Shown here: one piece after another, positions 1 through 64,000 of the stretch | Position numbering within the stretch: the stretch's first letter is position 1 | Layout of the letters: every line of letters starts with the position of its first letter | From: Candidatus Thiodiazotropha sp. (ex Monitilora ramsayi) | Lineage (GTDB): Bacteria; Pseudomonadota; Gammaproteobacteria; Chromatiales; Chromatiaceae | Direction of reading: 5' to 3' | Assembly (NCBI GenBank): GCA_025655595.1 | Contig: JAHXIO010000003.1 | Span: 1 to 64,000, forward strand | DNA: 64,000 nucleotides | Made by a program: the position numbers and the translations under genes | The notes under the pieces: model-generated | The model's input: only the letters and a program-made list of their open reading frames with translations | What the model was told of the DNA's origin: nothing | Database searches by the model: none

Positions 1-137
1 GTCTCTACGTTGGGAAAGCGTTTTTTATAAAAGTCCTGAAAGGCCTTCAGGTCTTCTTCGGGGGTTGATGCTTGCGCTGCGGCACCGATGCCAATGGTCA
101 GGGCCAACAGGGCTAGTGTACGAAAAACTTTCTTCAT
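1..137 (-). CDS. soxA: SoxA, sulfur-oxidation c-type cytochrome subunit (5' end only)
   Basis: Only the first 45 codons lie in the window; the gene runs off the left edge. The start ATG at 137 is preceded by a purine-rich GAGG/GGAAAG stretch. The visible protein has a Sec signal peptide (MKK, then a Leu/Ala-rich core ending in AQA) followed by STPEEDLKAFQDFYKKRFPN, the characteristic beginning of mature SoxA. SoxA pairs with SoxX as the periplasmic haem protein that joins thiosulfate to the carrier SoxYZ. It lies 50 nt after soxX on the same strand, so the two are surely co-transcribed. The haem and catalytic cysteine region is outside the window. Identification rests on this N-terminal match and the soxX neighbour. 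Confidence 0.85.
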   Translation of the reverse strand, partial: MKKVFRTLALLALTIGIGAAAQASTPEEDLKAFQDFYKKRFPNVE

Positions 138-187
138 GATCTTTCCATCCTCAAAGGGTTTGCTGTCTCGGTTAGTGAGCAGGATCT

Positions 188-559
188 TCAGAGGGTCCAA
201 ACGAACTCAACCACATCATTGAGTTGCTGCTCGCTAATTATCCCGTGCTTGCCGAATGGGGGCATGGCAGATTCTGGATTCTTGATGGTGGCATCCCAAA
301 TCTGTTCGTGCAGCTCCTCTTTGCTTGAAAACCGTGATTTCATAGCAATCAGTGCTGGTGCGATATTGCCTGGGGCCTGGCCGCCGGGAATGTTGTGACA
401 GGCGAGGCAATTCCCTGTCTTACGATCGAAAGAGATCTTCTTGCCGCGTTCAACTGAACCCATGGTTTCAGCTGATACGATCGGGGAGATGGCAAACTGT
501 CCGGCAATGACGGAGATTGCACCGACCAATCCGATCAGTTTTTTTCGAGTACCAATCAT
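188..559 (-). CDS. soxX: SoxX, sulfur-oxidation c-type cytochrome subunit
   Basis: Small periplasmic mono-haem cytochrome, partner of SoxA in the SoxXA complex. Starting at the ATG at 559 the protein is about 123 residues: a signal peptide, then one CxxCH haem site (CLACH), the PGNIAPAL segment and a C-terminal MPPFG motif whose methionine is the expected axial ligand, and the ending VEFVWTL. An in-frame TTG at 571 would add four residues, but the GGAGG lies between that TTG and the ATG, so 559 is the better start. First gene of the leftward soxXA operon. Its promoter should lie in the 383-bp gap up to 942, which holds two long palindromes. Confidence 0.9.
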   Translation of the reverse strand: MIGTRKKLIGLVGAISVIAGQFAISPIVSAETMGSVERGKKISFDRKTGNCLACHNIPGGQAPGNIAPALIAMKSRFSSKEELHEQIWDATIKNPESAMPPFGKHGIISEQQLNDVVEFVWTL

Positions 560-702
560 TGTTTCCTCCAAGTGGGGCTAAATGTGGTTCAGACTTGATG
601 TGACGGCCATGCGGCCCTGGAATTTTTTATCTTGAAATCACAACAGGTCATAGGGGTGCCAGTGTCGTAACAACACATTATTGGCTAAACGCATTGTGAT
701 AC

Positions 703-739
703 TTCAATATAACTTCTGTAAAGTCCAGAATATATTGAA
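703..739. promoter_or_regulatory. Palindrome upstream of soxX
   Basis: Outer arms TTCAATATA (703-711) and TATATTGAA (731-739) are perfect inverted repeats. Inside them TTCTG (714-718) and CAGAA (726-730) also pair, leaving only a 2-nt bulge and a 7-nt loop. It is about 145 bp upstream of soxX. It has no T-run, so an operator or regulatory hairpin is more likely than a terminator. Function is inferred. Confidence 0.45.
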
Positions 740-870
740 AAATGTAGTGGTTAACCCCTGTATGGGCTGTGGAAAGCAGGTTTTTTCGGCTTTAGATATG
801 TTGAAACTGCCCATATGTGACTGTTCATCATTGTTGTAGTTCCATTTTTACTATGTGTCTTGTCCTAATT

Positions 871-915
871 TATTCAATCATCCATTAACAGATTCTGATG
901 TGGCATGATTGAATA
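871..915. promoter_or_regulatory. 11-bp inverted repeat before the GIY-YIG gene
   Basis: TATTCAATCAT (871-881) and ATGATTGAATA (905-915) are perfect 11-bp inverted repeats with a 23-bp spacer, ending 27 bp before the rightward gene at 943. It shares the TTCAAT core with the palindrome at 703-739. The arrangement suits a dimeric regulator with two half-sites; which of the two divergent genes it serves is unknown. The rest of the 560-942 gap shows no further clear signal. Confidence 0.4.
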
Positions 916-942
916 CAATAAATAACTGATATTCTAAAGTCG

Positions 943-1242
943 ATGAATAACGCTGAATATTTATGGTTCGTCTACATGTTACGTTGTGTGGATGGGTCGC
1001 TCTATACCGGGATCACTACAGATCTGCAAAGACGACTGGATCAGCACAACCAGGGTACTGGCGCCAAATATACCCGCAGCCGCAGACCTGTCTCATTGCT
1101 ATACAGTCAATCGTGTTGCAGCCAAAGTGAGGCACTGAAGCGGGAGCATGCCATCAAACGTATGTCATCAAAGGATAAGTGGACTTTGATTGAACAATCC
1201 AATGCATCTGATTCCAGTGACCCATCCGGTGCTGTGAAGTAG
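943..1242 (+). CDS. GIY-YIG nuclease family protein (YhbQ/UPF0213-like)
   Basis: A 99-residue single-domain protein. The GIY-YIG signature is visible as FVYMLRC near residue 10 and SLYTGITTDLQRRLDQHNQG near 20-39, with the conserved Arg in QRRL and a Glu in LKREHAIKRM near 66. This is the compact YhbQ type of the superfamily, widespread in proteobacteria; proposed roles in DNA repair or removal are not settled. It is transcribed away from soxX and ends 6 bp before the convergent SprT gene. The extra C-terminal tail rich in Ser and Asp is not part of the domain. Confidence 0.85.
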   Translation: MNNAEYLWFVYMLRCVDGSLYTGITTDLQRRLDQHNQGTGAKYTRSRRPVSLLYSQSCCSQSEALKREHAIKRMSSKDKWTLIEQSNASDSSDPSGAVK

Positions 1243-1248
1243 GCAGGT

Positions 1249-1782
1249 TTATACGGATAGAGAAGACGTTTCGGCAGGTGTTTCTATAGCGGCCAGGGCC
1301 GACCCGCAGGTCCGACAGAGATAGACGACACCTGCTTGACTGCGATTATGACGAATCGCACTGAGTTGGTGATCCTTGCAACTACAGCGGTAGGGATAGT
1401 AGCGCATCTTCCTTGTGTTAAGCGGGTTTATTGGGAAGTTGTGGCAGCGTTTGGCCATCGCACCAAAGGCTTGCATGATTGACCGCCACTCTTTGCCGTG
1501 GGGCTTGATTCGGCTTCCATACAATTGTCTGGCGACCAGGTGAGCCACCTCATGGGGAACGGTTTCGCGCATGAACGCCTGATCGTTCTCTCTTAGTATT
1601 TCCAGGTTATATCGAATGGTCGCAGGGTGCCCAGGTTTGAATATCACCATACCTGCGGCTTTTCCCTTAAGATCGAAATGGACTTTCGGTCGCGCTATCT
1701 CGATTTGATAGCGGGTCTCAGCCGCATCGATAAGCTGGGCGGTTTTCTCCATCGCCCATTGAGACAAAGCCTCTTCACCCAT
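1249..1782 (-). CDS. sprT: SprT-family zinc metallopeptidase
   Basis: About 177 residues from the ATG at 1782, matching the usual SprT length; upstream in-frame codons back to 1884 lie inside the neighbouring tag gene and look spurious. The zinc-protease helix reads VPHEVAHLVARQLYG, with the third ligand in HGKEWRSIM. The C-terminus carries a zinc-ribbon-like part with CSCKDH and CRTCGS. The eukaryotic relative SPRTN cleaves DNA-protein crosslinks; the bacterial role is less clear. The start overlaps the end of tag by 8 bp, so translation is probably coupled, which places it beside another DNA-repair gene. Confidence 0.88.
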   Translation of the reverse strand: MGEEALSQWAMEKTAQLIDAAETRYQIEIARPKVHFDLKGKAAGMVIFKPGHPATIRYNLEILRENDQAFMRETVPHEVAHLVARQLYGSRIKPHGKEWRSIMQAFGAMAKRCHNFPINPLNTRKMRYYPYRCSCKDHQLSAIRHNRSQAGVVYLCRTCGSALAAIETPAETSSLSV

Positions 1783-2359
1783 GGTTAAGTTGCGCGATAT
1801 GGCTGTGCCTGAAGCAGTCGGTGGTATGGTCGTTAACCAGGCCGACAGCCTGCATGTAGGCATAACAGATTGTCGTGCCGACAAATCGAAATCCCGCTTT
1901 CTTCAAATCTTTGGAGAGCTGGTCGGAGAGGGGCGTGCTTGCCGGCACCTGTTTGATATCCCGCCAGTGATTGGTGATAGGTTTACCGTCCACATAGCGC
2001 CAGAGATAGTCGCTGAAGCTACCATGTTTCTCCTGGATCTCGAGATAGGCCTTTGCGTTGCTGACAGTTGATTCCACCTTGAGTCGGTTGCGTACGATGC
2101 CGGGGTTCTGCAGCAGTTTATCGACTCGCTTTTGAGAGTAGCGGGCGATCTTAACCGGATCGAACTCATCAAAGCTCTGTCGATAGTTTCCCCGTTTACG
2201 CAGAATGGTGATCCAGGCAAGCCCTGCCTGCGCACCTTCCAAAATCAGAAACTCAAAAAGTTGCCGGTCATCGAAACAGGGTACTCCCCATTCCGTATCG
2301 TGGTAGTCCAGATAGAGTGGGTCATCTCCAGCCCATGTGCATCGTTTATCCGTGCTCAT
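1775..2359 (-). CDS. tag: DNA-3-methyladenine glycosylase I
   Basis: Base-excision enzyme that removes 3-methyladenine from alkylated DNA. The 194-residue length fits the family. Seen near the N-terminus are CTWAGDDPLYLDYHDTEWG, with the zinc-binding Cys and the HDTEWG pocket motif, and FEFLILEGAQAGLAW, where the Glu is the usual base-recognition residue. Near the C-terminus are GFRFVGTTICYAYMQAVGLVN and the HTTDC zinc-site motif. It is followed with 8 bp overlap by sprT, forming a two-gene leftward unit. Confidence 0.95.
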   Translation of the reverse strand: MSTDKRCTWAGDDPLYLDYHDTEWGVPCFDDRQLFEFLILEGAQAGLAWITILRKRGNYRQSFDEFDPVKIARYSQKRVDKLLQNPGIVRNRLKVESTVSNAKAYLEIQEKHGSFSDYLWRYVDGKPITNHWRDIKQVPASTPLSDQLSKDLKKAGFRFVGTTICYAYMQAVGLVNDHTTDCFRHSHIAQLNHG

Positions 2360-2403
2360 GGACTGGAGATGATAGTGTGAAACGTCCCCTATGGGTAGGG
2401 GGG

Positions 2404-2748
2404 TTACATGTAGTTTTTAGCCTCTTCACCCGGATTGGGCAGACCGGCGATTCGCCAGGCTTCGCGGCATCCGCCGAAAAGCCGCTGCACACCGTGATCA
2501 CCCAGGTGCATGATGCGGCAGATGCGTGACATGACCGGCAGTCCGCCCGACTCCAGATGCTTTTCACGCAGATACATGATCACAGACCAGTGATCGGGTC
2601 CTAGCTTTTCGAGTCCATCCATCTCAGCGATGAGTCGTGCGGTCTCCCGGCTCCAGCCTTCGCTGTTGATGAGAAAACCGTCATCGTCAAACTGCAGGGG
2701 AATGTCGCCGCGCCCTCTCTCCGGATTGTGAAATCGTGTCTGTCTCAT
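2404..2748 (-). CDS. DsrC/TusE-family protein lacking both redox cysteines (RspA-like)
   Basis: A 114-residue DsrC-fold protein. The start at 2748 is chosen over 2778 because a GAGGAGAGG sequence sits just upstream. The family core is clear: FDDDGFLINSEGW near 20-32, DHWSVIMYLRE near 52-62 and AGLPNPG near 101-107. True DsrC carries two C-terminal cysteines that form the trisulfide with sulfur, and TusE keeps the last one. Here the position of the inner cysteine is Trp98 (AWRIAGLP in place of ACKIAGLP) and the end is EEAKNYM, without the penultimate Cys. Remaining cysteines are 77 and 94. Cys-less family members have been termed RspA and proposed to be regulatory rather than sulfur carriers. 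Confidence 0.8.
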   Translation of the reverse strand: MRQTRFHNPERGRGDIPLQFDDDGFLINSEGWSRETARLIAEMDGLEKLGPDHWSVIMYLREKHLESGGLPVMSRICRIMHLGDHGVQRLFGGCREAWRIAGLPNPGEEAKNYM

Positions 2749-2972
2749 ATGCCTCTCCTCATGGTTTGTATATCTCAAAAAATGATAAGTAATTAAAAAA
2801 ATTTATATGGGAATAAGTTATTTCATAACTTTTAACTATAGCCGGAAAAATCGAGCATGCAAGCGTGACAGGGCAACTCCTGACAACACTATGAGTTGAC
2901 GGAATTAGGCTTATTTTTCAAGGGGTTTTCGACTGTCAGGATGGCCAATACTGAGATCAGGAGGAGAGTGTC

Positions 2973-3479
2973 ATGCTAAAAATTACCGTCCTAATTCTGA
3001 CGCTGTTTTTCAGTACGGATGCCATTGCAGAGCAAGCAAAGATGGTGATGCCGGAGTATCAGCCGCCGAAGGTCGTTTATGACGTTTTTCTGGACGATCC
3101 GGCGAAACTGGATTCGGCACTTTATTGGATCAGGGCGTTGATGAATCCCCTGACCGAATCACCCTACGACATGGTTCCCGAGTCGATGGATATCAAGGTT
3201 GTGATCCATGGTACTGAGATCGTTGCCCTGGCGAAGAAAAACTATGAAAAGTATCGGGATCAGGTCGAGCGGATGCGTTACTACGATACTTTGGGTGTTG
3301 AGTTCAAGGTCTGCGGTCTTGCGGCACACGATTTCGGTTATGAGGTGGAGGATTTCCAGCCCTTTGTCGATGTGGTGCCCTCCGCTTTTACCGAATTGGT
3401 CCACTGGCAACAGCAGGGGTATGCGTTGATCGTTCCCCAGGTCTTTATTCGTACGAAGTCGATTGAGGATATTCGCTGA
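2973..3479 (+). CDS. Secreted DsrE-family protein
   Basis: A 168-residue protein with a cleavable signal peptide (MLKITVLILTLFFSTDAIAEQ). The mature part has the DsrE-like alpha/beta pattern: KVVYDVFLDDPAKLDSAL, DIKVVIHGTEI, and a single conserved cysteine in VEFKVCGLAAHDFGYE near residue 114, the place where DsrE proteins carry sulfane sulfur. The C-terminus ends in a beta strand (YALIVPQVFIR). A GGAGG precedes the ATG. Export suggests it handles sulfur or thiols in the periplasm. It converges with a TauE-type exporter 3 bp downstream and is divergent from the DsrC-like gene, so the three may belong together; the substrate is unknown. Confidence 0.75.
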   Translation: MLKITVLILTLFFSTDAIAEQAKMVMPEYQPPKVVYDVFLDDPAKLDSALYWIRALMNPLTESPYDMVPESMDIKVVIHGTEIVALAKKNYEKYRDQVERMRYYDTLGVEFKVCGLAAHDFGYEVEDFQPFVDVVPSAFTELVHWQQQGYALIVPQVFIRTKSIEDIR

Positions 3480-3482
3480 GGT

Positions 3483-4220
3483 CTAACTGCTCTTCGACAA
3501 AAGGGCAATACTGCTCACTATGAGCAGCGCTGCAACAATACGGACAAAGCCTGTTCTTGTGAGAGAGGTATGAATATGTCCGCCTGTATAGAGACCCAGC
3601 GCAACGATCGGGAGTGCCATCAGAGCGATAAGCAGACCTTCACGATTGTAAAAACCACTGGCTGTAAAACCGATCAAGCGCAGACCCCCGTCAATGGCAA
3701 AAAAGGTGGCGACGGTACCGCGAAAGGCGTTCTTCTCCAGTTTTCTCAACCCGAGGTAGATTACGGTGAAGGGGCCGCCTGTACCGAACAGCGTACTAAT
3801 CAATCCCGATAAAGTGCCCAATGGAACAGCCCAGAATCTTGAACCTTGCGGTGTCGAAAGCGGCAACAGCGAATAGACGGCATAGATCAGGATAAAGACG
3901 GCAAGTGCATCAGTGAGCAGACCGGGTTGCAGGCTGTTCATAAGGTACAACGCCAGCACTATTCCCAACACTGAGAAGGGCAGCATGGGCAGTAGGTCTC
4001 TCCACTCGATGTGGTGAAAGTGCTTGATGCCATGACTCATGGATGCCAGGTAGTCCAGTAGAACAACGATCGGCACGACCACTGTGATCGGCATAGTCAG
4101 CGTAAGTAGCGGTACAGCCACCAATGCGGAACCGAAGCCGGTAATACCGCGTACAAAATAGGCAACGAAAAGAACAATGGCCATGAACGCCAGCTGGAAG
4201 GGAGAGTCAAATTGAAGCAA
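3483..4220 (-). CDS. TauE/SafE-family sulfite/organoanion exporter
   Basis: A 245-residue polytopic inner-membrane protein. The family hallmarks are two related halves with about 7-8 hydrophobic segments, the first reading FVRGITGFGSALVAVPLL and the second GTLSGLISTLFGTGGPFTVIYL. TauE/SafE proteins export sulfite, sulfoacetate or similar anions; the specific substrate cannot be read from sequence. Its position beside DsrE-like and DsrC-like genes, close to sox genes, makes sulfite or another sulfur oxyanion a reasonable guess. Convergent with the DsrE-like gene and probably transcribed alone. Confidence 0.88.
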   Translation of the reverse strand: MLQFDSPFQLAFMAIVLFVAYFVRGITGFGSALVAVPLLTLTMPITVVVPIVVLLDYLASMSHGIKHFHHIEWRDLLPMLPFSVLGIVLALYLMNSLQPGLLTDALAVFILIYAVYSLLPLSTPQGSRFWAVPLGTLSGLISTLFGTGGPFTVIYLGLRKLEKNAFRGTVATFFAIDGGLRLIGFTASGFYNREGLLIALMALPIVALGLYTGGHIHTSLTRTGFVRIVAALLIVSSIALLSKSS

Positions 4221-4529
4221 TGGATTAAGGTCCGTTTACGAGATTCGTCAATAACACACAATAGATAGGTGAAATATCAGTGTGAGAATGTTTTGAATTA
4301 ATATGCACCTGGATATCTTCATTCGACTAAGCGCCGCCTAATATACACTGAACGCCCACTATCAATCGACGATATTGAGTAAGGTTCATCATCCCGATGC
4401 GGTCACGCCACACCGGTTGTCACTTTATTATCACAATAGGGTGAATCCACCCTCATTCTCACGACGTAACCTGAGAGAGCGGGTATAGTTTTCACTGGTC
4501 CCCAACAGAAAAGAAGTCTTGGAGCTTGT
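4221..4529. other. Divergent intergenic region
   Basis: A 309-bp gap between the leftward TauE gene and the rightward symporter gene. It must hold both promoters. TATAGT about 45 bp before the symporter start resembles a -10 box but has no good -35 partner. A GGAG sits 8 bp before the symporter ATG. No repeat, terminator or small ORF was recognised. Confidence 0.4.
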
Positions 4530-5921
4530 ATGGAATTGTTACTACCCGCACTGGCCGGTTTCGTGGCATTGGCATCCCTGATTCTTGCGCCTAGGGCGCA
4601 GAGTGAGGGAGCCTTTTTTCAAGGCCTTTCGCCGGCGGGCAGGGTGCCCGGCCTGCTGACCCTGATCTTCTCCCAAGTGACCACCTGGATCTTCGCACGC
4701 TCATTGATGAACGCAGCGATACTCGGTTTCTATTATGGGCTCTGGGGCACACTGGCTTATGCCATCTACTATCTCTCCTTCATCACCGGCGGCCTGATCA
4801 TTGATGATCTGCGGTTTCGCAAAGGCTACGGCAGCATCCAGTCCTTTTTGCGCGATCGGTTTGGCCTGTGGGGCACACGTTGCTACAACCTGGTCATTGG
4901 CGTACGACTGATCAGTGAGGTCTTTGCCAATCTGTTGGTGATCGGCATACTCTTCGGCGCTGCAGGCAGCGGTGCCTATACACTGGCGGTGGTCGGCATG
5001 GCAGGCGCAGCGTTAATCTACTCCATGCTGGGCGGATTGCATGCTTCACTGCGTACCGATGTGTTTCAGATGATCGTTTTCCTGCTGGTATTGGGTCTGT
5101 TGATAGCGGTCACGCTCTTCGATGGACATCTGACATTGCAGAATCTTCTGTTTATCCCGTTTGAATTCGACAAGCCCGGGCCTGTCCTGATGCTGGTGGC
5201 GCTGCTCCAGATCTGGAGTTACCCCATGCATGATCCCGTTATGATGGACCGGGGTTTCATTGCCGATCGGCAGACCACTCGTCGCAGCTTCCTTCATGCC
5301 ACATGGATCAGCGGGCTCTGTATTATGTTGTTCGGAAGTCTTGGCATTATGGCCGGATCGCAGGCGGCCTCGGGTGAGGCGATGAACGCCGTGCTGATGC
5401 GGTTGTTGGGTGACCTGCCGATGCTGCTGTTCAATGCAGCGCTAGTGATATCCGCTATCTCCACCCTGGACAGCACACTCTCCAGCTCCGCCAAGCTGGT
5501 GGTGAAGGATATGCACTTCCTAAGCCCGACACTAAGGAACGGGCGCATGGTGATGGCGCTGTTCATGCTGCTTGGTTTGTTATTGGTTTTCAGCGGCAAT
5601 AAAGATCTCTTCAGCGCTGTCGCGGTCAGCGGCACCGCCTCCATGTATCTGGCGCCGGTGATCTTCTTCTCCCTCTGGGGCGACCGGGAGCGGATTCCCT
5701 TATGGAGCTATCTCGGCAGTTTTCTTCTGGCGATGGGCGGAGCGATACTCTACTTCACCGAATCCACCGGATATAGCCAATGGCTCGGCGAGTTTCACAA
5801 GTACACCAAGCTGTTGTTCATCTCCGTCACGGTTTTGACCATGGGATGCCTCATGTTCTGGATCGGTGACCGGCTGGGCAGGACGATGCGTCGTTCAGAA
5901 CCCGATACCGCCAGGGTTTGA
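4530..5921 (+). CDS. Sodium:solute symporter family transporter
   Basis: A 463-residue inner-membrane protein of the SSS family. About 12-13 hydrophobic segments are visible. Family features include the early FSQVTTWIFARSLMNAA segment, LIYSMLGGLHASLRTDVFQMIVF near 160-182 (the YtxxGGlxavvwTD-type motif of the family), and ISAISTLDSTLSSSAKLVVKD near 305-325, corresponding to the TM8 sodium-site region with its serine pairs. Substrate is unknown; SSS members move sugars, amino acids, acetate and vitamins with Na+. The start ATG follows GGAG. The stop overlaps a TTG start of the metallophosphoesterase-like gene by 4 bp, so the two are translationally coupled. Confidence 0.85.
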   Translation: MELLLPALAGFVALASLILAPRAQSEGAFFQGLSPAGRVPGLLTLIFSQVTTWIFARSLMNAAILGFYYGLWGTLAYAIYYLSFITGGLIIDDLRFRKGYGSIQSFLRDRFGLWGTRCYNLVIGVRLISEVFANLLVIGILFGAAGSGAYTLAVVGMAGAALIYSMLGGLHASLRTDVFQMIVFLLVLGLLIAVTLFDGHLTLQNLLFIPFEFDKPGPVLMLVALLQIWSYPMHDPVMMDRGFIADRQTTRRSFLHATWISGLCIMLFGSLGIMAGSQAASGEAMNAVLMRLLGDLPMLLFNAALVISAISTLDSTLSSSAKLVVKDMHFLSPTLRNGRMVMALFMLLGLLLVFSGNKDLFSAVAVSGTASMYLAPVIFFSLWGDRERIPLWSYLGSFLLAMGGAILYFTESTGYSQWLGEFHKYTKLLFISVTVLTMGCLMFWIGDRLGRTMRRSEPDTARV

Positions 5922-6778
5922 CATTGGTCGATTCGGCAGTCGAAGACCTGGGCGAATTCCAAGATCCTGTACTGATCTTTGGTGGCCCTTACGGCAATCT
6001 GCAGGCCACCAAGGCAATGCGTGACAAAGCCGGGGTATTGGGCATTCCACCCTCGCGGGTGGTCTGCAATGGTGACACTGTCGCCTACTGTACCCAGCCG
6101 GAGGAGACGGTAAGCGTTTTACAGGACTGGGGTGTCAGGGTGCTGATGGGTAACTGCGAAGAGTCCCTGGCCTCAGGCAAGCCGGATTGCGGATGCGGAT
6201 TCGAACCGGGTACCAGCTGTTCACTTTTAGCCGATGACTGGTATCGGTTCTGCGATGAGCACCTCAGCAGTGATTCGAAAGCGTGGATGGGTGGACTGCC
6301 CACTGGATTACACTTAACCATCGGTGGTATGAGATTCCGTCTGGTACACGGCGCACTCTCTTCAAACAATCGTTTCCTCTTTGCTTCCACGCCAGAGACA
6401 AGCAAACTTGAAGAACTGAGTCTTTGTGATGACGATGTGGTGATCGGCGGCCATGCCGGGATACCCTTTGGGCAGCGGTTGGGAGAACGCTACTGGCTCA
6501 ACAGTGGTGTTATCGGCATGCCTGCCAATGACGGGACAAGGGATGGCTGGTTTCTTATCCTGGTCCCGACCGGCCATGGCGTGCGCTGCGAATGGCATCG
6601 CTTACCGTACTCTGCCGAGGAGGCGCAATCTGCCATGCGCGAGGCGGGAGAGGATAATGGTTATGCAACCGCTTTAACCAGTGGATTGTGGCCAAGCATG
6701 GATGTGTTGCCGGAACAGGAGAGAACCCGGCAGGGTAGGGCGATTGCACCTTGGTCGATAACGATCGCGCCGCCATGA
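5918..6778 (+). CDS. Metallophosphoesterase-like protein with altered metal ligands
   Basis: A 286-residue protein with the order of motifs of calcineurin-type phosphoesterases: FGGPYGNLQA (residues 21-30), NGDTVAY (about 49-55), GNCEE (about 74-78), VHGA (about 142-145) and GGHAGIPF (about 177-184). In canonical enzymes the first motif is DxHGN, the third GNHE or GNHD and the last GHTH, so several metal ligands are replaced. A Cys-rich patch CGCGFEPGTSC follows the third motif. The regular, consistent replacement suggests a variant subfamily rather than decay. The TTG start overlaps the symporter stop (TTGA); another TTG at 5924 is possible. The activity is uncertain. Confidence 0.7.
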   Translation: MTLVDSAVEDLGEFQDPVLIFGGPYGNLQATKAMRDKAGVLGIPPSRVVCNGDTVAYCTQPEETVSVLQDWGVRVLMGNCEESLASGKPDCGCGFEPGTSCSLLADDWYRFCDEHLSSDSKAWMGGLPTGLHLTIGGMRFRLVHGALSSNNRFLFASTPETSKLEELSLCDDDVVIGGHAGIPFGQRLGERYWLNSGVIGMPANDGTRDGWFLILVPTGHGVRCEWHRLPYSAEEAQSAMREAGEDNGYATALTSGLWPSMDVLPEQERTRQGRAIAPWSITIAPP

Positions 6779-6963
6779 TATCCCACCACAGAGGCGAGGC
6801 AAGTTCGGCCCTGTGGTTCGTTTCAACTTCATGCATGTGGATTCGTGCATCGATCGGTTTCAAAGTCCCGGTATTCAGCTGATTCATCCTGCGATTGAAG
6901 ACTACTCACCCGCCAGAGCGGTGATAGTGATCAATGTAGATTCATCATAAGAATTAATCATCC

Positions 6964-7208
6964 ATGACTTATTTGTAGTCATCGGTGAGTCTCAATAAAT
7001 CATCATTGAATGATAGCAAGTCAACGTTGACTAAAAATCAGTCAATGGCGAGTTGTGACAACTCATCAGCAAGGTAAAAAGAGAAATCAGCAGCATAAAA
7101 CAAGTCACTCATGCGCCCATATGTGAGCAGTCAATAGTGAACACGATTCTCTCGATTGATAATAAGTGAAATGACGCACCAAGCCCGCTGCAAAGTGAGT
7201 CATATGAC
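6964..7208. promoter_or_regulatory. Cluster of palindromes and AGTCA half-sites
   Basis: Perfect inverted repeats follow one another: ATGACT/AGTCAT (6964-6982), TGAGTCTCA (6986-6994), ATCATTGAATGAT (7002-7014), AGTCAACGTTGACT (7019-7032), TTGACT/AGTCAA (7027-7045), GAGTTGTGACAACTC (7050-7064) and GTCATATGAC (7199-7208). The pentamer AGTCA or its complement occurs eight times between 6965 and 7202, against about 0.5 expected by chance. ATGACGCA is repeated at 7171 and 7204. It fills most of the 541-bp gap before the gene cluster starting at 7320. An array of binding sites for a dimeric regulator is inferred. Confidence 0.55.
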
Positions 7209-7234
7209 GCATGTTTAATGCCTTGCGCGCCAAA

Positions 7235-7248
7235 ATGATTGTTATCAA
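7235..7248 (+). promoter_or_regulatory. FNR/CRP-family-like box
   Basis: ATGAT-TGTT-ATCAA matches the FNR/DNR consensus TTGAT-N4-ATCAA at nine of ten fixed positions. It lies 72 bp upstream of the first gene of the NosL-containing cluster, a normal distance for an activator site near -41.5 with a short leader. NosL belongs to denitrification accessory proteins, which are often under FNR-type control, so the placement makes sense. No convincing -10 box was found downstream. Confidence 0.45.
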
Positions 7249-7319
7249 TGAGAGCGAAGCAGCAACTCGGTTAGGCTCATTGAAGCATTACTATCTCTCA
7301 GTGGCGGTTAGCTTGATCG

Positions 7320-7607
7320 ATGAGAAAATCCAACGTCTTCCTTGTGTCTGTTTCTCTGCTGCTGGTTGGCGCTGCCGCCACCCTGATTGATGCGGGGCTC
7401 CGACGACATCATGCGTATTCACAGATAGAATCGAGCGCTTCTTTGGTTAGGCAGCTCGGTTTAACCGATCTGGCGCTGTTTACCGAGGCGAGATATACCC
7501 GCCACCTCAGCCTGTCTGATCTCCATTCGGCCTTTCAGGACCACCCTGTGGCGTTGGAGCACTTTCCCAGCGGCTCGCTGCTGCTGCCGCCGCAAAGGAT
7601 GCCGTGA
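7320..7607 (+). CDS. Small membrane-anchored protein, function unknown
   Basis: A 95-residue protein with an N-terminal hydrophobic segment (residues 6-22, VFLVSVSLLLVGAAATL) acting as signal anchor and a mostly polar remainder with no recognised domain and no cysteine. It is the first gene of the cluster and its TGA overlaps the next start, so it is translationally coupled to the ABC permease. A periplasmic accessory of that transporter is the natural guess. I do not recognise the family. Confidence 0.6.
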   Translation: MRKSNVFLVSVSLLLVGAAATLIDAGLRRHHAYSQIESSASLVRQLGLTDLALFTEARYTRHLSLSDLHSAFQDHPVALEHFPSGSLLLPPQRMP

Positions 7608-8740
7608 TGTTGTTGTTCCTGCGTAAGCAAAAATATCTGATCGACTACACGCTCTCTTCTTTGCTACGGCGGAAGGGAAAGAGCCTGGGATTGTTGGCGG
7701 TCTATACTACGATCGTCTTCATGCTGGCTTCCGTCACGCTTTTCACCCACGCCCTGCGAAAAGAGGCAGGCCTGATGTTGCAGGCCTCGCCGGAGATCAT
7801 TGTGCAGCGTATGCAGGCAGGTCGTCATGCGATGATCCCGGCAGATTATCTGCAGCGCATTGGGCGTCTGCGTGGGGTGATGCAGAAAGCGGGGCGTCTT
7901 TGGGGTTACTACTACGATCCAATCGTCAAGGCCAACTACACCATCATGACGGAGGGTCAGTCCGATACGCCGCTGACCGAGATCGTTATCGGTACGGGCA
8001 TCGCCCGTGTACAGGGTCTCGATGTTGGCGACTATCTCACCTTACGCTCACAGAGCGGAGAGGCCTTCTCGTTCCAAATATCGGCGCTACTGGAAAATGA
8101 CTCGGAGCTGGTCAGTGCCGATCTGTTGCTGATGTCGCCAAAGGCCTTTCGCCGGCTCTTCAGCATCCCGGAGGGCTTCTACACAGATCTGGTACTGTCG
8201 GTAAGAAATCCGAGAGAAGTGAACAAGGTGGCGGAGAAGCTATCTCAGCTGCTGCCGGATACGCGACCGATACTGCGGGATGAGGTGCTGCGCACCTACG
8301 AAAGTGTCTTCTCTTGGCGACAGGGGATACTGTTTGTTCTGTTGCTGGGGTCGGTACTGGCGTTTGTGATTTTCGCCTGGGACAAAGCCTCCGGCCTGAG
8401 CGCGGAGGAGCGGCGTGAGATCGGTATTCTGAAGGCGGTCGGTTGGGAGACGGCCGATGTCATGCGCATGAAATTCTGGGAGGGGATGGTTATCTCCCTG
8501 ACCGCATTTCTGATCGGCTATCTTGCCGCCTATGGTCATGTTTTTTTTGCTTCGGCCAGTCTGTTCGAACCGGTGCTGAAAGGCTGGTCGGTGCTCTATC
8601 CCCAGTTTCGTTTGACACCGTATGTCGACGGTCTGCAGCTGGCGACCCTGTTCTTCTTTTCGGTGCTGCCCTACATCGTCGCCACGATTATTCCCATCTG
8701 GCGGACTTCAATCGCCGATCCCGATGCGGTCATGCGTTAA
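7607..8740 (+). CDS. ABC transporter permease, FtsX/MacB-like
   Basis: A 377-residue permease of the FtsX-like type: one N-terminal transmembrane helix (LGLLAVYTTIVFMLASVTLF), a periplasmic domain of about 200 residues, then three C-terminal helices (ILFVLLLGSVLAFVIFAW; GMVISLTAFLIGYLAAY; LATLFFFSVLPYIVATII). The coupling segment SAEERREIGILKAVGWETADVM is typical of LolCE/MacB-type permeases, which act by mechanotransmission rather than classic transport. The ATG at 7607 shares a base with the previous stop; a GTG at 7604 is also possible. Its ATPase partner is encoded 54 bp downstream. Substrate unknown. Confidence 0.85.
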   Translation: MLLFLRKQKYLIDYTLSSLLRRKGKSLGLLAVYTTIVFMLASVTLFTHALRKEAGLMLQASPEIIVQRMQAGRHAMIPADYLQRIGRLRGVMQKAGRLWGYYYDPIVKANYTIMTEGQSDTPLTEIVIGTGIARVQGLDVGDYLTLRSQSGEAFSFQISALLENDSELVSADLLLMSPKAFRRLFSIPEGFYTDLVLSVRNPREVNKVAEKLSQLLPDTRPILRDEVLRTYESVFSWRQGILFVLLLGSVLAFVIFAWDKASGLSAEERREIGILKAVGWETADVMRMKFWEGMVISLTAFLIGYLAAYGHVFFASASLFEPVLKGWSVLYPQFRLTPYVDGLQLATLFFFSVLPYIVATIIPIWRTSIADPDAVMR

Positions 8741-8794
8741 CCCGTATGGGCCATCAGGTAAAGCGATTGTACTGAACTATGAAATACGACTCCG

Positions 8795-9478
8795 ATGCTG
8801 ATACAACTGAAAGATATTAAGAAGGTCTACAACCAGGGGAAACCCAATGAGTTTCAGGCCATCCGGGGGGTCAGCATGGCGTTCGAGCCTAACCGGGTTA
8901 GTTGCATCAAGGGCTCCAGCGGTTCGGGCAAAACCACTCTGCTTTCGATGATCGGTTGTCTGTCGCGTCCGACCAGTGGTCGCATCCAGTTGGGTGAGCA
9001 GGTCATTTCCAGTCTGCCTGAGCGTTTTCTCACCGATGTTCGACGCCATACGTTCGGTTTCATTTTTCAGCGCTTCAATTTGATCCCCGGATTGAGTGTG
9101 CTTGAGAATGTTATGTTGCCCGCTTATCCGTTGGGCTTGCCTTATAAAAAACTGGTCGACGCTGCGCGGCGCCTGTTACAGCAGTTCAATCTCGCCTCCA
9201 AGGCCGATAATCCGATTGAGTGGCTTTCGGGGGGTGAGTCGCAACGGGTTGCTATCTGCAGGGCGCTGATCAACGATCCAAAGATCCTGATTGCCGATGA
9301 GCCGACGGCCAATCTCGACAGCAAGCTCTCGAATGAGTTCATGCAGCTGATCGCCGAGCTGCGCCAATCCGGTAGAACCGTGCTGCTCACCAGTCATGAC
9401 CCGGAAGTGTTCGATTCCACTGTGGTGGATCGGGTGGTAGAGATGCGCGATGGCGTCGTATTGGCGGATGTGGGTTAA
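8795..9478 (+). CDS. ABC transporter ATP-binding protein, LolD/MacB type
   Basis: A 227-residue ATPase. Walker A is GSSGSGKTT (about 41-49), the Q-loop lies in FIFQRFNLIPGLSVLENVMLP, the signature is LSGGESQRVAICRAL, Walker B is ILIADEPTANLDS and the switch histidine is in LLTSHD. The IFQ...LT/SVLENV pattern and the size are typical of the MacB/LolD group that pairs with FtsX-like permeases, such as the one just upstream. No strong ribosome-binding site is seen before the ATG. Together they form a two-component, probably dimeric, mechanotransmission unit acting on periplasmic cargo. Confidence 0.92.
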   Translation: MLIQLKDIKKVYNQGKPNEFQAIRGVSMAFEPNRVSCIKGSSGSGKTTLLSMIGCLSRPTSGRIQLGEQVISSLPERFLTDVRRHTFGFIFQRFNLIPGLSVLENVMLPAYPLGLPYKKLVDAARRLLQQFNLASKADNPIEWLSGGESQRVAICRALINDPKILIADEPTANLDSKLSNEFMQLIAELRQSGRTVLLTSHDPEVFDSTVVDRVVEMRDGVVLADVG

Positions 9479-9481
9479 CTG

Positions 9482-10489
9482 ATGTTACTCAATCCCGCAA
9501 TCATGGCGTTGGTAATGGTCTCGGCAGTGATCTGTCTGATGCTGTTGCTGGCATCTTGGTTCGCTGTGCGGGTGTTGTCTCACTGGGATATCAACAGCGG
9601 TAGTGAGCGGCAGCTCAGGCTGGAGCGTCGTACCTACCTGATTTCCACCTTGCTTGTCTGGGCCTTCAGCTTTCAGCTCATGTCACTGCTGCTGTTTATC
9701 TATAATGCGGAGTCGATGTCCGGTCAGTTTGTTGGCGCTATGTGCGCCACGGGTGTGTTGAATGTGAATGCCTGGGGTTGGCCGACCCTGTTTTTAAAGA
9801 TGGGTGTTTTCTTCACCGGTGCTGTTTGGTTGGTGCTGAACTATCTGGACAACCAAGGACACGACTATCCGCTTATCAGATATAAATACTGGCTGATTCT
9901 TGCCATCCTGCCGCTGGTCGCAGCCGAGCTCATCCTGCAGCTGCTCTATTTCACGAATATGGATCCGGCCGTGATTACATCCTGTTGCGGTGCCTTGTTC
10001 TCTTCCCAGTCTGAAGGTGTTGCGGGGGAGATATCGGGATTACCTCCCGCTCAAATGATGCCTGGCTTTGTGCTCTTGGGAGCAGCAGTCATCTTGAGCG
10101 GTGTCTGGGTTGCGAAGCGCAGGCAGGGAGGTTGGTTGTTTGCCTTGTTGGGAGGTGCAGCCTTCATTGTGGCATTAATGAGCGTCGTCTCCTTTATATC
10201 GCTCTATATCTACGAGCATCCGCATCACCATTGCCCCTTTTGTATCCTGAAATCAGGACATGACTACATCGGTTACTTGCTCTATCTCCCATTGTTTGCC
10301 GCCACCGCTTTAGCACTGAGTGTAGGTGTGATCTCTCCCTGGCGGAAAATCACCAGCCTGACACTGGCAGTCGACCGGATTGTGCCCCGACTAAGCTGGA
10401 TTGCGGTGGTGTTCTTCTCGCTCTTCTATCTGGTCGCAGCCTGGTCGGTGTGGACTTCCCATCTGACTATGACGGGGGTCTGGTGGTGA
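9482..10489 (+). CDS. Polytopic membrane protein with paired cysteines and a CPFC motif
   Basis: A 335-residue inner-membrane protein with about eight hydrophobic segments. Conserved-looking polar features within or near the membrane are CATGVLNVNAWGWPTL, SCCGALF, and HPHHHCPFCILKSGHDYIGY, which combines a His cluster with a CxxC. Such motifs suit thiol redox exchange or metal binding at the periplasmic face. I do not recognise a named family. It starts 4 bp after the ATPase stop and is followed at once by a TlpA-type thioredoxin lipoprotein, so a role in delivering electrons or metal across the membrane is inferred from context. Confidence 0.65.
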   Translation: MLLNPAIMALVMVSAVICLMLLLASWFAVRVLSHWDINSGSERQLRLERRTYLISTLLVWAFSFQLMSLLLFIYNAESMSGQFVGAMCATGVLNVNAWGWPTLFLKMGVFFTGAVWLVLNYLDNQGHDYPLIRYKYWLILAILPLVAAELILQLLYFTNMDPAVITSCCGALFSSQSEGVAGEISGLPPAQMMPGFVLLGAAVILSGVWVAKRRQGGWLFALLGGAAFIVALMSVVSFISLYIYEHPHHHCPFCILKSGHDYIGYLLYLPLFAATALALSVGVISPWRKITSLTLAVDRIVPRLSWIAVVFFSLFYLVAAWSVWTSHLTMTGVWW

Positions 10490-10491
10490 CA

Positions 10492-10986
10492 ATGATGAGA
10501 GTGCTTTCACCTCTGGCGGTATGCGTCTTTATTCTGCTGGCAGCATGCGATTCCGACAAGGTACATCTCTCCAATGGCGATCCGGCGCCCGGGTTTCACC
10601 TTGAGTATCTGCAACGCGGTGACGCGCACTTTCCCAATGATTTTGCCGACAAGGTTGTTGTCATTCGTTTCTGGGCCGACTGGTGCCCCTTCTGTGAATC
10701 CGAGATGCAGGCGATAGAGCCGGTCTACCGGAGGTACCGTGGGCAGGACCTGGTCATATTGGCATTAAATGTCAGACAAGATCGTGAGACAGCCGCCGCG
10801 TTTATTGACAAGCTGGGTATCAGCTATGACGTACTGCTCGATATCGAAGGGGAGGTGGCGCGTGCCTACGGTGTACTTGGTCTGCCGACCACTTTTATCA
10901 TCGACCGTAAGGGCAGATTGCATAAGAAAATCATTGGCGAATCGACACCGGAAGTTTTCGAGCAAATCCTGGGTGAACTGATGTGA
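10492..10986 (+). CDS. TlpA/ResA-like thioredoxin-fold lipoprotein
   Basis: A 164-residue protein. The ATG at 10492 is chosen because from it the protein opens directly with a lipoprotein signal (FILLAAC, lipidated Cys19); upstream codons overlap the previous gene. The thioredoxin domain follows: FWADWCPFC with redox cysteines 65 and 68, then the cis-proline loop GLPTTFIID near 133-141. TlpA/ResA proteins reduce disulfides in periplasmic apoproteins such as apocytochromes or copper-site subunits. The next gene, a CcdA/DsbD_2-like protein, could re-reduce it. Overlap by 4 bp (GTGA) with that gene indicates coupling. Confidence 0.88.
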   Translation: MMRVLSPLAVCVFILLAACDSDKVHLSNGDPAPGFHLEYLQRGDAHFPNDFADKVVVIRFWADWCPFCESEMQAIEPVYRRYRGQDLVILALNVRQDRETAAAFIDKLGISYDVLLDIEGEVARAYGVLGLPTTFIIDRKGRLHKKIIGESTPEVFEQILGELM

Positions 10987-11654
10987 ATGCCGAGATTACC
11001 CTCAGTATCGCCTTTATGACAGGTATTTTCGGCAGCTTCCACTGTGTTGGTATGTGCAGTGGGATCAATGGTGGTTATTTCATCCATGCGGCGAGGGGTC
11101 GGGTACTGCGGTCACTCCTCTCGTATCATGGAATGCGGCTGATGACCTATACACTCCTCGGTGTCACTGGCGCCCTTGTCGGCCAAGTCCTGATACAAAG
11201 CGGCATTGTGGGTAAAGCGCAGGGTCTGCTGATGATGCTGGCTGGTGTACTGATAGTGGTATTGGGACTGAATCTGACAGGTGTGTTCAATCGGATAAAG
11301 TCTGTGTGCAAGCCAACAGTACCCGTCACATCGCTGAAAAGGGAATCACGCTTATTTCCAACGCTGACAGCAGGATTCGTCAATGGCCTGGTTCCCTGCA
11401 GTCTGGTTTATTCCGTGGCGGTGAAAGCGGCGGCTACCGCTGATCTCATAGACGCCGGATTGTTAATGTTGAGTTTTGGGGCAGGTACCCTGCCATCCAT
11501 GATGGCAATCACCCTGATGGGTATGTCCGTCGGGCGTTACTTTCAAGGTGGCCTGGAAGTAATCGCCGGACTTTTCGTTATCCTCCTTGGACTCTGGACG
11601 CTCTATGAAGGCCTGATTTTCTACGATGTGATGCGGGGTCTGGCTAACTGGTGA
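10983..11654 (+). CDS. DsbD_2/CcdA-like membrane protein (TauE/SafE-annotated family)
   Basis: A 223-residue inner-membrane protein with about six hydrophobic segments. It shows the two paired-cysteine helices of the DsbD_2 family: GSFHCVGMCSGINGG near residues 17-31 and FVNGLVPCSLVYSVAVKAAA near 135-154. Members move reducing equivalents from cytoplasmic thioredoxin to periplasmic partners and are common near copper and cytochrome assembly genes. The GTG start at 10983 overlaps the TlpA stop. Because the upstream gene encodes a TlpA-type thioredoxin, the pair probably forms a reducing relay. Followed by a hairpin at 11742-11771. Confidence 0.85.
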   Translation: MNAEITLSIAFMTGIFGSFHCVGMCSGINGGYFIHAARGRVLRSLLSYHGMRLMTYTLLGVTGALVGQVLIQSGIVGKAQGLLMMLAGVLIVVLGLNLTGVFNRIKSVCKPTVPVTSLKRESRLFPTLTAGFVNGLVPCSLVYSVAVKAAATADLIDAGLLMLSFGAGTLPSMMAITLMGMSVGRYFQGGLEVIAGLFVILLGLWTLYEGLIFYDVMRGLANW

Positions 11655-11741
11655 TTGTTACTGATTCGGCAATTGGTTTGTATGCCGTTGTCGTTTGTGC
11701 GGAAGTTTAGATGATCGAAATCCATATCTGATTCTGAAGGG

Positions 11742-11780
11742 GAGTGATCTGCCGGGCGGTACGGATCACTCTGTATTTTT
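11742..11780 (+). terminator. Probable intrinsic terminator or attenuator
   Basis: Perfect 8-bp arms GAGTGATC (11742-11749) and GATCACTC (11764-11771) with a GC-rich 14-nt loop, followed within a few bases by a T-rich stretch (TGTATTTTT). It ends the six-gene upstream part of the cluster and lies 50 bp before the first nosL-like gene, so that gene may need its own promoter or depend on read-through. Confidence 0.5.
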
Positions 11781-11829
11781 GAATACCGCACTGCTTATCT
11801 AATCAACGTTGTAAAAGGAGCGATTAATC

Positions 11830-12513
11830 ATGGCAGAAGAGAAAAAACTGGAGCGCAGACAACTGCTGAAACTGTTATCAGCAGCCGGACTGGCCGGGTT
11901 GTCGGGAAGCGTTTTGGCGGGACCTGGGGTCGGTGTAATGGTTCCTGGAAAGGGTTGGGTTAAAGCCTCTGGTGAAAAATGCATGGGTGACGGTACACCC
12001 TTACAGTTTATCCCGAAGACAGCACCGGATGAGAAGCCACTCGAAAGTGAGCTGGAGAAGTATCCGAAGTGCCCCTATTGCGGCATGGATAGAACGAAGT
12101 GGAATCATAGCCGTCATCTGGTGCACTACGATGATGGCCTCGTGGATGGGACCTGTTCCATTCACTGTCTCGCTATCAGCCTGTCATTGAATATCGATCG
12201 GGGGCCAAAGGTGATCTATGCGGCAGATTTCGGTGCTGCAGACAAGATCAAGCCCATGATCGATGTCGATAGTGCGCACTATCTGGTCGGTTCAAAACTC
12301 AAAGGCACAATGAGTGCGAAAAGCAAGATGGCCTTCTCATCTGTTGAAGCGGCCAAGCAGGCACAAACTGCGGAAGGCGGAAAGTTGGTGAAATTTGACG
12401 ATGCGCTCAGTGCCGCTTATCTCGGCATGGCTAAGGATACAATGATGGTGAGAAAGAGACGTCTCGAACGCCGTCAGCGCATGATGAAGAAGATGAAACA
12501 GAAACAGGGATAA
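11830..12513 (+). CDS. NosL-family protein with Tat-type signal
   Basis: A 227-residue protein. The N-terminus LERRQLLKLLSAAGLAGLSG contains the twin arginine and hydrophobic core of a Tat signal. The NosL domain has the copper motif CPYCGMD (Cys81, Cys84, Met86) followed by SRHLVHYDDGLVDGTCSIHC, which adds further Cys/His. NosL is a copper(I) chaperone for nitrous-oxide reductase, but homologues occur away from nosZ. The C-terminus is unusual: about 20 residues almost entirely Arg, Lys, Met and Gln (RRQRMMKKMKQK), a Met-rich basic tail that could bind copper or a nucleic acid or membrane surface. GGAG precedes the ATG. Confidence 0.85.
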   Translation: MAEEKKLERRQLLKLLSAAGLAGLSGSVLAGPGVGVMVPGKGWVKASGEKCMGDGTPLQFIPKTAPDEKPLESELEKYPKCPYCGMDRTKWNHSRHLVHYDDGLVDGTCSIHCLAISLSLNIDRGPKVIYAADFGAADKIKPMIDVDSAHYLVGSKLKGTMSAKSKMAFSSVEAAKQAQTAEGGKLVKFDDALSAAYLGMAKDTMMVRKRRLERRQRMMKKMKQKQG

Positions 12514-12701
12514 GGTGGCTGGGTGCTTACCCGTGTCCGCCCGTAAATATACTGTTCATCAATACCAGCTTACCGCGGTGTCACAGAAGTCGTTTACGCT
12601 ACAAGATCCGGTTTACTGCTGGGTAGATAATTTTGATGCAGTTGTTTTGGGTGGGCACACCCTTTTCGTAAGCCAAATAGAGTCGCAATTTGGGAGATGA
12701 C

Positions 12702-13196
12702 ATGAAGCGAATATCCACAGTTATTTGGCTGGTGCTGTCGCTAGGCTGGATGAAAAGTGTTTACGCGGAACCGGTAGAGTTGCAGGTTCCCGGTCCTGAA
12801 GACACCTGTCCTGTATGCGGGATGTTTGTCGCCAAATATCCGGAGTGGATCGCTACCGTGCGCTATAAGGATGGGCATGCACACCACTTCGACGGAGCCA
12901 AGGATCTATTTAAATATCTTCTAGATCTGCCGAAGTGGGCGCCTAACCATCAAGCGGGCGAGATTGAGGTGATTGGCGTCACTGAATACTATGGATTGAC
13001 TCGTATTGATGCCCGCAAGGCCTTCTACGTCATTGGTTCAGACGTGCTTGGACCCATGGGACATGAGCTCATCCCGCTCGAGACAAAAGAGGACGCCGAG
13101 GAATACCTGCGTGACCACAAGGGATTATCCATCGTACTGTTCAACGATATTACTCTGGAGCAACTGCAGGGATTGGATGCAGGTGTCTTCGAGTAA
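12702..13196 (+). CDS. NosL-family copper-binding protein, Sec-exported
   Basis: A 164-residue NosL domain protein with a cleavable signal peptide (MKRISTVIWLVLSLGWMKSVYA). The copper motif is DTCPVCGMFVAKYPEW with Cys36, Cys39 and Met41, followed by DGHAHHFDGAKDLFKYLL, in which the His-rich turn is typical. The ATG at 12702 follows GGGAG; the in-frame TTG at 12690 would put that sequence inside the gene. It lies 188 bp after the first NosL gene; a 61-codon ORF in between looks non-coding. A second NosL with a different export route suggests separate steps of copper handoff. Convergent with the bufferin operon 14 bp downstream. Confidence 0.88.
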   Translation: MKRISTVIWLVLSLGWMKSVYAEPVELQVPGPEDTCPVCGMFVAKYPEWIATVRYKDGHAHHFDGAKDLFKYLLDLPKWAPNHQAGEIEVIGVTEYYGLTRIDARKAFYVIGSDVLGPMGHELIPLETKEDAEEYLRDHKGLSIVLFNDITLEQLQGLDAGVFE

Positions 13197-13210
13197 CTTT
13201 GGCCAATATG

Positions 13211-13648
13211 TCATTTCCATAGAAAATGGTCGAGCGAAAGCTTGCCACCGCCATAGCGAATGAGGTAGAGCATCGCCAGCGCCCACCACATGTGTACGTT
13301 CCACGCTTCCGGATAGACAAAAATCTGGATCACTGCGGTCATGAGAAGCAACGACAGGGCGGCAAACTTTGTGAAGAGTCCCAGCACGAGCAGTATAGGA
13401 AAGAAGTGTTCGGCATAAGTTGCCATGTATGCGGCGATATCCGATGGGATGACCGGTACGTTGTATTCATGCTCAAACAGCAGGAAGGTGGAATCCGAGA
13501 GATCGAGAATGCCGGATACTTTGCTGCGGCCGGAAGACCAGAAAGTATATGCAATGGCACCTCTGGCCAGCAATGCGATACCCCATTCCGGGATCATCCT
13601 GCCGAGCATGTCGAAGAGTCGTTGCACGTTATCGATGAGTGAATTCAT
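13211..13648 (-). CDS. DoxX-family membrane protein
   Basis: A 145-residue protein with four hydrophobic helices. The DoxX signature is seen in [21 protein letters not shown] and in [31 protein letters not shown]. It is the last gene of a leftward operon after bufC (76-bp gap). DoxX-like proteins regularly accompany DUF2282/DUF692/DUF2063 genes. Their role there is not established; electron supply through quinones has been suggested for other DoxX proteins. Convergent with the NosL gene. Confidence 0.88.
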
Positions 13649-13724
13649 GGCTGCGTAGTCCTGATATTATTTCTGTTGTTGATCTTCGATTATTATTACG
13701 CACACGCGATGGTGTTGGATGCTA

Positions 13725-14492
13725 TTAATTAATTGAGCAAAAGGTGCCATCGAATAGATGTCGACTAAAAAAGTGGTTCAAGTCGAAAATTGGGTCCGCT
13801 TCTGCGGCCAGGCTATAGGCTTTGCCGATGGTCTCCCCTGAGGATAGATTGTCGAGAAATCTCAATTCACCGATGCTTACCTCTCTGATCTCTACCTCCC
13901 GGTCAGGCCGAATCACAATAACCTGCGAAGGCCCCTCATCCAGGGAGATGACCTCATCCGTTGAATCATCCTGGTTGACAGCCCAGATTCGATAGACAGG
14001 GTAGTCAGAACTGATACAGTGCAGTGATGGGTGAGGGCGTAGCTGAAGATTCTCCAGTGACTCTGCCGGTATCCTGGAGAGCTGTGTTTCGTCCAGTCTC
14101 GACGCATCCTCTGCATGATAGGCGTCTGTCCACGCATACTCCAATCTGGCGATATCCGACAGGTAGGGCAGGCCGGATAGTTCAGGCATCGCTGCAAGAA
14201 ATTCCGCAAAGCGTTCCCCGTAGAGCAGTAGTGCGCGATCCATCGGCGGATATTCGCGCACATATGCCGTTGCCAGCATCCGGAATGCCTCTTCACCCAC
14301 CAGTCGTTTTATCACCGGATACATATCGGCGAGCGCATCGCCATTCAATACAATGAAATTGTTTCGGTAGACATTGAATCTTTCGATGCGAAGTCCGTCG
14401 TCCTCTATCTCATCGAGCAGTGACTGAGGCGGCGGGGATGGTGACCGAAGCGCATCGCAGAATATCTGCTGCAGTTCAGACAACGGCTTCAT
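13725..14492 (-). CDS. bufC: DUF2063-family protein, BufC/HvfC-like
   Basis: About 255 residues from the ATG at 14492, chosen because it gives the family's usual opening (LSELQQIFCDALRSP). Features of the DUF2063 N-terminal domain are RIERFNVYRNNFIVLNGDALADMYPVIKRLVGEEAFRMLATAYVREYPP in sequence segments near residues 35-85 and LEYAWTDAYHAEDA near 115-130. In MNIO systems this protein is the partner that recruits precursor peptide to the DUF692 enzyme. Its start overlaps the bufB stop by 17 bp, so the two are made together, consistent with a complex. Confidence 0.88.
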   Translation of the reverse strand: MKPLSELQQIFCDALRSPSPPPQSLLDEIEDDGLRIERFNVYRNNFIVLNGDALADMYPVIKRLVGEEAFRMLATAYVREYPPMDRALLLYGERFAEFLAAMPELSGLPYLSDIARLEYAWTDAYHAEDASRLDETQLSRIPAESLENLQLRPHPSLHCISSDYPVYRIWAVNQDDSTDEVISLDEGPSQVIVIRPDREVEIREVSIGELRFLDNLSSGETIGKAYSLAAEADPIFDLNHFFSRHLFDGTFCSIN

Positions 14493-15363
14493 CGTATCGC
14501 TCACTGGTTGTCTGCAGGTATGCTTCAGCGAAGCGGACCTCTTGGTAGAGTTCCGGGAATTCGGGAATATTGGTGTCCCACTCAATCAGTGTGGGGGCAG
14601 CGCCATTTGTGTTGATATAGTCCTGGTAGAGTTGCCACACTTCCGAGCAAACAGGTGAACCATGATCGTCAATCCTTAGGGTTTGATCGCCCAGTTCCTG
14701 TATTGAGTGTCCGGCAAGATGTATCTCCGCTACCAACTCATGGGGAACCGCAGAGAGATAATCTGCGATTGACCAACCGTGATTGTTGCATGAGACAAAG
14801 ACGTTGTTGATGTCGAGAAGCAGCCTGGCGCCGCTGCGTTTTGCCGCCTCGACATAAAAGAACTGCTCTGGCATTTCATTTTGTCTGAACAATAGATAAC
14901 TGGAAGGGTTTTCGATGAGAATCTCCCTGCCCAGATATTCCTGTACCTGATCAATGTGCTCAACGATCAATCTCAAGGTCTCTTCCGTATAGAAGAGTGG
15001 GATCAGGTCGTGTGTGTACCACTCGTAACCATGACTCCAGGAGAGATGCTCGGAAACGAGACCCGGTTCAAAGCGGTCGACAAGTTGCTTCAATCTCTTA
15101 AGGTGACCGAGATCCAGGGGCAGATGACTGCCAAGAGAAGTGCCTACACTGTGCAGCGATAGTGGATAGTCGGCTCGGATTCGCTCCAGGTAGTGCAGTG
15201 GCGGTCCACCTTTGCCCATGTAGTTTTCAGGATGGACTTCGAACCACCCGATATCGGGTTGCTGCTCAATGATCGATTGATAGTGTTTCGGTTTGAGACC
15301 GGCTCCGGCCCTTTTAGGTACCGGAGCCGCCACCGATCCAAGTGTTGTAATAGTATCCTGCAT
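14476..15363 (-). CDS. bufB: DUF692 multinuclear non-haem iron oxygenase, BufB
   Basis: A 295-residue TIM-barrel enzyme of the MNIO group, which modifies cysteines in RiPP precursors. Likely iron ligands occur in the conserved motifs WFEVHPENYM near 40, LSLHSVGTSLG near 69, GLVSEHLSWS near 100, ILIENPSSY near 149, LLLDINNVFVSCNNHGW near 180, LVAEIHLAGHS near 210, IDDHGSPV near 228 and LIEWDTNIP near 261. For bufferins the product is reported to be a thiooxazole at precursor cysteines. The gene sits 17 bp after bufA1 and overlaps bufC, the full biosynthetic set. Confidence 0.93.
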   Translation of the reverse strand: MQDTITTLGSVAAPVPKRAGAGLKPKHYQSIIEQQPDIGWFEVHPENYMGKGGPPLHYLERIRADYPLSLHSVGTSLGSHLPLDLGHLKRLKQLVDRFEPGLVSEHLSWSHGYEWYTHDLIPLFYTEETLRLIVEHIDQVQEYLGREILIENPSSYLLFRQNEMPEQFFYVEAAKRSGARLLLDINNVFVSCNNHGWSIADYLSAVPHELVAEIHLAGHSIQELGDQTLRIDDHGSPVCSEVWQLYQDYINTNGAAPTLIEWDTNIPEFPELYQEVRFAEAYLQTTSERYDEAVV

Positions 15364-15380
15364 CGGTAATCAACTAAGGA

Positions 15381-15638
15381 TTATTTCGCAGCCAGACTAC
15401 CGCCTACGATCTTTTCGCAAGTCCCTTTGAGTACCAGCATCCAGGCATTACCCTGAGCGTCTGTTGTCGAGGTGCCGGCGCAGCTGGTGCCAGGACCGGC
15501 AGCACAGTCGTTTTTGCCAGCCTTGGCGACACCGTAACACTTCTCCGTATCTGCCGCGGTGGCCATGCTCATGGGGGCCATGGTCAGTGCAGTGGTAATT
15601 GCGCCGGCAACAATAGCGGTCGTTGTAGTCTTTTTCAT
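15381..15638 (-). CDS. bufA1: BufA1-type bufferin precursor (DUF2282)
   Basis: An 85-residue secreted precursor. A signal peptide ends near AMA-TAAD (residues 1-29). The mature part has four cysteines at 34, 45, 53 and 74 in the DUF2282 pattern [23 protein letters not shown] and [13 protein letters not shown]. Known bufferins of this class are copper-responsive RiPPs that bind copper in the periplasm after modification by the DUF692 enzyme. A GGAGGAGAG precedes the ATG. First gene of the operon bufA1-bufB-bufC-doxX. The next operon across the convergent border encodes NosL copper chaperones, which fits a copper role. Confidence 0.9.
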
Positions 15639-15715
15639 TTTTTTCTCTCCTCCAATAATGGATTCAATGTGTTGATAATCATGGCGGCGAAGTGATTGTC
15701 ACGTTCGCCGTTGAG

Positions 15716-15744
15716 ATTATTGTATATCAAAAATTACCGTTCAA
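15716..15744 (-). promoter_or_regulatory. Possible sigma-70-type promoter of the bufferin operon
   Basis: On the minus strand TTGAAC (15744-15739) and AATAAT (15721-15716) are separated by 17 bp, with the -10 box 78 bp upstream of bufA1. AATAAT matches the -10 consensus at five of six bases. The rest of the 414-bp gap 15639-16052 is A+T rich; I saw no other firm signal and no recognisable copper-regulator box. Confidence 0.3.
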
Positions 15745-16052
15745 CTTGGGGGTACACTGGGTGATAACACGCTGTCAGTGTGTTTATTGTACGGGCGGTC
15801 CGGCATATTAGATTCAGAAAAACATATGCTTATGTGAATTGATTTCTTCTCATAATCAGCGGAATTTCTCTGTGAGGGGTATGACTGTGATACTTTCGTT
15901 ATTTAATTGTTATAACCCTATTACTTACGCACTAATTAAAAGTGTAAATTAACTGTTTTTATCTATATGTAATGAATGGAATGCGCCTGATGATGGCGCT
16001 GCTATTGTAAATTTAGACATAAACATAATGAATAAAAACCGGAGAATTTCTC

Positions 16053-17717
16053 ATGAAGGCATCTGACCTGATGGTGAAGTGTTTAGAAAATGAAGGTATT
16101 GAATATATCTTTGGTGTGCCGGGGGAGGAGAATGCCGACTTTATGATGTCGCTTGAGCAGTCGGACAAGATAAAGTTCATCCTGACGCGGCATGAACAGG
16201 GCGCGGCGTTCATGGCGGAAATCTACGGCCGGCTGACGGGTAATCCGGCCGCTTGCCTGGGTACGCTGGGACCCGGTGCCACCAATCTCATTACCGGGGT
16301 GGCGGATGCCAATATGGACCGCGCTCCAATCCTGGTACTGACGGGGCAGGGATCTACAGCCCGTCTGCATAAAGAGTCGCATCAGATCATGGATGTGGTG
16401 GAGATGTTCAATCCCGTTACCAAGTGGGCGACCAGTATCTACAACGCAGTCACCATACCAGAAGTTGTTCGCAAAGCCGTTCGTCTGGCCCGCTCGGAAA
16501 AGCCGGGTGCTGTCCATATCGAACTGCCGGAAGATATCGCCAAGCATCAAGTCGATGCGGAGCCGCTTGAACCCCGCCGGTTTCGACGCTCGGTGGCGGA
16601 CGACAAGATAGCCGATCAAGCCTTCGAGTTGATCGCTAATGCTAAGAGACCGGTCATCATCGCCGGTAACGGTGCCATTCGACGGCGTGCAGCCAAACAA
16701 CTGCGGATCTTTTGTGAGAAGACGGGTGTGGGTGTATTGAGTACCTTTATGGCCAAGGGTGCTGTCGATATGGATGCCGACTATTGTCTATATACCATCG
16801 GGCTTGGTAGCAAGGATTATCCGACGTTGGCCATCGACGAGGCTGACTTGGTGATTACATTGGGTTTCGATATGGTCGAATACCATCCGAAGCTATGGAA
16901 TCCTCACAAGAGCAAGACCATCATTCATGCGGATTTTCTACCTGCCGAGATCGATGAATACTACCATCCCAAGGTGGAGCTGGTTGGTGATCTTGCGCAT
17001 ACCCTATGGATGTTGAATGAGCGTTTGACAAGCCGCGGCATACCCTACTTTGATCTGGCTCAACAGGCTGAGACGCGGCGATTAATGCAGGAGGAACTGG
17101 CTGAGCACGCCGAAGACGATACCGATGGGTCGATCCGCCCACAGAAGATGCTCTGGGATATCCGCAAGGTGCTCGGAGAGGAGGATATTGTCCTGTCCGA
17201 TGTCGGTGCCCACAAAATGTGGATCGCACGTCATTACCATTGCCATGAGCCAAATACCTGCCTGATCCCGAATGGTTTCTGTTCTATGGGGTTTGCACTG
17301 CCCGGTGCTATCGCCGCAAGCCTGGTCATGCCGGAACGGCGGATACTCGGTATCTGCGGTGATGCGGGATTTTTGATGAATGTGCAGGAGATGGAGACGG
17401 CGAAACGCCTCAACAGTAACCTGGTGATGCTGGTGTGGGAGGATCATGCCTACGGGCTCATCGCCTGGAAGCAGGAGAACGAATTCGGTCGTCACACTGA
17501 TCTGGCATTCAACAACCCGGACTGGATGCAGTTGGCAAATGCATTTGGCTGGCACGGCTTTCGAGTCGAGCAGAGTAAACAATTCGCCGACACTTTGGAG
17601 ACGGCGTTCAGGCAGCAGGGGCCCAGTCTGGTCGTCGTGCCTGTCGACTACCGGGAGAACATGGCATTGACAAGACGCCTCGGCGAGATGACCGAACCCT
17701 GTCCTGTCGCCAGCTGA
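16053..17717 (+). CDS. Acetolactate synthase-like thiamine-diphosphate enzyme
   Basis: A 554-residue enzyme of the large-subunit acetolactate synthase family. The N-terminal Pyr domain has EGIEYIFGVPGEENADFMMS near residues 14-33 and HEQGAAFMAEIYGRLTG. The C-terminal PP domain has the diphosphate-binding motif GDAGFLMNVQEMETAKRLN near 435-453. The family joins two pyruvates to acetolactate, but related carboligases exist. No small regulatory subunit gene follows, so this may be a stand-alone or catabolic type rather than IlvB. The ATG follows GGAGA. The next gene, 41 bp downstream, is a glutamate-synthase-like membrane enzyme, probably in the same operon. Confidence 0.85.
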   Translation: MKASDLMVKCLENEGIEYIFGVPGEENADFMMSLEQSDKIKFILTRHEQGAAFMAEIYGRLTGNPAACLGTLGPGATNLITGVADANMDRAPILVLTGQGSTARLHKESHQIMDVVEMFNPVTKWATSIYNAVTIPEVVRKAVRLARSEKPGAVHIELPEDIAKHQVDAEPLEPRRFRRSVADDKIADQAFELIANAKRPVIIAGNGAIRRRAAKQLRIFCEKTGVGVLSTFMAKGAVDMDADYCLYTIGLGSKDYPTLAIDEADLVITLGFDMVEYHPKLWNPHKSKTIIHADFLPAEIDEYYHPKVELVGDLAHTLWMLNERLTSRGIPYFDLAQQAETRRLMQEELAEHAEDDTDGSIRPQKMLWDIRKVLGEEDIVLSDVGAHKMWIARHYHCHEPNTCLIPNGFCSMGFALPGAIAASLVMPERRILGICGDAGFLMNVQEMETAKRLNSNLVMLVWEDHAYGLIAWKQENEFGRHTDLAFNNPDWMQLANAFGWHGFRVEQSKQFADTLETAFRQQGPSLVVVPVDYRENMALTRRLGEMTEPCPVAS

Positions 17718-17758
17718 GCATGGCTTCACTAAGTTTCACGTAATCTGGAGAGATACTC

Positions 17759-19270
17759 ATGATGACAGCCGTGACAGAAAGCTGGGTTTTTACCTTGCTC
17801 GAGGCGCTATCGGTATTATTTATATTCCTGATAGGACTGGGGCTTCTCACCGTCATCGTTCTCTATATCATTGATGTCACCCAGACTCAGCAGACGATCA
17901 GGCGCAACTATCCGGTGATTGGCCGCTTCCGCTACTTCTTTGAGCATATGGGGGAGTTTTTCCGTCAATACTTTTTCGCCATGGATCGTGAGGAGATGCC
18001 GTTCAACCGTGCCGAGAGATCCTGGGCCTACCGTGCCGCAAAAGATGAGAACAATACAATCGCCTTCGGTTCGACGCGAGACCTTCGTCCTGCCGGCTCC
18101 GTCCTGTTCGTCAACTGCCCCTATCCAACCTTGGGGGAGGACGCAGTACCTGCGAGAGAGGTTATCGTCGGACCGCAGTGCGCCAAGCCCTATGCGACCG
18201 ACTCCCTGATCAATATTTCCGGTATGAGCTTTGGCGCTTTGTCGGTACCGGCGGTACGTGCACTCTCCAACGGGGCAAGCAAGGCCGGCTGCTGGATGAA
18301 TACCGGAGAGGGGGGACTCTCTCCCTATCACCTCGAAGGCGGTGCGGATCTGGTTTTCCAGATCGGTACCGCGAAATTCGGTGTGCGTGACGAAGCGGGC
18401 AATCTGTCCGACGCAAAACTCGAGGAGATCGCAGCGCATGAATCCGTTCGCATGTTCGAGATCAAGCTCAGTCAGGGGGCCAAACCCGGAAAGGGGGGGA
18501 TACTGCCGGGTGCCAAGGTGACTGAGGAGATCGCCCGGATCCGTGGCATCAAAGTGGGTCAGGATGCTCTCAGCCCCAACCGCCATCCCGATATCAACAA
18601 CGCTGACGAACTGTTGGACATGATTGAACGGATACGCCGCGTCACCGGCAAACCGGTGGGTTTCAAAACGGTGGTCGGCGCCTACGGCTGGTTGGAGACG
18701 CTGTTTGAAACAATCAATCGAAGGGGCAAGGAGAGTGCACCCGATTTTATTACCGTGGACGGCGCTGACGGGGGCACAGGTGCAGCACCCATGGCCTTGA
18801 TGGACTATGTGGGACTGCCACTCAATGAGAGTCTGCCGATGATGATCGACATGTTGTGCCGATACAATCTCAGGGATCGGGTCAAGGTCATCTGCTCGGG
18901 TAAGCTGATTACGCCCGCAGGCGTTGCATGGGCCCTGGCGGTCGGTGCGGATTTCGTTACCTCTGCCAGGGGGTTCATGTTTGCACTGGGCTGTATTCAG
19001 GCGCTCCAGTGCAACAAGAACACTTGCCCAACCGGTATCACAACTCATAATCCCAAACTGCAGCGTGGACTCGTCTCCAAGGACAAGGCGGAACGTGTGG
19101 CCAACTATGTCAAAAACATGAACTACGAAGTCGGGCTGCTGGCGCACTCCTGTGGCGTCAGGGAGCCGCGTGAATTGAAACGCTTTCATGCACGTATCGT
19201 CATGGAGAATGGTAAATCAGTACCACTTGATGAACTCTATCCGCCAGTCGTGCCGAATGCAGGTGTTTAG
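17759..19270 (+). CDS. FMN-binding glutamate-synthase-family protein, membrane-anchored
   Basis: A 503-residue protein with an N-terminal transmembrane helix (residues 17-40, ALSVLFIFLIGLGLLTVIVL) and a GltB-type FMN barrel: SLINISGMSFGALSVPAVRALSNGA near 142-166, LSQGAKPGKGGILPG near 236-250, FITVDGADGGTGAAP near 328-342 and CIQALQCNKNTCPTGITTHNP near 418-438, with Cys that could hold an FeS cluster. It lacks the glutaminase domain of true GltB, so ammonia-dependent or unrelated chemistry is possible. Gene pairs of this type with acetolactate-synthase-like enzymes recur in proteobacteria. The TAG stop overlaps the first bases of the repeat element at 19269. Confidence 0.85.
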   Translation: MMTAVTESWVFTLLEALSVLFIFLIGLGLLTVIVLYIIDVTQTQQTIRRNYPVIGRFRYFFEHMGEFFRQYFFAMDREEMPFNRAERSWAYRAAKDENNTIAFGSTRDLRPAGSVLFVNCPYPTLGEDAVPAREVIVGPQCAKPYATDSLINISGMSFGALSVPAVRALSNGASKAGCWMNTGEGGLSPYHLEGGADLVFQIGTAKFGVRDEAGNLSDAKLEEIAAHESVRMFEIKLSQGAKPGKGGILPGAKVTEEIARIRGIKVGQDALSPNRHPDINNADELLDMIERIRRVTGKPVGFKTVVGAYGWLETLFETINRRGKESAPDFITVDGADGGTGAAPMALMDYVGLPLNESLPMMIDMLCRYNLRDRVKVICSGKLITPAGVAWALAVGADFVTSARGFMFALGCIQALQCNKNTCPTGITTHNPKLQRGLVSKDKAERVANYVKNMNYEVGLLAHSCGVREPRELKRFHARIVMENGKSVPLDELYPPVVPNAGV

Positions 19271-19562
19271 GGCCTGTTAACACTAATCCAATCGGCTCTG
19301 TTGCGCCTGAAAACGTGCCAATCAAGGCGCGAGGAGAGAGGTTTGGTGATTCCAAATGAGCGACGAGCAACACCGAGTGGCGCTTTTTCAGGCACACCCC
19401 AAGGGCACTTCCTTCGGGGCGCAACCCGAAGGGCTGGGGCTGTTTTTCTACCCAGCGGCGTTATCATTCGCTCATTTAGCACGGCTAAACCTCGCTCATT
19501 CTGCCTTGCTGGGCAAAAAAACAGCTCCAGCAGAGCCGATTGGATTAGTGTTAACAGGCCCT
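19269..19562. repeat. Structured palindromic repeat element, copy 1 (294 bp)
   Basis: Bounded by perfect 32-bp inverted repeats starting AGGGCCTGTTAACACTAATC. Inside are further stems: GCCTGAAAA...TTTTTCAGGC (about 19307-19396), TTTGG/CCAAA, and CCCAGC (19451-19456) with GCTGGG (19508-19513). It is flanked by TA on both sides when the ends are taken as GGGCC/GGCCC. Compared with copy 2 at 38453 it carries two extra segments of 27 and 24 bp; the first contains its own hairpin, the second duplicates CGCTCATT. No transposase is encoded. It resembles a MITE or a large REP-like unit. Confidence 0.85.
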
Positions 19563-19775
19563 AGTACGATCTCTGTGCTCGGATTCCGTTTGGTTAGTCA
19601 GACTGGATATTGCCTCTTCTCTGTAGCGATATGTAAGGAGTGCTATAAAACTGTTTGGGTATTGTGTCCCCGCTGTTAATGAATATTGATCTTTCTTCTC
19701 TTTAATTGATGTTGAAACCAGCGCTTTCCCGGTTTCAATACTCAACTCATGATTAGAGACAAAGGAGAAATCAAT

Positions 19776-20240
19776 ATGAAAACCCTCACTCCCAATTGGC
19801 TTAGGTTAGCCATGCCGATGGCGGCACTTTTCGCGCTGCCACTCACTCTCAGCGCGGAGACGATTACCGGAAAGATCAACGGTCACGAGTGTGCCCACCA
19901 TGGGGCCAGCTGCCCCGTGGAAAAACTCGATCCGCATATTGCCCTCGAATCCGATTTTGTGCTGATGCTGGACAATGGTGATTACGCCTTCCTGCCGAAC
20001 CTGAGCCGGGACATCAAAGTCAGGTATGTGCTGGATACCGTTCAGATTGAAGGGAAGAAGCATCCGCGGTTCAATTCGATCAAGGTCGATATCTTTCGTG
20101 TTAAACAGGGTGACAAGTTCGTCACCGTATGGACACAAAAGCAGGCTGACTTTGAATACAAGGCGCTATACGAGGATGGATACGCCTGGCCGGGCCAACA
20201 GGTTGAGCCTTTGAACCGGCATGATAAGCCGGCAAGTTGA
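19776..20240 (+). CDS. Secreted protein of unknown function with Cys/His motif
   Basis: A 154-residue protein from the ATG at 19776, which follows AAAGGAGAAA; the upstream in-frame ATG at 19749 would bury that site. A signal peptide ends near SAE (about residue 28). The mature part starts ETITGKINGHECAHHGASCP, with two cysteines and a HH pair in a spacing that could bind metal, followed by beta-rich sequence (DFVLMLDNGDYAFLPNL; KVRYVLDTVQIEGKKHP). I do not recognise the family. It stands alone between the repeat element and the convergent ribE gene. A periplasmic metal or haem-binding role is only a guess. Confidence 0.7.
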   Translation: MKTLTPNWLRLAMPMAALFALPLTLSAETITGKINGHECAHHGASCPVEKLDPHIALESDFVLMLDNGDYAFLPNLSRDIKVRYVLDTVQIEGKKHPRFNSIKVDIFRVKQGDKFVTVWTQKQADFEYKALYEDGYAWPGQQVEPLNRHDKPAS

Positions 20241-20259
20241 ATCAGACGTATTACGATTG

Positions 20260-20288
20260 CATCAGCTCCTGATACACAGGAGCTGATG
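20260..20288. terminator. Hairpin between convergent genes
   Basis: CATCAGCTCCT (20260-20270) and AGGAGCTGATG (20278-20288) form a perfect 11-bp stem with a 7-nt loop. It lies between the stops of the secreted protein and of ribE, 20 and 47 bp away. No T-run follows on either strand, so its efficiency as an intrinsic terminator is uncertain. Confidence 0.5.
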
Positions 20289-20334
20289 TTGGCTATTGAA
20301 GAGACCCTGGGCTATGCGCTCAGGAATTGACACG

Positions 20335-20949
20335 CTATTGCGTGATCATTCCTGGGAGGATGCGCTCCACCGTATCGACGATCGCCTGAGTTTGAGGGTC
20401 GATCTCGATATTGATACGGTCACCGGGGTTTCGGCTACCGATATTGGTGCGTTCGAGAGTCTCCGGAATCAGGTTGACATCGAACTCATTCCCGTCGACC
20501 TCGCCGATTGTGAGGCTGATCCCGTCAATGCCGATATAGCCCTTGGTGAAGAGGTACTTACGCCAGTCTGCGGGGAGTTTGAAACGGACCTTGTGATTAT
20601 TCGGTGTTCTTGATACGTCGACCACCACTGCAGTGCAGAGTATATGACCGGACATGGCATGACCGCCGATCTCATCGCCAAAGCGGGCCGCACGCTCATA
20701 GTTCACGTGATCACCTGCCATCAGTTCGCCCAGATTGGTGGCTCGCAGAGTCTCCTGCATCAGATCGAAATCGACCAGGTCCCCATTGATGCAGGTAACC
20801 GTAAGACAGCAGCCGTTATGGGCGACGGAGGCACCGGGTTCAAGGCCTGCCAGCGCCGTCTCCGGGAGGCGGATTCGATGGGTGCGGAAATTCTCCTTTT
20901 CGATAATCGCTACGACTTCTGCGGTACCTTGGACGATGCCTGTGAACAT
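20335..20949 (-). CDS. ribE: Riboflavin synthase
   Basis: A 204-residue enzyme that converts two 6,7-dimethyl-8-ribityllumazines to riboflavin. The start [12 protein letters not shown] is diagnostic. Two lumazine-binding halves are visible: [13 protein letters not shown] near 38-50 with NLGEL and [11 protein letters not shown] near 92-102, and [12 protein letters not shown] near 139-150 with [11 protein letters not shown] near 160-170. It aligns closely in order with E. coli RibC/RibE, the stand-alone type not linked to other rib genes. No FMN riboswitch was seen upstream; the 129-bp gap to the ABC gene shows nothing clear. Confidence 0.95.
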
Positions 20950-21078
20950 TATGCTAATTACCCGTCTTTACAATCTGAGTGATGTTTCTGGTTGATTGAT
21001 GTGATTTGTTGTCTGAGTCGACGTCTGGTGCTTGCGCGCTGGTGGTGGTGCGGCAGATCCACACTATCCAAGTTTTCA

Positions 21079-22902
21079 TTACGCGTTGCTGGTCTGCTCC
21101 TGACGTCCGTAGAGGCTGGTGTAGAGACCGTTATTCTCCAACAGCTCTTCGTGTCGTCCCTCTTCGACAACCCGGCCGTCTTCAAACACCAACACACGAT
21201 CGGCCTGTTTCACGGCACTTAGCCTGTGGGCGATGATAATGGTGGTGCGTCCCTTGAGGAAGGTCTGCAAGGCATTATGCAGGTCCCCTTCGGTGGTGGT
21301 GTCGAGGGCTGAGGTAGCCTCGTCGAGAATCACTACGCTGGGATCGGTCAGTACCATGCGTGCGATGGCCAGGCGTTGGCGTTGACCGCCTGAGAGCCGC
21401 ACTCCAAAGCGACCGATCAGGGTCTCAAGTCCTTCATCCAACGCCTCAACAGTCTCTTTCAGCTGAGCGATTTCCAATGCTTGCCAAAGCCTGCTGTCGT
21501 CAATCTCCCTACCCAGTGTAAGATTGATACGCACGCTGTCGTTGAGGAGGGCAGGGTGCTGCAAAACAGTAGCTACATGGTCGCGAACCACGTCCATACC
21601 GATCTCCTCCACAGGCACATCGTCGAACAGAACACGTCCAGATTTGTATGGATAGAGACCGAGGATGATCTGCACCAGGGTGGTCTTACCACCACCGCTG
21701 GCGCCGACAAATGCAACCTTCTCCCCGGCCTTGATCTCAAGATTCACACCATCGAGTACGCTGGGGCCGTCGCCATAGGCGAATTCGAGATTCTCCAGCC
21801 GCAGGCTGACGGTAGACTTTTCTGAGAAAGGGTTTTTAAGGTGGGGATAAGCGGGCTCCAGGTCGACCCGTAGAAGATCATTGATACGACCCAGGGCCGC
21901 CTGGGCTGCGTTGTAGGCATACTGAATATTCAGTACCTCCTGCACCGGACCCATCATGAACCAGAGATAGGCGTAGACGCCGAGCATCTCACCGATGGTC
22001 AGGTCTGACCAGAGCACCATGAACATGCTGACGGCGCGAAAGATATCGAAGCCGAAGAGGAAGATCATGAAGGAGAGGCGATTGGCTGCGTCACTTTTCC
22101 AGGTAAAGGCGGCTGAATGGTGCCGAATATGGTTGGCCTTATCGATGATGCGGCGGATGTAGTGGCGTTCCCGGTTGCTGGCGCGTATCTGCTGGATTGC
22201 ATCGAGGGTCTCTTCCAGTGACTCCTGAAAGGCCTGAAAGGCTGAATTTTCCCGTTTCTTAAGCTGCTTGACCTTACGTCCGAAGACGGTGGTGAAGTAG
22301 ATCACGATTGGATTTAGAAAGAGGATGAATAGAGCCAGTGCCCAGTTGATCCAGAGTAGTACCACTGCAGTACCAATAATACTGAGGGCGGCCACCAGAA
22401 ATTTACTGGTTGTGATGCTGACAAAGTTATCCACTGCTTCCAGGTCGGTGACCAGGTGAGAGGCGACAGTGCCGCTGCCCATGGTCTCGTAAGAGGACAT
22501 GGAGATACGTTCCAGCCTGCGCAGCAGGTCACGTCGGATATGGTAGATCACGTCCTTTGCGATTCGGGTGAACTGCCATGTCTGCCAGACACCGAAGATC
22601 AGGGCCAGAAAACGGAGCACCAGGGTAAGTACCAGTACCGCCATAATATAGAGCACCGGTCCGTGCCAGGTCTCTGGAAACAAGCTGTTCATCAACCCTA
22701 CAGCTCTACCTGGCTGACCAAGCAGCACTTCATCCACCAACAGGGGGATAAGCAAGGGGACAGGTACGGCGGCCATGGCGCCCAGAATGGCGATCAAGTT
22801 GGCGGCGATCAGCTCACGACGGTGCTGAAACACCATCTGGGTCAGTTCGTTCCAGCTGTATTCGCGGTTTCGTAGGTCCCGCGAAGATGAATCACTACTC
22901 AT
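21079..22902 (-). CDS. ABC transporter, fused permease and ATPase (MsbA-like exporter)
   Basis: A 607-residue half-transporter that should work as a homodimer. Residues about 30-320 hold six transmembrane helices, including LIAILGAMAAVPVPLLIPLLVDEVL. The ATPase domain has Walker A GASGGGKTT near 392-400, Q-loop VLQHPALLNDS, signature LSGGQRQRLAIARM, Walker B VVILDEATSALDT and switch histidine IIIAHRLS. The closest general type is lipid or drug exporters such as MsbA; the substrate is not readable. Its start overlaps the end of the small secreted-protein gene at 22895 by 8 bp, which suggests a functional link. Confidence 0.88.
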   Translation of the reverse strand: MSSDSSSRDLRNREYSWNELTQMVFQHRRELIAANLIAILGAMAAVPVPLLIPLLVDEVLLGQPGRAVGLMNSLFPETWHGPVLYIMAVLVLTLVLRFLALIFGVWQTWQFTRIAKDVIYHIRRDLLRRLERISMSSYETMGSGTVASHLVTDLEAVDNFVSITTSKFLVAALSIIGTAVVLLWINWALALFILFLNPIVIYFTTVFGRKVKQLKKRENSAFQAFQESLEETLDAIQQIRASNRERHYIRRIIDKANHIRHHSAAFTWKSDAANRLSFMIFLFGFDIFRAVSMFMVLWSDLTIGEMLGVYAYLWFMMGPVQEVLNIQYAYNAAQAALGRINDLLRVDLEPAYPHLKNPFSEKSTVSLRLENLEFAYGDGPSVLDGVNLEIKAGEKVAFVGASGGGKTTLVQIILGLYPYKSGRVLFDDVPVEEIGMDVVRDHVATVLQHPALLNDSVRINLTLGREIDDSRLWQALEIAQLKETVEALDEGLETLIGRFGVRLSGGQRQRLAIARMVLTDPSVVILDEATSALDTTTEGDLHNALQTFLKGRTTIIIAHRLSAVKQADRVLVFEDGRVVEEGRHEELLENNGLYTSLYGRQEQTSNA

Positions 22903-23269
22903 GACAACGGCGTCTGGCCTTTAGGTGGCGTAGGGCCTCGATACGACGTTGCGCATCCCGAATACGGGCGTATTCTGTATATTCCGCTGCCCCTGAGTAG
23001 GCCAGGTAGCTCCATGCGCCTGGCGCCCAGAGGGTGCCGGCCCAGATTGAGGCGCCGTGGTAGGGGTCGTTATAAAAGCCCGGCTTGACACTATAGGTCT
23101 GACGGAGCAGGGAAGTGAGCTGCAGCTCCATTTCACTGCAGGTCAGCTGGTCATCCCCCTCTTCGAATAGAGGCGTGACCGGTTGGGGATAGAGGCTTGG
23201 CCCGGCTGTCAAAGCAGATGATAGCAGCAGGCATGACAGTGTGAGCGTTGTAACAAGTGTCTGTCCCAT
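22895..23269 (-). CDS. Small secreted protein upstream of ABC exporter, unknown
   Basis: A 124-residue protein with a signal peptide (cleavage near LTAGPS, about residue 22). The mature region has two cysteines (one in LTCSEMELQL, one four residues from the end), an aromatic Gly-rich stretch (NDPYHGASIWAGTLWAPGAWSYLAYSG) that may be membrane-associating, and a basic helical tail. AGGAGT precedes the ATG. Stop and ABC-exporter start overlap by 8 bp. No family recognised. Confidence 0.65.
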   Translation of the reverse strand: MGQTLVTTLTLSCLLLSSALTAGPSLYPQPVTPLFEEGDDQLTCSEMELQLTSLLRQTYSVKPGFYNDPYHGASIWAGTLWAPGAWSYLAYSGAAEYTEYARIRDAQRRIEALRHLKARRRCHE

Positions 23270-23340
23270 GGTGATATGACTCCTGACGGCCGGATTCGTG
23301 TCACTCCTTTAGCATAGATGAACAAAGAGTGTGAAGCCCG

Positions 23341-25812
23341 TCAGTTAAGCACTGATTCGGTAAAGTCGTAGATCAGGTTGTTTTCCGGACGCTGGACGAA
23401 GTTGCCCTGTACAAAATCGGTGCCGCTGCTCCAGAGTATGGCGATACTGCGCGGGTCCTCCACCTGAGGCGCTATAACTTTGATTCTCAGTTGATGTGCC
23501 AGGGCGATAAGCTCCTTTATCCCTTCGCCATCACCGGATAGCAGGCTGTAGTCGAGCTTGATGTAGCTAACAGGAAGATGGCGAATGATTCGCTCTGTTT
23601 CGGGTGTCAATATGACACGGGTCAGCAGAGTGGTAATGCCGATCTTCTGCAACATCTCGAAGCAGATCTTGGCGGAATTGAGATTTTTTCCCACCTCGTT
23701 GATATTGAACTCAAAGGTGAGGTTCTTGGGAGTGATGTGGCCGCTTCGGTGTTTTTCCTGCAGCCAGCTCAGGCGCTCGATATTCTCAAGCAGATCAGTC
23801 GATTGGGACACGAAGAGGTGCAGCAGGTTGCCCTGCTTGCGGTGCTCATTGACTACATTGATGGCATGGCGTGTAGTCCATTGGTCGATTTTGCCGATTA
23901 ACCCCATCTCCTCCGCAGCAGGGATGAAATCGCCAGCGAGGTGTAGTTTTCCGTCCGGTTCCTGTAGTCGGATCAGGGTCTGATAGTGCGCTTCCGGTGA
24001 ACCCTGCAATGCGACAACGGGCTGAAAAAAGATGTTGAAAAGATCTTCTTTAAACGCCCGGTTAATCAGGTTCTCGATGTCAGCGTTGCCGCCGCCGGCC
24101 GTTTTGGGTTTAGGCTCTGACTTGTGGAGTTTGATCTGGTTGCCGCCCGCTTCCTGTGCTTCGCGGCTGGCTATCTGGGCATGGGCAATGATGGAACGGG
24201 AGTCCTGATTGCCGGACTCCAGTGGAAAGATACCGATACTGAGCGTGGTGCCTGCAGTGCTGTTATCCACCTCGAAGATCTGTTGGGAAACGTGGTAGCA
24301 GAGCTTATTGGCAAGAGACTCAATCTCTTCCAGGTTGGCACGTGAGAGCAACAACCCAAGACTGCTGTCACCGAAACGCGTCAAAATATCCTGCGTCTGA
24401 AGGTGTCCTTTAAGATGTTTGCCAACATCAGCAAGGACCACATCCATGCCGCCGATGCCGACAGTGGCAATTAGCTTCTCCGTGTTGTCGATCTGTAGAT
24501 AGAGTACACAGGTGCTCTCGTCAATGCTTGAATCCGACAACAGGAGGGCATCGAGTCGCTCCAGCAGATAGTTGCGTGTGTGGAGCCCGGTCTCCTTTTC
24601 GCTTCGTGTCCGGTTGCCCGGGCGGTTGCTTAGCTGTCGGGCACGTCGAATACGGTTTGTCACCGTGCTGATCAAATGTTTGGGGGCGATGGGCTTAGAG
24701 AGGAAATCCTCGCCACCGAAACTGAGGGCCTTTAGCTGTTTATCCAGATCCTGTTCACCCGATAGGAAGACGATGGGTACGTCGACAAATTCATTCTGCT
24801 CCCGGATGATGGTGGTCAGCTCTGTACCGCTGGCACCTGGCATATAGAGATCCATCAGGATCAAATCCGGTTTGAAATCGCTCATTGCATCCATCACAAG
24901 CAGGGGATCGATGACGCTGCGGCATTTGAAATCGGCCTTACTCAAAATGGCATCGGCAAAGTCGGCCTGGGCCGGATCATCCTCGACAATCAAAATGCGA
25001 TAGAGCGCGTCTACCTCAATGGAGGTCAACTCCTCGATTCGTTTGGCGACGATAAAGGGATCGACAGGTTTTGACCAGTACGCCTTGGCATCGACGCGCA
25101 TGGCTGCCAAGCGGGTCTGGAGGTCATTGGTGTCGGCAATGAACGTAACGGGCATGCCGGGAAGACCGTTTTCCTTATTCCAGAGGCCGTCCTTTTTACT
25201 TTCGGGAAAGAGTTTCGTCAGCCGGTCGGTATGACTGATCAGTATGCAGTGGTCGTCGGGATTGATTTCATAGTGACGGATCACCTCATCGGCGTCTCTC
25301 ACCAATACCACATCAAAATTCTTTGCCTGCAGGTTACGAGTCAGACTGGCGGCGAGGCCTTCGTCGATTCCAAGCAGAAAAACTTTGCACTCTCCCTTTG
25401 CTCTCGAGATTTCAACGGCATCACTGTCACTATCATCCGCTTGTTGCAGGAGTGTCTCGGCTTGTTGATTGCAAGCCTGGATGGAGGCGTCTTTGAAAGC
25501 ATGAACCAAGCCGTCGAGGGCGACCACGTCATCGTGCTGAGGCTTCAACCCGGTATTGTGATAGTCGCTGAGATGGCTGATTAGGGAATTACCGCTCTGT
25601 GTGATCTGGGGGACACCGAACTTACTGCCTGATTCAGCCAGTGTGGTGATACGCTCGCTCAGCATGTCAAGCAGTTGAGCATCCCAGTCGCTATGCACCA
25701 GTTGATGCCAGTTTTCGAGGATAGCGGAGACTCGTCCCGGTACCTGCTGGAGGAAGGATTGAATCAGGTCGAGTTTTTTAGCTTGTGACTCGGTGGATTT
25801 ATCGCTGCTCAT
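23341..25812 (-). CDS. Multi-domain response regulator with degenerate GGDEF and EAL domains
   Basis: An 823-residue cytoplasmic protein. In order: an HPt-like helical region (about 15-125), a receiver-like domain with VFLLGIDEGLAASL (about 147-265), a second receiver with YRILIVEDDPAQAD and phosphoacceptor Asp in LILMDLYMPG (about 275-395), then GGDEF and EAL domains. The GGDEF site reads FGDSS, and the EAL site reads QTLIR, with FEFNI for FEITE and no DDFGTG loop; only the KLD of the EAL fold remains. Both catalytic sites are therefore probably dead, as in FimX-like c-di-GMP receptors. It stands alone; partners are unknown. Confidence 0.85.
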   Translation of the reverse strand: MSSDKSTESQAKKLDLIQSFLQQVPGRVSAILENWHQLVHSDWDAQLLDMLSERITTLAESGSKFGVPQITQSGNSLISHLSDYHNTGLKPQHDDVVALDGLVHAFKDASIQACNQQAETLLQQADDSDSDAVEISRAKGECKVFLLGIDEGLAASLTRNLQAKNFDVVLVRDADEVIRHYEINPDDHCILISHTDRLTKLFPESKKDGLWNKENGLPGMPVTFIADTNDLQTRLAAMRVDAKAYWSKPVDPFIVAKRIEELTSIEVDALYRILIVEDDPAQADFADAILSKADFKCRSVIDPLLVMDAMSDFKPDLILMDLYMPGASGTELTTIIREQNEFVDVPIVFLSGEQDLDKQLKALSFGGEDFLSKPIAPKHLISTVTNRIRRARQLSNRPGNRTRSEKETGLHTRNYLLERLDALLLSDSSIDESTCVLYLQIDNTEKLIATVGIGGMDVVLADVGKHLKGHLQTQDILTRFGDSSLGLLLSRANLEEIESLANKLCYHVSQQIFEVDNSTAGTTLSIGIFPLESGNQDSRSIIAHAQIASREAQEAGGNQIKLHKSEPKPKTAGGGNADIENLINRAFKEDLFNIFFQPVVALQGSPEAHYQTLIRLQEPDGKLHLAGDFIPAAEEMGLIGKIDQWTTRHAINVVNEHRKQGNLLHLFVSQSTDLLENIERLSWLQEKHRSGHITPKNLTFEFNINEVGKNLNSAKICFEMLQKIGITTLLTRVILTPETERIIRHLPVSYIKLDYSLLSGDGEGIKELIALAHQLRIKVIAPQVEDPRSIAILWSSGTDFVQGNFVQRPENNLIYDFTESVLN

Positions 25813-25985
25813 CAGAATCCGGTTTTTCTGGTTATGGTGCTTTATTCAAGGAACAGATGTTCAGAACTGACGCTGGTCCGGTGCTAATCATATAACTGCC
25901 TCTTCAAACAGAGAATCATAGCGTTTTGTCGGTCCTACAGGAAGCATTCTCACATGGGATTTAGGTAAAATTACGTCAACAGACC

Positions 25986-26405
25986 CTAGAAACCCAGGCG
26001 TTGCATCAGAACCCCAATATCCGGTACAGGATTTCGTGTGAGCGCAATGGAGATAATGAGGAGGTAACAGGCAATGGCGGCATAACCGGACCAGAGGCGA
26101 ATTTGCGTGCTTTTGCCCCTTTTCAGGGCGATAGAGCCCAGTACGATATAGGCGAGCAATATGAATAATTTGGCGGTCAACCAGGATGCCTGCAATGGCA
26201 GCTGACCAATAATCGAAGCGATCATCAAACCGCTGACAAACAGGAGGGTGTCATTGACATGAGGGACCGTGTCTACCCAGCGACCTCTCTGTTGCAGGGT
26301 TCCTTGCGACATCCATACAAATCGAAGGGTGAACAGTGAGCCTGTTATGACCACCGTGGTGACGTGAATTATTTTGAGTATCGGGTAGAAGGGCGTCAGG
26401 TCCAT
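25986..26405 (-). CDS. SirB2-family membrane protein
   Basis: A 139-residue protein with four hydrophobic helices and the SirB2 pattern: PILKIIHVTTVVITGSLFTLRFVW, DTLLFVSGLMIAS, LTAKLFILLAYIVLGSIALKRG. SirB2 proteins are small conserved integral membrane proteins of unknown biochemical role, once linked to regulation of invasion genes. It is the last gene of a tightly packed leftward operon, 2 bp after trmO. Confidence 0.88.
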   Translation of the reverse strand: MDLTPFYPILKIIHVTTVVITGSLFTLRFVWMSQGTLQQRGRWVDTVPHVNDTLLFVSGLMIASIIGQLPLQASWLTAKLFILLAYIVLGSIALKRGKSTQIRLWSGYAAIACYLLIISIALTRNPVPDIGVLMQRLGF

Positions 26406-26407
26406 AT

Positions 26408-27133
26408 TTACTTATCCACTACACAAATCGGTGTAATCTCTGTGACCCGGATTCCCGTATCCTTGACTTTCCAGCGGATATTAAAATCGAGCAGACGCAT
26501 GCCGTAACGGCGCATTTCCGTCTGTCCCTGACGGTAACCGGGACGTGGGTCTTGTTGAAGTATCTGACGGATAAGCCGTCTCAGTTGAGATGCATCGTCC
26601 TCATTGAGGTTCTGCAACAGGTTTTCCGCCTCATTATCAAATTCAAGTGCCACTGATTCGCCAGGCGGATCCGGTGCGTAGCCCGATCTGGCATCGGGAA
26701 TGGCGTCGGTATAGGGCAGGTAAGGCTTGATATCCAATACGGGCGTGCCCTCCAGTAGATCGATTCCGCTCAAATGGAGTCGGATTTGTCCCCCGTCGAT
26801 CTCAAGTCGATCCAGCTTTACCACCGAGAGTCCGATTGGATTGGGACGGAAAGGGCTGCGGGAGGCAAAAACCCCCACCCGCTGATTCCCTCCGAGGCGA
26901 GGCGGTCTCACCATGGGTTTCCAGCCATCCCGCAGATTGGCGTGAAAGACAAAGGTGAGCCAGACATGGGAATAGTCTGCCAGTCTCCGAAAAGCCTCTG
27001 GGCGATTGTAGGGGGGCAGGATCTCTAGCGTCGCTCGGGCATCGGGGATTAAACCTGATTGCCGGGGGATGCCGAATTTCTCCTTGAAACAGGAGTGAAT
27101 AGTCCCGATGGGCTGAAAGTCGAACTGCGTCAT
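26408..27133 (-). CDS. trmO: tRNA (N6-threonylcarbamoyladenosine(37)-N6)-methyltransferase TrmO
   Basis: A 241-residue SAM-dependent enzyme that methylates t6A37 of tRNA-Thr. Family motifs seen are PIGTIHSCFKEKFGIPRQSG near residues 7-26, SHVWLTFVFH near 70, RVGVFASRSPFRPNPIGLSV near 86-105 and LLEGTPVLDIKPYLPYTD near 126-143. The VirR/YaeB-type beta barrel comes first and a C-terminal extension with LRRLIRQILQQDPRP follows, as in E. coli TsaA/YaeB. The start overlaps the upstream SDR stop (ATGA). Confidence 0.93.
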   Translation of the reverse strand: MTQFDFQPIGTIHSCFKEKFGIPRQSGLIPDARATLEILPPYNRPEAFRRLADYSHVWLTFVFHANLRDGWKPMVRPPRLGGNQRVGVFASRSPFRPNPIGLSVVKLDRLEIDGGQIRLHLSGIDLLEGTPVLDIKPYLPYTDAIPDARSGYAPDPPGESVALEFDNEAENLLQNLNEDDASQLRRLIRQILQQDPRPGYRQGQTEMRRYGMRLLDFNIRWKVKDTGIRVTEITPICVVDK

Positions 27134-27849
27134 TTCTTGAAACGTATGACCTTTTTCAGCGGGTTGATGTTGATTTCGTCAAATACCGTACCGGGATGGG
27201 CCTGCAGAACCATCTCGACGGCATTAGCCACATCTTCTGCACGCAAGTGGTTTTCCGGCGCCTCGCCCGGGGCGAAATCGAGGTTGTCGTAGAAGGGAGT
27301 ATCGACCATGCCGGGATTGATCAGGCTGACACGCACACCGCTCTGACTGCACTCTTCCCGCAGAGACTGGGCAAGTCCGCGCAGAGCGAATTTGCAGGCT
27401 GAATAGACGGCGCCTTTGCGCCCTCCTGTGAGTGCGGCCTCCGAACCGATGATTATCAGATCGCCATACCCCAGTCTCTTCAGTCGGGGGATCAGTGCTC
27501 TGGCGATGAAGATATGCTGCAACAGATTGGTCTCCACCATCTCCCGAATCTGTCGGTAGGAAAACTGCTCCAGTGAACCGAACTGTCCGGATCCTGCATT
27601 GAGTACCAGGCCGTCCAGTTCTGGATGCAAGCGGGCTATTTCTCCCAGCTGGTGGGGTAGGCCGTCCAAATCTGCCAGATCCAGACTGAAGGTTTCCAGC
27701 TGCGGTTGTCCCTCGGGCCATCCGGTGAAGTCCCGAGCCACTCCAATGACTTGCGATCCTTTTGCCAGTAACCGCCTGGTGATTGCCGCGCCGATACCTC
27801 GGCTTGCTCCAGTCACCAGGATTTTTCTTTTTTCAGGTCTATTCTGCAT
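27130..27849 (-). CDS. Short-chain dehydrogenase/reductase
   Basis: A 239-residue classical SDR. The cofactor motif is TGASRGIGAAI near 13-23, followed by NAG in LVLNAGSGQFG, the catalytic Ser in IIIGSEAALTG and the YxxxK pair in VYSACKFALRG. Loss of an acidic residue after the second strand (GVARDFTGW) is compatible with NADP(H). Substrate unknown. It overlaps both neighbours, 4 bp with trmO and 11 bp with the nucleosidase-like gene, so it is an integral member of the operon. Confidence 0.9.
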   Translation of the reverse strand: MQNRPEKRKILVTGASRGIGAAITRRLLAKGSQVIGVARDFTGWPEGQPQLETFSLDLADLDGLPHQLGEIARLHPELDGLVLNAGSGQFGSLEQFSYRQIREMVETNLLQHIFIARALIPRLKRLGYGDLIIIGSEAALTGGRKGAVYSACKFALRGLAQSLREECSQSGVRVSLINPGMVDTPFYDNLDFAPGEAPENHLRAEDVANAVEMVLQAHPGTVFDEININPLKKVIRFKK

Positions 27850-28438
27850 GGGAATGGAGTCGATCCATCAGGGACGAAAGTACAGGAATCGCCTGCTGTA
27901 TCAGGTCACCGACCATTCTACCGTTTATCTGCGTCGAAGGCTGCCTGGGATTATCTGATACCACCTTCAGGATCTGCCCCCGGTCAAGTACGCCGGCACT
28001 CTCCAGACCAGCGACAAACCCGGACGACTCCATGTCGTATGCGGTGTTTTCAGCATAAGTCGACTCAGCTTCGCTGACACAATGAAGCGGGTATTTTGGG
28101 AGTACTGCATCTGTACTCGCAGAGAGCGCCCAGTTCCGCCCCGAGTCCATATCGATGACCTTTTCTGCAAGGAGGCAGGTTCCCCTTGGCAGTGTGCCAT
28201 GTCCCGCAATACCCACATTAAGCCATGTAGTGGAAGTCGCTGTCTGCTGACTGAGGAGAAACTCGACGCCTCTCCTCATCGCCTCTGCACCGGCTCCGGT
28301 GAGGGTAAGGGAGAGATGGCTTGACAGATAACGGGGATAAGCGCCGTCCGGTTGTTGCCGTTGTAGATCGAAGGCGCGAATCAGGGGTTTGGCCTCAGCG
28401 GGTAGTGCGACCAGTAAGTTGATGTGCCTATCACTCAC
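27839..28438 (-). CDS. MTA/SAH nucleosidase-like phosphorylase-family protein
   Basis: A 199-residue member of the purine nucleoside phosphorylase superfamily. The fold motifs are INLLVALPAEAKPLI at the start, TWLNVGIAGHG near 73-83, the ribose-binding AYDMESSGFV near 132-141 and catalytic loop KVVSDNPRQP near 157-166, where the Asp matches the general acid of MTA/SAH nucleosidase. It is about 30 residues shorter than E. coli MTAN and may act on a different nucleoside. Overlaps with both neighbours place it inside an operon with a glycosyltransferase and an SDR. Confidence 0.78.
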   Translation of the reverse strand: MSDRHINLLVALPAEAKPLIRAFDLQRQQPDGAYPRYLSSHLSLTLTGAGAEAMRRGVEFLLSQQTATSTTWLNVGIAGHGTLPRGTCLLAEKVIDMDSGRNWALSASTDAVLPKYPLHCVSEAESTYAENTAYDMESSGFVAGLESAGVLDRGQILKVVSDNPRQPSTQINGRMVGDLIQQAIPVLSSLMDRLHSHAE

Positions 28439-29283
28439 GCGGATATCAGCCTCTCCCGATACTGCTTCTGTAGTTGCAGATAGTGCTCTGCACGTGCCTG
28501 ATGGCCGCGCTTATTCGCGCCTTGGGCCAGAATGCCCGTCTTCTCGACGAGGGTTTCCAGTGTGGCCTGTCTGTCTTGCTCAGAGAGTGGAGCTGACTGT
28601 AGCAGTTTCTCCAGTGAAGTGACGCGAAAACGGTCCATTCCCCAGTGTTTTCGGGACAGCTGATCGTCATGACCACCATATTTTATTGTCAGCGGCTCTT
28701 TTAGGAAACGTACCTCCTCTTGGGCGCAGAGGCGCAGCCAGAGATCATAATCCTCACAGGCGGGCAGGTCTGTGTCGAACCCGCCGTACTCCTGGAACAG
28801 TGTCCGGTGCAAAATCACCGAAGAGGGAGATATGACGCAGAGAGGCAGGCAGCGCTGGAAGATCCGCCCCCCACACTTGGCATGCTTTTTCATAGGATTA
28901 ACCCGTTTTCCGTTTCTGATCCATATCTCCTCTGTATGACAGACTCGTATCCCCCGCGAGTCATTCAGCGCGCTCATCTGCTGCGCCAGCTTCTCCGGAT
29001 GCCAGGCGTCGTCGGAATCGAGCAGTGCGATCCAGTCGCCATTGGCGTTGGCGATGCCCAGATTTCGCGCGCTGCTGACTCCCGAGTTGCTTTGGGTCAG
29101 CAGTCGACACTGTGGATATTCTGTTTTCATCATCTCCTTGGTGCCGTCCGTCGAACCGTCGTCAACAACGATGATTTCATCCGCCGGCAGCGTCTGCGCT
29201 AGGACCGAATCGAGGGCCCTGGGCAGGGTGCCGATCCGGTTATATGTGGGAATGACGACCGATAGTTGCATGGGTTTAAGCAT
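28435..29283 (-). CDS. Family 2 glycosyltransferase
   Basis: A 282-residue GT-A enzyme. The N-terminal nucleotide-binding motif is VVIPTYNRIGTLPRALDSVL, with VVDDGSTDGT, then the DxD motif in IALLDSDDAWHPEKL and the acceptor/catalytic region CEDYDLWLRLC. A C-terminal helical tail of about 60 residues follows. Sugar donor and acceptor are unknown; surface polysaccharide or lipid glycosylation is usual. First gene of the five-gene overlapping operon. ATG at 29271 is an alternative start because neither site has a strong ribosome-binding sequence. Confidence 0.9.
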   Translation of the reverse strand: MLKPMQLSVVIPTYNRIGTLPRALDSVLAQTLPADEIIVVDDGSTDGTKEMMKTEYPQCRLLTQSNSGVSSARNLGIANANGDWIALLDSDDAWHPEKLAQQMSALNDSRGIRVCHTEEIWIRNGKRVNPMKKHAKCGGRIFQRCLPLCVISPSSVILHRTLFQEYGGFDTDLPACEDYDLWLRLCAQEEVRFLKEPLTIKYGGHDDQLSRKHWGMDRFRVTSLEKLLQSAPLSEQDRQATLETLVEKTGILAQGANKRGHQARAEHYLQLQKQYRERLISA

Positions 29284-29447
29284 AACGGGATGTTAATTCT
29301 GAATAAATGTTTGAGGCTGATTACAAAATTAGATTGAGAATTGTCCTATGATTAGGACTGTCCGGTTTGGAATACTCTGTGCCGACGCAGAGGGTTGCGG
29401 GCGAATTTCGGACTTGGCAATGGATTCTGCTATTTTCCTTTCTACAG

Positions 29448-30284
29448 ATGGACAAAATGGGAGCGCTGCTCCCGGGAGAGAGAGCGGAAGTGAGTTCACG
29501 GAGATTCGATACCGATGCAGTGCTTCATAAAATCATGGAGAAAGAGCAGGAAGCATTCGAGGCATTCTACGAACGTTACCGCGGACGCGTCTATCGTTTC
29601 ATCGTCAGGCAGTATGGTACCAGCGATTTCGGTAAGGCGGCCTATTACTCCTCCTGGCGACACCTGGTGATATCCAGTCGTTCGAGTAAAACCCCAAAGG
29701 AGCTGAAACTCAATTTTTTCCGATACCTGGGTCAGGCCAGCCAGAGCATGCCGCCCAGCAAGCAGGTCGAAAGCCAGACCAGCTACCTGCCCCGGGACAT
29801 TGAAGAGGATGGTAAGTGGTCGGTGGTCTTCATCGAGAAGTTCAAGCAACTACCGGACGCCATGAAGAAGCGTTTTCTTTTCAAACACGAGATCGGACTC
29901 AGTTCAACGGCCATAGCCCGCATCCTGGAGGACAAGAAGAAGCATATCGAGAAATCGATAGAGGAGGCAGAGCGGATGCTGCGATTCAATATGGACGATG
30001 CCGGCTGTCCCTCAGATCTCTCTTTGGACAAACTCTATCGGGAGAGCCGGGTGGTCAAGCCACCGGCAGCCTGGGATAAGGAGATATTGGACTCATTCTC
30101 TATTTGGTTGAAGCAGACTGGCAACTCCCCAAAGCCGGTTAAGGACAGGGGAGAGGGACCAAAAGGTGGGCTGGGTGAAAAGTTTTCATCCTGGGCTGAT
30201 CAGTTGAAAGCTCGTGCGACGCAGCTTCAGGCCAAGCTCAGTGGTAAGGACAAAGATAGCGAATTCTCCGTTTCGCAAAACTGA
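29448..30284 (+). CDS. Sigma-70-like (ECF-type) protein with C-terminal extension
   Basis: About 278 residues from the ATG at 29448; 29457 is also possible and the N-terminal 27 codons of the longer frame from 29367 look non-coding. Region 2 of sigma factors is recognisable in EKEQEAFEAFYERYRGRVYRFI near 32-53. The place of region 4 holds FIEKFKQLPDAMKKRFLFKHEIGLSSTAIARIL near 130-165, with the pattern of a helix-turn-helix. The last 90 residues are a charged extension. The -10-binding segment is poorly conserved, so it may be a divergent sigma factor or a regulator with the same fold. It precedes prfB by 106 bp. Confidence 0.6.
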   Translation: MDKMGALLPGERAEVSSRRFDTDAVLHKIMEKEQEAFEAFYERYRGRVYRFIVRQYGTSDFGKAAYYSSWRHLVISSRSSKTPKELKLNFFRYLGQASQSMPPSKQVESQTSYLPRDIEEDGKWSVVFIEKFKQLPDAMKKRFLFKHEIGLSSTAIARILEDKKKHIEKSIEEAERMLRFNMDDAGCPSDLSLDKLYRESRVVKPPAAWDKEILDSFSIWLKQTGNSPKPVKDRGEGPKGGLGEKFSSWADQLKARATQLQAKLSGKDKDSEFSVSQN

Positions 30285-30333
30285 CCACAACAATTCGGAT
30301 AACCGGTCCGGATCCATGAATTAAAGGCAGTGC

Positions 30334-30362
30334 TTTCTGACACCTCTCAGGTGGTGTAGAAT
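30334..30362 (+). promoter_or_regulatory. Probable prfB promoter
   Basis: TAGAAT (30357-30362) lies 28 bp before the prfB ATG in the context GTGTAGAATCC, the same as the -10 region of the rpsF promoter in this window. The -35 (TTTCTG, 17-bp spacing) is weak. A perfect CACCT/AGGTG inverted repeat (30341-30353) sits between the two boxes. Confidence rests mainly on the -10. Confidence 0.4.
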
Positions 30363-30390
30363 CCCCGCTTTTTCCGGATCTGGATCCATC

Positions 30391-31489
30391 ATGCAAGACA
30401 TCAATCCGATCACCAACAAGATCGACGACTTGAAGGGACGTGCCGCAGCCCTCAGGGGGTATCTTTGACTTCGAGGGCAAGCAGGAGCGCCTGACCGAGG
30501 TTTTAAGGGAGCTCGAGGATCCGGCAATCTGGAACGACCAGGAGCGTGCCCAGTCTCTGGGGCGAGAGCGGGCTTCCCTGGAAGTGGTGGTCTTGACCCT
30601 GGAGTCCCTCTTTAGCGGTCTGGAAGATACCAAAGATCTCCTCGAAATGGCCGTGGAAGAGGGCGACGGGAGTGCCGTCGATTCAATAGAAGCTGACCTG
30701 GCCGAGTTCGAAAAGCAGGTGGGGAAGCTGGAGTTTCGCCGCATGTTTGCCGGCGAAACCGATCATTGCAATGCCTTTCTCGATATCCAGGCGGGATCCG
30801 GCGGCACCGAGGCTCAGGACTGGGCGGAGATGCTGCTGAGAATGTACCTTCGCTGGGGTGAGCACCGGGGATTCAAGACCGAGTTGATCGAGGTCTCGGC
30901 GGGAGAGGTAGCGGGCATCAAGAGCGCCACGATTCGCTATGAAGGCGAGTACGCCTTCGGCTGGTTGCGTACCGAGACAGGTGTTCACCGTCTGGTTCGA
31001 AAATCTCCTTTTGATTCGGGAAACCGTCGTCATACCTCATTTGCTGCCGTTTTCGCCTCTCCCGAGATCGACGACTCCATCGAAGTGGAGATCAATCCCG
31101 CCGATCTTCGGATCGACGTCTATCGCGCCAGTGGTGCAGGCGGCCAGCACGTTAACCGTACAGAATCGGCAGTGCGTATCACCCACAACCCCAGCGGGAT
31201 CGTGGTTCAATGTCAGAACGACCGATCTCAGCATAAGAACAAGGCAACTGCCATGAAACAGCTGAAGGCCAAGCTCTATGAGCTGGAGATTCAGAAGCGC
31301 AGTGCCTCACAGCAGGAGCTCGAGGACAGCAAGTCGGATATAGGCTGGGGCAGTCAGATTCGCTCCTACGTGTTGGATGCCTCACGTATCAAGGATCTGC
31401 GCACCGGTGTGGAGACAGGAAATACACAGGCGGTGCTCGACGGTGGTCTGGATATGTTTATCGAGGCGAGCCTGAAGAGCGGATTATAA
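30391..31489 (+). CDS. prfB: Peptide chain release factor 2 (programmed +1 frameshift)
   Basis: Terminates translation at UGA and UAA codons. The gene begins at the ATG at 30391 ([20 protein letters not shown]) and reaches an in-frame TGA at codon 26 (30466-30468). The shift site AGGGGG-TAT-CTT-TGA-C at 30454-30469 is the canonical RF2 autoregulatory site, and the protein continues in the +1 frame to 31489, giving about 365 residues. The downstream part contains the peptidyl-hydrolase GGQ motif in [17 protein letters not shown] and the SPF anticodon-like tripeptide in [11 protein letters not shown]. Followed by lysS, as in E. coli. Confidence 0.96.
30454..30469 (+). promoter_or_regulatory. 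RF2 programmed +1 frameshift site
   Basis: AGGGGG (internal Shine-Dalgarno-like) is followed by TAT, the slippery CTT and the stop TGA then C, the poor UGAC context. When RF2 is scarce the ribosome slips +1 at CTT and makes full-length RF2; when abundant it terminates at TGA. All elements and their 3-nt spacing match the known site. Confidence 0.95.
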
Positions 31490-31558
31490 ATACATACAAC
31501 CTGAACACTGCCAGGGCATATCGGGCTTGGCGTTATCAGGAATTTGGTTAAACAGTAC

Positions 31559-33052
31559 ATGAACGATCAAATAGACGAGAATAAACTCATCGCACAGCGC
31601 CGAGAGAAGCTGCAGCAGCTTCGCGAGAACGGTAACGCTTTTCCCAACGATTTTCGCCGCAACACCATGGCAGGCGAACTGCATGCGGAGTATGGCGATA
31701 AAACGAATGAAGAGCTGGAGGCGATGAACCTGCGGGTCAGTCTGGCGGGGCGGATGATGAGCCGCCGTGTGATGGGTAAGGCCAGCTTCGCCCATCTGCA
31801 GGATATGTCGGGTCGGATGCAACTGTTCGTGCAGCGGGACTCCCTTGAAGAGGGCGTCTACAATGGCGAATTCAAAAAGTGGGATATCGGCGATATCGTC
31901 GGTGCCGAAGGCTTGCTGTTCAAGACCAAGACCGGAGAGCTATCCCTCAAGGTGGATAAGATTCGCTTGCTGACCAAGGCGCTACGTCCTTTACCGGAGA
32001 AGTTTCACGGACTATCGGATCAGGAGCAGCGTTACCGCCAGCGTTATGTGGACCTGATCATGAACGAATCCGCTCGTGACACCTTCCGCATGCGAACCCG
32101 CATCATTCAATTTATCCGCCAGTTCCTCGATAGTAAGGATTTCATGGAGGTGGAGACCCCCATGATGCAGGTGATCCCCGGTGGCGCCACCGCACGTCCG
32201 TTCATCACCCGGCACAATGCCCTCGATATGGAGATGTTCCTGCGCATCGCACCGGAACTCTATCTCAAAAGACTGGTAGTGGGTGGTTTCGAAAGGGTCT
32301 ACGAGATCAATCGTAACTTTCGTAACGAGGGTCTCTCCACCCGACACAATCCTGAGTTCACCATGTTGGAGTTCTATGAGGCCTATACCGATTACAACGG
32401 GCTCATGGATCTGACCGAGGAGATGCTGAGAGGTCTCTGCGAGCATGTGCTCGGTACGACTCAGATCGACTACCAGGGAGAGAGTTACGATTTTGCCAGT
32501 CCTTTCCAGCGCATGACTGTGAAAGAGTCGATTCTCCACTTCAATCCCGATATTCAGGCTGCCGAACTGGATGATCCGTCCCAGGCCAGAGCCATTGCTG
32601 AGCGGCTGGAGATTCCCCTGAAAGAGAGTTACGGACTCGGCAAGGTTCTGATAGAAATCTTCGAGAAGACCGTCGAGCATCGTCTGATGAACCCGACTTT
32701 TATTACCGCCTATCCAACAGAGGTCTCACCGCTGGCGAGGCGAAATGATGACGATCCCTTCGTTACCGACCGTTTTGAATTTTTTGTCGGCGGACGCGAG
32801 ATCGCCAACGGCTTTTCCGAGCTCAACGATGCGGAAGACCAGGCGGAGCGCTTTCGCAAGCAGGTGGAAGAGAAAGAGGCGGGTGACGATGAGGCCATGC
32901 ACTATGATGAGGATTATGTGCGTGCTCTGGAACACGGCATGCCGCCGACGGCTGGTGAGGGTATCGGTATCGATAGGTTGGTTATGCTGCTGACCGACTC
33001 TCCGTCGATCCGTGACGTGCTGCTGTTTCCGCATATGCGGCCTGAGATCTGA
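31559..33052 (+). CDS. lysS: Lysyl-tRNA synthetase, class II
   Basis: About 497 residues from the ATG at 31559; a TTG at 31544 would add five. Charges tRNA-Lys. The N-terminal anticodon-binding OB domain has [23 protein letters not shown]. Class II motifs follow: motif 1 in [21 protein letters not shown], motif 2 in [24 protein letters not shown], and motif 3 in [22 protein letters not shown] near the C-terminus. Downstream of prfB by 69 bp, the usual gammaproteobacterial pair. Ends before a long hairpin at 33115. Confidence 0.97.
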
Positions 33053-33114
33053 GATTTTTTATAGATTTCAGTCCGCAAACAAACGCGGATAAGCGTAAAT
33101 ATTAGTTCATTAGA

Positions 33115-33179
33115 ATGGTGGGGCATGGCCCCAACCTGCACGATCGAATCCAAGGTTGGCAGGGGCCACGCCCCGCCAT
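33115..33179. terminator. Long GC-rich hairpin between convergent genes
   Basis: ATGGTGGGGCATGGCCCCAA on the left pairs with the stretch ending GGGGCCACGCCCCGCCAT on the right, and the inner AACCT pairs with AGGTT; a 2-nt bulge and two mismatch or wobble pairs interrupt a stem of about 22 bp around a 15-nt loop. It sits between the lysS stop and the leftward antiporter gene. It has no T-run. A bidirectional transcription barrier or a dispersed palindromic unit are both possible; only one copy is seen here. Confidence 0.5.
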
Positions 33180-33221
33180 ATATCCTCTATTTTTCCCAAT
33201 CATTTTCTGACAATACACATC

Positions 33222-35204
33222 TCAATGGCCGTAAAGCAGTAACCCCTCTGCATGCTCCAGATGCTGAGGTGTTCCGGCAAGCACTAGAACGTCTCCAGAC
33301 TGTAGACGTGTTTCCGGTCCCGGTTGTTCTCCGCGGATACCGCCTCGGCGTACGGCGGTGACACTCACATCCCAATCCCAGAGATGCAGATCTTCGATGG
33401 TGTGATCCACCGCAAAGGCATGCTCCGGCAGGGTTACCGTATGCAGGCGCTCCTGGAAGCCTTCATCGTGTTCGATATCTATGTGTTCCTCTCCATGAAA
33501 GAAATCGCGCAGCAGTTTATAGTGACCCTCGCGGATCTCACGCATAATCTTGAAAATGCGTGATCCCGGTACTTTGAGCAGTAGCAGTAGCTGTCCGCCC
33601 ATCATCAGGCTTGCCTCAACGGCTTCAGGCATGACCTCAGCGGCGCCCGCTGCTTCCAGTTCTTCCATGTGAGTATCATCCTTGGTCCTGACTAGCACGG
33701 GAAGATTCGGTGCTGACTCCTTGACATGGGTAAGTATCTTCATGGCGCTGGGATGATCCTCGAATGTCAGCACCACGGCGCTTGCACGGTCCAAACCAGC
33801 TGCATGCAAGATCCCCTGACGATCCGCATCACCCAAGTGCACGGGTTCACCCGCTTCATGCGCCTCACGGATAACTCCAGGATCCAGGTCAAGGGCGACA
33901 TAGGGGAATCCTTCACGATCCAATAAACGACCGATATTCTGCCCGATACGGCCATAGCCGCAGAGGATTACATGCTGATCAAGATCTTTAGCCTCTGCAT
34001 AAATGTCACCGATTTCACCCAAGCCTGTGCCACTGTTTCTTAGCGAACAGAAAGTCTGTGCCAATCTGCCGTTGTAGCGGATCATGAAAGGAGATGCTGC
34101 CATGCTGATGATGATGGCGGCGAAAAGGAACTGGCCCACTTCGTCAGGAAGTAATCGATTCCCGAGAGAGAGATCAAGCAGGACAAACCCAAATTCGCCA
34201 CCCTGCGCCAGAAGGAGTCCAGAACGGAATGCCGTGGCAACAGACCGGCCAGTGATGCGCGCCAACAACAGGATGATGCCTGCCTTGAATACGATAAGCA
34301 CCAATGCAAGGAGCAGCACCCAGTGGATAATGGGAATCAGAGAGACCAGATCCACCCGCATGCCGACGGTGACGAAAAAGAGGCCGAGAAAGACATCCTG
34401 AAACGGGCGTATATCGGCCTCGATCTGATGGCGATACTCGGTCTCTCCCAGCATCATACCGGCAAGAAAGGCGCCAAGCGCAAGCGAAAGCCCCGCTTCG
34501 TGAGTGAGCCAGGCAGCGGCGAGGGAGACCAGGAGTACGCTGAGAGTGAAGAGCTCAGCAGAACGGGCACGTGCAATCTCGTGAAAGAGAGGTCTGAGGA
34601 ACCAGTGACCGAAGGCCATAATGGCGGCAAAGACCAAGGCTGCTTTCAGCAGGGCGTATAAGAGGGGTTGTGCCAGGCCCGATTCTCCATCGCCGGCCAG
34701 AATCGGTATCACTACCAAGAGGGGAATCACGGCAAGATCCTGGAATAGCAGAATACTGACACCCAGACGCCCGTGTTCGGAGTTGATCTCAGCCTGTTCG
34801 GAGAGTTGTTTGATAACAATCGCGGTTGAGGAGAGGGCGAGAATTGCACCGGCGATCACTGCGGCCTGTGGTGTGAGTCCAAGCAGCCATGCCACAAGCG
34901 CCGCAATGGCACCTGTGATCAATACCTGGCTGCCACCCAGCCCAAACACGCTGCCCTTCATGGCGACCATCTGCGGCAGGGAAAACTCCAGGCCGATGGA
35001 AAACAGTAGGAAAACCACACCGAATTCTGCAAGAAAACGAGTGTCTTCTGTGGAGGCGACCATGCCTGTGCCGAAAGGTCCCACCAGGATGCCGACTATT
35101 AAGTAACCCAGAATGGGCGGTAAGTGCAGCCTTCTGAATAGCGTCACGGTCAACACGGCAACACCCAGTAGGAGCAGAATGACTTGAAGTGTGTGTATAT
35201 CCAT
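33222..35204 (-). CDS. CPA2-family cation:proton antiporter with TrkA domains (Kef/Ybal type)
   Basis: A 660-residue inner-membrane protein. Residues 1-385 form a 12-13-helix transporter with GYLIVGILVGPFGTGM and FGVVFLLFSIGLEFSL. A TrkA-N nucleotide-binding domain follows with the Rossmann motif VILCGYGRIGQNIGRLL near 412-428, LDLDPGVI and VHLGDADRQGIL, and then a TrkA-C domain (about 570-655, VRRGGIRGEQPGPETRLQSGDVLVLAG). Such proteins export K+ or Na+ in exchange for protons under nucleotide or glutathione control. No ancillary kefF/kefG gene is adjacent. Leftward, monocistronic. Confidence 0.9.
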   Translation of the reverse strand: MDIHTLQVILLLLGVAVLTVTLFRRLHLPPILGYLIVGILVGPFGTGMVASTEDTRFLAEFGVVFLLFSIGLEFSLPQMVAMKGSVFGLGGSQVLITGAIAALVAWLLGLTPQAAVIAGAILALSSTAIVIKQLSEQAEINSEHGRLGVSILLFQDLAVIPLLVVIPILAGDGESGLAQPLLYALLKAALVFAAIMAFGHWFLRPLFHEIARARSAELFTLSVLLVSLAAAWLTHEAGLSLALGAFLAGMMLGETEYRHQIEADIRPFQDVFLGLFFVTVGMRVDLVSLIPIIHWVLLLALVLIVFKAGIILLLARITGRSVATAFRSGLLLAQGGEFGFVLLDLSLGNRLLPDEVGQFLFAAIIISMAASPFMIRYNGRLAQTFCSLRNSGTGLGEIGDIYAEAKDLDQHVILCGYGRIGQNIGRLLDREGFPYVALDLDPGVIREAHEAGEPVHLGDADRQGILHAAGLDRASAVVLTFEDHPSAMKILTHVKESAPNLPVLVRTKDDTHMEELEAAGAAEVMPEAVEASLMMGGQLLLLLKVPGSRIFKIMREIREGHYKLLRDFFHGEEHIDIEHDEGFQERLHTVTLPEHAFAVDHTIEDLHLWDWDVSVTAVRRGGIRGEQPGPETRLQSGDVLVLAGTPQHLEHAEGLLLYGH

Positions 35205-35388
35205 TCGTAGAGGAGTCTCTAACCGTCAACAGAAGGGCAGTCTGCGGAAAAAACATAATAATATCCACGGAAAGGATTAATCCGGGTCCTATTAGGTGGA
35301 AATTGCTTGAAACGCAATAATTTACATGGGGTATTGATTGGCAAAGTGATAAAATGACCGTTTTAGTATTACAAGACATCACAAAGAC

Positions 35389-37695
35389 GTGGCCAGAAAA
35401 AGCAAAAGACGATCCCCCGCTAAGGATCCCCATCACGCCCGCGAGGCGAGAAAATACGACAACCCCATTCCCAGCCGTGAATTCATCATGGAGACCCTGA
35501 CAGAGAAGGGTGTGCCGATGGACTTTCCGGGTATTGCCGATCAGTTGGGTATCGGTGATGAGGAGCAACTGGAGGCGCTGCGGCGGCGACTGCGGGCGAT
35601 GGAACGGGATGGCCAAATGGTCCGGAACCGGAAGGATAACTACTGTCTGGTCAACAAGCGTGACCTGATTGTCGGACGTGTCATCGGCCACCCTGACGGT
35701 TTCGGTTTTCTCAAGCCCGATGACGGCGGTGACGATCTCTATCTCTCTTTCAAAGAGATGCGTTCAGTATTACACGACGATCGGGCCGTGGTACGCGTGA
35801 CGGGCATGGATCGCCGCAACCGGCTGGAAGGCGCTGTGGTCGAGGTGTTGGAGCGCAACACCCAATCGGTGGTCGGCAAGCTCTATCAGGAGAGCGGCGT
35901 CGGTTTTGTGGTCCCTGATTCGAAACGCCTGAGTAAGGATATCGTCATTCCCAGCAGCGAAATCGGTGAGGCCAAGCGAGGACAGATGGTGGTGGCGGAG
36001 ATCCTCGACCAGCCTACCAAGCGAACGCCGCCCATCGGTCGCATTGCCGAGATACTGGGTGATCACATGGGACCCGGGATGGAGACCGATATCGCCATCC
36101 GTACCCACAATATCCGGAACAGCTGGCCTGAAGAGGTTGAGCGCCAGATAACAGGCCTGACGCCTGAAGTAGCAAAAACGGATAAGACGGGACGGGTCGA
36201 CCTGCGTAAGTTACCACTGGTGACCATCGATGGCGCCGATGCGCGGGATTTCGACGACGCGGTCTATTGCGAGCCAAAACCCAAAGGTTGGCGTTTGCTG
36301 GTCTGTATTGCCGATGTCTCCCACTATGTCCAACCGGGAACGGCCCTGGATCAGGAAGCGAGGGCGAGAGGAAATTCGGTCTATTTTCCGGATCGGGTGA
36401 TACCCATGCTGCCCGAGGTGCTGTCGAACGGCCTATGCTCCATCAATCCCGAGGTTGATCGGCTCTGTATGACATGCGAGCTCTATATCGACCAGCAGGG
36501 TGCAGTCAAGCGTTCGCGTTTCTTCCCTGCTGTCATGCGCTCACACGCCAGGCTGATCTACGATGATGTGGCAGCCATGCTGGAGGGGGATTCCGCGCTC
36601 TGTAACAAACACGCCGAGATACTGCCTCATCTGCATCATCTCTATCAGCTCTATCAGATTCTCCAGGCTCAACGGGCCGAGCGGGGGGCCATCGACTTCG
36701 ACACCACCGAGACCCGCATTGAGTTCAATCAGCAGAAGCGGGTGGAGCGGATTGTGCCGGTTGTGCGTAACGATGCTCACCGCCTGATTGAGGAGTGTAT
36801 GCTGGCGGCCAATGTCGCTGCAGCGCGGTTTTTGCTGCGTAAGAAACAGCCGGCGCTCTATCGGATACATGAAGGTCCGGCAGAAGAGAAACTCACCGAT
36901 CTCAAGGAGTTTCTCGGAGAATTGGGGCTCAGCCTGCCGGGTGGAAAAAAGCCGAAAGCCGCCGACTACGCGTTTTTGTTGGAGCAGATCCGTGGACGAC
37001 CCGATCACCACCTGATCCAGACCGTCCTTTTGCGTTCTCTCTCACAAGCGGTCTACAGCTCCGATAATGTGGGCCATTTCGGCCTCTCCTATCAGGCCTA
37101 TACTCACTTTACTTCACCGATTCGCCGCTATCCCGATCTGATTGTCCATCGTGCCTTGAAACACGCTATCGAGAATGGCAGTGCGGACGATTTCGAATAT
37201 GCAAAACCGGAGCTGCAGGGTTTGGGCGAGCACTGTTCGAGTACGGAACGCAAAGCCGACGAGGCAACTCGTGACGCTCTGGACTGGCTCAAATGCGAGT
37301 ACATGCAGGATAAAGTGGGCGAGACCTTTAGCGGTATCATCACCAGTGTGAACTCATTTGGTGTTTTTGTTGAGCTGGACGAGATCTATGTGGACGGATT
37401 GGTCCATATCACCGCGCTGGACAATGACTACTACCACTACGACCCGGTGGGTCACCGGCTGACAGGTGAGCGCACCGGAAAAGTGTTGCGACTTGGCGAT
37501 TCCATCAGCATTACTGTGGCAAACGTCAATCTGGACGATCGCAAGATCGATTTTCTACCCGCACAGGAGAGTGCGAGTGGCAAAAAAAGGACTAAACGAA
37601 ACCGGGGTGGTGAGCCAAAGCCAAAACCGGAAAAAGCAGCAAAGAAGCCTGCCAAAATCAAGAAGAAAACCCGGCGTCGGAAAAAGCCAGCATAA
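35389..37695 (+). CDS. rnr: Ribonuclease R
   Basis: A 768-residue processive 3'-5' exoribonuclease. From the GTG start come a basic N-terminus and winged-helix region (SREFIMETLTEKGVPMDFPG), cold-shock domains (GRVIGHPDGFGFLKPD), the RNB catalytic domain with VTIDGADARDFDDAVYCE near 280-297 and the conserved CIADVSHYV, HFTSPIRRYPDLIVHR near 571-586, and an S1 domain (GITTSVNSFGVFVELD-like, about 641-725). The tail is Lys/Arg-rich. The GTG at 35389 is chosen because the protein then begins as other RNase R proteins; the site has only a weak ribosome-binding sequence. The stop overlaps rlmB by one base. Confidence 0.96.
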   Translation: MARKSKRRSPAKDPHHAREARKYDNPIPSREFIMETLTEKGVPMDFPGIADQLGIGDEEQLEALRRRLRAMERDGQMVRNRKDNYCLVNKRDLIVGRVIGHPDGFGFLKPDDGGDDLYLSFKEMRSVLHDDRAVVRVTGMDRRNRLEGAVVEVLERNTQSVVGKLYQESGVGFVVPDSKRLSKDIVIPSSEIGEAKRGQMVVAEILDQPTKRTPPIGRIAEILGDHMGPGMETDIAIRTHNIRNSWPEEVERQITGLTPEVAKTDKTGRVDLRKLPLVTIDGADARDFDDAVYCEPKPKGWRLLVCIADVSHYVQPGTALDQEARARGNSVYFPDRVIPMLPEVLSNGLCSINPEVDRLCMTCELYIDQQGAVKRSRFFPAVMRSHARLIYDDVAAMLEGDSALCNKHAEILPHLHHLYQLYQILQAQRAERGAIDFDTTETRIEFNQQKRVERIVPVVRNDAHRLIEECMLAANVAAARFLLRKKQPALYRIHEGPAEEKLTDLKEFLGELGLSLPGGKKPKAADYAFLLEQIRGRPDHHLIQTVLLRSLSQAVYSSDNVGHFGLSYQAYTHFTSPIRRYPDLIVHRALKHAIENGSADDFEYAKPELQGLGEHCSSTERKADEATRDALDWLKCEYMQDKVGETFSGIITSVNSFGVFVELDEIYVDGLVHITALDNDYYHYDPVGHRLTGERTGKVLRLGDSISITVANVNLDDRKIDFLPAQESASGKKRTKRNRGGEPKPKPEKAAKKPAKIKKKTRRRKKPA

Positions 37696-38441
37696 TGTCG
37701 GATAGGGGAGAGTGGATATACGGTCTCCATTCGGTACGTGCCGCATTGGAGAGAGAAGCGCAGATTCTGCAACTGTGGGTCGATTCGGGCAGACAGGATC
37801 AACGCATCCGGGAGATACTGAAGCTCTCGACGCAGGCTGGTATCCCCATCAGACAAGTCACTGGTCGGGAACTTGACGAGCTGGCACAGAGCGGCAGGCA
37901 TCAAGGCGTGATAGCAAGTCTGCGCCAGCAGCAGACTCAGGATGAACCCTATCTGAAAGCCATGATAAAGCGGCTGGATGTTCCCCCTTTTCTGTTGATT
38001 CTGGATGAGGTTCAGGATCCCCATAATCTGGGCGCATGCCTGCGTACCGCTGAAGGGGCCGGCGTACAGGCTGTGATCACGTCGCGAGATAGATCGGTCG
38101 GTCTGACCCCCACGGTCAGAAAGGTTGCCAGCGGAGCTACGGAGAGTATCCCGTTTATTCAGGTCACCAATCTGGCAAGAACCATGAAGTGGTTGAAAGC
38201 GGAAGGTGTCTGGTTGGTCGGCACGGCCGGTGAGGCTGATCAGGGACTCTACAAGACAGACCTGGTGGGTCCCTTAGCCCTTGTGATGGGAGGGGAAGGC
38301 AAGGGCCTGCGCCGATTGACCCGTGAAAACTGCGATTTGTTGGTCAGCCTGCCAATGGCCGGATCTGTGGAGAGCCTCAATGTTTCCGTTGCTACAGGTG
38401 TGGCACTCTATGAAGCTGTCCGGCAGAGAAGACTAGGCTGA
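37695..38441 (+). CDS. rlmB: 23S rRNA (guanosine-2'-O-)-methyltransferase RlmB
   Basis: A 248-residue SpoU-family enzyme that methylates G2251 of 23S rRNA. The N-terminal substrate-binding domain begins WIYGLHSVRAALER. The SPOUT knot carries the three SpoU motifs: DEVQDPHNLGACLRTAEGAG near 109-128, LALVMGGEGKGLRRL near 196-210 and SLPMAGSVESLNVSVATGVALYE near 218-240. The ATG shares a base with the rnr stop (TAATG), the common rnr-rlmB pair. The repeat element copy 2 begins 11 bp after its stop. Confidence 0.97.
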   Translation: MSDRGEWIYGLHSVRAALEREAQILQLWVDSGRQDQRIREILKLSTQAGIPIRQVTGRELDELAQSGRHQGVIASLRQQQTQDEPYLKAMIKRLDVPPFLLILDEVQDPHNLGACLRTAEGAGVQAVITSRDRSVGLTPTVRKVASGATESIPFIQVTNLARTMKWLKAEGVWLVGTAGEADQGLYKTDLVGPLALVMGGEGKGLRRLTRENCDLLVSLPMAGSVESLNVSVATGVALYEAVRQRRLG

Positions 38442-38452
38442 CGGCTGTAACT

Positions 38453-38695
38453 AGGGCCTGTTAACACTAATCCAATCGGCCCTGTTGCACCTGAAAAAGC
38501 GCCAATCAAGGCGCGAGGAGAGAGGTTTGGTAGTTCCAAATGAACGACGAGCAACGCGGAGTGGCGCTTTTTCAGGCGCACCCCGAAGGGCTGGGGCCAT
38601 TTTTCCGTCCAGCGGCGTTATCATTCGCTCATTCTGCCTTGCTGGACGAAAAAATAGTCCCAGCAGGGCCGATTGGATTAGTGTTAACAGGCCCT
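38453..38695. repeat. Structured palindromic repeat element, copy 2 (243 bp)
   Basis: Same 32-bp terminal inverted repeats and internal stems as copy 1 at 19269. Relative to copy 1, pairs change on both sides: GGCCCTG/CAGGGCC against GGCTCTG/CAGAGCC in the outer stem, and TCCAGC (38608-38613) with GCTGGA (38641-38646) against CCCAGC/GCTGGG. It lacks the 27-bp and 24-bp insertions of copy 1. Left flank TA, right flank TTA. It sits immediately downstream of rlmB, as copy 1 sits at the end of a gene on the same strand. Confidence 0.85.
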
Positions 38696-38735
38696 TAGTA
38701 TAACGTGGCACAATCGATGATGAGGAAGAACAAGA

Positions 38736-39485
38736 ATGTTTAAGAGAGTATGGGTCACGCTATTGGTCGGGTTTTTCACCGCCACTTCCACGCAGGCGGA
38801 TACGGTATTGGGAATGACCATGAGTGTGGATGCCTGGGCTATGGACTCTTCCGGCGGACTTGCCGACAGTAGTGATCTGCAACGGTTTGATCTGGGTTCC
38901 GATACACCGGCGAACTTCACGTTTGCCTTCGAGCATCCTGTGCCGATGATCCCGAATTTCCGTCTCAAATACACTGAACTTCCCAGTTCTGGGTCAACCT
39001 CGCTGTCCCGGGATTTTACTTTCAATGGTGTCACATTTCCCTCGGGTACATCCGTCAATGCGGATTTTGACTTGCAGAGCAGCGATTTCATTATCTACTA
39101 CGAATTGCTGGATAACGATACGGTCTCCTTCGATTTGGGTCTCAATGGTAAATATCTGGATGGCGATATTCTGGTTGGCGACGGTACCCAGAGTGCACGA
39201 GAGAGTTTCCAAGGGATTGTGCCGATGCTCTATGGGGCCGTTGAAATCGGTGTGCCTACAACCCGGCTCTCCTTTTTCGGAGATATCAGTTTGTTAAGTG
39301 TGGGCGACCATACTCTGCGCGACTATCAGGCCGGTGCCGCCTATGCTCTGGTGGATAATATCGCCGTGGATTTCAATATCCGCGGCGGTTATCGCCGTTT
39401 CTCTCTGGAACTGGACGATCTTGACGGTATTTACACAGACTGGACCTTCGATGGCTTGTTCCTCGGGGTCGAGGCTGATTTTTGA
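38736..39485 (+). CDS. Outer-membrane beta-barrel protein (TIGR04219 type)
   Basis: A 249-residue exported protein with signal peptide (MFKRVWVTLLVGFFTATSTQA). The mature sequence alternates polar and hydrophobic residues in beta strands (FTFAFEHPVPMIPNFRLKY; SFDLGLNGKYLDGDI; GAAYALVDNIAVDFNIRGGYRRF) and ends FLGVEADF, with a C-terminal Phe as required by BAM. The pattern of a small barrel with DTVLGMTMSVDAWA at the mature start fits the TIGR04219 family of unknown function. Monocistronic, between the repeat and the rpsF operon. Confidence 0.82.
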   Translation: MFKRVWVTLLVGFFTATSTQADTVLGMTMSVDAWAMDSSGGLADSSDLQRFDLGSDTPANFTFAFEHPVPMIPNFRLKYTELPSSGSTSLSRDFTFNGVTFPSGTSVNADFDLQSSDFIIYYELLDNDTVSFDLGLNGKYLDGDILVGDGTQSARESFQGIVPMLYGAVEIGVPTTRLSFFGDISLLSVGDHTLRDYQAGAAYALVDNIAVDFNIRGGYRRFSLELDDLDGIYTDWTFDGLFLGVEADF

Positions 39486-39655
39486 TAGCCGTGAGCATAT
39501 GAGCGTATATAACACATGAAAGCGGGCTACTTTGTCTTCAATTACTTCTTTTGAGGGGAAACGTATCCTGTGAATCGCGCCGTTGTTGCCTGGTTTTAAT
39601 CTCACATTTGCGTCTGTTCGTTTTCATCAGTAGCAAACAAGCAACCCCCTCTCAG

Positions 39656-39684
39656 TTGCGGATAAACAGCCGATTGTGTAGAAT
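39656..39684 (+). promoter_or_regulatory. rpsF operon promoter
   Basis: TTGCGG (39656-39661) and TAGAAT (39679-39684) are separated by exactly 17 bp, and the -10 lies about 85 bp upstream of rpsF, leaving room for an S6/S18-responsive leader. The leader contains GTGACCGCTTGGCGGCCACC and TTGCGGAAGG-type stem-forming segments around 39697-39755; a known S6:S18 leader structure occurs in many bacteria but I cannot confirm it here. Confidence 0.6.
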
Positions 39685-39769
39685 CCGCGCTCCCTGGTGA
39701 CCGCTTGGCGGCCACCGCTCCTTGCCTTACCGCACTTGCGGAAGGCTGCCTAAACCGTAAGGAGAGACA

Positions 39770-40204
39770 ATGAGGCATTACGAAGTCGTGTTCCTGGTCC
39801 ATCCGGATCAGAGTGAACAGGTACCTGCTATGATCGAGCGTTATCGCTCGGGCATTGAATCCAAAGGTGGCGCTATCCACCGTCTGGAGGATTGGGGCCG
39901 TCGTCAACTGGCATATCCCATCAACAAAATTCACAAGGCACACTATGTGCTGATGAATATCGAGTGCGATAGCGAGGCATTGGCCGAGCTGGAGAGCGCA
40001 TTCCGTTTCAATGATGCTGTTCTACGCAATATGGTCATCCGCCGTGAAGCTGCGATCACTGAGGTCTCTCAGTTGGCCAAGTCTCAGGAGGAGGAAGAAA
40101 ACACCGCCCCCTCCAGCCGACGCGATAACGAGGCGGAAGCCGAGGTTGTAGCTGAGGTTGAGGAGACCGCTTCGGAAGCAGACAGCTCCGAAGATGTTGA
40201 ATAA
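39770..40204 (+). CDS. rpsF: 30S ribosomal protein S6
   Basis: A 144-residue ribosomal protein. [43 protein letters not shown] and the [16 protein letters not shown] segments match S6 throughout. The C-terminal 35 residues are a Glu-rich tail ([10 protein letters not shown]... EADSSEDVE), comparable to the acidic tail of gammaproteobacterial S6, which is modified by added glutamates in E. coli. AAGGAGAGAC precedes the ATG. First gene of rpsF-rpsR-(DUF2232)-rplI; priB, present between rpsF and rpsR in enterics, is absent. Confidence 0.97.
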
Positions 40205-40230
40205 GAACTGGTTGAAAGAGGATAAAGCAA

Positions 40231-40455
40231 ATGGCGCGTTTTTTTCGTCGTAAGAAATTTTGCCGCTTCACAGCAGAAGGCATTACTGAGATCGACTACA
40301 AAGATCTGAATCTGCTCAAGGCCTATGTTAGCGAGAGCGGCAAAATCGTTCCGAGCCGTATTACAGGTACCAAAGCCAAATACCAACGTCAGCTGGCAAG
40401 CGCTATCAAGCGTGCCCGCTACCTGGCTTTGCTGCCATACACTGATCAGCACTAA
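40231..40455 (+). CDS. rpsR: 30S ribosomal protein S18
   Basis: A 74-residue protein, normal for S18. [20 protein letters not shown] and [31 protein letters not shown] are hallmark sequences. It keeps a single cysteine in KKFCRF rather than a full zinc set. Lies 26 bp after rpsF; the two proteins bind each other on the 30S platform. Confidence 0.97.
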
Positions 40456-40484
40456 GGGAGTTATTTGAACTACCGGACAGCGGT

Positions 40485-41399
40485 ATGAGGTGGCTGGCAT
40501 CCTTTGCGATGCGGGGACTTTCCCAGTCGGTAATGGTGACATCCGTACTGGCGATACTCTCTTTGATTTTCCCGTTGATCGGCATTCTCGGTGCGGCAAC
40601 GGTAGGTTTGGTGAGCCTGCGGCAGGGGCCAAAGGCAGGCCTGGTCACCGCTGGTGCATCGACCCTGGCATGTGGTGTGCTGATGTGGCTGATATTCGGC
40701 AATCCGCTACCGGCAATGGGATTTCTGCTCCTGCAGTGGCTGCCGATCGGATTGCTTGCATCGCTCCTGCGCAACAGCCGGTCTCTGGCTCTGACCACAC
40801 AAGCCAGCCTTGGATTCGGGTTGCTGCTGGTACTGGGACAGGTTGTCGCGCTGGGTGACCCTGCCGAGTTTTGGCAGGAACAGTTGGCGCCGATGGCGGA
40901 TCGCTTTGTGGAGGCTGGTCTCTTTAACCAGGCTCAGAGTGTGGAGGCGGTCACTCAGCTGTCGAATGTGATGTGCGGTGTGGTTGCAGCGGTATTTCTG
41001 TTGCAGCTGCTATTTAGCCTCTATCTGGCTCGTTGGTGGCAGGCGCTACTCTACAACCCAGGTGGGTTTTCTGCCGAGTTTCGGCAGCTGCGCTGTCACA
41101 AGGCAATGGGAATATTGGGGGCAGTGGCACTGGGAATATGGTTGATCCCCGGCCAGGGCTTGTCCGAAACGATGAACTGCCTGGGTGCGGTTGTCTTTTC
41201 GGTTTTTCTACTGCAGGGACTTGCCGTAGCCCATGGCGTATTCGGCAATATGCAGAATACGCTGCCCTGGCTTGTTGCAACCTATGCGCTGCTGCTGGTG
41301 TTCATGCCACAGATGACGATGGTATTGGTAACCATCGGCCTCTTGGACGTATGGCTCGATTTTCGCGCCCGCTATCCAAACAGGTCTGGTAGCGGATGA
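40485..41399 (+). CDS. DUF2232 membrane protein
   Basis: A 304-residue protein with about eight hydrophobic helices and little soluble sequence. Helices include SVMVTSVLAILSLIFPLIGILGAATVGLV and QNTLPWLVATYALLLVFMP. Proteins of the DUF2232 family occur between rpsR and rplI in many gammaproteobacteria; their function is unknown. The ATG is 29 bp after rpsR without a clear ribosome-binding site. Confidence 0.85.
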   Translation: MRWLASFAMRGLSQSVMVTSVLAILSLIFPLIGILGAATVGLVSLRQGPKAGLVTAGASTLACGVLMWLIFGNPLPAMGFLLLQWLPIGLLASLLRNSRSLALTTQASLGFGLLLVLGQVVALGDPAEFWQEQLAPMADRFVEAGLFNQAQSVEAVTQLSNVMCGVVAAVFLLQLLFSLYLARWWQALLYNPGGFSAEFRQLRCHKAMGILGAVALGIWLIPGQGLSETMNCLGAVVFSVFLLQGLAVAHGVFGNMQNTLPWLVATYALLLVFMPQMTMVLVTIGLLDVWLDFRARYPNRSGSG

Positions 41400-41484
41400 A
41401 TTAATGATCTGTCCCGATTGCATGGGCTGTTTAGACCGGCATCGAGGCAATGAAAAGATTTGACCTATAGGTAAGGTGATTACA

Positions 41485-41934
41485 ATGGAAATTATTCTGT
41501 TGCAGAAAGTGGATAACCTGGGTGATCTGGGTGAGAAAGTAAACGTCAAGAGTGGTTACGGACGTAATTTCCTGATTCCCTCAGGAAAGGCTGTGCCGGC
41601 TACGGAAGCGAACCTGAAGGTCTTCGAGGCCCGCCGGGCGGAACTGGAGAAGGAAGCAGCTGAAAAGCTGGCTGCCGCCGAGGCCCGCAAGGCAAAACTC
41701 GACGGTCTCGAGATCAGCATCAGCTGTAAATCCGGTGAAGAAGGGCGTCTGTTTGGCTCGGTGGGAACCGCAGATATCGCCAAGGCTGTTGGAGATGCCA
41801 GCGTCGAGGTAGAGAAGAAAGAGGTACTGCTGCCGAACGGTCCCTTCCGCGTTACCGGTGAGTACGAAGTCACGCTCCATCTGCATGCGGATGTAAACGC
41901 AATCGTCAAGCTGGCTATCGTTCCTGAAGAGTAA
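41485..41934 (+). CDS. rplI: 50S ribosomal protein L9
   Basis: A 149-residue protein, the standard length. [30 protein letters not shown] is the diagnostic L9 N-domain, joined by the long central helix ([27 protein letters not shown]) to the C-domain ([14 protein letters not shown]). The ATG at 41485 is preferred over 41476; AAGGTGAT lies upstream. A probable terminator follows at 41957. Confidence 0.97.
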
Positions 41935-41956
41935 ACACGATAGACATTTATCACTG

Positions 41957-41991
41957 ATGACCCGATGGGTGGAAGCCTTTCGGGTCATTTT
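41957..41991 (+). terminator. Terminator after rplI
   Basis: ATGACCCG (41957-41964) and CGGGTCAT (41981-41988) form an 8-bp stem with a 16-nt loop, followed by TTTT. An outer CACTGA/TCAGTG pair adds potential stability. It separates the ribosomal operon from dnaB. Downstream to 42219 no other feature was recognised. Confidence 0.65.
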
Positions 41992-42219
41992 CAGTGAAAG
42001 ATTGCCGTTTTTTCATTTGTCTCCCGGCAAGGCCAGGCGGAATGGTGGGAAAGTAGCTTTATGTCTCTCCCGGGGCGCAAATTGTAATCCCGGGGAAAGG
42101 CCGCCGAGTACATTTTTCCCTGACCGACTCACCACACTTCTGATACCTCCTCCCTTTCCACGGGGGCTTCGATCCCTTATGCTAACCAGTCTGCACAACG
42201 CCCTTTGACGATAGACTCG

Positions 42220-43632
42220 ATGTCAGAAACCGCATACCCGGACGAAATCCCTACCTATTCCGATCTGGAGGCGGAGACCCGCAGCATCAAGATGCCGCCC
42301 CACTCGATTCAGGGCGAACAGTCGGTGCTGGGTGGTTTGATGCTGGACAACACGGCCTGGGAAAAAGTTGCGGATCAGGTACTTGAGACCGATTTCTACC
42401 GCAAAGAGCACCGCCTGATATTCAATGCCATCGCCGCACAAGCGGATGAGGGGCAGCCATTCGATGTGGTGACCCTGGCAGAGCATCTGGAACGCAGTGG
42501 CGAGCTGGAGGCTACGGGCGGACTGCCCTATTTGGTCCGGCTGGTGGAGGAGACACCCAGCGCCGCCAATATCAAATCCTACGCCACCATCGTGCGGGAA
42601 TATTCTGTGATGCGGCAGCTGATCTCCGTCAGCACCGATATTGCAGATAGCGCCTATCACCCCCAGGGGCGTAAATGTGCCGAATTGCTTGATGATGCCG
42701 AGCGCAAGGTATTTGAGATCGCAGAGCAGACCAGTCGCGGCGGTGGCGGTTTCAGTCCCATCAAGAGCCTGCTGACCAAGGCGGTCGATCGCATCGAGAC
42801 TCTGTTCCAGCAGGATGAACCCATCACCGGTATCAGTACCGGGTTTACCGATTTCGATCAGATGACATCGGGCCTGCAACATGCAGACCTTGTCATCGTG
42901 GCGGGTCGGCCCTCCATGGGTAAAACCACATTCGCCATGAATATTGCCGAGAACGTGGCGATACAGGGCGGCAAGGCGGTGGCGGTTTTCAGTATGGAGA
43001 TGCCTGGCGACGCCCTGGCCATGCGAATGATGTCTTCGCTGGGGCGAATCGATCAGTTGCGGGTGAGAACAGGTAAGCTCGAGGACGACGAATGGCCCAG
43101 ACTCTCATCCGCGGTCAGTATGCTGGCGGAGACCCGACTTTATATCGACGACACTCCGGCTCTCTCTCCCACGGAGGTGCGTGCTCGAGCCCGCCGCCTG
43201 AAGCGTGAGCACAGTGACCTGGGACTCATCGTCATCGACTATCTGCAACTCATGCAGGCACCGGGAGAGGGCGATAACCGAACCAACGAGATTTCGGCCA
43301 TATCACGCTCCCTGAAGGCCCTGGCCAAAGAGTTGGACGTGCCGGTCATCGCGCTCTCCCAGCTCAATCGCAGCCTGGAGCAGCGAACCAACAAGCGGCC
43401 GATCATGTCGGATCTTCGTGAATCGGGCGCCATCGAGCAGGATGCCGACCTGATCGTCTTTATCTACCGGGATGAGGTCTACAATGAGGACAGCCCTGAG
43501 AAGGGGATTGCAGAGATCATCATCGGCAAGCAGAGAAACGGGCCCATCGGTACCACCCGCCTGACTTTCCTGGGCAAATACACCAAGTTCGAAAACTATA
43601 TCGACAGCGTCTACGACGACGAGGGGTATTGA
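42220..43632 (+). CDS. dnaB: Replicative DNA helicase
   Basis: A 470-residue hexameric helicase. The N-terminal collar domain has PPHSIQGEQSVLGGLMLDN. The RecA-like domain has Walker A ARP-type GRPSMGKTTFAMN near 228-240, AVFSMEMPGDALAMRMM, Walker B LGLIVIDYLQLM near 331-342, and the ALSQLNRSLEQRTNKRP and DLRESGAIEQDADLI motifs. No intein or insertion. The ATG at 42220 is preferred over an upstream TTG (42205). Ends one base into alr (TGATG), as in many gammaproteobacteria. Confidence 0.97.
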   Translation: MSETAYPDEIPTYSDLEAETRSIKMPPHSIQGEQSVLGGLMLDNTAWEKVADQVLETDFYRKEHRLIFNAIAAQADEGQPFDVVTLAEHLERSGELEATGGLPYLVRLVEETPSAANIKSYATIVREYSVMRQLISVSTDIADSAYHPQGRKCAELLDDAERKVFEIAEQTSRGGGGFSPIKSLLTKAVDRIETLFQQDEPITGISTGFTDFDQMTSGLQHADLVIVAGRPSMGKTTFAMNIAENVAIQGGKAVAVFSMEMPGDALAMRMMSSLGRIDQLRVRTGKLEDDEWPRLSSAVSMLAETRLYIDDTPALSPTEVRARARRLKREHSDLGLIVIDYLQLMQAPGEGDNRTNEISAISRSLKALAKELDVPVIALSQLNRSLEQRTNKRPIMSDLRESGAIEQDADLIVFIYRDEVYNEDSPEKGIAEIIIGKQRNGPIGTTRLTFLGKYTKFENYIDSVYDDEGY

Positions 43633-44732
43633 TGGGCTATGCCCCGCAGGCCCAAATCGATCACGATGCCTTGCGCCATAATCTTCAACGGGTGCGTGAT
43701 ACGGCACCGGACAGCCGGGTCTGGTCGGTTATTAAAGCCGATGCCTATGGACATGGTGTCGAACGTGTCGCCACCGCTCTGCAAGAGTCAGACGGTTTCG
43801 CCGTTGCCCGGTTAGATGAAGGACTGAAACTCAGAAAGGCGGCTTTCAAGCAGCCGATTCTGATTATGGGTGGGTGTTACACCTCAGATGAGTGGGTTCA
43901 GGCAGTACGAAACGAATTTGATGTGGTTGTACATCAGGAGCGTCAGGTCACACTGCTGGAATCCCTGCCGCTGGATACCGGCAGCATCAATGTCTGGCTC
44001 AAGGTAGAGACCGGGATGCACCGACTGGGAATCCCGTCTGAACATCTGACGGATCTGGCAGATCGCCTAACTGCCCATCCCCGCGTGAGACGAATCAATC
44101 TCATGACTCATCTGGCGAATGCGGATGATCGTTCTGACAGCTTCACCTACTCACAGATCGCCCGTTTCGAATCCCACAAGACGGACCGTTTCACTCATGG
44201 CTCTATCGCCAATTCAGCAGGAGTTTTAGGGTTCCAGGCGACACATCGTGACTGGGTGCGTCCAGGTATCATGCTCTATGGTGTTTCTCCTTTTTCCGAC
44301 ACCTCAGCCGAGGAGCTGGGATTGCGGCCGGTCATGACCTTTCGTAGCCGTGTGATCGCCGTACAGCAGTGTCGCAGGGACGATCCGGTCGGTTATGGCG
44401 GAACCTATAACTGTCCTCAGGATATGCCGATTGCAGTTGTCGCGGTCGGCTACGGAGACGGTTATCCGCGCCATGCGGAGGAGGGCACACCGGTATTGGT
44501 CGCGGGCAGGAGATTGCCGCTGGTTGGCAGGGTATCCATGGATATGATCACCGTCGATGCCCGGGACTATCCAGAGGTACAGGCGGGTGATTCGGTGGTG
44601 CTTTGGGGGCGTGGACTGCCGGTGGAAGAGGTTGCGAAATCTGCCGGGACCATCGGGTATGAACTACTCTGCAGTGTGACATCGCGGGTCGAATTTCTTG
44701 ATCTGAACAGGCGTGATACGAAGGGGATCTGA
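43632..44732 (+). CDS. alr: Alanine racemase
   Basis: A 366-residue PLP enzyme giving D-alanine for peptidoglycan. The PLP lysine is in VWSVIKADAYGHG near 34-46. The catalytic tyrosine lies in VGYGGTYNC near 254. Other conserved pieces are VWLKVETGMHRLG, SIANSAGVL, RPGIMLYGVSPF and GRVSMDMITVD. Start and stop overlap dnaB and radA by one base each, so three genes form a coupled unit. Confidence 0.97.
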   Translation: MGYAPQAQIDHDALRHNLQRVRDTAPDSRVWSVIKADAYGHGVERVATALQESDGFAVARLDEGLKLRKAAFKQPILIMGGCYTSDEWVQAVRNEFDVVVHQERQVTLLESLPLDTGSINVWLKVETGMHRLGIPSEHLTDLADRLTAHPRVRRINLMTHLANADDRSDSFTYSQIARFESHKTDRFTHGSIANSAGVLGFQATHRDWVRPGIMLYGVSPFSDTSAEELGLRPVMTFRSRVIAVQQCRRDDPVGYGGTYNCPQDMPIAVVAVGYGDGYPRHAEEGTPVLVAGRRLPLVGRVSMDMITVDARDYPEVQAGDSVVLWGRGLPVEEVAKSAGTIGYELLCSVTSRVEFLDLNRRDTKGI

Positions 44733-46105
44733 TGGCACAGGGAGGAAAGAAAACGCTATATACCTGCAGTGCCTGTGGTGCCACCTTTCCCAAGTGGGCG
44801 GGACAGTGTTCCGAGTGTCAGGCGTGGAATGTGTTGGAGGAGAGCCTGGCGGCGGTATCCAGCGGCGGCAGTGCCAGACGATTCGCCGGTTATGCGGGGG
44901 ATACCAGCAGTTCCGCTGTTGTGAAGCTGGCTGAGGTGGAGGTTGAGCGGGAGGCACGTACCCCCACCGAGAGTGGCGAACTCGACCGGGTATTGGGGGG
45001 CGGCCTGGTCGATGGTTCCGTAGTGCTGATCGGCGGCGACCCCGGTATCGGTAAATCGACCCTTCTGATACAGGCACTGGCAAGGCTCTCACAGGGAATG
45101 CAAACGCTTTATGTTTCAGGTGAAGAGTCGCCCCGCCAGATCTCAATACGGGCGCAGCGTCTGGACCTGCCGGCGGAGCGGTTGTCTCTGTTGCCGGAGA
45201 CCTGTGTCGAACGGATTATCGCCAGTGCGGAGCGGGAGCGTCCCCGGGTAATGGTCGTCGATTCCATCCAGACCATGTATACCGAACTACTGCAGTCGGC
45301 CCCTGGCTCGGTTTCCCAGGTGCGGGAGGCGACTGCACAACTGGTTCACTTCGCCAAGCGTAGCGGCACTGCCGTGTTTCTGGTTGGCCATGTGACCAAG
45401 GAGGGTAATTTAGCGGGCCCAAGAGTCCTGGAACACATGGTCGATACCGTGCTCTATTTCGAGGGTGAGGCAGGCAGTCAGTTTCGACTGATACGGACAA
45501 TTAAAAACCGTTTCGGCGCAGTCAACGAATTGGGTGTCTTCGCCATGACAGATAAGGGATTGAAAGAGGTCAACAATCCCTCGGCAATCTTTCTCTCACG
45601 CCAGGCCGAATCGGTGCCTGGCAGTGTCATTCTGGTTACCCGAGAAGGGACTCGTCCGCTTTTGGTTGAAGTTCAGGCGTTGGTTGACGAGAGCCCGCTT
45701 GCCAATCCAAGACGGGTAACACTTGGTCTTGAGCAGAACCGCCTATCCATGTTGTTGGCGGTCATGCACCGCCACGCCGGTGTAGGTATGTTTGATCAGG
45801 ATGTCTACGTCAATGTGGTCGGCGGGGTCCGCATCACTGAGACGGCGGCTGATCTCGCGGTCCTCATGGCAGCACTTTCAAGTTTTCGTGACCGGCCGCT
45901 GGAGCGCGGTTTGGTGGTATTCGGTGAAGTTGGCCTGACGGGAGAGATCCGGCCGGTGCCCAACGGCTTGGAGCGTTTGAAAGAGGCGGCCAAACATGGC
46001 TTTAAGCGGGCCATCGTGCCCAAGGCTAACTGCCCCAAGCAGGGCATAGAGGGCATGGAAGTGGTTGCAGTTGAGAATCTCGCTGAGATATTGCGTGAGT
46101 TCTAA
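44732..46105 (+). CDS. radA: DNA repair protein RadA
   Basis: A 457-residue RecA-like ATPase that promotes branch migration. It begins with the C4 zinc finger YTCSACGATFPKWAGQCSEC, then Walker A GGDPGIGKSTLL near 94-105, Walker B VMVVDSIQTMY, the RadA-specific KNRFGAVNELGVF near 252-264, and a Lon-protease-like C-terminal domain (GVRITETAADLAVLMAALSS) without a protease catalytic pair evident. It ends 4 bp before the convergent PilZ gene. Confidence 0.96.
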   Translation: MAQGGKKTLYTCSACGATFPKWAGQCSECQAWNVLEESLAAVSSGGSARRFAGYAGDTSSSAVVKLAEVEVEREARTPTESGELDRVLGGGLVDGSVVLIGGDPGIGKSTLLIQALARLSQGMQTLYVSGEESPRQISIRAQRLDLPAERLSLLPETCVERIIASAERERPRVMVVDSIQTMYTELLQSAPGSVSQVREATAQLVHFAKRSGTAVFLVGHVTKEGNLAGPRVLEHMVDTVLYFEGEAGSQFRLIRTIKNRFGAVNELGVFAMTDKGLKEVNNPSAIFLSRQAESVPGSVILVTREGTRPLLVEVQALVDESPLANPRRVTLGLEQNRLSMLLAVMHRHAGVGMFDQDVYVNVVGGVRITETAADLAVLMAALSSFRDRPLERGLVVFGEVGLTGEIRPVPNGLERLKEAAKHGFKRAIVPKANCPKQGIEGMEVVAVENLAEILREF

Positions 46106-46109
46106 TGTT

Positions 46110-46478
46110 CTAGCCTAATGCGGCAAGATCACGTTGCAACAGGCTCTCATCTCCGATGTTCAGCTCCACCAGTCGCCGCAGTAAGGAGATGCTGTCCATA
46201 TCGATCTCATCGCATAGGAAGCCGACCCTGTCTCCCTCGATATGGGCACAAAGGGCCTTCATGGTGATGATAGTGTCGTTTTCATCCAGTTTTACTCTGA
46301 GAGTGACGGGTTCGCCGGCACTTGGCTGCCAATCGTCCGGCGCCTTTGCCAGTGCGCCTTTAAGGGAGATGTCCAATAGGGTTGTGAGATACAGGGTACC
46401 CTCGGATTCGATCGTGGTCGGGGCATCAAAGAGGATCCTGTGAAAGCGCCTGCGATCATTGGTGGCTGGATCGTTCAT
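46110..46478 (-). CDS. PilZ-domain protein
   Basis: About 122 residues from the ATG at 46478. The c-di-GMP-binding elements are NDRRRFHRIL (RxxxR) at residues 7-16 and DISLKGALA (D/NxSxxG) near 35-43, about the normal spacing. It is a single-domain PilZ, probably relaying c-di-GMP to motility or secretion. It starts 10 bp after the FHA gene stop on the same strand and lies opposite the flagellar regulators, which supports a motility connection. Confidence 0.88.
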   Translation of the reverse strand: MNDPATNDRRRFHRILFDAPTTIESEGTLYLTTLLDISLKGALAKAPDDWQPSAGEPVTLRVKLDENDTIITMKALCAHIEGDRVGFLCDEIDMDSISLLRRLVELNIGDESLLQRDLAALG

Positions 46479-46488
46479 GATGTATGGC

Positions 46489-47118
46489 TCATATGTGGAA
46501 CTGCATTTTAGTACCGCCGACCTCAATAACATCGCCTTCCTTCAAACGGTAGCTCTCGTTACCGATGGCCTGTCGATTGACTGTTGGGGGTTGGGCTCCT
46601 TCAAGGAAGGAGAGGAAAAAGCCGTCATCCCGTTTGGATACCATTGCACAGTCTCCGCCGACATGGCCGATACGGGTCATATTACGTTTGAGTGGTATGA
46701 TTCGCCCGAAGTTCTCCCCATTCATGATCTGCAGCATACCGTTCGTGGTTAGGTTGCTGTCTTCTTCATCGTGTTGATCAGTTTCGTGTTGTCTGAGGTC
46801 AGTAGTGAGATCGGCACCGAGTTCCATGACATCTTCGGAGAAACTCAGGGTATGTTTCCCGATCTGAATGACATCCCCATGCCTCAGCGCGCGCGAGTCG
46901 GCCTTTTCATGGTTTATCAGAACTGGAAACGCCTCATCCAGCCCTGTCAAAAGATGCTCATCGTCATGAACCTGACGGATCATCGCCTGTTGAGGCGCTA
47001 TCGCCAGACTGTCGATATGAATGTCGCAATTTTCGTCCCGGCCAATCGAGGTCTCCGCCTTCTCCAGGTGGAAAACATCAATAATATGTCCTTTGAATGA
47101 GAGGGTTAGCTTCGGCAT
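46489..47118 (-). CDS. Tandem FHA-domain protein
   Basis: A 209-residue protein with two phosphothreonine-binding FHA modules. The first has ETSIGRDENCDIHIDS near 22-37 and HGDVIQIGKHTLSF; the second has MTRIGHVGGDCAMVSKRDDGFFL near 146-168 and LKEGDVIEVGGTKMQFHI at the end. Conserved GR-type Ser/Asn positions are kept better in the first. No kinase is nearby. The gene is divergent from fleQ and precedes the PilZ gene; the pair may connect Thr phosphorylation and c-di-GMP signals, which is inference. Confidence 0.85.
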   Translation of the reverse strand: MPKLTLSFKGHIIDVFHLEKAETSIGRDENCDIHIDSLAIAPQQAMIRQVHDDEHLLTGLDEAFPVLINHEKADSRALRHGDVIQIGKHTLSFSEDVMELGADLTTDLRQHETDQHDEEDSNLTTNGMLQIMNGENFGRIIPLKRNMTRIGHVGGDCAMVSKRDDGFFLSFLEGAQPPTVNRQAIGNESYRLKEGDVIEVGGTKMQFHI

Positions 47119-47411
47119 AGATCAAGTCTCAGATACAACCTTTATAAGCAGAAGTATATCTTCATTTTTGTTGAAAAAAACATTCTGTGCATATCCAATA
47201 TTTTTTTTCCTGAGAGGTTCGTAGGAGGCAGTGTTCTATTCTTTGGGTCCGGTTGCTGATCTCAGTATTGAAATAACATGCGTCAGTTTTCTGTTGTTCA
47301 AGTGGGAATAAAAATCTCCCTGTGCAAAGGGGATTATATTGCTATTGGAAAAGTGCCTAAGATCCTTCTCTAACAACATGTTAAATAAATATGTTAACTA
47401 ATAATCTTGGT

Positions 47412-47452
47412 TCGACGAAATTTTGACATTTTGTCGATTTACTGCTTAACTT
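47412..47452 (+). promoter_or_regulatory. Probable fleQ promoter with overlapping operator
   Basis: TTGACA (47423-47428) is a perfect -35 box, with TAACTT (47447-47452) 18 bp downstream. The -35 is the loop of an inverted repeat, TCGACGAAA (47412-47420) against TTTTGTCGA (47429-47437), one G-T wobble. A regulator bound there would block the -35. The gap 47119-47492 also shows a direct ATGTTAA repeat near 47378-47396. Confidence 0.5.
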
Positions 47453-47492
47453 CGCAGCTATCAGGGCAGGAGCCATATGTGATCGAAAGGAC

Positions 47493-48977
47493 TTGTTGGG
47501 TTTGGGGCTTCCATACGAGAAAGACAATCAGGTGTTTCCTAATCTTTGCATCTACTTGTTCGAGAAAGACCAGGAGCGACAGAAATACCTGCAGCAGGTT
47601 CTCGCGTTCGTGGATGGAGAGATCTTGAATTTCACAGATGCCGCTGAGGTCGCCGAAAGGGAAGGTTCGGCGCAGAGCGGCTGCATGGCGGTTATGTTGG
47701 GCTCCGGATATGAAGGGATTGTGCGAAAGGACTTGTTAAAGCAGTTAGCTGATGAAAGTCCGACTATACCGGTATTCCAGATCTACGACGAAGAAGAGGG
47801 TATCCCGGAAAAAACTGAGGGCTCCGCTAATGTGATAGGCAGTTTAAAGCTACCGACTCACTATGACGATCTGATGGCACTGGCCCACAAGGCGCAGGTG
47901 TTTCAGGAGTCCCACAGTTCATCGGGTCCCAAGTCCCGACCCGTAGAGCTATTCCGCAGCCTCTCAGGAAGCAGTCGTGCGACTCGCCAGGTCAATAAAA
48001 TGATCGAACAAGTGGCGGATTCCGATGCAACGGTGCTGATCCTGGGTGAATCAGGGACTGGCAAAGAGGTGGTTGCGCGCAAGCTCCATTTTCACTCCGT
48101 TCGCCGAGGCAAGCCATTCGTACCGGTCAATTGCGGCGCCATACCCGGCGATCTGCTGGAGAGCGAACTGTTCGGTCATGAAAAAGGGGCCTTCACCGGT
48201 GCCATCAGTTCACGACAGGGACGCTTCGAGATGGCAGAAGGCGGCACGCTTTTTCTGGATGAGATCGGAGATATGAGTATGCCGATGCAGGTCAAACTGC
48301 TTCGGGTGCTGCAGGAACGTACTTTTGAGCGGGTCGGCAGCAACAAGACCATCCCCTGTAATGTCCGCATCATTGCCGCCACTCACAGAAATCTTGAAAC
48401 AGCCATCACAACCGGCGATTTCCGAGAAGATCTTTTCTACCGGCTGAACGTCTTTCCTATTGAAATGCCGCCACTGCGGGACCGGGTCGAGGATATCCCC
48501 GTGCTGGTCAATGATCTGATTCACCGAATTGAAAATGAGAAGCGGGGTTCGGTACGCCTCACACCTGCGGCCATCGCCGCGCTCAGCCACTATCGTTGGC
48601 CCGGTAATGTAAGAGAGTTGGCCAACCTTATGGAGCGTCTTGCCATTCTGCATCCCTATGGGGTTGTGGATGTGAACGATCTGCCAGAAAAATTCAGACC
48701 GGCAGGCAATCTGGTGGATACGGTACAACTGCCCGATGTTTCACTTTCAGGTGAAGAGCCGGGGACAACTGTCACCGCGCCTCGGCTGCCCAGTGACGGG
48801 CTCGATTTGAAGGCCCACCTCAATACCCTGGAGCAGAGTCTGATCCAACAGGCGCTGGATGAATCCGACGGCATTGTGGCTCATGCGGCGAAACGCCTCC
48901 ACATGCGTAGAACCACCCTCGTCGAAAAACTGCGCAAATATGGTCTTCAGCGTCAAAGTGAGTCGACGGGAATTTGA
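47493..48977 (+). CDS. fleQ: FleQ-like sigma-54 enhancer-binding protein
   Basis: A protein of about 494 residues, master activator of flagellar genes. The N-terminal receiver-like domain ([20 protein letters not shown]) lacks a phosphoacceptor context. The AAA+ domain has Walker [14 protein letters not shown] near 186-198, the sigma-54 contact loop GAFTGA near 248, Walker [13 protein letters not shown] and R-finger region. The C-terminal HTH reads [20 protein letters not shown], which is FleQ-specific rather than NtrC-like. FleQ is usually inhibited by FleN and c-di-GMP. The start is uncertain: the TTG at 47493 follows AAAGGA closely and a GTG at 47532 would also fit. Followed by fleSR. Confidence 0.9.
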
Positions 48978-49030
48978 CATCTCTCTCAGTTACGTCATGT
49001 AACCTACTGAATATAAAGAAAAGTTAATTT

Positions 49031-49046
49031 CGGCATGCTATTTGCC
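49031..49046 (+). promoter_or_regulatory. Sigma-54 promoter of fleSR
   Basis: CGGCATG-CTAT-TTGCC matches the -24/-12 consensus TGGCACG-N4-TTGCW with GG and GC at the exact 10-bp spacing (GG 49032-49033, GC 49044-49045). A transcript would begin near 49057, downstream of the earliest in-frame codon at 49055, so the GTG at 49094 is the more likely fleS start. It fits activation of fleSR by FleQ. Confidence 0.75.
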
Positions 49047-49093
49047 TTTGTTTATTGTGTCACAACGACTTACGACGACAGAGGCTGCCACAG

Positions 49094-50323
49094 GTGTCAC
49101 CGAAACCCTCGATATCCGATAAGCAACATGCACTGGAATCTGCCTTCCTGCTGTTTAATCAGCTCTCTGAGGAGCTGACTGGCTCCTATCGTCAACTACA
49201 AGAGCAAGTATTGGAACTCAGCCAGGAGCTGGCTGCGGCACGCAGTGAGCGAATGGTGCAACTGGCGGAGAAAGAGCGACTGGCCGATAGGCTGGAACGG
49301 CTGCTGGAAACCCTACCTGCCGCTGTTATCGTGCTCGATGGTGAGTCTCGAATCAGAGAGTACAATCCAGCCGCAGAACGCCTCCTTGGAAGACTGTCGG
49401 TCAACCTCTCTTGGCCGGAACTGTTGCACGAAGTGGCTTTGAATGACAGCGTTGACGGCAGTGAATTACGGCTCAAAAGTGGCCAGCTGTTAACCCTAAC
49501 TGCCTGTGACCTTGAGCAGACCCCAGGATGTATCCTGGTAATGTTGGATGTCACCGAGACGCGCCGATTGCAGGAACATCTGAATCGGCGCGAGCGGCTC
49601 ACGGCGATGGGAGAGATGTCGGCGCAGCTTGCACACCAGATGCGTACCCCACTGAGTACGGCACTGCTTTATGCTTCTCATCTGGCGACAGATAAACTCG
49701 ATTCAACAAAGCGCAGTCAGTTCACCGCTAAACTGCGGGATCGCCTGCAGCACATGGAGCGGCAGATCCATGACATCCTCATGTTTGCCCGCGGCGACGA
49801 GGCCGGCGAGGCGGTTATCTGCCTGAGCGATACCCTCACGTCATTTGTTCAACTCGCTGAACAAACTCTACAGGAGAGAGGAATCAAATTGATCGTTGAA
49901 GATCTGAGCGGGAGGCGGGCCGTGATGATCGGTCGCCAGGATGCTTTGCACGGGTTGCTCTCCAATCTGTTGGATAACGCCATACAACATCAGGCCCGGC
50001 AGGTCACCATCACGCTGAGGGTCGATCGTGAGATAGAGGTCGAGTTCTCTGATGACGGCCAAGGAATCCCGGAATCTCTCCAGCAAAAGATTTTCGATCC
50101 CTTTTTCACAACTCGAAGTGGTGGCACCGGATTGGGCCTGGCGGTGGTGCAGAATCTTGTACTTAGCCATGGTGGTGAGATTCATGTCGCCGAATCCCCT
50201 GTAAGCGGTGCGACATTCAATATTCGATTTCCACTGGTGTTAAACCAGGCGGCCTTTTCCGAGCCGTCTGTCTTGATGCAACAGTCAGTCGTGCAATTTG
50301 AGAATATGAGGAGTCTGCCATGA
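49094..50323 (+). CDS. fleS: FleS-like sensor histidine kinase
   Basis: About 409 residues, soluble. N-terminal coiled coil (about 25-70, LQEQVLELSQELAAARSE), a PAS domain (LETLPAAVIVLDGESRIREYNPAAERLLG), a HisKA helix with the phospho-His in LAHQMRTPLSTALLYASHL, and an ATPase domain with NLLDNAIQHQ (N box), DDGQGIPE (G1), FTTRSGGTGLGLAVV (G2). No transmembrane segment, as for FleS/FlrB. The GTG is chosen because of the sigma-54 promoter position. Its stop overlaps fleR by 4 bp (ATGA). Confidence 0.88.
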   Translation: MSPKPSISDKQHALESAFLLFNQLSEELTGSYRQLQEQVLELSQELAAARSERMVQLAEKERLADRLERLLETLPAAVIVLDGESRIREYNPAAERLLGRLSVNLSWPELLHEVALNDSVDGSELRLKSGQLLTLTACDLEQTPGCILVMLDVTETRRLQEHLNRRERLTAMGEMSAQLAHQMRTPLSTALLYASHLATDKLDSTKRSQFTAKLRDRLQHMERQIHDILMFARGDEAGEAVICLSDTLTSFVQLAEQTLQERGIKLIVEDLSGRRAVMIGRQDALHGLLSNLLDNAIQHQARQVTITLRVDREIEVEFSDDGQGIPESLQQKIFDPFFTTRSGGTGLGLAVVQNLVLSHGGEIHVAESPVSGATFNIRFPLVLNQAAFSEPSVLMQQSVVQFENMRSLP

Positions 50324-51666
50324 GTCTGGCAACTGTCCTGATCGTGGAGGACGATGCGGCTTTAAGGGAAGCCCTGAGCGATACGCTTGAACTGGCAGGA
50401 TACCCTGTTCGGGTCGCTGAGGATGGGAGTGCCGCGCTTGAGATCCTTCAGCAGGAATCGATTGGCATGGTGGTCAGTGATGTACAGATGCGCCCGATGG
50501 ACGGGCATACACTGTTGCGACAGATCAAATCGACTTATTCGGATCTGCCGGTATTGTTGATGACTGCTTACGGCAGTATCGAACAAGCGGTGGCAGCCAT
50601 GCACGATGGCGCCATCGACTATCTGGTGAAACCGTTCGAGGCTGAAGTTCTGGTCAACAAGGTTGCGGGACTGATCAAACCGACTCAAGAAGGGCCGGTG
50701 GAAGGACCTGTGGCAGAGGACCTGCGCAGCCGCGAGGTGTTGGAGTTGGCCCGACGGGTAGCTTTGAGCGAAGCGACCGTGCTGCTCAACGGTGAGAGTG
50801 GTACCGGTAAAGAGGTCTTTGCCCGTTACATCCATCAACGCTCAGCCAGGGCGGATGCCCCGTTTATTGCCATCAACTGTGCCGCGATTCCGGAAAATAT
50901 GCTGGAGGCGGTTCTTTTCGGTTATGAGAAAGGCGCCTTCACCGGTGCCTATCAGTCAGCACCGGGTAAATTTGAGCAGGCCCAGGGCGGAACCTTGCTC
51001 CTGGACGAAATTTCGGAGATGAGCCTGGCCCTGCAGGCCAAACTGTTGCGGGTCCTGCAGGAGCGTGAGCTGGAACGGCTTGGAGGACGCAAACTCATCG
51101 AATTGGATGTCAGGGTGCTGGCCACCACCAATCGAAAACTTCGGGAGGAGGTTTCGGCAGGCCGCTTCCGGGAAGATCTCTACTATCGCTTGAATGTCTT
51201 TCCCCTGACGCTGCCACCCCTGCGTGAGCGTCAGAGGGACATACTGCCGTTGGCTCGGCATCTCCTGAGCAAGAATCTGCGCCCGGGACAGGTACTGCCT
51301 GAATTGAGTGCTGATGCGAAGAAGCAACTGTTGAGTCACCTCTGGCCAGGCAATATCCGTGAGCTGGACAACCTGGTGCAAAGGGCCTTGATCCTGCATG
51401 AAGATCATCTGATCCAGGTGAAGGATCTCTGCTTCGAGGAGTCGGGCATTCCGTCGGCCGTATCACAGGATGAGAAACCTGCGATTCCAAGCGGCAGACG
51501 ACTTCCCGAAGATCTTCGTTCAGTGGAGGAGCAGATGATTCTGGACGCGCTGGCCGAGGGAAGCGGGAGCCGAAAGATGGCAGCTGAAAAGCTGGGTATC
51601 AGTCAGCGAACACTGAGATACAAGATCGCTCGAATGCGGGATGCCGGCGTGGCAATTCCGGGATAA
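50320..51666 (+). CDS. fleR: FleR-like sigma-54 response regulator
   Basis: A 448-residue NtrC-type activator. The receiver has VLIVEDDAALREAL, phosphoacceptor Asp in MVVSDVQMRPMDG near 54 and LVKPFEAE. The AAA+ domain has [50 protein letters not shown] and R-finger sequence FPLTLPPLRERQRDI. The Fis-type HTH is GSRKMAAEKLGISQRTLRYKIARMRD. Phosphorylated by FleS, it activates class III flagellar genes, plausibly the sigma-54 promoter just downstream at 51674. Confidence 0.93.
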   Translation: MSLATVLIVEDDAALREALSDTLELAGYPVRVAEDGSAALEILQQESIGMVVSDVQMRPMDGHTLLRQIKSTYSDLPVLLMTAYGSIEQAVAAMHDGAIDYLVKPFEAEVLVNKVAGLIKPTQEGPVEGPVAEDLRSREVLELARRVALSEATVLLNGESGTGKEVFARYIHQRSARADAPFIAINCAAIPENMLEAVLFGYEKGAFTGAYQSAPGKFEQAQGGTLLLDEISEMSLALQAKLLRVLQERELERLGGRKLIELDVRVLATTNRKLREEVSAGRFREDLYYRLNVFPLTLPPLRERQRDILPLARHLLSKNLRPGQVLPELSADAKKQLLSHLWPGNIRELDNLVQRALILHEDHLIQVKDLCFEESGIPSAVSQDEKPAIPSGRRLPEDLRSVEEQMILDALAEGSGSRKMAAEKLGISQRTLRYKIARMRDAGVAIPG

Positions 51667-51673
51667 GAAGAGA

Positions 51674-51689
51674 TGGTACGGATAGTGCG
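51674..51689 (+). promoter_or_regulatory. Sigma-54 promoter of fliE operon
   Basis: TGGTACG-GATA-GTGCG keeps the GG (51675-51676) and GC (51687-51688) of the -24/-12 elements at the exact spacing. It lies 40 bp before fliE and 8 bp after the fleR stop, consistent with FleR or FleQ control of fliEFGHIJ. Confidence 0.7.
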
Positions 51690-51728
51690 TAGTAACAGTT
51701 ATCGGATCAACATATCGGGGAAGCTTGC

Positions 51729-52049
51729 ATGAACACCAATATGAATATCGACCAGGTCCTGGCCCAGATGCGGGTGATGTCGGCCAAGGCGACCAACCAG
51801 GCCGAGGAGACACCGGCCGCTGGCAGTGCCGATTTCGGTGCGTTGTTGAAGCAGTCGATCGATAAGGTCAACGATATCCAGCAGGAGGCCAGCGCCATGC
51901 GGACAGCCTTTGAGAAGGGAGAGAGTGATATGGATCTGGCCCAGGTGATGGTGGCGGCCCAAAAGTCGAGCCTCTCCTTCGAGGCGATGGTTCAGGTGCG
52001 CAACAAATTGATTGAAGCGTACAAAGACGTGATGAATATGCCTATTTAA
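51729..52049 (+). CDS. fliE: Flagellar hook-basal body complex protein FliE
   Basis: A 106-residue proximal-rod adaptor. DFGALLKQSIDKVNDIQQEASAMRTAFEKGE near 36-66 and DLAQVMVAAQKSSLSFEAMVQVRNKLIEAYKDVMNMP at the C-terminus are the conserved FliE segments. No cleavable signal; exported by the flagellar apparatus. First gene of fliEFGHIJ. Confidence 0.95.
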   Translation: MNTNMNIDQVLAQMRVMSAKATNQAEETPAAGSADFGALLKQSIDKVNDIQQEASAMRTAFEKGESDMDLAQVMVAAQKSSLSFEAMVQVRNKLIEAYKDVMNMPI

Positions 52050-52072
52050 CTCACTGATATTCAATAAAAATC

Positions 52073-53761
52073 ATGGCTACAGCAACAACAACGCAAGAAA
52101 CCGGTAGTGACCTCCAGGTGGCTAATCGGCTGCAGGACAATCCCATCGTTCGCCAGATCGCCGTGATGGTGGCGATTGCCGCCAGTATGGCTCTGGGTGT
52201 GGTTGTGGTCATGTGGTCGTGGACCCCGAGTTACACGCCGCTCTACGGTAATCTGGCTCAAAAGGATGCGATGGAGATCGCCCAGGCACTACAGGCAGCC
52301 GGCATTGACTATAAAGTCGATCAAGGCAACGGAATCGTCATGGTTCCCAGTGGTGATCTGCAGGAGGCACGGATGAATCTTGCCGGTCAGGGTTTGCCGC
52401 AATCGGGTTCGGTGGGGTTTGAGCTGATGCAGGAGGATACCGGGTTCACCACCAGTCGCTTGGTTGAATCGGCTCGCTACCAGCGTGCCATCGAGGGTGA
52501 GTTGGCCCGCTCGGTCATGACCATGGCCAGTGTGGAGAGTGCCCGAGTCCATCTGGCGACCCCCAAACAGTCGGTCTTTGTCCGCAAGCGTAAATTTCCC
52601 AGTGCGTCGGTGGTGGTCAAGCTATATCCAGGCCGCACCTTGGAGAAGAGTCAGGTGGAGGCGATTACCCACCTGGTCGCATCAAGCGTGCCGGAGCTGG
52701 AAGTATCCAATGTCACCGTAGTGGATCAGCGGGGCCGACTGTTGAGCACGAAACAGGACTCACGGGAGATGGAGCTGACCAGTAGTCAGTTCGAATACAC
52801 TCGCGGTCTTGAGACCCATTTCAAACAGCGCATCGAAGATATCTTGGCACCCCTGCTGGGACGTGAGAACTTACGTGCCGAGGTGACCGCCGATGTGGAT
52901 TTCACTATCACTGAGCAGACCCAGGAGTACTTTAATCCAGATGCCAACGCACTGCGTTCGGAGCAGATCAATGAACAACAGAGTTTGTTGAGTGAGGTGC
53001 AGGGCGTGCCTGGTGCGCTCTCCAACCAACCGCCTGCTGCGGGAACTGCACCCGAGCTGGCAGGCGGTGCTGCGGAGCAGGAGGGTGGGACTCCCCTCAA
53101 CACCAGTAAAAGGGCTACCCGTAACTACGAAGTGGACAAGACCATCAGTCATACCCGCTTGCCGAGTAATCGCCTGCGCAGGCTTTCGGTTGCCGTGGTG
53201 GTCAACGATCGCTTTGCGGCCGATGAAGAGGGGCTGCCGAAACCGGTTGAGCGGACGCCTGAGGAGATCACCCGTATCACCAATCTGGTGAAAGATGCCA
53301 TCGGCTATAATTTGCAGCGTGGCGACAGTGTCCAGGTGATAAGTGAATCCTTCTATGTTCCTGAGGCCCCCGAACCGCTGCCTGAAGTCCCGATGTGGGA
53401 ACAGACCTGGTTTTGGGATATCGTCCGTCAGGCAGGTGGCATACTGCTCTTTATACTCATGATCTTCTTCGTCCTCAGACCGACTATCAATCGATTAATG
53501 AAGCAGGCTTCAGTGACGCCAGTGCCGAGAGAGATGGCCATGGCTGGTACAGGCGGTGGCCAGATGGTCGGAGGTCAAGGCGGCGTCGGTGCGGGCGGTG
53601 AAGGAATGGCTGGTCTGGAAATGGACGATGGAGCGCTCCATCTGCCCGGACCGCGCAGTTATGAGAAGACGCTGGACGCCGCACGGAATATGATTGCGGA
53701 CGATCCCAAACGTGTGGCTCAAGTCGTAAGAAAGTGGATATCGGAAGATGGCAAACACTGA
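52073..53761 (+). CDS. fliF: Flagellar MS-ring protein FliF
   Basis: A 562-residue inner-membrane ring protein. TM1 lies near 24-46 (IAVMVAIAASMALGVVVVMWSW), the ring-building motifs follow with YGNLAQKDAMEIAQALQAAGIDYKVD and ARVHLATPKQSVFVRKRKFPSASVVV, TM2 near 454-473 (ILLFILMIFFVLRPTI) and a cytoplasmic tail ending VVRKWISEDGKH that binds FliG. A Gly/Met-rich linker near 490-520 precedes the tail. Its stop overlaps the fliG start by 14 bp. Confidence 0.96.
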   Translation: MATATTTQETGSDLQVANRLQDNPIVRQIAVMVAIAASMALGVVVVMWSWTPSYTPLYGNLAQKDAMEIAQALQAAGIDYKVDQGNGIVMVPSGDLQEARMNLAGQGLPQSGSVGFELMQEDTGFTTSRLVESARYQRAIEGELARSVMTMASVESARVHLATPKQSVFVRKRKFPSASVVVKLYPGRTLEKSQVEAITHLVASSVPELEVSNVTVVDQRGRLLSTKQDSREMELTSSQFEYTRGLETHFKQRIEDILAPLLGRENLRAEVTADVDFTITEQTQEYFNPDANALRSEQINEQQSLLSEVQGVPGALSNQPPAAGTAPELAGGAAEQEGGTPLNTSKRATRNYEVDKTISHTRLPSNRLRRLSVAVVVNDRFAADEEGLPKPVERTPEEITRITNLVKDAIGYNLQRGDSVQVISESFYVPEAPEPLPEVPMWEQTWFWDIVRQAGGILLFILMIFFVLRPTINRLMKQASVTPVPREMAMAGTGGGQMVGGQGGVGAGGEGMAGLEMDDGALHLPGPRSYEKTLDAARNMIADDPKRVAQVVRKWISEDGKH

Positions 53762-54797
53762 AAAAATCCCGTCTGAACAGGCACCGGCCGTTGCCGATAC
53801 GGTAACCAGAATCGGAGGTGTCGAGCGTTCAGCCATCCTCTTGCTGGCCCTGGGTGAGAAAGACGCTGCCGAGCTGCTTCGCCACATGGGACCGAAGGAA
53901 GTCCAGGATGTCGGCCTGGCGATGGCCAGTCTGACCGATGTCACTACAGATCAAATGGAGGCGGTGATGCATCACTTCGTCTCCACTCTGGAGAAACAGA
54001 CCGCCCTGGGATTGGGTTCCGATGAATATATTCGGAACATGCTGACCAATGCCCTGGGTGAGGACAAGGCGGGCGGTGTTATCGATCGCATCCTGCTGGG
54101 TCGTAACAGTAAAGGCCTTGAGCAGCTAAAGTGGATGGATCCCCGCGCCATCGCCGAATTGATCCGCCTGGAGCATCCGCAGATTATCGCCATCGTGCTC
54201 TCATTCCTGGAGAGCGATCAAGCTGCCCAGGTTGTCAGCCAGTTTCCCGAGCGTGTGCGCACCGATGTGATCATGCGCATCGCCACCCTGGACGGCATCC
54301 AGCCGGCAGCCCTGCAGGAGTTGGATGAGATCCTGGAGAAGCAGTTCTCCGGCGCCACCAACGTGAAATCCTCCAGCCTGGGTGGCGTGAAGACCGCGGC
54401 CGAGATACTCAACATGCTCGACGGCGCCGTCGAGAGCAAGTTGATGGAGGAGATTATCGAAAACGATGCCGATCTCGGGCAGGAGCTGCAGGACAACATG
54501 TTCGTGTTCGAGAACCTGATCGATGTGGACGATCGGGGTATCCAGGCCCTGCTGCGTGAAGTCAGCACCGAACAGCTGCTGTTGGCACTGCGTGGTGCCG
54601 ATGAAACCCTCAAGGACAAGATCTTCAAGAACATGTCCAAACGTGCGGCCGAGATGCTCAAAGATGACCTTGAGGCCGCAGCACCCGCCAAGCTGAGCGA
54701 TGTGGAGGCCTCGCAGAAAGAGATTCTCGTCGTAGCCCGCCGTCTGGCCGATGCCGGCGAAATCATGCTGGGAGGCGGTGGTGATGAGTTCGTCTAA
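53748..54797 (+). CDS. fliG: Flagellar motor switch protein FliG
   Basis: A 349-residue switch protein. The N-domain has SAILLLALGEKDAAELLRHMGPKEVQ, the middle domain LEHPQIIAIVLSFLESDQAAQVVSQFPE with EHPQ motif, and the C-domain charged torque helix appears in LLREVSTEQLLLALRGADETLKDKIFKNMSKRAAEMLKDDLE near 280-320. Overlaps fliF (14 bp) and fliH (14 bp), typical tight packing. Confidence 0.97.
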   Translation: MANTEKIPSEQAPAVADTVTRIGGVERSAILLLALGEKDAAELLRHMGPKEVQDVGLAMASLTDVTTDQMEAVMHHFVSTLEKQTALGLGSDEYIRNMLTNALGEDKAGGVIDRILLGRNSKGLEQLKWMDPRAIAELIRLEHPQIIAIVLSFLESDQAAQVVSQFPERVRTDVIMRIATLDGIQPAALQELDEILEKQFSGATNVKSSSLGGVKTAAEILNMLDGAVESKLMEEIIENDADLGQELQDNMFVFENLIDVDDRGIQALLREVSTEQLLLALRGADETLKDKIFKNMSKRAAEMLKDDLEAAAPAKLSDVEASQKEILVVARRLADAGEIMLGGGGDEFV

Positions 54798-55458
54798 GCC
54801 GTCGCTCGATGACGGCGTCAGGCAATGGCTGCCGCCCGATGACCATGGCACCGAGAAGGGGCAGCGGAGGATGGTGCATCCACCTTCCGCACCGCCGACC
54901 GCGGCTGATCTGGAGGCATTGCAAAAGCAGGCCTACGCAGAAGGTTATGAAAAGGGCAGTCAGGAGGGATTCGAATACGGCCACAAGGAAGGACTGGAGA
55001 AGGCCAAGCAGGAAATGCAAGCTTACACCAATCAACTCGAGCGACTGCTGGCCTCCTTTGAAGGTCCGTTGCGGGAGCTTGATGATCAGGTCGAGCGCGA
55101 GCTGCTCTCTCTGGTGATTGCCATTGTTCGGCAATTGGTCCGGCGAGAGATCAAGAGCGACCCCAATCTGATTATCGGTGTGGTGAGGGAAGCCCTCTCA
55201 ATCCTCCCGGTCAACTCGCGTAATGTTCGACTGATGGTACATCCGGAAGATGCAGAGCTGATCAGGGAAATCTATGCCTTGGGTGATACAGAAGTGGGTT
55301 GGAGTCTGGTGGAAGACCCGGTCATCAATCGGGGGGGATGTAAGGTGGTGACCGACACCTCCCAAATCGACGCCACCCTCGACTCCCGACTCGCAAGCCT
55401 CATAGCACCTCTGCTGGCGGGAGCCAGATCTGTTGACGACCAGGAAGGTGAGGATTAG
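54784..55458 (+). CDS. fliH: Flagellar assembly protein FliH
   Basis: About 224 residues, negative regulator and stalk of the FliI ATPase. After a variable proline-rich start comes the Gly-repeat/coiled region YAEGYEKGSQEGFEYGHKEG near 57-76, which contains the GxxxG repeats typical of FliH, then the C-terminal domain with VERELLSLVIAIVRQLVRREIKSDP and DAELIREIYALGDTEVGW. The ATG at 54784 lies in the last codons of fliG. The C-terminus meets fliI without a gap. Confidence 0.93.
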   Translation: MSSSKPSLDDGVRQWLPPDDHGTEKGQRRMVHPPSAPPTAADLEALQKQAYAEGYEKGSQEGFEYGHKEGLEKAKQEMQAYTNQLERLLASFEGPLRELDDQVERELLSLVIAIVRQLVRREIKSDPNLIIGVVREALSILPVNSRNVRLMVHPEDAELIREIYALGDTEVGWSLVEDPVINRGGCKVVTDTSQIDATLDSRLASLIAPLLAGARSVDDQEGED

Positions 55459-56880
55459 ATGTCTGAACCGTTGCTGGGGAAAGATCGACAGGCTTTATGG
55501 GCGGAACGTCTCAAACGTTACGAAGACCGCATGGGTGATGACCGTGGTCTGGTGGTGGAAGGACGTCTCACCCGCATGGTGGGTCTCACTCTCGAAGCGA
55601 TTGGTTGCCGTGCCGCTATCGGCGGCCAGTGTGATGTGGTCAGCAGCAATGGCGCCCATATCGAAGCTGAGGTGGTCGGCTTCGGCGAAGAGAGTCTCTA
55701 CCTGATGCCGACAGGAGATATCCATGGCCTGGAACAGGGCGCACGAGTGATTCCAACAGGTCGTGTCTGTGAGGCGGTGGTGGGTGAACATCTGTTGGGT
55801 CGGGTCATCGATGGAGCCGGCCTGCCGCTGGATGGGTTGGGGGCCATCCACACTGACGAACATCGCCCGCTCACGGGTAAAAGCTTTAATCCCCTGACGA
55901 GGACACCAATTCGTGAGCCCCTTGATGTGGGTGTGCGCGCTATCAATGCGCTGTTGAGTGTTGGACGTGGGCAACGTCTCGGGCTCTTTGCCGGTTCCGG
56001 CGTAGGTAAGAGCGTACTGTTGGGCATGATGACCCGATATACCAATGCGGACGTCACCGTGGTGGCACTGATTGGTGAACGCGGCCGTGAGGTGAAGGAG
56101 TTCGTGGAAAATATCCTTGGCAAAGAGGGTCTCAAACGGGCGGTGGTGGTCGCCGTACCGGCGGATAATCCGCCGCTGCGTCGAATGCATGGTGCCATGC
56201 TGGCGACCAGCATCGCCGAACATTTTCGTGAACAGGGCAAAAATGTCCTGTTGTTGATGGACTCCCTGACCCGATTTGCCCAGGCTCAGCGGGAGATCGC
56301 GCTGGCAATCCATGAACCCCCTGCAACCAAAGGCTATCCGCCGTCAGTATTCGCCAAGCTACCGCAACTGGTCGAGCGGGCAGGCAATGGAGATAAGGGT
56401 GGCGGATCGATCACGGCCTTCTATACGGTGCTGACCGAAGGTGACGATCAGAACGATCCCATCGCCGATGCGGCGAGGGCGATTCTCGACGGACATATTG
56501 TGCTCTCCCGACAACTGGCCGACAGCGGGCACTATCCCGCTATCGATATCGAAGCCTCCATCAGCCGGGCGATGAACGATATCACCACCTATAGCCACCA
56601 GGACGCCGCGCGTGCGTTCAAGCATCTATACTCTCTCTATCAGCAGAACAAGGACCTGATCAGTGTGGGTGCCTACGAGCAGGGGAGTGACGAGCAGATT
56701 GACGTTGCTATTTCCGCCATGCCGGCACTGAATAAATTCTTGCGCCAGGACATGCATACGCCGGTCGATCTGGCGGAGAGCCTGCAGGAACTGGAGGCCC
56801 TCTTCCCGGAAGAGGAGGAGACGGTTGAGTTACCGGAAGGGCTCAATTTACCGCAAGAGATCAACCCGAACTTGGGATAG
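55459..56880 (+). CDS. fliI: Flagellum-specific ATP synthase FliI
   Basis: A 473-residue F1-like ATPase of the flagellar type III exporter. Walker A is [17 protein letters not shown] near 174-190, Walker [23 protein letters not shown] near 258-279, with [10 protein letters not shown] and the [17 protein letters not shown] segment diagnostic of FliI/YscN. Starts immediately after fliH stop. Confidence 0.97.
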
Positions 56881-56886
56881 TCTGTT

Positions 56887-57315
56887 ATGTCACCTTCCAA
56901 ACGGCTCAAGCCGGTACAACAAGTGGCTGCCTCCAAGGAGCGCAATGCGGCACGTTCCATGGGTCAGGCAAAACAGCATCTGGCCCAACAGGAAGCCAAG
57001 CTGCATCAGCTGAAGACCTATCATCAGGAATATCTGGGGCGCTTTCAGAAAGCGGCCTCCCAGGGTATCAGCGCCACCCAGTTACAGGAGTACCGGGCTT
57101 TTCTCGCCAAGCTCGACAGTGCGATTCGGGAACAGGAGAAGGTCGTTGCCGAGAGCACGGTGAGGCACACCAACCAGAAAGACAACTGGAAACAGAAGCG
57201 GACCCGCACCCAGGCATTGGGAAAAGTGGTCGAGCGTTATCGCAAAGAGGAGCGGAAAGCCGCCGATCTCAGTGAACAGAAAGAGAACGACGAGCACAAT
57301 ACACGTTCGAAATAG
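56887..57315 (+). CDS. fliJ: Flagellar export protein FliJ
   Basis: A 142-residue all-helical, highly charged coiled-coil protein (KRLKPVQQVAASKERNAARSMG near the start; LKTYHQEYLGRFQKAASQGISATQLQEYRAFLAKLD in the middle; KWKQKRTRTQALGKVVERYRKEE towards the end). Size, composition and position after fliI identify it. It is the last flagellar gene here; fliK and fliL do not follow. Confidence 0.92.
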   Translation: MSPSKRLKPVQQVAASKERNAARSMGQAKQHLAQQEAKLHQLKTYHQEYLGRFQKAASQGISATQLQEYRAFLAKLDSAIREQEKVVAESTVRHTNQKDNWKQKRTRTQALGKVVERYRKEERKAADLSEQKENDEHNTRSK

Positions 57316-57378
57316 ATCACTACCTACTCAATATGTATGTGTTCTGACCGGTCGGCACTGAAACCTGCCAAACAATAG

Positions 57379-59079
57379 TCATGTGCCAGACGATTCAGGT
57401 TTGGATGGTGGCTGCTCCAGCAAAGCCATCACCGTTTTGAGTGGCGTTTCTCCGTCCTTAAGCTGTTTCGGATCCACCCAGGCGTGGGGGGGAGTGGCAA
57501 TGGCATCCAGCCAGGTATATTGCTCACGATTCTCATCAATGACCGCGATAATCTTCTCAGCCGACATACGGTCAGGCAGTTCGACTAATGTTTTAGCCGT
57601 TCTATTCAGCCACCGATCGATCTGGGTGTTGCTGAGGCAGTCCCCGTCTATCGGATTATTCTTGCAACGGTTTTTGACTGGGGCTCTGACGTAGTAATCG
57701 ACCAATGCGGCGATATTTATTTTGTCTTCGCCTTTTGGGGTTTCGTCTTTGCAGGGGCAAAGATCGCTGTCCGCCATGTCGAACGGCAAGGGCAGTTGGA
57801 TACGAAAGGCGTAGGGCGATAGATAGGCATTCTCATCAAACTGGCAGGGCTGCTCCGGCATGCTGCACCGAATGGCGTCGTCCCGTAGTCGTGTGAGTGT
57901 CTTCTGTACTTTATCCTGAACCGTTTTGAGCGTATCGATATTACCGCTCTTCAAGGGGACGTATTTAACCTCTTTATATAAGACCTGGAACTTTTCCGGA
58001 TGCTCGAATATGTATTCGATATCTTCATACAAAGCAGCATATTGTGCCCAGAGATCGGCCAGCCGATCCTGTTCGGAGAGGTCGAGTTCGATCACTTTAT
58101 CGGGCCAGTTGGAGAGTGCCGTATAGGGCATTAAAGTGATGCGGTAGTAGGCCGGGTAGTCGCTGGCCTCTGTTGTTAACGTATCCAGCTTTTTAATCAG
58201 ATCGTCTTTGGATGCGGGAATCTTGTCTTTCCTTCCCCCCAATTGATGAAAGCGCATACTGACCCTGTTGCTTGCTATCTTGGCATCCGAGGACTCGTTG
58301 ACACTTGCCTTCACATTGGCGCCCCAGCCCGAGCCGGAAAACTGTGCTGAGGCTTGCTTTTTTTCCTCTTTGGAACTATTCGTGACAGTGATCACTGCTG
58401 TTAACCGCGCACCGCCATATATTGCCGCTACGTACGAGTCACCGCATAAATTGAGGAATTGGGTCAGGTCCCGCTGTTTGGCTAGGCGCAGGGCAACGGG
58501 TGTTAACCTGATAGCGCCCGCGTCAGGTAGACTTTTTCTCGTTTCAGGGTCGATGATTTCACCACGGCTACCAGGTAACAGCGGAGTCGCGTAACGCACG
58601 CCGTTATCCACTGACACGTTCAAAACGAAATTTGAGCTGAAGCTGTTGATTCTCGTGTTCTTGGCGAACTTTTCACTGCCGCTCGCTTTGTAGGCGATAG
58701 TCTTGACGGAGGCCGCCGCCGAGATATTCATACTCTGCATCAATTCGCGACTGTCCGTCACCTCGGTCATGGTCATGTATTTCGTCTGACCCTTGTCCTC
58801 TTCGATGGAGTATTCGATACAGACGTTGGGTTGTGGATTGCCTTCGTCGGAATCCCAGCCCCAGCCGACATCTACACCGGTTTCCGGATAGTTGACCGTG
58901 ACGGGTTGCGCATGGCTGCGTTCAACTATTTCCAAGTTTACGGGATCACTATCATCAGTTTTCACCGTTTCCGTCTTGCTCCCCTGTGGGTTTTGCTGAC
59001 ATCCGAGCAACAGGATGGCAGCCGGGATTAATGACACAAGATGTCTGGTGGTGATTGGAAAATTTGAGATCGATGTCAT
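57379..59079 (-). CDS. Large lipoprotein with MACPF-like signature
   Basis: A 566-residue protein from the ATG at 59079, which follows GAGG; the earlier codon at 59136 would precede that site. The signal ends in a lipobox, ILLLGC (lipidated Cys27). A central block reads NLCGDSYVAAIYGGARLTAV near 210-230, close to the MACPF signature (aromatic-G-T/S-H-Y/F, about six residues, GG), and is followed by a Ser/Lys-rich stretch (NSSKEEKKQASAQFSGSGWG) such as forms a membrane-inserting helix cluster in that fold. Further on are paired cysteines (DLCPCKD, RCKNN, DCLSN). Pore formation is a hypothesis. It is convergent with fliJ and has no obvious partner. Confidence 0.6.
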   Translation of the reverse strand: MTSISNFPITTRHLVSLIPAAILLLGCQQNPQGSKTETVKTDDSDPVNLEIVERSHAQPVTVNYPETGVDVGWGWDSDEGNPQPNVCIEYSIEEDKGQTKYMTMTEVTDSRELMQSMNISAAASVKTIAYKASGSEKFAKNTRINSFSSNFVLNVSVDNGVRYATPLLPGSRGEIIDPETRKSLPDAGAIRLTPVALRLAKQRDLTQFLNLCGDSYVAAIYGGARLTAVITVTNSSKEEKKQASAQFSGSGWGANVKASVNESSDAKIASNRVSMRFHQLGGRKDKIPASKDDLIKKLDTLTTEASDYPAYYRITLMPYTALSNWPDKVIELDLSEQDRLADLWAQYAALYEDIEYIFEHPEKFQVLYKEVKYVPLKSGNIDTLKTVQDKVQKTLTRLRDDAIRCSMPEQPCQFDENAYLSPYAFRIQLPLPFDMADSDLCPCKDETPKGEDKINIAALVDYYVRAPVKNRCKNNPIDGDCLSNTQIDRWLNRTAKTLVELPDRMSAEKIIAVIDENREQYTWLDAIATPPHAWVDPKQLKDGETPLKTVMALLEQPPSKPESSGT

Positions 59080-59254
59080 CCCAGTATCCTCAATGATTTT
59101 TGTTGTCTTTCCCTGCATGTGGGATTGCAAGGCCATTAACTGGGTCAGTATAGTTCAGTGACGGTAGAGAAGTGTGATGTAAAGGCCTGTTTTAATTGTG
59201 TATTTATTTGGCATCCAATTCAAATTTTGGTTGGATGATGGCGTAGAGCAAGAT

Positions 59255-59340
59255 CAGGAACATATTCCTGAGTTCTTGTGATGAGAGATGTTGGCAGTTA
59301 CCGCCACTGTGGTTTTTTTATCTTAAATATTTCTTAAGAT
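59255..59340. promoter_or_regulatory. Two palindromes before a GGDEF-EAL gene
   Basis: CAGGAA-CATA-TTCCTG (59255-59270) and ATCTTAA-7nt-TTAAGAT (59320-59340) are perfect inverted repeats in the 215-bp gap between the divergent lipoprotein and signalling genes. The second overlaps an A+T-rich stretch suitable for a -10 region. Operator function is inferred only. Confidence 0.35.
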
Positions 59341-59411
59341 TTGCCGCTAATATGAGATGTCGCAAAGTAGATTTTCATATTGAATCGATTCCGGGGGGAT
59401 TCGAAAACTCA

Positions 59412-61493
59412 ATGATTCAATCATTTCCTCTCATCCACAACGATGAAGGCAGAATACGCCTACAACTATGGCTGGCCTTTTTCGGATGGACACTGTTGGT
59501 ACTGCTGCTGCTCCTTTGGTCGTTGAGTAATGAGGACAATGAGATGTTGGAGTCAGCTCGCCAGGAAGCGATCGACAATTTCAAAAAAGACCAGGCCTTT
59601 CGTGTTTGGGCGACTGCCCATGGGGGGGTCTATGTGCCTGTGAATGAGCGAACACAACCCAGCCCCCATCTGAGTCACATCCCAGAACGCGATCTGGTAA
59701 CCCCCTCCGGCCGCAAACTGACTTTAATGAACCCCGCCTTCATGCTACGACAGATGATGGACGAATATGCGGATCTTTATGGCATAAAAGGGAGAATCAC
59801 CAGCCTTAAGCCTCTGAATCCGAATAATGTACCAGACGCCTGGGAGAGAGCGGCCCTGGAATCATTCGAAAGGGGTGCTAAGGAGCAATTCGAACTTACT
59901 GATATCAACGGTGACCCCTATTTGCGTCTGATTCGGCCCATGTTTACAACGGAAGGTTGTCTCAAGTGCCACAGTCACCAAGGGTATCAGGTGGGAGATA
60001 TTCGAGGTGGTGTGGGCATATCCGTTCCGATGAAACACTATTTGGCGTCGGCTGCAGGGAAAAAGCAGGAAATTAAAGCGAGCTTAGTGATGATCTGGTT
60101 GGCGGGTATCAGTGCAATTTGGTTTTACGGTATACGCAGCCGCCAGCGGCTCCGGGAACGCAAAGACTATGAGGACCAAATTTGGCATCAGGCAAACTTT
60201 GATTCACTCACCGGTCTTTCAAACCGGAATCTCTTCCTGGATAGATTGGATCGCGCCCTGGCCTATGCTCAGCGGCAACAATCCATGATTGCACTACTGT
60301 TTATCGACCTGGATCGTTTTAAGGATGTCAACGATGCACTTGGACATGCGACCGGTGATCAGCTGCTACAGGAGGCGGCACGGCGACTGCGGTTGTGTGT
60401 GAGGGAGATGGATACGGTATCCCGGCTGGGCGGTGACGAGTTTACCGTTATCTTACCCGCCATCAATGAGGGGCAGTCTGTTGCCAGAGTGGCGGCCTCC
60501 ATACTTACTGAATTGTCACGGCCGTTCGACCTGGCGGGGCATGAGACCCATGTTTCAGCCAGTATCGGTATTACACTCTATCCTCAAGACGGCACTGACT
60601 CGGGCATGCTGTTACAGAATGCCGACACCGCTATGTACCAGGCCAAGGCGGAGGGACGTAATACCTACCGTTTCTTCACATGGGAGATGAATAAGGAAGC
60701 GGAGGGACGGGTCTCTCTGGGTGCTGCCCTGCGAAGCGCTCTGCGCGAAGAAGAGTTCCAACTCCACTACCAACCCATTATCGATATTGCTGATGGTCAT
60801 ATTGTGGGTGCTGAAGCATTGATCCGATGGGACTCGCCCCGACAGGGCCAGATAAGGCCGGATGTATTTATCCCGGTGGCGGAAGAGAGCGGCCTGATTG
60901 TACCAATTGGCGATTGGGTACTGCAGCAAGCTGCGTTAGATCTTGAGCAATGGGACCGGGCAGGGCTGAAGATGGAACTGCTCTCAGTGAATGTATCCAC
61001 TGTACAATTCCAGCTCGAGGGATTCCTAATAAAAATGCGTGACCTGATGAAGGACCATCCGCATCTGCCATCCAGGCTCTTCCTTGAGATTACCGAGAGT
61101 GTTTTTCTGGATGAGCACCGGGAACCCGGCACGCGCCTGGGTAAGTTGCGAGAGGAGGGCATCGGTATATCCATTGACGATTTCGGCACCGGTTACTCAT
61201 CATTGAGCTATCTGAAACGGTTTCCCGTGGACAAGATCAAGATCGATAAATCATTTGTACGCGATGTAACCAGTGACCCAGAAGATGCAGCCCTCTGTGA
61301 GGCAATAATCGCTATGGCCCATCATCTTGGTCTTAAGGTGGTTGCGGAAGGTGTGGAGACGAAGGAGCAATGGCAATTTCTAGATGAGAGTGGTTGTGAC
61401 TATGCTCAGGGTTTCTACTTCAGTCGCCCAATGACAGCGGGAGCATTCACAGACTATCTCGGAGAGCATCTAAGCGTGAAAGTGGTTGGCTGA
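59412..61493 (+). CDS. DUF3365 haem-type sensor with GGDEF and EAL domains
   Basis: About 693 residues. One TM helix (LWLAFFGWTLLVLLLLLWSL), then a periplasmic DUF3365 domain with PSGRKLTLMNPAFMLRQMMDEY and a c-type haem motif TTEGCLKCHSHQG (CxxCH), a second TM helix, and cytoplasmic GGDEF (site LGGDEF) and EAL domains (EALIRW, EITES, DDFGTGYSS, KIDKSFV). Both enzymatic sites look intact, so it can in principle make and break c-di-GMP, with haem redox or gas sensing as input. An ATG at 59352 would add 20 residues; neither start has a strong ribosome-binding site. Confidence 0.88.
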   Translation: MIQSFPLIHNDEGRIRLQLWLAFFGWTLLVLLLLLWSLSNEDNEMLESARQEAIDNFKKDQAFRVWATAHGGVYVPVNERTQPSPHLSHIPERDLVTPSGRKLTLMNPAFMLRQMMDEYADLYGIKGRITSLKPLNPNNVPDAWERAALESFERGAKEQFELTDINGDPYLRLIRPMFTTEGCLKCHSHQGYQVGDIRGGVGISVPMKHYLASAAGKKQEIKASLVMIWLAGISAIWFYGIRSRQRLRERKDYEDQIWHQANFDSLTGLSNRNLFLDRLDRALAYAQRQQSMIALLFIDLDRFKDVNDALGHATGDQLLQEAARRLRLCVREMDTVSRLGGDEFTVILPAINEGQSVARVAASILTELSRPFDLAGHETHVSASIGITLYPQDGTDSGMLLQNADTAMYQAKAEGRNTYRFFTWEMNKEAEGRVSLGAALRSALREEEFQLHYQPIIDIADGHIVGAEALIRWDSPRQGQIRPDVFIPVAEESGLIVPIGDWVLQQAALDLEQWDRAGLKMELLSVNVSTVQFQLEGFLIKMRDLMKDHPHLPSRLFLEITESVFLDEHREPGTRLGKLREEGIGISIDDFGTGYSSLSYLKRFPVDKIKIDKSFVRDVTSDPEDAALCEAIIAMAHHLGLKVVAEGVETKEQWQFLDESGCDYAQGFYFSRPMTAGAFTDYLGEHLSVKVVG

Positions 61494-61559
61494 TTAGCCC
61501 CTACAGATCAACCAAAACATAGCCTGTTAGCTATATCCCTTCCATTTCAGCTGTGTTCC

Positions 61560-61919
61560 TCAATTGATTATCAGTAGTGCCAGGAAAGGAATCAGATTAA
61601 AGAAGAGGAAGAAGATCTTGAAGAGACCAAGAAAAGCATAGATCAGAATATCAAAAGTCGGTCTTTCGATGGGGATCCACCGACGTTGGGTTTGATAAAC
61701 CAGCTCCGGTGCAAACAGAATGAATAGCGTCCACAGGATCAGCAGACCGCCATTGATGACGGTGCACCACATAAAGAAGTCTGTGATCTGTTGAATATCC
61801 ACGACAGGTAACTCCCACAGTTCCGGTTGAGTTAGATTCAACTCAGAACATAGCAGATCTCTATCGTTTTTAGATGCCTTTTCGTGTAATTGTTCTGACG
61901 CATGAATAAATATGCTCAT
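61560..61919 (-). CDS. DUF6868-like small membrane protein
   Basis: A 119-residue protein. The C-terminal 75 residues hold two hydrophobic helices, ITDFFMWCTVINGGLLILWTLFILFAPELVY and FDILIYAFLGLFKIFFLFFNLIPFLALLII, in the DUF6868 pattern. The first 40 residues are a hydrophilic extension not usual for the family. Function unknown. Leftward and isolated between two rightward genes. Confidence 0.7.
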   Translation of the reverse strand: MSIFIHASEQLHEKASKNDRDLLCSELNLTQPELWELPVVDIQQITDFFMWCTVINGGLLILWTLFILFAPELVYQTQRRWIPIERPTFDILIYAFLGLFKIFFLFFNLIPFLALLIIN

Positions 61920-62006
61920 TCAAGATCGACTCTGATAACTCGTAAAGCCCTTTAACCGCAGTCATTTCAAGCCCATTGGTAGGGGGAATCGTCTAACATT
62001 CCTTCT

Positions 62007-62276
62007 ATGCCAAGCCTCTCATTCACATCGAATCTGACCCGTCATGTCGACTGCCCGGATGCTGAGTTCGACGCAAGCAGTGTCGCCCAGCTTTTCGATC
62101 TCTATTTCACTCGTTGGCCGGGTGTACGGAACTATGTGCTCGATGATCAGGGCGCGGTACGCAATCACGTTATCGTGGTGGTGGATGGGCATGGCTTAAA
62201 CGACAGGCGTCACTTAAGGGACAGCCTCTCATCCGACAGTGAAGTGTTTGTCTTTCAAGCGTTATCGGGAGGATAG
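62007..62276 (+). CDS. MoaD/ThiS-like ubiquitin-fold protein
   Basis: An 89-residue protein ending in Gly-Gly (VFVFQALSGG), the mark of sulfur-carrier or modifier proteins activated by an E1-like enzyme. Beta-grasp elements are SLSFTSNLTRHVDCP, then HVIVVVDGHGLNDRRHL. No moeB or thiF gene is adjacent. It begins 87 bp after the divergent DUF6868 gene and ends 2 bp before the beta-propeller gene, a pairing that recurs in other bacteria to my knowledge but whose purpose is unknown. Confidence 0.78.
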   Translation: MPSLSFTSNLTRHVDCPDAEFDASSVAQLFDLYFTRWPGVRNYVLDDQGAVRNHVIVVVDGHGLNDRRHLRDSLSSDSEVFVFQALSGG

Positions 62277-62278
62277 CT

Positions 62279-63385
62279 ATGGCAGACCGGCTACTGGTAG
62301 GCACGCGCAAGGGGCTCTTTCGCATCGAACGACAGACGAGCGGGCAGTGGGATATTGTGCACAGCTGGTTTTTGGGGGATCCGGTGACGGCGGTATTGGC
62401 GGATAACGCAGGAGCCAAACTCCATGCGGCGCTGGATCTGGGACACTTTGGTGTCAAGATGCATCGCTCCACTGATAACGGCGATAGCTGGTCCGAGATT
62501 GGTGCGCCCGCCTATCCGGAAAAACCGGATGGGGTGGAAGACAAGGATCCCTTTCGCGGCCTGGAGATCCCCTGGAACACCCAGATGATCTGGTCACTGG
62601 AGGCCGGTACCGCCGATGAGATCTGGTGCGGTGTGATCCCCGGTGGTCTGTTTCGGTCCACCGACGATGGCGATAGCTGGCGTTTCATCGATGCCTTATG
62701 GAACGATCCCCGACGCAAACAGTGGATGGGCGGCGGCTACGACTTCGCCGGCATCCACTCGATCCTGGTCGATCCGCGGGATCCGGCTCACGCCACTGTG
62801 GGTGTCTCAGTCGGCGGGGTCTGGACGACCCGGGACAGTGGCCATCATTGGGAGTTGATCGGCACAGGTCTGCGCAGCGACTACATGCCCCCGGATAAAG
62901 CGGGTGATCCATTGACGCAGGACCCTCATCGCATAGTCCAGTGTAACTCCAACCCCGACCGTCTCTGGATGCAGCACCATAACGGAATCTTCGTCAGCGA
63001 CAACGGCGGCAGGCAGTGGCGCGAGTTGAGCGATGTCACGCCCTCCAGCTTCGGCTTTGCTGTGGTCGTCCACCCATCCGATGCCGATACCGCATGGTTC
63101 ATACCCGCCACAAAGGATGAGCAGCGCTTCCCGGTGGACGCCAGACTGGTAGTCAGCCGTACCAGGGATGGCGGGCACAGTTTCGAAAGCCTGCGTCGCG
63201 GCCTGCCGGCATCGCCCGCCTATGATCTGGTATACCGACATGCCCTCGATATCGACAGTGATGGCGAACGGCTTGCATTCGGTAGTACCACGGGTTCACT
63301 ATGGATCAGCGAGGACCAGGGCGATCACTGGCAATCAGTCAGCCATCACTTGCCGCCGGTGAACTGTGTCCGTTTCGAGAACTGA
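62279..63385 (+). CDS. BNR-repeat / sialidase-like beta-propeller protein
   Basis: A 368-residue cytoplasmic protein with no signal peptide. Asp-box (BNR) motifs SxDxGxTW-like recur: STDNGDSWSEI, STDDGDSWRFI, TRDSGHHWELI, SDNGGRQWREL, TRDGGHSFESL and SEDQGDHWQSV, about 40-60 residues apart, which indicates a six-bladed propeller. Catalytic residues of true sialidases are not evident. Often annotated exo-alpha-sialidase or glycosyl hydrolase, but an intracellular scaffold for the linked MoaD-like protein seems as likely. Confidence 0.85.
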   Translation: MADRLLVGTRKGLFRIERQTSGQWDIVHSWFLGDPVTAVLADNAGAKLHAALDLGHFGVKMHRSTDNGDSWSEIGAPAYPEKPDGVEDKDPFRGLEIPWNTQMIWSLEAGTADEIWCGVIPGGLFRSTDDGDSWRFIDALWNDPRRKQWMGGGYDFAGIHSILVDPRDPAHATVGVSVGGVWTTRDSGHHWELIGTGLRSDYMPPDKAGDPLTQDPHRIVQCNSNPDRLWMQHHNGIFVSDNGGRQWRELSDVTPSSFGFAVVVHPSDADTAWFIPATKDEQRFPVDARLVVSRTRDGGHSFESLRRGLPASPAYDLVYRHALDIDSDGERLAFGSTTGSLWISEDQGDHWQSVSHHLPPVNCVRFEN

Positions 63386-63400
63386 CTGGAGGATCCACCG

Positions 63401-64000
63401 ATAACGCGTCCCGACAGCGTCTACTTTTTCGCCACCTGCCTGGTCGATCTCTTCTATCCTCAGGCGGGCCTCGCCGGTATGCGCCTGCTACAGCGAGAAG
63501 GGCTCAGGGTTATCTTTCCCCGCAACCAGACTTGTTGCGGACAGCCTGCCTACAATGGAGGCTATCGGGATGAGGCCCGACGTGTGGCCGCGGCGCAGCT
63601 TGATCTTTTTCCCCAATCCTATCCCATTGTCGTACCGTCCGGCTCCTGTGCCGGTATGATGAAACACCACTATCCCGATCTCTTCGCCGGTACTCCCTGG
63701 CAGGTGCAGGCCAACGATGTGGCAGATCGGGTTTGGGAGCTGACAGGCTTCCTGACAGAGGTACTCGATCTGCAGCTGAAAGATCTCGGCGAACCCGTCC
63801 GAGTCGCCATGCACACTTCATGTTCCGCTCGCCGGGAGATGGGTGTGGCCAATGCTGCCGAAGCCCTGCTTGGACAGTTGCAGGGTGTCGAGCTGGTCGA
63901 GCAGGACCACAAGTCAGAGTGCTGCGGCTTCGGCGGCACCTTCGCGGTCAAGCAGCCGGAGATCTCCGCCGCCATGGTGGGGGACAAGACCGAATCACTG
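63401..64000 (+). CDS. LutA/GlpC-type (Fe-S)-binding protein with possible ATA start (3' end outside window)
   Basis: The first 200 codons are present. CCG-domain motifs are FFATCLVDLFYPQAGLAGM, NQTCCGQPAYNGGYRDEA, PSGSCAGMMKHHYPDLF, HTSCSARREMG and SECCGFGGTFAVK, the Cys-rich pattern of LutA, the iron-sulfur subunit of lactate oxidation. No ATG, GTG or TTG occurs between the preceding stop and the conserved region. GGAGG at 63388-63392 stands 8 bp before an ATA codon at 63401 that would begin xTRPDSVYFF. The reading frame is the same as the preceding gene, separated by its TGA. The start is therefore tentative; function is well supported. Confidence 0.8.
   Translation, partial: MTRPDSVYFFATCLVDLFYPQAGLAGMRLLQREGLRVIFPRNQTCCGQPAYNGGYRDEARRVAAAQLDLFPQSYPIVVPSGSCAGMMKHHYPDLFAGTPWQVQANDVADRVWELTGFLTEVLDLQLKDLGEPVRVAMHTSCSARREMGVANAAEALLGQLQGVELVEQDHKSECCGFGGTFAVKQPEISAAMVGDKTESL

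Follow-up and report, generated by a model that had tools for sequence, protein, structure and literature searches.

Palindromic repeats of the MITE class with IS5-type ends in Candidatus Thiodiazotropha

The window analyzed here, a stretch of 64,000 nucleotides from Candidatus Thiodiazotropha sp. (ex Monitilora ramsayi), contains two repeats that an earlier note had described as copies of one element with 32-bp terminal inverted repeats and inner stems. Both the coordinates and this anatomy were borne out: the repeats at 19269–19562 (copy 1) and 38453–38695 (copy 2), both listed on the plus strand, are real and correctly placed. AGGGCCTGTTAACACTAATCCAATCGG and its complement form the borders of both copies. 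Four matches to the 25-base end occur in the window, compared to 0.00 expected from 100 shuffles, and copies 1 and 2 fold much better than shuffled sequences, with z-scores of -12.45 and -12.90, respectively.

Copy 1 measures 294 bp including its outer A and T, with arm A on the left. It abuts an open reading frame (17759–19270) whose TAG stop (19268–19270, plus strand) is composed of the left-flanking TA (19268–19269) and the first G of the element; its right flank is likewise TA (19562–19563). The terminal inverted repeats occupy 19270–19301 (plus) and 19530–19561 (minus). Family-wide, the outer 17 bp of this repeat are nearly invariant, and its inner part covaries. A conserved 53-nt hairpin closes each arm: that of arm A lies at 19323–19375 (plus; 73.6 bits), and that of arm B, inverted with respect to arm A, lies at 19456–19508 (minus; 71 bits). 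In copy 2 (243 bp), the terminal inverted repeats are found at 38454–38485 (plus) and 38663–38694 (minus), and the caps at 38507–38559 (arm A, plus; 70.1 bits) and 38613–38641 (arm B, minus; 33.1 bits). This copy has TA on its left and one extra T before the TA on its right, making the duplication inexact. Among mechanically called reading frames of at least 100 amino acids, two touch copy 1: the upstream gene, whose end coincides with the first bases of the element, and a 107-residue frame leaving it; a 135-residue frame overlaps the last bases of copy 2. None lies inside either copy.

The 51-bp difference in length had been ascribed to segments of 27 and 24 bp, and it does resolve in this way. 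Copy 1 alone has an extra 27-bp hairpin module (19396–19422, plus), whose repetitive flanks leave its exact borders uncertain by a few bases. Copy 2 lacks a 24-bp loop in arm B, where its cap is without 24 positions between its GAG and CGA; we read this gap as a deletion between two GAGCG direct repeats.

Are these two copies the whole of the repeat? The description of a two-copy element holds within the window and fails genome-wide: the host genome carries 16 family copies of 241–319 bp, plus fragments. (One BLAST search of this genome returned 78 matches, many of which were one end aligned to the opposite end.) The same ends are present in records from many other organisms. The terminal inverted repeats start with GGGCCTGTTAACACTA, and of the 62 elements of 220–330 bp, 55 are flanked by TA at either end, with TA accounting for 3.5% of the dinucleotides in the window background. 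Copy 1 displays this target-site duplication; copy 2, with its extra T, is one of the seven exceptions. In relatives, the flanking genes are present and the element is absent, and one of them (L358) has a single TAG at the orthologous site in place of the element. Phage records yielded no match to the element. Partial matches occur in three plasmid records; the two of these that were examined proved to be elements of the same architecture with other variants of the terminal repeats. In a congener whose genome is a single contig, single end sites had seemed strikingly polarized by replichore; this was rejected as an artefact, as 10 of the 20 sites without a listed partner have the exact opposite end within 300 bp.

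The element is thus short, non-coding and multicopy, with terminal inverted repeats, a target-site duplication and ends common to an autonomous element. It is a MITE of a known kind, and both window repeats are copies in a family of non-autonomous transposons of the MITE class, the members of which appear incapable of self-mobilization. The ends, TA flanks, copy number, element-free sites, the ends shared with the 823-bp elements described next, and the stem covariation are direct observations. In the open-licence literature, no description of this element was found in the titles or abstract beginnings of the matches listed; strings from the terminal repeats gave only 11-base matches, in papers titled on unrelated subjects, and six internal strings gave none.

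Three 823-bp elements from other genomes (L189, L119 and L214) are bounded by the same ends: 16–17 terminal bases are identical in L189 and L119, and L214 has two mismatches in 17 at one end. Each holds two overlapping open reading frames. A scan of the proteins of L189 and L119 placed ORF B of both above the cut-off of the IS5 family model (131.7 and 130.8 bits; cut-off 110) and ORF A below it (100.9 and 100.7 bits); Pfam DUF4096 and DDE_Tnp_1 were above cut-off in the proteins of both. Since IS5-type insertion sequences in other genomes have matching ends, we read the element as an IS-mobilized MITE. The 823-bp elements, and with them its source group, we take to be those named IS427-like. 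The possibility that the repeat is the trimmed end of a known insertion sequence, which the earlier note gave as grounds for refutation, applies in part: to the ends, and not to the body, which is not part of the 823-bp elements examined. A transposase with matching ends exists in the 823-bp elements and was not detected in the host genome, where protein, NCBIfam and Pfam queries gave 0 matches to an IS5-type transposase, so the driver was not seen there; the two family searches were positive in 8 and 9 of 14 control genomes, and the protein query had no positive control. Six sampled genomes of the host genus gave one weak transposase match. In the surroundings of 30 transposase loci from the sampled family, a single pair of related ends turned up (L240, 818 bp, with three mismatches per end), and five other loci had single end sites at 4 mismatches, with no pair.

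We then consider the stems. The earlier note held that where the two copies differ inside stems, both sides change, which overstates the case. The folds of both strands have 71 pairs in common, and the copies differ at seven of them. Three of these differences are two-sided (TA to CG, GC to AT, and CG to TA), as claimed; the other four (GC to AC, CT to AT, TG to CG, and TA to CA) are one-sided, and such uncompensated changes had been named as evidence against the idea. Across 56 copies, the two-sided pattern is strong. This alignment was drawn from the 62 elements of 220–330 bp, leaving out six that are unrelated, rearranged or missing one arm (L179, L195, L200, L019, L180 and L182). In it, 3692 of 3958 ungapped cells are Watson-Crick, a count of non-independent events, since the rows are related. 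Between the closest sequences, two-sided changes occur at 0.012 per pair of positions, compared to 0.0009 if the sides were independent. Given this large excess, maintenance of pairing stands, and the proposed alternatives of selection for pairing or repair through it are both left standing.

The capping hairpin has features of its own. Its oppositions 12.41, 13.40 and 16.37 are G.A or A.G in 126, 125 and 129 of 136 distinct rows, and C.T or T.C in none of the 136; on one strand of the cap, opposition 19.35 is G.U in 104 of the 131 rows without a gap. A covariance model of the cap finds matches in 88 of the 398 genomes sampled from the phylum, and its sequence and purine oppositions are conserved over many genera. 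(Model R1 of the cap drew on 48 of the 88 distinct domains, and one search covered 82 of the sources.) The cap sometimes resides in elements with unrelated ends. Conversely, of six genomes searched that have the same ends around other sequence, five have no cap match, and the sixth has the cap in elements with other ends. The purine mismatches on one strand fit either a folded single strand, be it RNA or DNA, or simple conservation of the sequence. The cap is apparently a widespread, undescribed hairpin module. We would venture, as a speculation, that it could be a functional one, folding as single-stranded DNA or RNA via tandem G.A pairs and captured by unrelated palindromic transposons across the phylum, with its inverted doubling allowing each element to work in either orientation. 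That elements with different ends share the cap hints at either a hidden host factor or a step in their movement that has gone unrecognized.

Covariation is commonly read as a sign of RNA function, and a functional RNA, such as a stabilizer of mRNA tails or a processed small RNA, would explain the compensatory changes as selection on the transcript. The very stable folds of both window copies agree with this notion, as do the purine oppositions and the G.U at 19.35 on one strand of the cap, the deeper consensus fold of the plus strand (-135.4 vs. -122.8 for the minus strand), and a slight excess of G.U over A.C (74 vs. 58) when each arm is read in the direction of its own cap. We nevertheless consider it unlikely. 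On the 71 common pairs in 56 copies, G.U (101) hardly exceeds A.C (90), and ten representatives with less than 80% identity give 32 vs. 30. A structure taken from the plus strand alone does give 257 vs. 97, but we attribute this excess to the choice of pairs by plus-strand energy, because pooling the pairs from either strand gives 270 vs. 257. More single-sequence folds are deeper on the minus strand (36 of 56) than on the plus strand (20 of 56). The elements have no clear orientation preference, with 17 sense and 10 antisense among 27 co-directional placements (L179, L195 and L200 were dropped, and 8 further elements were unplaceable). In eight seemingly single-armed elements of Pelomonas, the cap is antisense to both flanking reading frames in 4 of 4 co-directional cases. 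Rfam gave no match in the window at gathering score, the best sub-threshold match over L010 and L001 having an E of 0.38. A functional RNA could still hold if transcripts of either strand were used, since the cap lies on opposite strands in the two arms. The strand symmetry speaks against selection on one RNA strand alone, and it is compatible with DNA-level correction between arms or with hairpin selection on either strand. Of the folded RNA or DNA intermediate postulated in the earlier note, a single RNA strand as the sole selected form is thus disfavored, and a folded single strand remains consistent with the one-strand purine mismatches of the caps. With many replicates whose long stems covary alike on both strands, this family can help to distinguish RNA selection from DNA-level arm correction.

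The pairing might also have no function: template switching during replication could keep symmetrizing long quasi-palindromes, such that neutral sequence looks compensatory. The process has been described in print (PMC8794818 and PMC7202029, in the portions retrieved), and we regard it as a serious contender at somewhat below even odds. It overlaps with the reading that we prefer, in which the stems reflect correction or selection. Strand symmetry favors it, as do the similar rates of change at stem and unpaired sites and the flat level of one-sided differences, which stay near 0.07 per pair from 6% to 20% divergence as their two-sided counterparts rise from 0.012 to 0.30. Past 20% divergence, however, one-sided differences climb again, to 0.09–0.17. 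The two-sided changes are also unclustered (0.103 observed vs. 0.098 expected), which lends no support to multi-base conversion tracts, and template switching alone fails to explain the conserved sequence and purine oppositions of the cap over many genera. Kinship with the enterobacterial ERIC family is very improbable. ERIC targets TA, both repeats are palindromic and intergenic, and by eye both have TGAGCGA beside a central stem, but this suggestion of homology was rejected: the core of the one E. coli ERIC copy compared scores 2.9 bits by covariance model, with 3.0, 3.0 and 2.8 elsewhere in the same 644-base locus, and a filtered covariance search up to E 10 has no entry at that locus. An origin by chance or through misassembly, for which no support was found, is refuted by the absence of shuffle matches, the recurrence of the ends in many organisms, and the breadth of the cap's distribution; its probability is negligible.

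From these considerations, we favor, with a probability of about 80%, a non-autonomous MITE with a double-palindrome body of capped arms, moved in trans by a DDE transposase of the IS5 type that recognizes the GGGCCTGTTAACACTA ends. Such an enzyme would insert the element at YTAR, duplicating the TA. The body has a long outer stem and two arms, each of which carries the same conserved hairpin at its tip, in opposite orientations. Several results count against this reading: the driver not seen in the host, the frequent lack of the cap in genomes with the same ends around other sequence, the extra T beside copy 2, the results that favor the plus strand, the unclustered two-sided changes, and purine oppositions that could be conserved sequence. 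The arms would be kept paired at the DNA level, whether by template-switch correction between them or by hairpin selection on either strand, and the cap would be recognized as a folded single strand; this combination of DNA-level upkeep and single-strand recognition is the most likely. Which transposase moved the copies of the host genome, and what keeps their arms paired, we infer.

How does the element compare with known systems? REP sequences and REPINs consist of short hairpins and are associated with RAYT, a tyrosine (HUH) transposase. They share with our element the palindromic repeats, some in a paired inverted arrangement; by their description, they differ from it in its long terminal inverted repeats and duplicated TA. 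ERIC, which we take to be identical to RU-1, is similarly palindromic, intergenic and small, with a central stem. It has other ends, about half the length or less, and no covariance-model similarity in the one copy compared; the enterobacterial palindrome RU-1 is given as 127 bp in the part of PMC2759123 retrieved. QMITE2 of Coxiella is, according to the retrieved part of PMC10969869, a MITE with a stable predicted transcript, a core of 113–145 bp and direct repeats of 7–9 bp; by that description, the TA duplication sets our element apart. The double-palindrome body, a conserved cap that also occurs in elements with unrelated ends, and the lack of a detected host driver distinguish it from IS5-family-derived MITEs. 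It nonetheless resembles them in being short, with no coding capacity seen, in its terminal inverted repeats, TA flanks and many intergenic copies, and in the ends that it has in common with 823-bp IS5-type elements.

Both copies of the element, a palindromic MITE with two arms (A and B), lie where the earlier note had placed them, at window positions 19269–19562 (copy 1) and 38453–38695 (copy 2). A 25-base query from the end (the outer part of the terminal inverted repeat) matched four times in the window, vs. none in 100 shuffles. Folded as RNA, copy 1 reached −162.7 kcal/mol (shuffled mean, −96.9) and copy 2 reached −145.1 kcal/mol (shuffled mean, −79.7). The note's division of the length difference into segments of 27 and 24 bp was borne out: copy 1 carries a 27-bp hairpin module, and copy 2 has lost 24 bp from arm B. 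Its claim that stem differences between the copies are compensated stands only in part: 7 of the 71 strand-symmetric pairs differ, three on both sides and four on one side only.

In the host genome (4.68 Mb, 46 contigs), one BLAST search returned 78 matches, many of them one end aligned to the opposite end; among these were 16 elements of 241–319 bp, two of which (L001 and L003) lack the arm-B loop. A 20-base end occurred 59 times with ≤3 mismatches, and some end matches were single ends or collapsed palindromes of 44–54 bp. The collapsed copies L070 (G000:C1:145296–145339), L072, and L073 comprise only two ends, and L070 is a perfect palindrome. With ≤1 mismatch, a 19-base end was present in 31 of 146 sampled genomes of the host's family; five of the six host-genus genomes in this sample had 46 to 180 matches, and the sixth had 14. 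Scanning the collection for the 20-base sequence yielded at least 116 stretches. The 80 titled stretches among the matches listed were mainly from Gammaproteobacteria, joined by Zetaproteobacteria, records of Burkholderiales type, and a few further groups; many of the 80 belonged to Candidatus Thiodiazotropha or to other symbionts of lucinid clams.

The 27-bp difference (window 19396–19422) consists of a 23-bp hairpin, CCCCAAGGGCACTTCCTTCGGGG, and a 4-base direct repeat. All 13 occurrences of this hairpin in the host genome (≤3 mismatches) fall inside or between element matches. It sits at three places in the oriented elements (about position 63; 128 or 155; 244 or 271), always in a single orientation. 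Direct repeats such as CGCA/CGCA or CGTA/CGTA border it, and copies without the hairpin have one unit of these. Besides copy 1, it is carried by L003, L012, L016, L116, L129, L132, L141, L154, and L183. Element lengths accordingly fall into classes of 241, 265, 292, and 319. The hairpin resembles a tiny insertion or duplication unit in its own right, nested in the transposon.

Insertion sites were examined next to 62 elements of 220–330 bp: TA was found on the left of 61, on the right of 56, and on both sides of 55. Copy 1 has TA on either side; copy 2 has TA on its left, and its right flank has an extra T ahead of the TA. The genes flanking copy 2 are adjacent in all 11 relatives' loci that were read, and no pair of ends lay between them in any of the 11; one (L312) held a single end-like site with four mismatches. 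The gap between these genes is 36 bp in the three closest relatives vs. 294 bp in the host genome. The upstream gene (window 37695–38441) presumably resembles a TrmH-type rRNA methyltransferase, and a 249-aa ORF begins 41 bp past the copy. At the site of copy 1, relative L358 has TAG where the host genome has TAG-element-TAG. Copy 1 thus inserted into the TA of the stop codon (window 19268–19270) that ends the upstream 503-aa ORF, restoring that codon, because the element's first G comes right after the left TA. Many other elements likewise start exactly at the end of a flanking mechanical ORF. In L366 and L368, an end-like piece lies within the intergenic region corresponding to the copy 1 site.

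What might mobilize these elements? Three 823-bp elements have matching ends: L189 and L119 (Burkholderiales and Pelomonas records) and L214. Each has two overlapping ORFs; in the two that were scanned (L189 and L119), ORF B scored above the cut-off of the NCBIfam model transpos_IS5_3 and ORF A below it. Frameshifting is typical of this IS group, and a run of seven A in the L189 overlap suggests such a frameshift. Protein, NCBIfam, and Pfam queries, the protein query being run without a positive control, found no IS5-type transposase in the host genome; one of the six host-genus genomes (G007) gave a single weak match (E = 2.8e-10). The capping domain, a 53-nt hairpin closing each arm, was found in one of six genomes reached via loci with these ends (Pelomonas, G544), where its eight matches were in elements with other ends. 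The IS5 link thus depends on shared ends rather than on co-residence. In L119 (1865–2027), the IS left end recurs in the same orientation 162 bp beyond the 823-bp element, so that a 985-bp unit likewise has matching ends. In L130, L173, L174, and L181 (Xanthomonas contigs) and in L196, the MITE's terminal repeat leads into sequence that does not resemble the MITE; the repeat of L173 is some 230 bases away from the end of its contig. These may be complete IS copies at which the assembly broke.

We aligned 56 oriented elements, 16 from the host and 40 from other genomes. In the 71 pairs common to both strands' folds, 3692 cells were Watson-Crick, 101 G.U, 90 A.C, 75 other mismatches, and 18 gaps. 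Selection on an RNA from one strand should favor G.U over A.C, and G.U is not clearly favored: the counts were 32 and 30 in ten representatives with <80% identity, and 34/25, 49/40, and 18/25 in the outer stem, arm A, and arm B. Reading the arms in their own cap's sense gave a slight excess (74/58). The plus-strand-only structure had 257 G.U and 97 A.C; we think that this is a bias of picking pairs by plus-strand energy, because pooling pairs from either strand gave 270 and 257. The consensus energies (plus, −135.4; minus, −122.8) leave some room for a strand effect; in single-sequence folds, the plus strand was deeper in 20 elements and the minus strand in 36. With increasing divergence, one-sided differences per pair rose from 0.038 to about 0.07 by 6–9%, were flat to 16–20%, and then reached 0.09–0.17; two-sided differences climbed from 0.012 to 0.30, the aligned rows being related and the counts therefore non-independent events. 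Stem sites changed at about the rate of unpaired sites, a set that contains conserved motifs. Two-sided changes were not clustered (0.103 observed vs. 0.098 expected in 98 sequence pairs). PMC8794818 describes template switching by which stems stay paired. An RNA role for the stems is possible but not favored.

Homologous caps, inverted to each other, close arms A and B. In 48 cap domains, under a structure that we drew up partly by eye on this very alignment, 82.1% of the cells at its pairs were paired, vs. 68.0% in shuffles and ≤42.2% when slid. Two-sided changes affected 10 pairs (7.2 in shuffles) and none in the innermost-sequence helix 4–6/50–52; further pair types (23) showed no excess over shuffles (22.5). 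A covariance model built from these domains found both arms in copy 1; in copy 2, it found arm A and a truncated arm B. It matched 88 of 398 genomes (45 of 213 genera) sampled across the phylum, presumably Pseudomonadota; filters were strict, and no more than 14 candidates were scored in any one genome. Applied to 82 sources, it returned 145 matches, or 136 distinct rows; G.A or A.G stood at columns 12.41, 13.40, and 16.37 in 126, 125, and 129 of these, which were retrieved by a model already expecting such oppositions. Tandem G.A pairs in a single strand that folds on itself would produce this pattern; the tandem pair falls at 9–10 in one arm type and 8–9 in the other. Plain conservation could account for most of it; the exchange at column 9.44 (G.A or A.G in 99 rows, Watson-Crick in 27) speaks for pairing, and C.T or T.C was absent from all four columns in the 136 rows.

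Cap carriers differ in their ends: GGGCCTGTTGACGTTT in Halomonas (L257, 1885–2152), GGGTCTGTTGACGTTTTG in Azotobacter (L258, 1946–2214), and CTAGAAACGGCAGTTG in one Pelomonas element. The Pelomonas elements with other terminal repeats (L297–L304) look single-armed. Of the 32 loci examined, 14 yielded no pair of ends of the type looked for. By mechanical ORFs, 51 elements were intergenic: 27 between co-directional genes (17 sense, 10 antisense), 15 convergent, and 9 divergent. In the eight single-armed-looking Pelomonas elements, the cap ran antisense in all four placements between co-directional genes, too few to decide. The cap may act as single-stranded DNA or as RNA. Searches of Rfam and of open-licence papers did not find a conserved cap shared by elements whose ends differ. 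As a transposon, the element represents a known kind of MITE.
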